Source of the DNA: a bacterium
Lineage (GTDB): Bacteria; Patescibacteria; JAEDAM01; Absconditabacterales; Absconditicoccaceae
Length of the DNA stretch: 26,928 bases
Reading direction: 5' to 3'
Assembly (NCBI GenBank): GCA_017442645.1
Contig: JAFRZH010000006.1
Span: 1 to 26,928 of the forward strand
Shown here: positions 1 to 26,928 of the stretch, in pieces
Layout: each line of letters begins with the position of its first letter
How positions within the stretch are numbered: position 1 is the stretch's first letter
Made by a program: the position numbers and the translations under genes
The notes under the pieces: generated by a model
The model's database searches: none
What the model was told of the DNA's origin: nothing
What the model saw: the letters and a program-made list of their open reading frames with translations, nothing else

Positions 1-4
1 TCAT

Positions 5-273
5 TGTAGGGACGGCATTCTTGCCGTCCTTTTTTCCACAAATACACAATAGGACACGAAAAATCGTGTCCCTACATATTTTTGAAAGAATTTCAATATT
101 CATTGTAGGGACGGCATTCTTGCCGTCCTTTTCCCATAAATACACAATAGGACACGAAAAATCGTGTCCCTACATATTTTTGAAAGAATTTCAATATTCA
201 TTGTAGGGACGGCATTCTTGCCGTCCTTTTTTCCACAAATACACAATAGGACACGAAAAATCATCTCCCTACA
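5..273. repeat. REP-like array, three palindromic units in tandem
   Basis: Three units lie at about 5-76, 104-174 and 202-273. Each holds two perfect 8-bp hairpins: GGACGGCA/TGCCGTCC with a 4-nt loop, and GGACACGA/TCGTGTCC with an AAAA loop. Each unit is bounded by TGTAGGGAC on the left and its complement GTCCCTACA on the right, so the whole unit is also palindromic. The spacer between units is itself repeated, giving a period of 98-99 bp. The right hairpin of unit 3 has decayed. The array lies directly upstream of a RAYT gene and a fourth unit lies just downstream of it, the usual REP/RAYT layout. There is no gene in 1-334. Confidence 0.9.
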
Positions 274-334
274 TATCATTGATATTTTTATAAAAATTCA
301 TAATTTGATATAAATTTACCTATATTCCTAAAAA

Positions 335-805
335 ATGCCTTTCTATTCTCGTAAAAATCCTCGCGCTTCTTGGTTTGATTATTCATCGGAATGATTATTT
401 TTTGTAACCATTTGTACCAAAGATCATGAATGTTATTTTGGGAAAATTGAAAATAACAAAATGCTCTTTTCAGAGATTGGTAAAATTTGTGAAGAAGAAT
501 TGCAAAAGATGTTATCAATAAGACCAAACATTGAACTATTTAATTATGTGATTATGCCAAATCATGTCCATTTATTATTGTGTAAAGGTGATGATAATCT
601 TTTTCTATGAGATATTATTGCATGATTTAAAGCATGAGTCACAAGACATTGTCATCAAGAAAATATAACATTTTGATGGCAAAATCGTTATCATGATGTA
701 ATTGTACGTGATGAAAAAGGATATATTGCGATGAATAATTATATTTCAACCAATATTGAGAATTGGGGAAAAGATAAATTTTATAAAATATGGGAAGGAA
801 TATAA
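335..805 (+). CDS. REP-associated tyrosine transposase (RAYT, Y1/IS200-like)
   Basis: 156 aa when TGA is read as glycine. Family features are seen in order: an N-terminal block RKNPRASWFDYSSEG, then FFVTICTKDHECYFG, the His-x-His metal-binding motif in VIMPNHVHLLL, then WQNRYHDVIVRDE and the C-terminal helix YISTNIENW that carries the usual catalytic tyrosine region. RAYTs are single-strand DNA transposases that act on REP hairpins. Here REP units sit on both sides, at 5-273 and 813-883. Five glycines are TGA, so the gene has been resident long enough to adapt to the host code. The start is the first ATG of the open frame. There is no clear ribosome binding site. The length fits a compact RAYT and all motifs are intact, so activity is plausible. 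Confidence 0.9.
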
Positions 806-812
806 ATTAAAA

Positions 813-883
813 TGTAGGGACGGCATTCTTGCCGTCCTTTTCCCCACAATACCCAATAGGACACGAAAAATCGTGTCCCTACA
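813..883. repeat. REP-like unit, fourth copy
   Basis: This unit has the same two hairpins and the same TGTAGGGAC/GTCCCTACA boundaries as the array at 5-273. It starts 7 bp after the RAYT stop codon. Both hairpins are perfect, so it could also help to end transcription of the transposase gene. Confidence 0.9.
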
Positions 884-1004
884 TATCATTGAAAATTAAG
901 CACTTTTCTCCACAAATTCTACCATTTTTGGGGATTGTCATTTCTCTTGAAAAGAACGGAAGAAACACTATCTCTTAGTCAGATTCTTTTATTCTTTTTT
1001 CACT

Positions 1005-1703
1005 ATGAACAAACGACAAAAAATTCTTTTATGCTGTATGATTGGAATGATCTGTTTGATCTGACGATTCTGTTTCTCCCCTCAGACACTCCCCCATCAT
1101 ACCTTTCCCCTTACTTGAAACGTTGAACTTCTTTTTTTCAATACTTGAACGACTGCGCAAGAACTGATAACCACGCATCGTTGCAAAACTGCGGTTAATG
1201 GTTCCTATTTTGACTATGATGAAAACGGGAATTTTCTGCCTGCGGGGATTTGGGTCGAAAACGGTGAAGCAACTTATCACACGGAGCCAAAGTCCGATGA
1301 TGTCAATCTTCGCAATGTTTTGCATTTTCAGTCCTCCCCTCTCACTATCGAATGGTACTTTGATCAAGCGAATATCATCCATAAAAAAGAGGGAGAAACC
1401 TGAATCTTTTTCAATGCTTGACCTCGACTTTTGAAAGACGCCTCGGTGAATGAAGAGTTACAAAAAGGACTCTCTCATCGAAGCATTCCTACTCAAAGAA
1501 CGATTCTTGCTCAAAAAGGAAATCAGACTTTTCTCCTTCTTTTTGAAGAAAAAGTAACCTTGAAAGAAGTTGCGGAAGAACTAAAAAAACAAGGATTTGA
1601 GCGCGCGGTTAATCTCGACGGTGGGCCTTCAAGTTCTTTTGCGAGCGAAACAGAACAATTTAATAGTGAAAAACTCTTACCGATTTTCTTTTGTATCAAC
1701 TAA
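1005..1703 (+). CDS. Phosphodiester glycosidase family (NAGPA/DUF2233) protein, exported
   Basis: 232 aa with five TGA glycines. The N-terminus (MNKRQKILLCCMIGMICLIG) is basic and then hydrophobic, a signal or membrane anchor with several cysteines. The NAGPA domain follows: TAVNGSYFDYDENG with a later GIWVENG, then IFFNAGPRLLKD, RTILAQ and the hallmark NLDGGPSSSFA near the C-terminus. Members of this family cleave sugar-phosphodiester linkages, often on cell-envelope polymers; the substrate here cannot be read from the sequence. In the standard code the gene would be split into several pieces. The start is the ATG that gives a complete signal segment. The next gene begins 70 bp downstream and may be co-transcribed. 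Confidence 0.85.
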
Positions 1704-1773
1704 TTTTCCTTCTCTGCTTGATTTTTCTCTCAAAAAACGCTACAACAGCAATGTTTATTTCTCACGCAATATC

Positions 1774-2173
1774 ATGAAAAAATACCTTCGAATCGGCTTA
1801 ATGATGATTTTGATTATTCTTCTGGTGCTGGCTTTCCTTTTCTGGAAAAGATGGATGGAAAACAAGCTTAAAGACGATGAAATCGAGATCGTACAAGAAA
1901 TCGCTTCGGGAATCCCTTTTCAATGGACCTATACAATTTCTAATGACAAACTCCTTTTAATAAAGCAATACAATCAGTCGAAACATCCCTGAAAACAGCT
2001 TAATGGAGGGAGAATTGAAAAACATTATATTTTTAAGGCTCAATCCCCCCGGAGAAAGCGAAATTATTTTCGTTTTTGAATCGCTTGTCAATGAGGACGA
2101 GAAAAGTATCCATGTTTATCCGATTGAAATTGACGAGAATCTCCATCCTCAAATTGTAAAAAAGAAAGAGTAA
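1774..2173 (+). pseudogene. Frameshifted small membrane-anchored protein
   Basis: The frame from ATG 1774 encodes a single N-terminal membrane segment (LMMILIILLVLAFLFW) and then an acidic stretch ending near KLLLIKQY at about 1970. Another frame, open from 1964 to TAA 2171, encodes the natural-looking remainder (ENSLMEGELKNIIFLRL ... ESLVNEDEKSIHVYPIEID). Joining them needs one extra base to be removed, or two added, around 1955-2000, near a run of T and A. A sequencing error and a real lesion cannot be told apart. An alternative is a separate short protein from ATG 2003. No family is recognised. The gene follows the NAGPA-like gene and ends in the repeat/terminator at 2172. Confidence 0.5.
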
Positions 2174-2288
2174 AAATCTGACTCTCCGTTCAAGAATCTG
2201 TCCAAAAATAAAGGGCAGATTTTTTTATTTTTTTTCTTTTCTTTTTATCGATGGGATTTTTACAAGTTCTGAACAAATATTTTCAAGA
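2172..2288 (+). terminator. Dispersed hairpin element, long form, copy a
   Basis: It starts with AAAAATCTGACTCTCCGTT and contains the strong stem AATCTGTCC/GGGCAGATT (2195-2203 with 2213-2221) followed by a T-run. About 115 bp, including the T-rich tail to about 2288, is repeated at 4921-5036 with only a few differences. It ends the unit of the frameshifted gene. Confidence 0.75.
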
Positions 2289-2310
2289 TATAAAAAAGTT
2301 TAAAAATCTC

Positions 2311-2340
2311 TTGACTTTAAGGTATATATATATGCTATAT
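2311..2340 (+). promoter_or_regulatory. Promoter of the 2442 gene
   Basis: TTGACT at 2311-2316 is followed by TTAAGGTATATATATATG and then TATATT-like bases. The block TCTTGACTTTAAG plus the TA repeat is almost identical to the block upstream of the small gene at 12183, so these two genes probably share a promoter type. Confidence 0.6.
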
Positions 2341-2350
2341 TCAGTCAATT

Positions 2351-2400
2351 GAAGAAAACATCTTCGAACGATGAGGTCCCCGTGGAACCTTGAAGCACGG
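2351..2400 (+). other. Structured 5' leader with two hairpins
   Basis: Two short stems are seen: GAAGA (2351-2355) with TCTTC (2361-2365), and CCGTG (2380-2384) with CACGG (2396-2400). The loop of the second carries GAACCTTGA, which also occurs in the putative ncRNA at 13604. This may be a regulatory leader; its function is unknown. Confidence 0.4.
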
Positions 2401-2441
2401 AAATTAACAAAAAAAACAATAAAACATAAATTTTCAGAATC

Positions 2442-3047
2442 ATGGAAAACATCCAGGAATTGGAAGACTTTGTCGCTTGGAGTGGCAAGCTTCTCAGGGT
2501 CATCAAGCGTCCGCGAACAATCACTATTCGCAAAGTCAACGGAAACTCAGAGACATTGGTCAACAAGAAAGGCGAAAGCCTCATCGCAGAAGCAGGTAAG
2601 CACGTTGTATGCTACAACGTGAAGAACGGAAATCCTGTAGATCCCTACCCAATGACGTTCGAAGCTCTCGCTGAGAACTGGCAGAATTCAGGTCAAAAAC
2701 TTGAAGGAATGGACATCTACGAGGGGAAAGGCATTCAAACCAAGGTCTTAGTGACAGTAGAATTCTACAACGCCCACATCGACCTGATGAACCAATTCGT
2801 CGATCCTACATGGAAGGAGACAACTTCAGTAGCCGGTACGGAAGACCCAGTCTTTGTAAAGGACAAGGTCGCAACCACCGAAGCAGGAGACTCCAAGTAC
2901 CAAGACATCCGGAAATACGGCTGGGTAGTTCTCAACTTCACAAAACAGGGTTACATCTATGATGTATACCCCAATGACGCCACGAAGTACTATTTCGTCA
3001 ACGCCCCCGAAGAGTTGATTGAATACATCAAACGAGTGGCAAGCTAG
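2442..3047 (+). CDS. Hypothetical protein, GC-richer, no TGA codons
   Basis: 201 aa, soluble, no signal peptide. The family is not recognised. The stretch GESLIAEAGKHVVCYNVKNG, then YPMTFEALAENW, weakly recalls small PGDYG-like modules, but this is not a call. Codon choice stands out: many AAC, GTC, CTC and CGC codons, visibly higher GC than neighbours, and no TGA although there are more than ten glycines. It has its own promoter, a structured leader and a GC-rich terminator of a type not used by neighbours. This suggests either high expression or recent transfer as one transcription unit. It lies inside the direct-repeat-bounded block 2172-5036. Confidence 0.7.
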   Translation: MENIQELEDFVAWSGKLLRVIKRPRTITIRKVNGNSETLVNKKGESLIAEAGKHVVCYNVKNGNPVDPYPMTFEALAENWQNSGQKLEGMDIYEGKGIQTKVLVTVEFYNAHIDLMNQFVDPTWKETTSVAGTEDPVFVKDKVATTEAGDSKYQDIRKYGWVVLNFTKQGYIYDVYPNDATKYYFVNAPEELIEYIKRVAS

Positions 3048-3070
3048 CGGCATTCCGCACAACCATCAAA

Positions 3071-3125
3071 CAACGCATAGAATTTCAAAGCGTTGTACCT
3101 CCAGACTGAAAAGTTTGGGGGTTTT
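3071..3125 (+). terminator. Double-hairpin terminator of the 2442 gene
   Basis: Hairpin one is CAACGC/GCGTTG (3071-3076 with 3090-3095). Hairpin two is ACCTCCAGACT/AGTTTGGGGGT around a GAAA loop (3097-3107 with 3112-3122), paired through G-U wobbles and followed by T-rich sequence. Confidence 0.7.
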
Positions 3126-3140
3126 GGCATTTTTACAAAA

Positions 3141-3195
3141 AAAATCTGACTCTCCGTCACGAATGGACTCAAAAACGAAGAATCCGACTTTTCCT
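3141..3195. repeat. Dispersed hairpin element, copy b
   Basis: The left arm AAAATCTGACTCTCCGT and right arm ACGAAGAATCCGACTTTT form an imperfect palindrome, nearly identical over about 50 bp to copy c at 3783. It lies upstream of the antitoxin gene, after another terminator has already ended the previous gene, so its role is not simply termination. Confidence 0.75.
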
Positions 3196-3252
3196 TGATT
3201 TTTTTTAATGATTACTTACTATTTTTACTAGTTTATTTTTTTCTATCATCAA

Positions 3253-3453
3253 ATGACTGCAGTTACTCTCAACTTTCCCATAGATTTGGTTAAATTTGTC
3301 GATAGCACCGATGAACTTGAACAATATCTCCAAAATGCAATGTTTGATTACGTTGAAGCAAAACAAGATGCACAGCTCAAAGAAGAATTAAAAAACAATA
3401 CCGAATATCATCTTTTAAATCAAAAACTCGATAGCATCTTATGAAAATTATAG
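3253..3453 (+). CDS. Antitoxin of a RelE-type toxin-antitoxin module
   Basis: 66 aa. The protein is small and mostly helical, with acidic and polar C-terminal stretches (DYVEAKQDAQLKEELKNN), as in short antitoxins that wrap around RelE-like toxins. No DNA-binding fold can be named with confidence. Its end (SILGKL, with TGA as Gly) overlaps the toxin start by 13 bp, which indicates translational coupling. The call rests on size, position and the identity of the downstream partner. It is probably autoregulated from the AT-rich region just upstream. Confidence 0.7.
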
Positions 3454-3767
3454 AAACACAGTTTTTCAGACAGCAACTACATCAATTATCAGCAAAATAT
3501 CCAAAGATTTTTGAAGATTATGAGGATTTTCAAACTTCATTTAATCCCCATTTTTCTACTAATTTATGAGATTCTGTTTTCAAAGAAAGATGTAAAAATT
3601 CTTCTATCCCCACGGGGAAAAGATGATGATTTAGAATCATTATAAAAGTTTTTGGAGACATTGCTGTCCCTTTATTAATCTATTCCAAAACAATACAAGA
3701 GAATATCACCGCCGAAGAATTAAATCATGCTTTATCAAGTGTTATCAAAGAATTATCTTTTAAGTAA
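3441..3767 (+). CDS. RelE/HigB-like toxin
   Basis: 108 aa. The core GKRGGFRIIIKVFGDIAVPLLIYSKT matches the beta-sheet core of RelE-superfamily ribosome-dependent mRNA endonucleases (GKSGGxR ... LLIYSKxE), followed by a helix with NITAEELNHALSSVIKEL. Both glycines of KRGGFR are TGA. The ATG lies inside the antitoxin gene. Catalytic residues of RelE families vary, so activity is not asserted. The toxin ends in the bidirectional element at 3783, facing the reverse-strand HicA. Confidence 0.8.
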
Positions 3768-3782
3768 CACTTTACAAAGAGT

Positions 3783-3836
3783 AAAAATCTGACTCTCTGT
3801 CACGAATGGACTCAAAAACGAAGAATCCGATTTTTT
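3783..3836. terminator. Dispersed hairpin element, copy c, between convergent TA genes
   Basis: The arms are AAAAATCTGACTCTCTGT and ACGAAGAATCCGATTTTTT. It lies between the RelE-like toxin (forward) and HicA (reverse) and its right edge reaches the HicA stop codon, so it probably terminates both. Confidence 0.75.
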
Positions 3837-4074
3837 ATAGATTTTTTTTGATGATTTCAAAGACTTCTTGCTTAGTTATTCATAAATCTTCTGCAATATC
3901 ATTTAAGAGATGATTAAAAAGTCCTTCTTTCAATTCTTTATGACAAGGAATGGTAATAGGAATATTGTCCTTATATTTTAATTGTGCATGGGAACCTTTT
4001 TGTTTATACTGTACATATCATATTTTACTTAAAATCCTAATCAAATCTCTTCACGAAATACTCAAAAATACCAT
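3835..4074 (-). CDS. hicA: HicA-type toxin (mRNA interferase)
   Basis: 79 aa. The dsRBD-like HicA fold is shown by SGRDLIRILSKIGYVQYKQKGSH (in two parts), with the catalytic GSH, then ITIPCHKELKEGLFNHLLNDI and GITKQEVFEII. Key glycines of SGRDL and KIGY are TGA. HicA toxins cleave mRNA and are neutralised by HicB, encoded just upstream with one base between the genes. HicB comes first here, the less common order. The stop lies in the terminator shared with the converging RelE-like toxin. Confidence 0.9.
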
Positions 4075-4075
4075 G

Positions 4076-4291
4076 CTATGAAATAACCATATTAAAAGTA
4101 TGAGAGGTTTTATAATTGATAAGATGTGAAAGATTAACAGGGACTTCTTGAGATTCTTTTGAAAAATAAAGACTTACTGCTTCTTTTAAATTACTTATTA
4201 ATTCCTCAAAGTTTTCCCCTTGAGTATGAATTCTATATTCAGGAAGATAAGCACTATATCAAGATTTTTCTTTAGTGATTTGAATTCCCAT
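4076..4291 (-). CDS. hicB: HicB-type antitoxin
   Basis: 71 aa. It has the partial RNase-H-like HicB fold: ITKEKSGYSAYLPEYRIHTQGENFEELISNLKEAV (start to middle), where YSAYLPE and the GENFEELISNLKEA helix are the family hallmarks. The C-terminus is short and shows no clear DNA-binding domain. It is the first gene of a two-gene reverse operon with hicA. The start is the ATG at 4291; upstream lies copy d of the dispersed element. Confidence 0.88.
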
Positions 4292-4360
4292 TGATAATAA
4301 GAAAAAGATAAATCACTTTCTCTATAAGATTTCTCATCAAAAAATCAAATAAAATTTTAA

Positions 4361-4416
4361 AAAATCTGACTCTCCGTTCACGAATCTGCTCATAATCGAA
4401 AGAATCAGACTTTTTT
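4361..4416. repeat. Dispersed hairpin element, copy d, between divergent TA operons
   Basis: The left arm is AAAATCTGACTCTCCGTTCA and the right arm TCGAAAGAATCAGACTTTTT. It stands between two divergently read HicB genes, where no terminator is expected. This argues for a role other than, or in addition to, termination. Confidence 0.75.
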
Positions 4417-4451
4417 GCTTAATTTTCATTGATTTTAGAAAAAGATTTATT

Positions 4452-4703
4452 ATGGTAGAAGAAGATTTATCTTTATCACACAAAAAAATGAAAAATAATA
4501 TTATTATGCGAAAAGAAGGAGAATATTATGTCACAAGAGTATTGGAAAATAATCTGAGTTCTTTTGGGAAAACAGAAAACGAAGCTTTAAAAAATACCTA
4601 TGAAGCAATTCAGTTGTATTATGAAGATGAAGAAAATACAAGAATTTTGCAAAATTATGTCATTTCGCATCCTTCTTTAATTGAATACGAACTTCATGCC
4701 TAA
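4452..4703 (+). CDS. hicB: HicB-type antitoxin, second module
   Basis: 83 aa. NNIIMRKEGEYYVTRVLENNLSSFG with TENEALKNTYEAIQLYYED shows the HicB beta-sheet followed by the helix that carries the TxxEAxxN pattern. A second in-frame Met near residue 13 could also be the start. The stop codon overlaps the next gene's ATG region by 8 bp, which ties it to the HicA toxin. The sequence is distinct from the HicB at 4291, so this is a separate module and not a recent duplicate. Confidence 0.82.
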   Translation: MVEEDLSLSHKKMKNNIIMRKEGEYYVTRVLENNLSSFGKTENEALKNTYEAIQLYYEDEENTRILQNYVISHPSLIEYELHA

Positions 4704-4917
4704 AGTGTATAAAGCAACAGAAATCTTGAAAATGTTATTATCATATGGTTTTCAAAAAGTTTCTCAAAAATGATCTCATTTGAAATTGCAAAATCAAAAA
4801 GGGAATATGGTTATTTTACCAATTCATTCAAAAGATATTCCTTATGGTACTTTTATCTCTCTTTTGAAACAAGCAAATCTTGATATACAAGACGCTAAGA
4901 AATTTTTAGGGAAATAA
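4696..4917 (+). CDS. hicA: HicA-type toxin, second module
   Basis: 73 aa. It shows KATEILKMLLSYGFQKVSQ, then KGSHLKLQN with the catalytic GSH (Gly = TGA), then MVILPIHSKDIPYGTFISLL, where the second histidine and the G-T-x-x-S-L-L turn match HicA. It overlaps hicB by 8 bp. It ends 3 bp before the long copy e of the dispersed hairpin element. Confidence 0.9.
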
Positions 4918-4920
4918 CAA

Positions 4921-5036
4921 AAAAAATCTGACTCTCCTTTCACGAATCTGTCCAAAAATAAAGGGCAGATTTTTTATTTTTTTTCTTTTCTTTTTATTGA
5001 TGGGAGTTTTCTAAGTTCTGAAGTAATATTTTCAAG
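4921..5036 (+). terminator. Dispersed hairpin element, long form, copy e
   Basis: It contains AATCTGTCC/GGGCAGATT plus a T-run and the same T-rich tail as copy a (2172-2288). The two long copies are direct repeats that bracket the block with the 2442 gene and the three toxin-antitoxin modules. Confidence 0.8.
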
Positions 5037-5162
5037 GTCATTCTCCATGTTGCATTTTTTAAAAAAATCAGTATACTTTTTACGATAATATCAAAAATCG
5101 TAAACATATATTTTTTGATTTCACATAAAATCATTAAAAATTTATCTTTCTTATTGTTTACA

Positions 5163-6461
5163 ATGGTCAATTCTCTCCAAGAAAATCTTATCAATATTAT
5201 AGAACAACGAGTAAAGTCCCCTTTCCCTCAAATTTATGAAAGAAAGGATTTTCAAATTGATATAGAAAATCTCTATAATATTCAAGCTATTATCTGACCT
5301 CGTCGTGCTGGTAAAACCTATTTAATGTACCAATTAATTCAAAAATTGATCAATCAACAAGTATGTAAAAAAGAAGATATATTATTTTTGAATTTTGAAC
5401 ACCCTCAATTAGCTTCCTTAAAAGGAGTTGAATTATTGGATGTTATTCCTCTTTATCAACAAAAATTTTGAAAAAATCCTCAATATCTTTTTTTTGATGA
5501 AATACAAAACGTTCAAGATCGATGAAGAAGTGTAAGATATTTGCATGATCAAGGATTTAAAATCGTCCTTTCAGGAAGTTCCTCTAAATTATTACTCAAT
5601 GAAATCAGTACGGAATTAAGATGAAGATATTCTCATACTCTCGTCTTACCCTTTTCTTTTAGAGAGATTTTGGAGATTAACGGAATAGCCACTCATACTC
5701 TAATGGGAGATTTTTCAAAAGCAAATATTCTTGCTCTTTTTGACTATTATTTACAATTTTGATGATATCCAACCGTATATTTTGAAAAAAATGAAATTAT
5801 AAAACAACAAGTATTATCTGATTTTTATAATTCAGTATTTTATAGAGATATTATCAATAGATATCATTTACAAGATTTTTCAATTATGGAAATCTTGATG
5901 AAATATTGTCTTGATATGTATTCATCACAATTATCTCATCAAAAAATCGCGTCTTATTTTCAAAATATGTGAGCACAAATAAGCAAACCTACGGTATTAA
6001 AATATCTTTCTTATCTAAAAGAAGCTTTTTTCGTTATTGAGGCGAAAAGATTTTGATTTTTTCCTAAAACAGCATTACTTGCCCCTAAAAAATATTATCT
6101 CATTGATCAAGGTTTTATTACTCTTAGTGCTTGATTTTCTGAAAATAAGGGGGAAAAATTAGAAAATAGTGTTGCAATCGAACTCTTTAGAAAAGGATAT
6201 GAAGTTTTGTATTTTAATGAAACAAAAGAATGTGATTTTATTGTAAAAAATAAATTTTCTGGAGAAAGAGAAACAGCAATCCAAGTGACTCGAGATTTAA
6301 ATATTGAAAACGAAAAAAGAGAAATAGGATGATTACTTGAAGCAATGAAAAAAGGAAAGATAAAAAAGGGAATAATTCTGACTTATAACCAAGAAGAAAT
6401 AAGAGAAAAAGATTGATTTATCATCAATATTATGCCTGCATGGAAATGGATGACAGAATAA
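5163..6461 (+). CDS. AAA_14/DUF4143 family ATPase
   Basis: 432 aa. Walker A is GPRRAGKT at about residues 45-52 (first Gly is TGA), Walker B is YLFFDEIQ at about 108-114, and a sensor-like IVLSGSSSKLL follows, as in AAA_14. A winged-helix-like segment (SQLSHQKIASYFQNMGAQIS ...) and a C-terminal DUF4143 nuclease-like half follow (AVLENSVAIELFRKG-like block: KLENSVAIELFRKGYEV, then ECDFIVKN and AIQVTRDL, the D-x-V/Q-V-T pattern of a PD-(D/E)XK fold). These proteins are common in archaea and CPR bacteria; their biological role is not settled. The start ATG 5163 gives a normal N-terminus; a TTG at 5115 is less likely. Confidence 0.85.
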
Positions 6462-6502
6462 TACTTCACACTTGATTTGAATCTCATCAAAAAAAGAAAG
6501 AG

Positions 6503-6540
6503 TAAAAATCTGACTCTCCGTTCAAGAATCAGATTTTTTT
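6503..6540 (+). terminator. Dispersed hairpin element, short copy f
   Basis: AAAAATCTGA and TCAGATTTTT form a perfect 10-bp stem around a 15-nt loop, followed by more T. It ends the ATPase gene. Confidence 0.85.
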
Positions 6541-6549
6541 ATTTTCTAA

Positions 6550-6708
6550 ATTACAAAAAAATATTACAGAGTACAATCTAAGGAATTTGAATATGATGGT
6601 ATAAAGTATTACATTAAGCTAGGAACAGACTCAATCAGACTATCTCCTTCTGACACATCACCTATTGCTTTTATCCACTTGTCGTTTCATGTAATAATGA
6701 TAACTTAA
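6550..6708 (+). other. Possible gene remnant
   Basis: An open frame of 52 codons without an ATG start encodes a natural-looking peptide (KEFEYDGIKYYIKLGTDSIR ...). It could be the tail of a decayed gene or a short ORF with a rare start. Apart from this, the 336-bp gap 6462-6797 holds only copy f and the promoter at 6742. Confidence 0.2.
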
Positions 6709-6741
6709 TAAATTTTCAACCGTTTTATCCATTTTTTTCAT

Positions 6742-6769
6742 TTGAATATCTTCTTTACATTTATATAGT
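6742..6769 (+). promoter_or_regulatory. Promoter for the PHP gene
   Basis: TTGAAT (6742-6747), a 16-bp spacer and TATAGT (6764-6769) lie about 30 bp before ATG 6798, which predicts a short leader. Confidence 0.5.
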
Positions 6770-6797
6770 AAAAAGAGTTTTATTTTCAAAATTATCT

Positions 6798-7754
6798 ATG
6801 TATATTCCTCTTCACGGTCATAGTACTTATTCCTTTTTGGAAGCACTTGGCTCATCAAAACAGATTGTAAATAAAGCAAAAGAAATCTGACTTCCCGCTA
6901 TTGCAATTACAGATTATTCTGGGATTTACTGTTTCCCTTCATTCTATCTAGCAGCACAGGAGAAGAAAGAAGAGACCGATCCTACTTTAAAGGCGATTAT
7001 TGGAGTAGAACTCTGATTGGTACCCAATATCCATAATATTAACTGAATTAAAGAAATTGGGAATATTTGCCTTATCGCATTAAATAATACAGGATATGAT
7101 AATCTGAGAGCCATTATTACTATTGCAAATGAAGAAGGAATAGAAAGAAAACCAAAAATTGATTGTAATGTTTTACAACAATATAACGAGTGAATTCTTG
7201 TTTTCTACTGATGAATTTATAGTTGGTGTTATCAAGAAATCCAAAATGGAGGAACAATAGAAAATATCAAAAATATCCATAACAAACTAAAAGAAATTTT
7301 CGGTGATCGCTGCTTTATTGAAATAACAGCGCAAAATGAAAATCAAATAAGTAGTTATAAAGAAATTAATCATCTCCTATATCATTTAGCAAAAGAAACA
7401 CAAACCGAATGTATTGTGAATAATAACTATTTCTATCCAGAAAAAACATTAAAAGAAACCTGGGAAGTCGCCTTATGCATCAAAGATGGTACTAAAATTT
7501 ATGATAAAGAACGTAGGAAACCACAAGGAGAATTTCATATCATGACAGAAGAAGAAATAAAAAGTATTTGTTTAAAAAATGGTTATACAGAAACGGAAAT
7601 TTGTCATTGGCTTGAGAATAACTTTGCTATTGCAAATCAATGTGATGTAAGTATCCCGTTTGGATGGGCTCTCTTTCCTCAATATGAAGCTCCAGAAAAA
7701 ATAAAAAATCTTTACGAGAAATTTTGAGAATCAATGATTTTACAAGAACAATAA
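6798..7754 (+). CDS. Stand-alone PHP domain of DNA polymerase III alpha type
   Basis: 318 aa. It aligns by eye with the first 300 or so residues of DnaE: MYIPLHGHSTYSFLEALGSS, AKEIGLPAIAITDYSG, AIIGVEL, LNNTGYDNL, then a C-terminal block NNNYFYPEKTLKETWEVALC (DnaE: TNDVHY ... LLCI) and NFAIANQCDVSIPFGWALFP (DnaE: IAERC ... LP). The polymerase palm, fingers and OB fold are absent; the frame ends in TAA. Several usual metal ligands are changed: TDH to TDY, and the TND-x-H motif to NNN-Y-F. It may therefore be a catalytically dead PHP module or a degraded paralogue of DnaE. It is followed after 81 bp by the UvrD helicase gene, which suggests a DNA-repair context. Confidence 0.8.
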
Positions 7755-7835
7755 CATTTTAAAAGAAGAAAAGTCTGATTTTTACACTTTTTATAACACA
7801 AACTGTTATCTTTTTATTTTTTAGTTTATTTTCCC

Positions 7836-10127
7836 ATGAATATTAAAGAATATATTGAGAGTAAATTAAATGAAGAACAAACAAAAGCAGCACTTCATAC
7901 AGATACTCCTTCTCTTATTATTGCAGGTGCATGATCTGGAAAAACGAGAGTTTTAACCTATAAAATTGCGTATCTTATTAAAGGTCTTGGATGTCCTGTT
8001 CAGAGGATTTTGGGAGTTACCTTCACCAATAAAGCTGCAAATGAAATGAAAGAAAGACTTGTTCAGATTTTTGAAGATTTGGAGAAAGAACATATTGTGG
8101 GATATAATGAAGAAACACAGAATGATGAAGAAAATACTTCTGATAGTGTTTTGGATTTTATTGAAGAAATGAACAGAACTTCAAATCTCAAACCATCTAA
8201 AAAAATTTCTACTAATGATTTAAAATGGATTTGAACCTTCCACTCAATCTTTTTGAAAATTTTAAAGGAAGATATTGAAGGTTTAGGAAAGAAATACGAT
8301 AAAAATTTTTCTATTATTGATACAAAAGATAGAGACTCACTTTTAAGAGAAATCTTAAAGAAATTAAATTTAAAGGATCAATTTCAAGAAAAAGAAGTAA
8401 GTGCATTCATTTCAAAACAAAAAAATGCAGGATTTACCGCTAGAGATTTTAAAAGCGAAGCAACAAACGATTACGAAGGAAGTATGGTTCAAATTTATGA
8501 GGAATATGAAAAAAGAATGGAAACATCCAATACTTTGGATTTTGATGATCTCCTACTTTTCCCACTTATTCTTTTTAAATCTAGACCAGATATTTTAGAG
8601 AAATGGCAAAATCATTTTGATTATATCCTTGTAGATGAAGCACAAGATACCAATGGAGTACAGTTTGAATTAGCAAAAATGCTTAGCAGAAATTGAACTC
8701 CTATTACTTTAATTGGAGATGATTTTCAGAGTATTTATAAGCGAAGAGGTGCTGTAATGGAAAATTTTCTGCATGTGGATAAGTACCGATCAGATATTGA
8801 AATTTTTAAATTACAAATGAACTACCGTAGTAGAGCTCATATTGTAAATTTAGGGAACGATGTCATCAAAAAAAATACGAATCAATATGAAAAAAATATT
8901 ATTGCCCATAGAGAAGGAAACGATAAAGTAAGATGTTTTATTCATCGTAGCGATATTGATGAAGCTGCTAATCTCCTCGAATTTATCAAGAAATTAAAAG
9001 AAAAAGAAAGGGTTAAACATTATGGAGATATTGCTATCTTATACAGAAGAAATGCTCAATCCGTTCCTTTTGAAAAGATCTGCGTACAAGAAGGAATCCC
9101 CTATCTCATTCACGGATCATTCAAATTTTTTGAAAGAAAAGAGATTAAGGATATTCTGGCTTATTTAACTTTTTTTATCAATCCTAAAGACTCTCTTTCT
9201 CTCAGAAGAATCATTAATGTTCCTAATAGAAAAGTCGGTGATACAACCATGGGGAAAATTATTTTCTATGCTGAAGAACATGGAAATTCTCTCTATGAAA
9301 CCATCTATGCAATGCGAAATGGGACCATTCCAACAAGCGAATTGAAAGTTACCCCTCAAGCACTTAATGGAGTAAAAAATTTTATTCTCGCGATGGAAGA
9401 TCTAAAAACAAAACTGCCTAATTTAAAACCAAAAGAATTTATTGAAGAACTGGTAAAAAAGATTCATTATAGAGATTATCTTATCCAAGAAGAATGAAAT
9501 GAAGAAGCTGCAGATGAAAGATATGAGAATATTGGGCAATTAATGAATCTTGCAGAAAAATCTCTCGAACCTTGAATAGAATGATTAGAGCAATTTATGG
9601 AAGAAGTATCTTTGATGACAAGCGACGATAACGATGATGACAATTCGGATAAAATTCAACTTATGACAATTCATAGTAGTAAAGGACTCGAATTTCCTGT
9701 CGTTTTCATTGTAGGATTAGAAGAAGGAGTTTTTCCTTGAAAACAAGCACAATCTGATTATCAAGAATTAGAAGAAGAAAGAAGACTCATGTATGTAGCA
9801 GTTACAAGAGCAAAAGATCATCTTTTTCTTTCTGCTGCACAAAGCAGAATGGAATATGGACAAGAAAAATGCTATCCTTTAAGTGAATTTTTGGAAGATC
9901 TTCCTGAAGATAAAATTGAAAAACTTATGCTAACCAATTGATGAGGATACGAATCAGACTCATGATCAAGAAATACTGAAGAATTTAATGAAAATGATCG
10001 TATTCAACATACTCTTTTTGGACCATGAAGAATTTTAGAAGTACGGGATAGATTTGCGGTTGTTGTCTTTGATAATCCTAAACTCTGAACAAGAAAAACG
10101 GAAACAAGATTTCTAAAAAAAGTTTAA
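7836..10127 (+). CDS. uvrD: UvrD/PcrA-type superfamily 1 DNA helicase
   Basis: 763 aa. All SF1A motifs are present: Q-motif LNEEQ (12-15), Walker A AGAGSGKT (30-37, Gly33 is TGA), motif Ib [21 protein letters not shown], Walker B LVDEAQD (about 266-271), [13 protein letters not shown] (about 295), [12 protein letters not shown], motif [16 protein letters not shown] (about 610), and VAVTRAK (about 654). The C-terminus has the PcrA-like HTLFGPGRILEV module that binds RNA polymerase or partners. The enzyme unwinds DNA 3'-5' in excision repair and replication. In the standard code it would be broken at least nine times, which makes it the best proof of the altered code in this window. The start is the ATG with a normal distance to the Q-motif. 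Confidence 0.97.
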
Positions 10128-10140
10128 GATTACTTCTCTC

Positions 10141-10168
10141 TTGCAATTCTTAATTTTTTGTGTAATAA
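10141..10168 (+). promoter_or_regulatory. Promoter for the GatC-like gene
   Basis: TTGCAA (10141-10146), a 16-bp spacer and TAATAA (10163-10168) are followed by ATG 10196 after 27 bp. Confidence 0.45.
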
Positions 10169-10195
10169 TACTTACGTTTATCTTTCTTTATTGTC

Positions 10196-10477
10196 ATGCT
10201 TGAACAAGAACTTGAAAAATTACAAAAAAATACTGCAATTGACATTGCTGATGAAGAAAAAGAAGAGTTTCTTTCATATTTTACGGGTATGAAAAAGATG
10301 CTTGATGAATTTTATCAATTCCAATTTTCAGAAGAAAATTCAAGAAGAGAAGAAAAAAATCTGACTCTCTTCGATGAGCAAACTAACTTTCAGTGATTAG
10401 ATTTAGTTACAACAAATGTAACGCCAGAGAAAATACAAAATCACTCAATTGAAATTATCTCTCATTTTGGGAAATAA
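10196..10477 (+). CDS. GatC-like protein (amidotransferase subunit C type)
   Basis: 93 aa. The helical N-terminal half (IDIADEEKEEFLSYFTGMKK, MLDEFYQF) resembles the GatC pattern LxLSEEEKExF ... ILxFVEQL, and the C-terminal half has VTPEKIQNHSIEI, like the end of GatC. GatC stabilises GatA and GatB, which amidate misacylated Glu-tRNA(Gln) or Asp-tRNA(Asn). No gatA or gatB lies nearby, so the assignment is by pattern only. Its variable middle (EEKNLTLFDE) is encoded by a copy of the left arm of the dispersed hairpin element. The gene converges with the permease gene across the terminator at 10511. Confidence 0.5.
10353..10373 (+). repeat. Left arm of the dispersed element inside a gene
   Basis: AAAAAAATCTGACTCTCTTC matches the arm found in the intergenic copies and is here read in frame as part of the GatC-like protein. 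Confidence 0.6.
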
Positions 10478-10510
10478 GGAGAATAATGTTTTTCTTTATG
10501 ATAAAAAATA

Positions 10511-10566
10511 AAAAAATCTGCCCCTTCGTTGATGAGTCGATTTTCTTCGGAGAGTCAGATTTTTTC
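10511..10566. terminator. Dispersed hairpin element, copy g (inverted), bidirectional terminator
   Basis: The arms are AAAAAATCTGCCCCTTCG and CGGAGAGTCAGATTTTTT. The right arm is the complement of the conserved CTGACTCTCCG arm, so the element is inverted relative to copies a to f. It lies between two convergent genes. Confidence 0.85.
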
Positions 10567-10571
10567 TTTTT

Positions 10572-11981
10572 TTAAGATTGAATAGATTCTTTTGAAGCAG
10601 CATGATTTTTAAAACAAGCTCCAATAATCATAATTCCTGCAAAGATAATAAGATAGAACAGTACAGGACAACTAAATCCCGTTCCAGCTTCTCTACTTGC
10701 TTCATAAGGCATGATTCCATGAGCATAGATTGCTGCAAAAACCATAAATCCACACGCAATAATTGCTAAAATCGGCATAATATATCTCCAAAAAATATTT
10801 TCTGTTTTTTCTTTGATCATATATCCAATAAAAATAGGGATATACATTCCATAAAGCGTGATAATGGGCAATTCACTACTATCAAAGTTGAAAAGTCAGA
10901 ATCGTCCTTCTGTTAAATTTGCACCATAAAAGTATACAAACCATATTGCAGTAATTCACATCTGAATGAAAGTAGAAGCTAATGGCATATTTGAAACAGG
11001 ATCTACTTGTTTGAAAAGTTCAGGATTTGGTCCTTGATTTCTCACTGCGAGGCTATACATACATCTTGATATTCCCATCGTAAGTCCATTAAGAGTTCCC
11101 AAACATGAAACTACAACTAAAGCATTAAGAATAGTTCCTCCGATTGTTCCAAAGATATTGGTGAATGCTGTTGTAGCTCCTTCTTCCATAAGTACTGCAT
11201 TAGTTGCTCCTCCTGCTACTCCGATATAATAAAGCACATAGACTACAATAATCAAAATTGCTCCAGAAATTAATGCGATAGGAAGATTTCTTTTAGAATT
11301 TTTGATTTCACTATTGAGAGAAGTGACACAAATCCAACCTTCATATGCGAATGCCGTTGCTACTACTGCTTTTAGAAGAGAACCTGTTGTTCCTCCGAGC
11401 GCTTCAGATGCCACATGAGTAAAGTTTTCTACGGTCATTCCTGTCATAAGTCCGTAAATTGTTCCCACAATAGCCATTCCAAGAATAGGAATAAGTTTAA
11501 TAATCATCGTTGCAACTTGAATTTTACCTGCTATTTTTGGAGCAAGTGCATTTCGAACAAAACAAGCAATAAGGATAAATCCTGCTAAACACATACACTC
11601 TCCTCCTGTAATAGATCGATCAAAGAGTACTGAAAAATATCTTGCAGTTACCCAGGCTAATACAGAAGTAATACAAGGCAAATAAATCGTTGCAACAAAT
11701 CGTCCAATATAATATGCAAAACCTTTTCCACAGGTATTTTCTGCATAATCTACTACTCCGTTTACTTTTTCATATTTTCCAGCCAAACGAGAAAACATCA
11801 TAATACAAGCCAACATTACGAGTCCTCCAATAATCCATGCCCAGATTCCCAATGGTAAATCTCCTCATGTGGCAATTAAAATGGGTTGAGCTTTAAAGAA
11901 GACTCCACTTCCAATTACAATTCCAACTACTGCTGCGATGGCGGTAATGAGATTGTACTTTTTTGTTAGTTCGTTTCCCAT
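10572..11981 (-). CDS. APC-family amino-acid permease
   Basis: 469 aa, about twelve hydrophobic segments. The N-terminus MGNELTKKYNLITAIAAVVG with GIVIGSGVFF is the TM1 signature of the amino acid/polyamine/organocation superfamily (GxVIGSGIF), then GGLVMLACIM, YAENTCGKGFAYYIG, and the TM6 region TAFAYEGWICVTSLNSEIKN (two overlapping parts), where FAYEGW is typical of LAT/serine-threonine exchanger relatives. It imports or exchanges amino acids in the cytoplasmic membrane; the substrate is not predictable. Only three glycines are TGA, far fewer than expected for a glycine-rich membrane protein in this genome. For an organism that probably lacks most amino-acid synthesis, uptake would be central. 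Confidence 0.93.
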
Positions 11982-12113
11982 GTATTCACGATTAAGAAAT
12001 AAATACATTTTTTACATACACAAAAAAAGAAGAAAAACAAGTTTTTTTAGATTGTATTTAGATTTTATCTTTTTTTTCTTTCCTCATATAAATTATTTTA
12101 CAATATTTTTCTC

Positions 12114-12137
12114 TTGACTTTAAGATATATATATATG
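12114..12137 (+). promoter_or_regulatory. Promoter of the small membrane protein gene
   Basis: TTGACT (12114-12119) is followed by TTAAGATATATATATATG, a block matching that at 2311 base for base except one. The region 11982-12182 otherwise holds only the divergent upstream region of the permease gene. Confidence 0.55.
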
Positions 12138-12182
12138 ATGTTTATGAAAATAAAATTATGTTAAACAAAAAACTTAAAAAAA

Positions 12183-12374
12183 ATGGATATCATAGAAAGG
12201 CTTATTGCACTCCTCAGCAAGGAGTGTGCGGAGATTCTCTTTTGGGGAATCCTCGGTGTACTCGGTCTTCGTTGGGGACTTGGACGGATATTCTCCAAAA
12301 AAATCGCCAATGCGGCGACTTGGTTCGTACTCCTCCTTGCCCTATTCCTGGCAGGATGGAGAATAGTACATTAA
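12183..12374 (+). CDS. Small membrane protein, GC-richer, no TGA codons
   Basis: 63 aa with two predicted membrane segments (ILFWGILGVLGLRWGL and WFVLLLALFLAGW) separated by a basic loop GRIFSKKIANAA. No family is recognised. Codon choice (CTC, GCG, GGC-like, CGG) is GC-richer than in neighbours and none of its seven or so glycines is TGA. It has its own promoter, of the same type as that of the 2442 gene, and its own strong terminator. An overlapping frame from 12158 is longer but looks unnatural and lacks a membrane-protein pattern. Confidence 0.65.
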   Translation: MDIIERLIALLSKECAEILFWGILGVLGLRWGLGRIFSKKIANAATWFVLLLALFLAGWRIVH

Positions 12375-12378
12375 TATC

Positions 12379-12413
12379 ACACCCCTTCAGAATTCTGGAG
12401 GGGTGTTTTTTTA
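12379..12413 (+). terminator. Strong intrinsic terminator
   Basis: CACCCCTTCAG and CTGGAGGGGTG (12380-12390 with 12395-12405) pair fully, counting one wobble, around a 4-nt AATT loop, followed by eight T. Confidence 0.95.
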
Positions 12414-12522
12414 TTCTGATAAAATCGCTAGAGAAAATTGTGTTTGATCCTGATAAAATTGTTTGAAATTATCGTATAAAAAAATAAATTTTAAAATTAC
12501 TTTAAATTAAAATGTTCGAATA

Positions 12523-13221
12523 ATGACAAAAATCGAATTAGTTCCATGAAGTGAAGTCTTTGATTATCAAACGTTCAGTCAATGAAAAGTTACTATCGAG
12601 TCAAATATTTTTCTTATTCAAACAGAAAAAATTACCTTACTTATCGATGCTGGAAGTAAAGAAATTTTTAATGTCCTTAATCATGATAATATCAAAAATA
12701 TTGATGGAATTCTCCTTACTCATGGACATGCAGATCATATCAAACAATTAAACAAACTCCAAAAAAAGTATCATTGTCCTGTATATCTCCATTTTAATGA
12801 TGAAAGATTATTAAGAAATAGCTGACTCAATGGATCTTGCTTTGTCAATCAAAAGAAAATTACTGCAAAAAAATGTAGTTCTACCGCTCTTAGCAAAGAT
12901 AAAACACTTAAATTTGATGAATTTTCTTTTCAAATAATTGAAGCACCTTGACATACCAATTGAAGTGTTATCTTTTACAGTAAAGAATTAAATGCACTTT
13001 TTGTTGGAGATACTATTTTGGGTAAAGATATCTGAACTCGAAGAGTTCCGACTTGAGATAGAGATAAAAGAAAGAAATCTATTCAAAAACTTCAAAATTT
13101 CTTGGATACTCTTGATGAAACCACCCGTATCTATCCAGGACATTGACCTGTTATTACTTTGTATGAACTAAGAAAAATTAATCCATATTTTTCTAAAAAA
13201 GAAGAAAAGCCTGAATTATAA
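12523..13221 (+). CDS. MBL-fold (metallo-beta-lactamase superfamily) hydrolase
   Basis: 232 aa. It has the metal-binding motif THGHADHI (HxHxDH) after a TLLIDAGSK strand, then EAPGHTNGSVIFY, LFVGDTIL and IYPGHGPVI, the ordered motifs of glyoxalase II-like hydrolases with a dinuclear metal site. The glycines of APGH, TNGS and PGHG are partly TGA. Substrates of the subfamily are diverse thioesters or other hydrolysable esters. The gene runs tail to tail into the reverse gene 13216-13491 and the stops overlap by 6 bp. Confidence 0.92.
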
Positions 13222-13491
13222 TAAAATAACACTCAATAATTCCTGATTTTCCTTTATTTCTTTGAGCATTTTTTCAGTTGTCCTATACATCTTCATTGTA
13301 CTTATAATACTCTCATTTGACAGAATAATATCAGCTATGATTTGTTTTTTCCTTTCATCTGTGATTGTTTCTAAATACGCAACAATACTCTTTTCCATTT
13401 GTTTTTTTTCATTTTGATTAACTTCTTGAAAAGCAGCTTGAACACATTCATTCCATAATGCTACGATTTGCTCATTCATTTTTTCTCTCAT
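13216..13491 (-). CDS. Hypothetical helical protein
   Basis: 91 aa with no recognised family. It is nearly all helical and charged (NQNEKKQMEKSIVAYLETIT; TEKMLKEIKENQELL), likely coiled-coil or helix bundle, cytoplasmic. No glycine occurs in it, so the code cannot be tested here. A second ATG four codons in is an alternative start. A TTGACT box for this strand is at 13540-13535 with an AT-rich -10 region. It overlaps the MBL gene tail by 6 bp. Confidence 0.6.
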   Translation of the reverse strand: MREKMNEQIVALWNECVQAAFQEVNQNEKKQMEKSIVAYLETITDERKKQIIADIILSNESIISTMKMYRTTEKMLKEIKENQELLSVILL

Positions 13492-13570
13492 AAAAAATAA
13501 TTATATATATATTCATTATCTATCTTTATTTTAAAGTCAATACTATTCATAACAAATTCTTCTTTAAAAT

Positions 13571-13598
13571 TTGACAAAATACAAAAAATATATATAAT
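13571..13598 (+). promoter_or_regulatory. Sigma70-like promoter of a short transcript
   Basis: TTGACA (13571-13576), a 16-bp spacer and TATAAT (13593-13598): both hexamers match the consensus exactly. Predicted transcription start is near 13604. Confidence 0.8.
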
Positions 13599-13603
13599 AT
13601 TAA

Positions 13604-13680
13604 ACGTGTGGTAGAACCTTGATAGCTGAAAAGCTAGAAAAAATAGGAGTTTCTTTTAGAGAATCTTCTATTTTTTTTGT
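13604..13680 (+). ncRNA. Putative short RNA or attenuator, about 75 nt
   Basis: Downstream of a consensus promoter lie a perfect hairpin TAGCT-GAAA-AGCTA (13623-13636, GNRA-type tetraloop) and then a long terminator stem of about 16 bp (AAAAAATAGGAGTTTCT with AGAATCTTCTATTTTTT) ending in eight T. No start codon with a plausible frame lies between promoter and terminator. It may be a free sRNA or the leader of the lipoprotein gene at 13749. It does not match SRP RNA, 6S, tmRNA or RNase P by eye. Confidence 0.5.
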
Positions 13681-13748
13681 TTTCTATTGATTTTTTTTTA
13701 CTTTTGAAGATAGTAAAATTTGATTTTTTTATTTTTCATTATTTAATT

Positions 13749-14258
13749 ATGAAAAAATTCTTTGTTTTTTTTATCCTTTTTTTCTCTTTATGGATATTCT
13801 GATGCGATTCAAAAGAAGAAGCAGAAAAACATCTTAATGATTGTACTATTTTATGGGAAGACTGCTATAAGACGACTACAGAACTCATTGAAAAATGAGG
13901 GAATAATATTACTTTACAGGAAATCAATAATACAAAAAGTCTCTGTGAAGAAAAACTTTTTTTTCTTAACAACCTTTCTGCTTACGATAAAGATTATTCC
14001 CTCATCAATGAGGGGAAAAATTTAGTTTCTTTAGAAATTCATTTTTTAGATTTTTTAAAAGAAAATTTTTCTTTTTTTACGCTTCTTTTCCAGGAGCTTA
14101 CTCCTGAAAATGAACAATACAGTAAAGAACATCAATTAGAATTGACTACTTTTGTCGAAAAGTTTTTAAAATATGACCAAGAAATTGAAAAGCAATATCA
14201 ACAAGTTCTTGACACGAAAAAACATTACATTAAAACGTATCAACTTGATGAAAAGTAA
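13749..14258 (+). CDS. Lipoprotein of unknown function
   Basis: 169 aa. The signal peptide MKKFFVFFILFFSLWIFGCD ends in the lipobox IFGC, whose glycine is TGA, so lipidation at Cys20 or so is likely. The mature part is helical with two cysteines early (CTILWEDCYK) and a third after EINNTKSLC, then LNNLSAYDKDYSL and QQVLDTKKHYIKTYQL. It has the same layout as the next two genes (signal, lipobox, a helical region with spaced cysteines) although identity is low, so it may be a more distant member of the same family. It is probably anchored to the outer face of the membrane. Confidence 0.75.
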
Positions 14259-14346
14259 TTTTATACAATTATACATATTTTAGACATAATGAAAATATAT
14301 TTCTCCATTTTTCTTTTATTTGAAAAATCCACTTTTTAAGATTTTC

Positions 14347-14376
14347 TTGACTTAAGAAGTCAGATTTCTATATAAT
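14347..14376 (+). promoter_or_regulatory. Promoter with palindrome over the -35 box
   Basis: TTGACT (14347-14352), 18-bp spacer, TATAAT (14371-14376). The inverted repeat GACTT-AAG-AAGTC at 14349-14361 covers the -35 box and could be an operator. Confidence 0.6.
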
Positions 14377-14460
14377 TTTTTGTGTCAAGTACGTTATTTG
14401 AGTGTTGAATATATCTAATATCTCTATAGAAACTTTATTTTATTTCTTTTGGTCTTTTTT

Positions 14461-14958
14461 ATGAAGAAGGGTACACTTATTTTATTGGCGTTTGGTGTCT
14501 TAATTTTCTTTTGATGTGATAACAAAAAGAGTGCTGTGGAGTATAACGATCAACTTATCCAAATTATAGAACATTGTACTTCTTCAGAAAAAACTATGTA
14601 TCAAGCAATTTCTGATAATAGTTCCATTTCTCTTGTATCTGCTTCTGTTGACGAAGCAATTAAAAATTGTAAAGAATCGCAGTCTGAAGCAAATGATCTT
14701 GATGATTTTGATGGAGAAACAACATTTAGAGATGCAATTCGTGATTTACTTAATTTAGAACTTCATTATTTATGATTAATCGAAGAAAGTTTAGTATATT
14801 ATGATATAAAAACGATGACTGAAGATCAAAAATCAGCTTATCAATTATTAAGTTCCAATATTGAAGAAGATGAAACTAAAAGTTATTCTTTGATTCAACA
14901 AGTTACCCAAGAGCAGGAAAATTTTGCTCAAAAATACGATTTTTCGTTAGAAAATTAA
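14461..14958 (+). CDS. Lipoprotein, paralogue of the next gene
   Basis: 165 aa. The signal peptide MKKGTLILLAFGVLIFFGC ends in the lipobox FFGC (Gly = TGA). The mature protein is helical and acidic: YNDQLIQIIEHC, then AIKNCKESQSEANDLDDFDG, TTFRDAIRDLLNLELHYL, and an ending QEQENFAQKYDFSLEN. The same sequence of blocks, with the same final NFAQKYDFSLE, occurs in the downstream gene 14984-15637, so the two are tandem duplicates. No family name or function can be given. The two genes are 25 bp apart and probably share the promoter at 14347. Confidence 0.8.
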
Positions 14959-14983
14959 TTTTATTTTGTTATCATTATAACTC

Positions 14984-15637
14984 ATGAAAAAATTATTTGT
15001 TCTTCTACTTTTAGGTAGTATATGATTTTGTCTAACTGGATGTGATCTTTCGACTAATGTTTTTAAATCATCTTCTGAAGATTCAGAAAAAGAGAACATT
15101 ACTTCTACAAGTTCACTTTCTAAGAAGACAACAAAAACATTGGAGAAGAAAATTTCTTCTTACAATCTTGAAGAAAATGACGAAGAGAATGACGAAAATA
15201 TAGAAGATATGGAAGCTGTTGATTACAACAATGCTATCATAGATCTTTTGGATGAATGTATGTGATGGGAAGCAGAGTTTTATGATATTTTAGAGAGTGA
15301 TGATGATTTTCCTGATGATTTTATAGAAATTTTTGAGAACACTTTGTATGCTTGTCAAACAGCACAAGAAGAACTTCAAAATTACTCATCTTTCGAGGGT
15401 GATTCAAGTTTAGCTGATGCAGTAAATGAGTTCTTAGAAGTAGAAAATACGATGTTAGATCTCTATAATGAATATTTTTCTCTTGAGGAAGACTTAGATG
15501 AGGAATCCGAAGAAGAATTTTGGGAAACTATAGATGATTTAGATACAGCTTCATCAACACTATTTGAACAATTAGCAACCGTTCAAGAACAGTTTGCAGA
15601 AAAATATGATTTTAGTTTAGAAGACGAAGAAGAATAG
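14984..15637 (+). CDS. Lipoprotein with acidic linker, paralogue of the previous gene
   Basis: 217 aa. The signal peptide MKKLFVLLLLGSIGFCLTGC ends in the lipobox LTGC. A serine/acidic linker of about 55 residues follows (SSSEDSEKENITSTSSL, then NDEENDENIEDMEA) that is absent from its paralogue, then the shared domain: YNNAIIDLLDEC, ACQTAQEELQNYSSFEGDSS, NEFLEVENTMLDLYNEYF and the shared ending QEQFAEKYDFSLEDEEE. The linker would hold the domain away from the membrane. The last codons form the left arm of the terminator. Confidence 0.8.
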
Positions 15638-15652
15638 TTCTTCGTTTTTTTT
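15624..15652 (+). terminator. Terminator with the stop codon in its loop
   Basis: ACGAAGAA (15624-15631) and TTCTTCGT (15638-15645) pair perfectly, followed by eight T in all. The 6-nt loop GAATAG contains the lipoprotein's stop codon, so the hairpin arm is also coding sequence. Confidence 0.85.
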
Positions 15653-15707
15653 ATTTTCTAAAAGATTCTAAAAATAGTTTTTTGTCGAAACGAATCTTTC
15701 ATCAAGC

Positions 15708-15731
15708 AATAGTTCTTTTTATGTAACTATT
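15708..15731. other. Inverted repeat upstream of the EF-G gene
   Basis: AATAGTT and AACTATT are perfect arms 10 bp apart, about 60 bp upstream of the EF-G promoter. A second pair, AAAGATTC and GAATCTTT, lies around 15661-15699. Either may be a weak terminator or a binding site. Nothing else is seen in 15653-15788. Confidence 0.35.
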
Positions 15732-15788
15732 ACTTTGGAAGCTGTACATCAACAAGAATAAAGTGTCAGATTTTTTTTCTTTTTTTTC

Positions 15789-15816
15789 TTGAAAATGTGG
15801 AAGATTTTTTTATAGT
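15789..15816 (+). promoter_or_regulatory. Promoter of the EF-G gene
   Basis: TTGAAA (15789-15794), a 16-bp spacer and TATAGT (15811-15816). Transcription would start near 15823, which excludes upstream start codons and supports ATG 15848. Confidence 0.6.
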
Positions 15817-15847
15817 ATCATTGTTTTTAATTTATTTTTTAGAAAAT

Positions 15848-17953
15848 ATGGCAGACGTGACACCTTTGGAAAAGGTTAGAAATCTTGGTATTATGGCACA
15901 TATTGATGCTGGTAAGACCACTACAACGGAAAGAATTTTGTTCTACACAGGGAAAACTCATAAAATTGGAGAAACTCATGATGGAGAGTCTCAAATGGAT
16001 TGGATGGAACAAGAAAAAGAAAGAGGTATTACTATTACTTCAGCAACAACGGTATGTTTTTGGAAAGGATATCATATTAACGTGATTGATACTCCAGGAC
16101 ACGTGGATTTTACCGTTGAAGTAGAAAGATCTTTGAGAGTACTTGATGGAGCAGTAGCTTTGCTTGATGGATCTCAAGGAGTAGAACCTCAAACTGAAAC
16201 AGTATGGAGACAAGCTGACAAATATCGTGTTCCTAGAATGATTTATGTCAACAAAATGGATAAATTGGGAGCAGACTTCTTCAATTCATTGGATTCTATC
16301 AAAGAAAGAATGACAGATAATGGAGTAGCTATCCAAATTCCTAATGGTAAAGCTGATACTTTCGAAGGAGTAGTAAATCTTATCAACATGAAATATTACA
16401 CTTTCGAAGGAGATAAAGGTTCAGAAGTGGTTGAACATGAAATTCCTGCACATTTACAAGCTCAAGCTGAAGAATACAGAGAAAAAATGTTGGATACTAT
16501 TTCTGTATTTGATGATGAATTAGCTGAAAAATTCCTTGAAGGAGAAGAAATTTCAGAAGAAATCATTAAAAGAGCTATCAGAAAAGGAACTGTTGAATGT
16601 AAATTACATCCTGTAATGTGTGGTTCTTCTCTTGGAAATAAAGGAACTCAATTATTACTTGATGCAGTTACTGATTTCTTACCTTCACCTCTTGATATTG
16701 GAGAAATTGAAGGAGAAGATGTTGATGATAGTGAGAAAAAGCTTTACAGAAAACCATCTGATGATGAAGCAGTTTCAGCTTTGGCTTTCAAAATCTTGAC
16801 AGATCCTTTCGTTGGAACTTTGACGTATGTAAGAGTTTATTCTGGAGTTATTAGAACAGGAGATACTCTTTTGAATCCTATTACAGGACAAAAAGAAAGA
16901 GTTGGAAGACTTTTGATGATGCACGCAAATAAAAGGGAAGAAATTACAGAAATTCATGCAGGACACATTTGTGCTTTCTTAGGACTTAAAGATACAAGAA
17001 CAGGAAATACTCTTTGTGATCCAAAAGCTCCTATCGTTCTTGAAAATATGGAATTCCCTGAACCAGTAATCTCAATCGCTGTTGAACCAAAATCCAAAGC
17101 TGATCAAGAAAAAATGGGACTTGCATTATCAAAACTTTCTTATGAAGATCCTTCTTTCACCTACCATTCAGATGAAGAATCAGGACAAACTATTATCTCA
17201 GGAATGGGAGAACTTCACTTGGATGTTATTGTTGATAGAATGAAAAGAGAACATAAAGTAGAAGTAACAACTGGAGCTCCTCAAGTAGCTTACAGAGAAA
17301 CGATTACTCAAGATGTTGAAGGAGAAGGACTCTTCAAAAAACAGACTGGAGGTAGAGGACAATATGGACATGTATGTTTGAAATTGATCCAGAATTCTGA
17401 AAAAATCTACGATTTCGAATCTCAAATTAAAGGAGGAGTTATCCCTAATGAATTTATTCCTGCTATCGATAAAGGAGCTAAAGAAGTTGTAGCTCAAGGA
17501 CTTTTGGCTGGATATCCTATTATCAATGTGAAAGTTATTCCATTCTTTGGATCTTATCATGATGTGGATTCTTCAGAAGTTGCCTTCAAAGTAGCTACTC
17601 ATATGGCTATGAAAGATGCTTTCTTCAAAGCTAAACCTATTCTTCTCGAACCTATCATGGCTGTAGAAATCGTTACTCCTGATGAATATACAGGAACGGT
17701 TATGGGAGATCTTAGTTCAAGGAGAGGAATTATTCTCGGACAATCTCCAAGAGGAAACGCTACTGCTATTGAAGCAGAAGTTCCATTAGCTGAGATGTTC
17801 GGATATTCTACAGATCTTAGATCAAATACTCAAGGTAGAGCTCAATTTACAATGCAAATGAAAAAATACGAGAAAGTACCTGATGTAGTTGCTAAGAAAA
17901 TTATCGAAGAAAGAGCTGGAAAATTCAGAGGTTCTTCTGCTGATGATGAATAG
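15848..17953 (+). CDS. fusA: Translation elongation factor G
   Basis: 701 aa, the normal length. GTPase motifs: G1 AHIDAGKTT (17-25), the switch I region [10 protein letters not shown]3 DTPGHVDF, G4 NKMD, G5 GSSLGNKG. Domain II, then [20 protein letters not shown] (domain III), [10 protein letters not shown] and [18 protein letters not shown] (domain IV) and SSRRGIILG (domain V) follow. EF-G moves tRNAs and mRNA through the ribosome after peptide transfer. It has about 58 glycines and not one is TGA; all are GGA or GGT, so a highly expressed gene avoids the reassigned codon. It stands alone, without the usual rpsL-rpsG or tufA neighbours. The N-terminus [14 protein letters not shown] fits the family; a longer frame to 15797 runs into the promoter. 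Confidence 0.98.
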
Positions 17954-17980
17954 AAATAAAATTGGAATTTGAAAGAAAAG

Positions 17981-18019
17981 AAAAAGTCTGATTCTTGATG
18001 AGGAGTCAGGCTTTTTTTT
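17981..18019 (+). terminator. Terminator of the EF-G gene, related to the dispersed element
   Basis: AAAAAGTCTGATTCTT and AGGAGTCAGGCTTTTTTT pair with wobbles. The arms resemble those of the dispersed element but the loop is only 4 nt. Confidence 0.85.
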
Positions 18020-18056
18020 ATTTTCTATAAAAATTCTATAAAAATATCAGCAAATT

Positions 18057-18085
18057 TTGACAGAACTCCTTTTTTTGAGTATAAT
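18057..18085 (+). promoter_or_regulatory. Consensus sigma70 promoter
   Basis: TTGACA (18057-18062), a 17-bp spacer and TATAAT (18080-18085) match the consensus in every position. The start of transcription near 18092 rules out ATG 18089 and supports ATG 18113. Confidence 0.88.
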
Positions 18086-18112
18086 AATATGAGCTTTATT
18101 TTAATAAAAAGC

Positions 18113-18400
18113 ATGACCAAGAAAGAATTTATTTTACAAGCGTTAGGATTATTTCCCAATCGAGAAATGGGGTGGGGAATTAAAGCAATGGTAGAAAACG
18201 ATCAACTTGAAGATCACGCTATCAATGTTCTTGTTGTAATTCTAAAAAGATGAATTGATAAATTAAATGAAGTTGTAGGACAATATAAAATGAATGAAAC
18301 GATTGAAAGAACTGATCAATTTCAAAAACAACAAGAAAAACAGCAACAACAAGATCAAGAAGACTTAACAAAACTTGATTCTCTATTAGATAATTTTTAG
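18113..18400 (+). CDS. Hypothetical protein, first gene of a three-gene operon
   Basis: 95 aa, no recognised family. The N-terminal part (MTKKEFILQALGLFPNREMG, then WGIKAMVENDQLEDHAINVL) looks globular and helical; the C-terminal third is a Gln-rich coiled coil (FQKQQEKQQQQDQEDL). One glycine is TGA (LKRGIDK). Soluble, no signal peptide. The next gene starts 17 bp after its stop, so the three genes 18113-19467 form one operon from the consensus promoter at 18057. An in-frame ATG at 18089 would start before the predicted transcript. Confidence 0.7.
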
Positions 18401-18417
18401 TTCTTACCTTCTACACT

Positions 18418-18912
18418 ATGATAGAACTACAAAAAACGAAGTGAAAGGACTCAATTCTTAACGATTTAGAAGCAAGCTTATTTGATCTTATCAATGATGA
18501 ATCATCTTGACTTGGAGATTTAGCTGCTTTTGGAAAAAATCTTAGTAAAGAAAATGATGAGACTCCCCTAACCGAACAAAATCTCGAACAATTAAAAAGG
18601 GATTTAAAAAACGGATGATTAGTAGATTTTCAAGGATGAATCATTAATGGAGATAGATTCTGATTTGAAGTCATTGGTAATGACATCAAACCAACTCTTA
18701 CTCCAAAATGAGATGCAATTATTCCCATCAACTTTTGGTATGATAGTCAGAGAAGAACTAAACTTCTCGTCCTTCATATCAAAGATAAGGGAGGAGAGAA
18801 CATTTATGAACTTCCTGGTTGAGAAAATCTCTATGAGATAGAGATAAAAAAACAAGTTTTTACTTACCAACTTATTTATGATAACAAAGGTTTTCACCTT
18901 ATCTTAAAATAG
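18418..18912 (+). CDS. Hypothetical protein, second gene of the operon
   Basis: 164 aa with about eight TGA glycines. The acidic helical N-terminus (DSILNDLEASLFDLINDESS) is followed by a beta-rich domain (GGLVDFQGGIINGDRFGFEV, then KLLVLHIKDKGGENIYELPG and FTYQLIYDNKGFHLILK). No family is recognised and there is no signal peptide. In the standard code only a short antisense frame would appear here, so the gene is easy to miss. It lies 17 bp after the previous gene and 24 bp before the next. Confidence 0.7.
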
Positions 18913-18936
18913 CTTTTACTTTATAAATTATCAAAA

Positions 18937-19467
18937 ATGGCATTAGAATTATGAAATCAAGAACAAGTTAAACAGATTGATGCGGGTAAAGAACAGGGGA
19001 AAGAAAATAAAGACCTCCAAAAAGCATTGAAAGACATCACCGATCTTATTAAAGACAGCACCCAAAGTCAAGAACAAGCACGTGAGGCTTTAAATGATCC
19101 TAATTTAGGGAAAAAACTTTCTAATGTAGAAAATGTTGTAAAAAATTTTAACAAACTTCCTGTTTCTTTACAGGGAAAATTTACTAGTACTTACATGGAT
19201 ACCATCACTACTCCACTCGAAAAAAATTACAGTTTTCTCAAAAAAGAAACCAATGCAGATAAAATTGATAATGAAGAGAGTGCCGATTGAATTGCAGAAT
19301 CTTACACTGTTGCAGATTTTGAATCTCTCAAAAGTGCTATGCAACTCGCAAAACAAGTTGATGGCGAAAAATTTAATGAAGTGAGCAAAGAAATAGTAAA
19401 CAATATGGGAAAAGAAATTGAAAATTCTCATATTTTGGATTCAATCCAAAAAGTATCCGAATCATAA
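18937..19467 (+). CDS. Hypothetical coiled-coil protein, third gene of the operon
   Basis: 176 aa, nearly all helical and rich in K, E, Q and N (NQEQVKQIDAGKEQGKENKD; LIKDSTQSQEQAREALNDPN), likely a long coiled coil or helix bundle. Two TGA glycines, one at ALELG near the start and one at ESADGIAES. No family, signal peptide or membrane segment is seen. It ends in the dispersed hairpin element (copy h), facing the M16 peptidase gene. The partnership with the two upstream genes suggests a complex, but its role is unknown. Confidence 0.7.
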
Positions 19468-19492
19468 TCTCAATATCCTATCTTAACAAAGA

Positions 19493-19549
19493 AAAAAAAT
19501 CTGAATCTCCGTTTTTGAAGCAATTCGTAACGAAGAATCAGACTTTTTT
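19493..19549. terminator. Dispersed hairpin element, copy h, bidirectional terminator
   Basis: The arms are AAAAAAAATCTGAATCTCCG and ACGAAGAATCAGACTTTTTT. It lies between two convergent genes. Confidence 0.85.
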
Positions 19550-19565
19550 ATTTTTTGTATTTTTT

Positions 19566-20786
19566 TTATTTTAGGTAATACAAATAAAGATTTTCTTTTT
19601 TTAACATTTTTGCTGTTTCTACCACTTCTTCATAAGAAACATTAAGTAAATGATTTAATACTTCTTCTAAACTCTCTAATTGGAGTTTATAAACAAATTG
19701 ATTTCCTAAGAAACTTGCAACTTCATAAGGACTTTCTAATCCCATTTGAAAACTTCCATTTAAATAACTTAAAGCATCATCATATTGTTCTTTCGAAAAT
19801 TGCCCTGATGCTGTTTTCTCAATCATCTCATATAGTTTACCTATTCAAAAGTCTCTTTTTTCTTTATCAATTCCTGCACAAATCAAAAAATTTCCAAAAT
19901 CATTACAAGCCTGATGAGTAGAGTATACATAATAGCAAAGTCAGAGTTCTTCTCTTATTTTTTGGTATAAAAGTGAAGAGGTATTTCCTCCAAGAATTGT
20001 AGAAAGAACTTTTGCTGAGTATTTTTGATTTTGCATATAATCAAATCCTTTTGCCGATATAATTAAATGACTTTGTTCAACTCCTTTTTCAAAAAATGAT
20101 TCATGTTCTTGAGGGGAATATCCTGTAAAAGGTATTTTTTCAAGTGTTTTTTTATCAGGTAAAAGAGAAAAAGTCTGATCTATCTTTTTTTTCAATTTCT
20201 CTCCTTCCAGGATTTTCCCTGCAACCACAATAAAAAGATTATCTTTTGTGTATAACTGATTTTTAAATTCAAAAAGCATGTCCTGATTAAAATTCAGAAT
20301 ATTTTCTACGGTTCCAATTACTGATCTTCCGTAATTATTTTTTCAAAAAAACCACTCCCCTCGGTTCTGTTCTAAGACATCTCTCGGCTCATCCTCATAC
20401 ATTTTGAGTTCTTGAATTACTACTCCCTTTTCTTTTTCCATTTCTTCTGTATCAAAACGAGCAAATACCATCATGTCTGATAAAACATCAAATGCAGTTT
20501 CTCGATAATTAGGAGCACATCTCACATAATAAGCAACTTTTTCTTCTGATGTAAATGCATTAAAATCCCCTCCTATTTTATCTATTGCAAGAGAAACTTC
20601 TTTAGGCGTTTGATATTTTTTTCCTCCTTTGAAAAACATATGTTCCAAAAAATGACTGATTCCGTTATGTTTCTCATCCTCATAATACGATCCTGCTTTA
20701 CAATAAATTTTAATCGTAATTGAATGGGAATCTTCCATCGGAGCAAAAATACAATCCACTCCTCCAATTTTTTCAATTGAAAACAT
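19566..20786 (-). CDS. M16 family zinc metallopeptidase
   Basis: 406 aa. The inverted zinc motif HFLEH (residues 45-49) lies in GISHFLEHMFFKGGKKYQTP, followed by IGGDFNAFTSEEKVAYYVRC and the third ligand region EKEKGVVIQELKMYEDEP, the M16 (processing protease/pitrilysin) order. The C-terminal domain has GGNTSSLLYQKIREELGLCY, in which LxxxIREELGLxY is the family hallmark (Gly = TGA). M16 enzymes degrade or process short peptides; bacterial single-domain forms work as dimers. It has no signal peptide, so it is probably cytoplasmic. ATG 20786 is preferred over a TTG two codons upstream. Confidence 0.95.
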
Positions 20787-20803
20787 CTTCAATAAAAAGA
20801 AAT

Positions 20804-20820
20804 AAAAAAATCTGACTCTT
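20804..20820. repeat. Single arm of the dispersed element, copy i
   Basis: AAAAAAATCTGACTCTT stands alone in the divergent region upstream of the M16 gene, without an opposite arm. The gap 20787-21027 otherwise contains only the promoter and terminator listed next. Confidence 0.5.
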
Positions 20821-20925
20821 TATTTTGTAATATCGATTTCTCTCAAAATTTCAAATTTAATTCTTTTCTCAAAAAAATTTTCTTCCCCTTTTCCCTTAAT
20901 AAAGGACTTTTTCAAACTTTTTCTC

Positions 20926-21008
20926 TTGATAATAAGTCTTAAATTTTTATATTTAAGTTGCCAAATCATTTATAAGATCCGATAAAAGATTTTTGTCGGA
21001 TTTTTTAT
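20926..21008 (+). promoter_or_regulatory. Promoter and leader terminator of the glycan operon
   Basis: TTGATA (20926-20931), a 16-bp spacer and TATATT (20948-20953) predict a start near 20960. Only 20 bp later comes ATCCGA/TCGGAT (20977-20982 with 20996-21001) followed by six T, a short intrinsic terminator in the leader of the operon that begins at 21028. This may be an attenuator or a very short RNA. Confidence 0.5.
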
Positions 21009-21027
21009 TTGAAAAAAATAATTTATA

Positions 21028-22125
<1,098 letters not shown>

Positions 22126-22130
22126 TTAAT

Positions 22131-23084
<954 letters not shown>

Positions 23085-23085
23085 T

Positions 23086-24204
23086 ATGAAAATTGTATCA
23101 TTAATTCCTCTAAGAGGAGGATCTAAATCAATTCCATATAAAAATATTAAAGTCATTTGATGACAACCTTTATGTAATTGGACAATCAAGGCTTCTTTAT
23201 GATCAAAATTAATTAATGAAACACGAGTTTCTACAGATGATGAAAAAATAAAAGGAATAGCAATAAAAGCTTGAGCTAAAGTTATTGATAGACCAAAAGA
23301 ATTTTGAACAGATACTGCAAGTACAGAATCAGTTATGATACATTTTATGAAAAATATAGATTTTGATATTTTAGTTACGATTCAAGCAACTTCACCACTA
23401 ACTTCCCCTGAAGATTTAGACAATGCCCTGAACAAATTCTTTGAAGAATGATATGATTCTATGTTGACTTGAGTATTAACTAAAAGATTTTTTCGAACTA
23501 AGGAGTGAAAATCATTGAATTATGATTTTATGCATAGACCTAGAAGACAAGAATTTGACTGAACTATTATGGAAAATTGAGCTTTCTATATTACAAAAAA
23601 AGAAATATTACAAAAATATTGAAATCGTTTATGATGAAATATTTGAGTTTATGAAATGGAAGAAAAACATGCTATAGAAATAGATGAGCCATCAGATTGG
23701 AATATTTTAGAATGATTATTATCAAAAAGTACAAAACAAGATTTTGAAAATGTAAAAGTTATTTTTTCAGATTTTGATTGAGTATGGACTGATAATAAAA
23801 TAACTCTCAATGAAGAATGACTAGAAAGTTTAACTTTTAGCAAAGAAGATTCTTTATGACTAAATTATTTCAAAGAAAAATCCAATATCCCACTAATAAT
23901 TCTTTCTAAAGAAAGGAATAAAATTGTTGCTAAAAGATGTGAAAAATTAAATTTAGATTTAGAAAGAGCTCTGGATTGAAAAAAAGAATATATAGAAAAT
24001 TATTTAAATGAATACAATTTGGAATGGGATAATGTGTGCTACATATGAAATGATTTGAATGATTTAGAATGTATTAAATTGGCTAAATACTCTTTTTGTC
24101 CAAACGATGCAAATGAATACATAAAACACAACTCAAAATACATATTAAAACATAATTGATGAAATTGAGCTATAAGAGAATTATTAGATTTAATATCCAA
24201 TTAG
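23086..24204 (+). CDS. neuA: Fused CMP-nonulosonate synthetase and KdsC-like HAD phosphatase
   Basis: 372 aa. The N-terminal domain (1 to about 215) is an acylneuraminate cytidylyltransferase: IPLRGGSKSIPYKNIKVIGG, STDD, TIQATSPLTSPEDLDNA, HRPRRQEF with a later ENGAFYITKKEIL. The C-terminal domain (about 223-372) is an HAD phosphatase of KdsC type: motif I VIFSDFDGVWTDNKI, motif II IILSKERN, lysine in ERALDGKKEYI, motif III YIGNDLNDLECIKLA. Such fusions remove the phosphate from a nonulosonate 9-phosphate and activate the sugar with CTP. This fits the NANS-like synthase encoded next. The call of the sugar (Neu5Ac, KDN or legionaminic acid) is open. Confidence 0.93.
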
Positions 24205-24233
24205 TTATATTTTATATTATTAATTATATTACC

Positions 24234-25100
24234 ATGGAATATAAAAAACCTTTCGTGATTGCAGAAATAGGATGTAATCATAAATGAGACATGGAAATTG
24301 CCAAAGAAATGATAAAAATGGCAAAAATTTTTTGTAAAGTAGATGCTGTTAAATTTCAAAAAAGGTGTAATAAGGAATTATTAACTCCAGAAGAATATAA
24401 TGCTCCGCATCCAAATCCAGTAAACAGTTATGGTAAAACTTATGGAGAACATAGAGAATTTCTTGAATTTACAGCAGAACAACATAAAGAATTAAAAGAA
24501 TACTGTGAATCAATATGAATAATATATTCAACTTCTGTTTGGGATTTAACTTCTGCTAAAGAAATTGTTGCACTAAATCCTCAATTTATAAAAATTCCAT
24601 CTGCTTGTAACTTAAAATTTGATATGTTACAATATATTTGTGATAATTACGATGGAGAAATTCAACTTTCATTTTGAATGACAACCAAAGAAGAAGAAAA
24701 GAAAATAGTAGATTTCTTCGTTAAGAACTGAAAAGCTAAAAATTTAATAATATATGCTTGTACTTCAGGATATCCTGTACCATTTGAAGATATTGCATTA
24801 CTCGAAATTACTAGACTAAAAGAAGAATATGGAAACATTGTTAAAGAAATATGATTTTCGTGACATCACTTATGAATTGCTGTTGATGTCGCTGCTTATA
24901 CACTATGAGCTTGTTATATAGAAAGACATTTTACACTTGATAGGACATGGAAATGAACAGACCATGCTGCATCATTAGAACCAGATGGTATGAGAAGGTT
25001 AAAAAGAGATTTGGATGCCGTGAATAAAGCTCTAACTTATAAATCAAAAGATGTATTAGACATAGAAGAAGTTCAAAGAAAAAAATTAAAAAGATTTTAA
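24234..25100 (+). CDS. neuB: NANS/NeuB-type nonulosonate synthase lacking the SAF domain
   Basis: 288 aa, TIM-barrel synthase that condenses PEP with a hexosamine or hexose derivative. Seen: PFVIAEIGCNHKGDMEIAKE, DAVKFQKR, then SYGKTYGEHREFLEF, IKIPSACNLKFDML, and SGHHLGIAVDVAAYTLGACY with IERHFTLDRTWKGTDHAASL. The KTYGEHxxxLEF block resembles the animal-type sialic acid 9-phosphate synthase (NANS) more than the usual bacterial NeuB, by memory of those sequences. The protein ends at VQRKKLKRF, where an antifreeze-like SAF domain of about 60 residues normally follows; no frameshifted SAF remnant is seen downstream. In NeuB the SAF domain caps the partner's active site, so its absence is unusual. 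Confidence 0.93.
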
Positions 25101-25114
25101 TTAACTCAATACAT

Positions 25115-25972
25115 ATGTTTGAAATTTTTTTTAGAATATGAAAATTTTTAGAAAAAATACTTCCTAAACGGATATTTAATTTTTTATGATTTATATTTGA
25201 TTGTTTATATTTTATTCCATCAGGGAATAAAAAACTTGTTGAAAAAAATAGTTTATTAAAATGAATATGAAAATGAAAACGTGCTTTTATATTGGCAACA
25301 TGACCAAGCATAAATGATAATGATTTAAAAGAGTTAAAATGAGAAGACTGTTTTTCTGTCAGTAATTTTTTTCTTCATGATGATATAAATGTAATTAATC
25401 CTAAATATCATTTTTTTGCACCATATCATAAACCTCTTATTCTTGAAAATTATATTGAACGATTAAAACAAGCTGATAAAACTTTGCCTAAAAACACAAA
25501 AATCTTTTTATGACATACAACAAAACAGTATGTGGATAAATATAATTTATTTCCAAATAGAGAAGTTAATTACTTATATTTGTCGCCTTTTGCTATAAAA
25601 AGTAATACAAATATAAAATATCCAGTACTTTCACCTATAACATGACCACACATGATTTTCCCTGTTTTGTTTTATATGTGATATTCTGAAATATATTTAT
25701 TATGATGTGATCATAATACATTAAAAACATATTGATGAGATAGAAATGATTTTTACGATAGAAAGAAAGACATTAGAAAAAATGCAGCAGATAAAAATTG
25801 ATGGATGTGAAACATTATTGAAGAATTAGAGGCTAATTTAAAAATGTTTAATCAGTATAAGATATACAAGAAAATAGCCGATAAAAAATGAATAAAAGTT
25901 ATTAATTTGTCTGAAAAATCTTGGTTAGATATTTTTGAAAAATCAAAATTAAATAAGATTTTAAATCATTAA
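25115..25972 (+). CDS. DUF115-like protein, possible nonulosonate transferase
   Basis: 285 aa with many TGA glycines. After an N-terminal hydrophobic and basic stretch (KILPKRIFNFLGFIFDCLYF) comes the motif RAFILATGPSINDNDLKELK, the G-P-S nucleotide-binding pattern of DUF115/MptE-like proteins, then CFSVSNFFLH, SPITGPHMIFPVLFYMGYSE and IYLLGCDHNTLKTYGGDRN. The DUF115 fold is also the core of Maf proteins, which move CMP-activated nonulosonic acids to proteins or glycans. Lying directly after neuA and neuB, the gene could transfer their product. This is an inference from context; a GT42-type sialyltransferase relative is the alternative. Confidence 0.6.
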
Positions 25973-25986
25973 TTATTAAATAAATA

Positions 25987-26928
25987 ATGAATGAATGAAT
26001 GAAATATATTGCGATAGTGAAAAATAAAATTAAAAATTGAACTTACAGACTTATTGATAATAAATGTCTTTGCTGAAATAATGATGATACTAAAGATATT
26101 ATTATCTCTAAAAATGATAGATATTGATTTAAAATTCCTCAAATATTGTGCACAAAATGTTGATTAATAAGGAGCTGATTAATATTTGATAAAAATTCTA
26201 ACACAGAATTTTATAAAAATGAATATCGCACAATTTATGTTCCGAAAGATATAAAACTTTCTAAATTTTTTGAAAATCAACTAAATAAAGGTAAACAATT
26301 CTACGAATTATTTTCTAAACATGTAAAATCTGATACTAATCTTACAGTTTTTGATGCTTGATGTGGCGCTTGATGAATGTTAATACCACGAAAAGAAAAA
26401 TGATTTAAAACTAAATGATGCGATTTTAATACAAAGTATCTAAATTTTTGAAAATCTAAATGATTAGACTTGATGTTTTGAGATGTTGAAGACATATTAA
26501 AAAATGAAGAAATAGATGTTCTTATTTTAAGTCATGTATTTGAACATTTTATTAATCCTATTCAAAAAATTCAAAGTATAATTAATCATATTAAAAGATG
26601 ATGATACTTAATTTTTGAGGTTCCTGGTATATTTTCAATTCATCAACATTATTATAAACCTATAGAATATTTCCAAAATGCTCATGTCTATAATTATTAT
26701 AAAGATTATTTATTCCAATTTTTTGAGAAAATATGACTAAATGTTATATATTGAGATGAAAGATGTACATTTATATTACAAAAACCTGTTGATTATATGG
26801 AATACAAAGTAAATCAAATTGTCATAAATGACTGAGAAAAATATTCAAAGAAAATTTTAAGATATCTAAAAATTAATAAATATTTTTATTGGATAAATCC
26901 CTTTTTCATAGCAGATAGATTACTCAAA
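25987..26928 (+). CDS. Class I SAM-dependent methyltransferase (partial, 3' end off window)
   Basis: 314 codons to the window edge and still open. An N-terminal zinc-ribbon-like part (CLCGNNDDTKD, then LCTKCGLIRSG) is followed by motif I VFDAGCGAGGML, DVLILSHVFEHFINP and GGYLIFEVPGIFSIHQHYY, the layout of C-methyltransferase-like enzymes of sugar biosynthesis. It is probably a glycan-modifying enzyme of the operon. By my count 18 of 21 glycines are TGA. The start lies in four tandem copies of the tetramer ATGA (25987-26002); ATG 25987 and ATG 25999 are both in frame, the others are not. Confidence 0.85.

Follow-up and report, generated by a model that had tools for sequence, protein, structure and literature searches.

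The window, as we call the whole stretch of 26,928 nucleotides analysed here, belongs with a probability of about 0.93 to an uncultured member of Absconditabacteria (SR1) that reads UGA as glycine and both CGA and CGG as tryptophan, keeps UAA and UAG as stops and encodes arginine by CGU, CGC, AGA and AGG. This triple recoding is already published: the part of Shulgina and Eddy 2021 (PMC8629427) drawn on here gives UGA = Gly, CGA = Trp and CGG = Trp for Absconditabacteria, and a passage of PMC13092985 restates it; the window is a further member of the known code. The codon meanings were derived from the window by alignment, the evidence on tRNAs and release factors from its relatives only; the window itself contains no tRNA.

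Reading of UGA as glycine in the window, proposed in an earlier note on this DNA, is confirmed at the level of sequence. Of the 31 genes delimited, 26 contain at least one in-frame TGA (at least fifteen broken genes had been counted before), and the 184 in-frame TGA codons compare with 303 GGN codons. As judges of alignment columns we took DNA of standard-code genomes instead of database proteins, masked the suspect codons and scored columns with at least three homologs only, which covered 42 of the 184 TGA codons and 14 of the 32 CGA/CGG codons, leaving 18 of the latter unscored. In a control, the first scoring run on four genes, 57 of 61 codons recovered their table-25 meaning; the four missed were CGA, CGG, CTA and TGC. 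Over the 42 TGA columns glycine scores +51.2 bits, the next best residue, serine, -26.6 bits and tryptophan -98.0 bits, which bears out both the glycine assignment and the statement that tryptophan (code 4) does not fit. The claim that the TGAs fall on invariant glycines holds in part: among columns with at least four homologs, 19 TGA columns are at least 80% Gly, but others are not glycine columns, such as UvrD 635 (His in 19 of 23 homologs). Several individual sites had been named. Gly33 of UvrD and the glycine of GPRRAGKT in AAA_14 are indeed encoded by TGA, as are three glycines in DAGCGAGG of the methyltransferase (26359, 26371 and 26374). The glycines of HicA GSH and of two lipoboxes are likewise TGA, but lie at 4771, 13800 and 14512, not at 4696, 13749 and 14461.

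Stop codons of the 30 complete genes are TAA (22) and TAG (8), never TGA, in line with the earlier note, and no internal TAA or TAG occurs in the 31 frames; both results follow partly by construction. Table-25 translations of the larger genes match their families across most of their length. GDP-mannose 4,6-dehydratase has 365 amino acids, the length of most homologs listed, and GDP-fucose synthase, with 317, is close to the solved E. coli enzyme (321). Selenocysteine at UGA was rejected, as 184 TGA codons are spread across 26 genes and score as glycine; the UCA tRNA of the relatives has 74 bases, against a long tRNA-Sec.

Table 1. Genes of the window in which the codon sites were analysed.
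Feature	Position	Strand	Codons and remarks
REP-associated (Y1, IS200-like) transposase	335..805	+	Pfam Y1_Tnp, NCBIfam REP_Tyr_transpos match below cut-off; 5 in-frame TGA
AAA_14/DUF4143 ATPase	5166..6461	+	11 TGA, including GPRRAGKT Gly at 5295
UvrD/PcrA helicase	7836..10127	+	12 TGA, Walker A Gly33 at 7932
Amino-acid permease (APC)	10572..12008	-	3 TGA of 50 Gly codons
Lipoprotein-like gene	13677..14258	+	lipobox Gly codon TGA at 13800
Lipoprotein-like gene	14449..14958	+	lipobox Gly codon TGA at 14512
EF-G	15797..17953	+	0 TGA of 58 Gly codons; CGA/CGG absent
M16 peptidase	19566..20792	-	3 TGA of 29 Gly codons; two CGA on Ala/Ser and Leu columns
GDP-mannose 4,6-dehydratase (GMD)	21028..22125	+	21 TGA of 28 Gly codons
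GDP-fucose synthase (GFS)	22131..23084	+	16 TGA of 25 Gly codons
NeuA-like cytidylyltransferase fused to KdsC-like HAD phosphatase	23086..24204	+	23 TGA of 26 Gly codons
NeuB-family synthase	24228..25100 (start approximate)	+	9 TGA of 16 Gly codons
MptE-like protein	25115..25972	+	Pfam match below cut-off; 16 TGA of 17 Gly codons
Methyltransferase, runs off the window	25987..26928	+	19 TGA of 22 Gly codons, three in DAGCGAGG

Besides UGA = Gly, the alignments indicate that CGA and CGG are very probably read as tryptophan in the window, and because of this NCBI table 25 very probably translates it wrongly. The earlier note had assigned genetic code 25; its UGA = Gly stands, but at CGA/CGG tryptophan scores 45 bits above arginine. 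Over the 14 scored columns (two of them CGG) tryptophan reaches +16.5 bits, phenylalanine +3.6 and arginine -28.8, while CGT, scored in the same way, gives arginine +15.7 bits. Conserved columns tell the same two sides. Where homologs hold at least 80% Arg (61 columns), the window has an arginine codon in 44 (39 AGA, 3 CGT, 2 AGG) and CGA or CGG in none; where they hold at least 80% Trp (12 columns), it has TGG in six, CGA in two, CGG in one and other codons in three. Six of the 14 scored columns are mainly aromatic: UvrD 303 (CGA at 8742, Trp in 19 of 23 homologs) and 318 (CGA at 8787, Tyr/Phe), GFS 203 (CGG at 22737, Trp in 6 of 6) and 272 (CGA at 22944, three Trp and three Phe), APC 103 (CGA at 11702, Trp in 10 of 11) and AAA_14 119 (CGA at 5520, three Phe and two Trp among five). 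The M16 columns hold Ala/Ser (97) and Leu in 23 of 27 (144), and the other non-aromatic scored columns are mixed; those of UvrD CGA at 9315 and CGG at 10044 are uninformative. Codon 137 of the NeuA-like gene (CGA at 23494) stands opposite a Trp of PpNeuA; in the alignment with the mouse enzyme it is opposite Arg, one position before Trp. The CGA of NAGPA, the two of M16 and the three remaining permease CGA codons (APC 131, 152 and 369) are not decisive or unscored.

Profile and structure searches were repeated with CGA/CGG as tryptophan. The top Pfam score rises in all three genes tested (+8.2, +5.0 and +3.1 bits); across the 15 family rows of these genes, five rise, seven fall by 0.2-2.4 bits (among them UvrD_C, from 239 to 237.7) and three are unchanged. 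The best PDB score of GDP-fucose synthase increases from 401.6 to 410.1 bits and that of UvrD against PcrA from 427.9 to 433.9 bits, and some weaker PDB matches drop.

Relatives were sought with the UvrD of the window: among 192 genomes searched, the 33 sampled members of one order (that of G001) outscore all other listed genomes of the class. Placement of the window's lineage rests on this ranking and not on a UvrD tree, in which, with Gly, Trp and Arg masked, the window stands beside P0123, P0121 and P0122 and deep branches are weakly supported. We infer that the order is of the Absconditabacteria (SR1) type. The closest genome in the sample, G082, shares 62% in UvrD, so that the window represents a further lineage with the Absconditabacteria code.

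In none of the 49 genomes of this order does prfB exceed the TIGR00020 cut-off; it is present in G004 and G005, outside the order. One main release factor hit was found in 46 of the 49, with internal TGA in 45 of these. A match to tRNA(UCA) occurs in 45 of the 49, over at least 54 of its 74 bases in 42 and as partial or short matches only in G055, G065 and G092; the similarity search of the 49 genomes did not find it in G002, G054, G073 and G075, perhaps due to incomplete assemblies. In G001 and G003 this tRNA has G1:C72, C2:G71, G3:C70 and U73, and its glycine-identity ends are the same in 30 of 30 loci read, all found through similarity to the tRNA(UCA) of this type. In the relatives, both genome checks proposed in the earlier note, for prfB loss and for a glycine tRNA with anticodon UCA, thus gave the predicted outcome. 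UCG and CCG tRNAs of G001, G002 and G003 carry G73 and, following the D-loop GG, U instead of A, whereas the arginine tRNAs of these genomes carry A73; the UCG tRNA of G002 has G1:C72 and not the weak A/G1:U72. By these features tRNA(UCG) and tRNA(CCG) look tryptophan-type in all three genomes. An Arg-type tRNA(GCG) is present in the relatives and the ACG anticodon is absent.

Decoding in the window's organism might then proceed as follows. GlyRS would charge tRNA(UCA), which would read UGA as glycine unopposed, because RF2 would be gone. TrpRS would charge tRNA(UCG) and tRNA(CCG), and CGA and CGG would be read as tryptophan. Without inosine-34, tRNA-Arg(GCG) would read only CGU and CGC, and therefore the CGN box could be split.

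Codon use in the order agrees with the window. In 30 UvrD loci, 19 Arg columns contain no CGA or CGG and 397 other arginine codons, whereas all 59 cells of Trp columns 131 and 303 are filled by 35 TGG, 21 CGA and 3 CGG (Fisher 4e-24, the sequences being related and not independent); Trp column 356 was excluded, as cells of the order held no TGG, CGA or CGG there. All 77 EF-G homologs compared have Trp at position 89, which relative G001 encodes by CGG.

Public protein entries of the relatives might seem to argue for UGA = Trp (table 4), a reading we find scarcely credible. Tryptophan occupies at least three of the window's Gly columns in 107 of the 120 closest GMD and 108 of the 120 closest UvrD database proteins, and in the public GMD relatives the window's TGA columns hold 46% Trp and 42% Gly, which is why the refuting check named in the earlier note, Trp in TGA columns, could have misfired. 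However, tryptophan in these entries also stands at Gly columns encoded by GGN and at Rossmann and Walker A glycines, as would result from translating UGA = Gly genes by table 4. Database homologs were accordingly rejected as judges of TGA columns, since Gly or Trp there apparently follows the translation table used. Standard-code homologs give glycine, and the suggested comparison of profile scores came out for table 25: in 10 of 10 genes the best Pfam score is lower under table 4 (GMD from 499 to 428 bits, GDP-fucose synthase from 213 to 176, the methyltransferase from 54 to 25), with small gains in two UvrD side-families (UvrD_C_2 +1.5, AAA_12 +0.8 bits). Trp of the relatives at the CGA columns counts as support only, because it may itself be misread TGA; among entries without Trp at Gly columns, the CGA column of GMD holds Trp in six of eight (of 120), and UvrD columns 303, 318 and 737 are Trp in three, five and six of seven (of 120). 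The least credible reading of all is the standard code with decayed genes or sequencing errors. Table 11 does interrupt 26 of the 31 genes, yet the interruptions are TGA only, they score as glycine against standard-code homologs, and lack of prfB above the cut-off together with widespread tRNA(UCA) in the order speaks against decay. Plain NCBI table 25, with UGA = Gly and CGA/CGG still arginine, shares UGA and the UAA/UAG stops with the window, fits all TGA evidence and suits the second order described below; nevertheless, the negative arginine score and the lack of CGA/CGG at conserved Arg columns, both in the window and in the 30 UvrD loci, make it very improbable.

Composition of the window raises a further explanation. 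TGA makes up 104 of 134 Gly codons in six genes after 21 kb, against 77 of 338 in 20 others (26 of the 31 genes were counted, five small ones being left out), and in Ile and Leu codon use three block genes differ from five others. A chimeric assembly, or recent transfer of the 21-27 kb block, would have joined two genomes differently loaded with UGA; we consider this unlikely. TGA share follows base composition too (Spearman -0.72, 17 genes) and is lowest in EF-G, but composition as the sole cause was rejected, GMD and GFS together (37 of 53) exceeding the pooled AAA_14, UvrD, M16, PHP and MBL genes (41 of 131; p 2.6e-6). Transfer, chimera and expression are candidate causes of the TGA-rich block. 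Even with two genomes joined, the code claim would hold for each half separately, and the reading of UGA as Gly and CGA/CGG as Trp stands because CGA/CGG codons occupy Trp columns in either half (UvrD 303 and APC 103 in the left, GFS 203 in the right).

Compared with the Absconditabacteria code as given in the cited part of PMC8629427, the window has the same three codon meanings and AGA as main arginine codon, and its relatives share with that code tRNA(GCG), no ACG and Trp-type UCG and CCG tRNAs. According to the portions of PMC8629427 and PMC13092985 concerned, the Anaerococcus and Onthovivens codes likewise have an arginine CGN codon captured by tryptophan; unlike in the window, only CGG has changed there and CGA is still arginine. 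Annotation of the window's lineage by table 25 puts arginine where the cell should put tryptophan, and CGA and CGG would make 32 of 87 Trp codons in the window. Code 25 was still applied to a bacterium of the Absconditicoccaceae in work published in 2026 (PMC13059738). Public resources contain a second error, tryptophan at glycine columns as from table-4 translation; both errors would carry over into profiles, structure predictions and metaproteomics of these bacteria.

The order of G145, probably Gracilibacteria/BD1-5, resembles the window in having TGA at conserved UvrD Gly columns (101 cells); in the best 30 loci of 55 matching genomes (59 searched), 22 UvrD loci have at least three TGA. 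In contrast to the window, 21 of the 30 have CGA/CGG at conserved UvrD Arg (13 of these belong to the 22 just named), and none of the 30 has it at conserved UvrD Trp, a side represented by column 303 alone (TGG in 30 of 30), as column 131 is not Trp there. Whether UGA = Gly is common to the two orders while CGA/CGG = Trp is confined to the window's order we would put at even odds. If so, table 25 is right for the order of G145 and wrong for that of the window, which would narrow the published doubt as to whether Gracilibacteria share the CGG reassignment or have reverted from it. Codon capture would then be seen at three stages, with the codon in use for arginine, nearly vacated, and taken by tryptophan. 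This contrast offers a concrete place to study emptying and capture of arginine codons. In four G145-order genomes, three picked for a UvrD without CGA/CGG and one with them, CGA amounts to 1.5, 2.1, 10.8 and 62.7 per 10,000 codons; two AT-rich members, with CGA at 1.5-2.1 and CGG at 3.0-7.5 per 10,000, have nearly emptied CGA.

The ORFs of the window were listed under table 25 and 31 genes were delimited, of which 26 contain at least one in-frame TGA. Altogether, 184 in-frame TGA stand against 303 GGN glycine codons, and the 30 complete genes are terminated by TAA (22) or TAG (8), which is partly so by construction. With TGA read as glycine, the larger genes match the Pfam families of UvrD, GDP-mannose dehydratase (GMD), GDP-fucose synthase (GFS), NeuA-HAD and NeuB; AAA_14, amino-acid permease, M16 peptidase, metallo-beta-lactamase fold, EF-G and others are matched as well, while 12 of the 30 proteins scanned have no Pfam match. 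When TGA was translated as tryptophan (table 4), the best Pfam score fell in all ten genes compared.

Because the translation of the closest database proteins is itself in doubt, we used standard-code genomes as judges of codon columns. Their DNA was found via EF-G, and homologs of UvrD, GFS, M16, permease and AAA_14 were taken from them. TGA, CGA and CGG were masked in the query, and the codons of six window genes were scored against the homolog columns. A first run on four genes served as control and recovered the table-25 meaning for 57 of 61 codons, the misses being CGA, CGG, CTA and TGC. In the six genes, TGA scored +51.2 bits for glycine over 42 columns, the next residue being serine (-26.6), with tryptophan at -98.0. 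Together with the spread of in-frame TGA over most genes, this upholds the glycine reading proposed in the earlier note, three coordinates of which are off by 51-75 bases.

The same note had named genetic code 25, and here the scores disagree with it. Over 14 columns, CGA and CGG together scored +16.5 bits for tryptophan, +3.6 for phenylalanine and -28.8 for arginine, whereas in the same six-gene scoring CGT (+15.7 bits) and AGA (+154.8 bits) were recovered as arginine. Aromatic residues prevail in six of the 14 columns (see table); the remaining eight have Ala/Ser, Leu or a mixture, and arginine dominates in none of the eight. Table 25 shares UGA = Gly with the window but assigns CGA and CGG to arginine, and judged by these codon columns it is not the window's code.

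Codon columns occupied by CGA or CGG, and toxin-antitoxin-like genes of the window
Feature	Position	Residues in homologs	Orientation	Basis
UvrD, CGA/CGG column	codon 303	Trp 19, Phe 4 of 23		
UvrD, CGA/CGG column	codon 318	Tyr 21, Phe 2		
Permease, CGA/CGG column	codon 103	Trp 10/11		
GDP-fucose synthase, CGA/CGG column	codon 203	Trp 6/6		
GDP-fucose synthase, CGA/CGG column	codon 272	Trp 3, Phe 3		
AAA_14, CGA/CGG column	codon 119	Phe 3, Trp 2		
RelE-like gene and 66-aa partner	within 3253-4917			Pfam, slightly under cut-off
Two HicA genes and possible HicB partners	within 3253-4917		opposite	Pfam

Columns selected by the homologs give the same picture. At 61 window columns with at least 80% arginine in homologs, an arginine codon is present in 44 (39 AGA, 3 CGT, 2 AGG) and CGA or CGG in none, and the 12 columns with at least 80% tryptophan hold 6 TGG, 2 CGA, 1 CGG and 3 other codons. 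E. coli GDP-fucose synthase, in the sequence of its solved structure, has Trp opposite GFS codon 203. Opposite NeuA codon 137, Trp is found in PpNeuA, and in the alignment with the mouse enzyme Arg, one position before Trp. Reading CGA and CGG as tryptophan raised the score of GFS against its nearest solved structure from 401.6 to 410.1 bits and that of UvrD against PcrA from 427.9 to 433.9 and against Rep from 360.9 to 368.7 bits. The top Pfam families gained too (UvrD-helicase 259 to 267.2, Epimerase 212.8 to 217.8, AA_permease_2 143.7 to 146.8), within a mixed response over 15 rows for three genes: five rose, seven fell by 0.2-2.4 bits and three were unchanged.

Named sources among the best UvrD matches are SR1, Absconditabacterales, Absconditicoccaceae and one bacterium labelled 'Gracilibacteria' (P0134), which clusters in the UvrD tree with G003, a genome of a relative. 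When 192 genomes of the class were searched with the window UvrD, the 33 members of the order of G001, here called the window's order, scored above every other listed genome, the best match being G082 (62% identity). From these matches we infer that the window is DNA of Absconditabacteria. For this group, passages of PMC8629427 give UGA = Gly, shared with Gracilibacteria (citing Campbell 2013 and Rinke 2013), and predict CGA and CGG = Trp, CGG in Gracilibacteria being left unsettled there. The Absconditabacterales reading recurs in a passage of PMC13092985, and in a 2026 paper (PMC13059738) code 25 is used to annotate a bacterium of the Absconditicoccaceae. None of the titles and abstract openings listed in the literature searches announces a protein-level test of CGA/CGG = Trp. 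The window has the same three codon meanings as those stated in PMC8629427 and, because the tryptophan prediction is already made there, adds one more case of a code already described.

We also compared UvrD codons between orders. In 30 loci of the window's order, 19 conserved arginine columns hold 261 AGA, 74 AGG, 47 CGT and 15 CGC, with neither CGA nor CGG, and the tryptophan columns 131 and 303 hold 35 TGG, 21 CGA and 3 CGG (59 of 59 cells), so written with CGA or CGG in 18 of the 30 loci. In contrast, the order of G145, a second order of the same class and probably Gracilibacteria/BD1-5, has CGA/CGG at conserved arginine in 21 of 30 loci and at conserved tryptophan in none, the latter meaning column 303 only (TGG in 30/30), as column 131 is not Trp there. 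The corresponding counts in 23 standard-code outgroups are 21 and 0. At least three TGA occur in 22 of the 30 loci of the second order, 13 of them with CGA/CGG at conserved arginine; the other eight have at most two TGA, and the UGA = Gly reading covers the 22 only.

In codon frequencies taken from 18-20 kilocodons per genome, three AT-rich members of the second order have 1.5, 2.1 and 10.8 CGA per 10,000 codons and a fourth has 62.7; the values are 23-81 for five members of the window's order and 43 for the window itself. CGG is low in both orders (3.0-7.5 in that of G145, 0.9-17.3 in the window's). For one gene and few genomes, the contrast and the CGA frequencies would agree with codon capture after CGA had been nearly emptied. 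G082, the closest relative in the sample, has CGA at tryptophan column 303 of UvrD. Thirteen ORFs of one 20-kb stretch of this genome contain 98 CGA+CGG versus 44 TGG per 10,000; if CGA and CGG mean tryptophan there too, most of its tryptophan would be written with former arginine codons.

The decoding machinery was examined in relatives. Of 49 genomes in the window's order, none reaches the prfB cut-off, and prfB is present in a Peregrinibacteria and a Bacillus genome used for comparison. One main release-factor match, below the prfB cut-off, was found in 46 of the 49 and none in three; in 45 of the 46, this gene itself contains TGA. A tRNA(UCA) of 74 bases in relatives G001 and G003 carries G1:C72, C2:G71, G3:C70 and U73, the acceptor features used as glycine identity rules in the relevant part of PMC8629427. 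It is matched in 45 of 49 genomes at E <= 0.001, the match spanning 54 or more of the 74 bases in 42 of them, with G002, G054, G073 and G075 giving no match at this threshold. All 30 loci read, which were picked by similarity to that tRNA, share anticodon UCA and the acceptor ends. In G001, G002 and G003, the tRNAs with UCG and CCG anticodons have G73 and U after the D-loop GG, as in tRNA-Trp(CCA), and a 1:72 pair of A:U or G:U, with the exception of the G002 UCG tRNA (G:C). Their tRNA-Arg (UCU where found, CCU, GCG) have A73, and anticodon ACG was not found among the tRNAs of these three genomes.

In the listed public proteins closest to GMD and to UvrD (120 each), Trp occupies at least three glycine columns in 107 and 108 entries (24 and 21 columns, respectively); columns were selected as at least 90% Gly or Trp, the count thus describing a pattern and not a random sample. 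At arginine columns, taken as a control, Trp occurs in 0 of 1,320 and 0 of 1,800 cells. Arg stands at one or more tryptophan columns in 60 GMD and 97 UvrD entries. Judging from residues alone, this is the pattern that would be expected from translation with table 4 and CGA/CGG as arginine.

Use of UGA along the window is uneven. The TGA share of glycine codons ranges from 0/58 in EF-G (15797-17953) and 3/50 in the permease up to 16/17 in an MptE-like gene. The six genes of the nucleotide-sugar block after 21 kb (21028-26928) have 104/134, versus 77/338 in the 20 others counted. The share tracks base composition (Spearman -0.72, 17 genes), but not entirely, with GMD and GFS at 37/53 versus 41/131 in five other genes (p 2.6e-6). 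The TGA-rich block may come from expression, from transfer inside the recoded clade or from chimeric assembly. EF-G is low in G001 as well (11/59 versus 38/43 in UvrD) and not low in G002 (39/60) and G003 (40/59). Two ORFs, 2442-3047 and 12183-12374, have 47-48% GC in a 30% GC window and no TGA among 13 and 6 glycine codons; the 201-aa ORF of this pair has no match in Pfam or NCBIfam. Both may have been acquired recently from a donor that uses the standard code.

Further elements were observed. Repeats of ~98 nt at 31, 129, 228 and 838, containing GGACACGAAAAATCGTGTCC and GGGACGGCATTCTTGCCGTCC palindromes, flank a transposase gene at 335-805 (regions 1-325 and 805-935), the last two copies (228, 838) being merely 64-67% alike. 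This REP-associated tyrosine transposase and its flanking repeats resemble a RAYT/REP element, here within a recoded genome. Upstream of uvrD, a PHP-domain protein of 318 aa (6798-7754) matches DNA polymerase III alpha (DnaE) models at about residues 1-290 only and far below cut-offs, its stop codon preceding the polymerase part; it may be a DnaE N-terminus, either stand-alone or split. Three small toxin-antitoxin-like pairs follow one another in series (see table).
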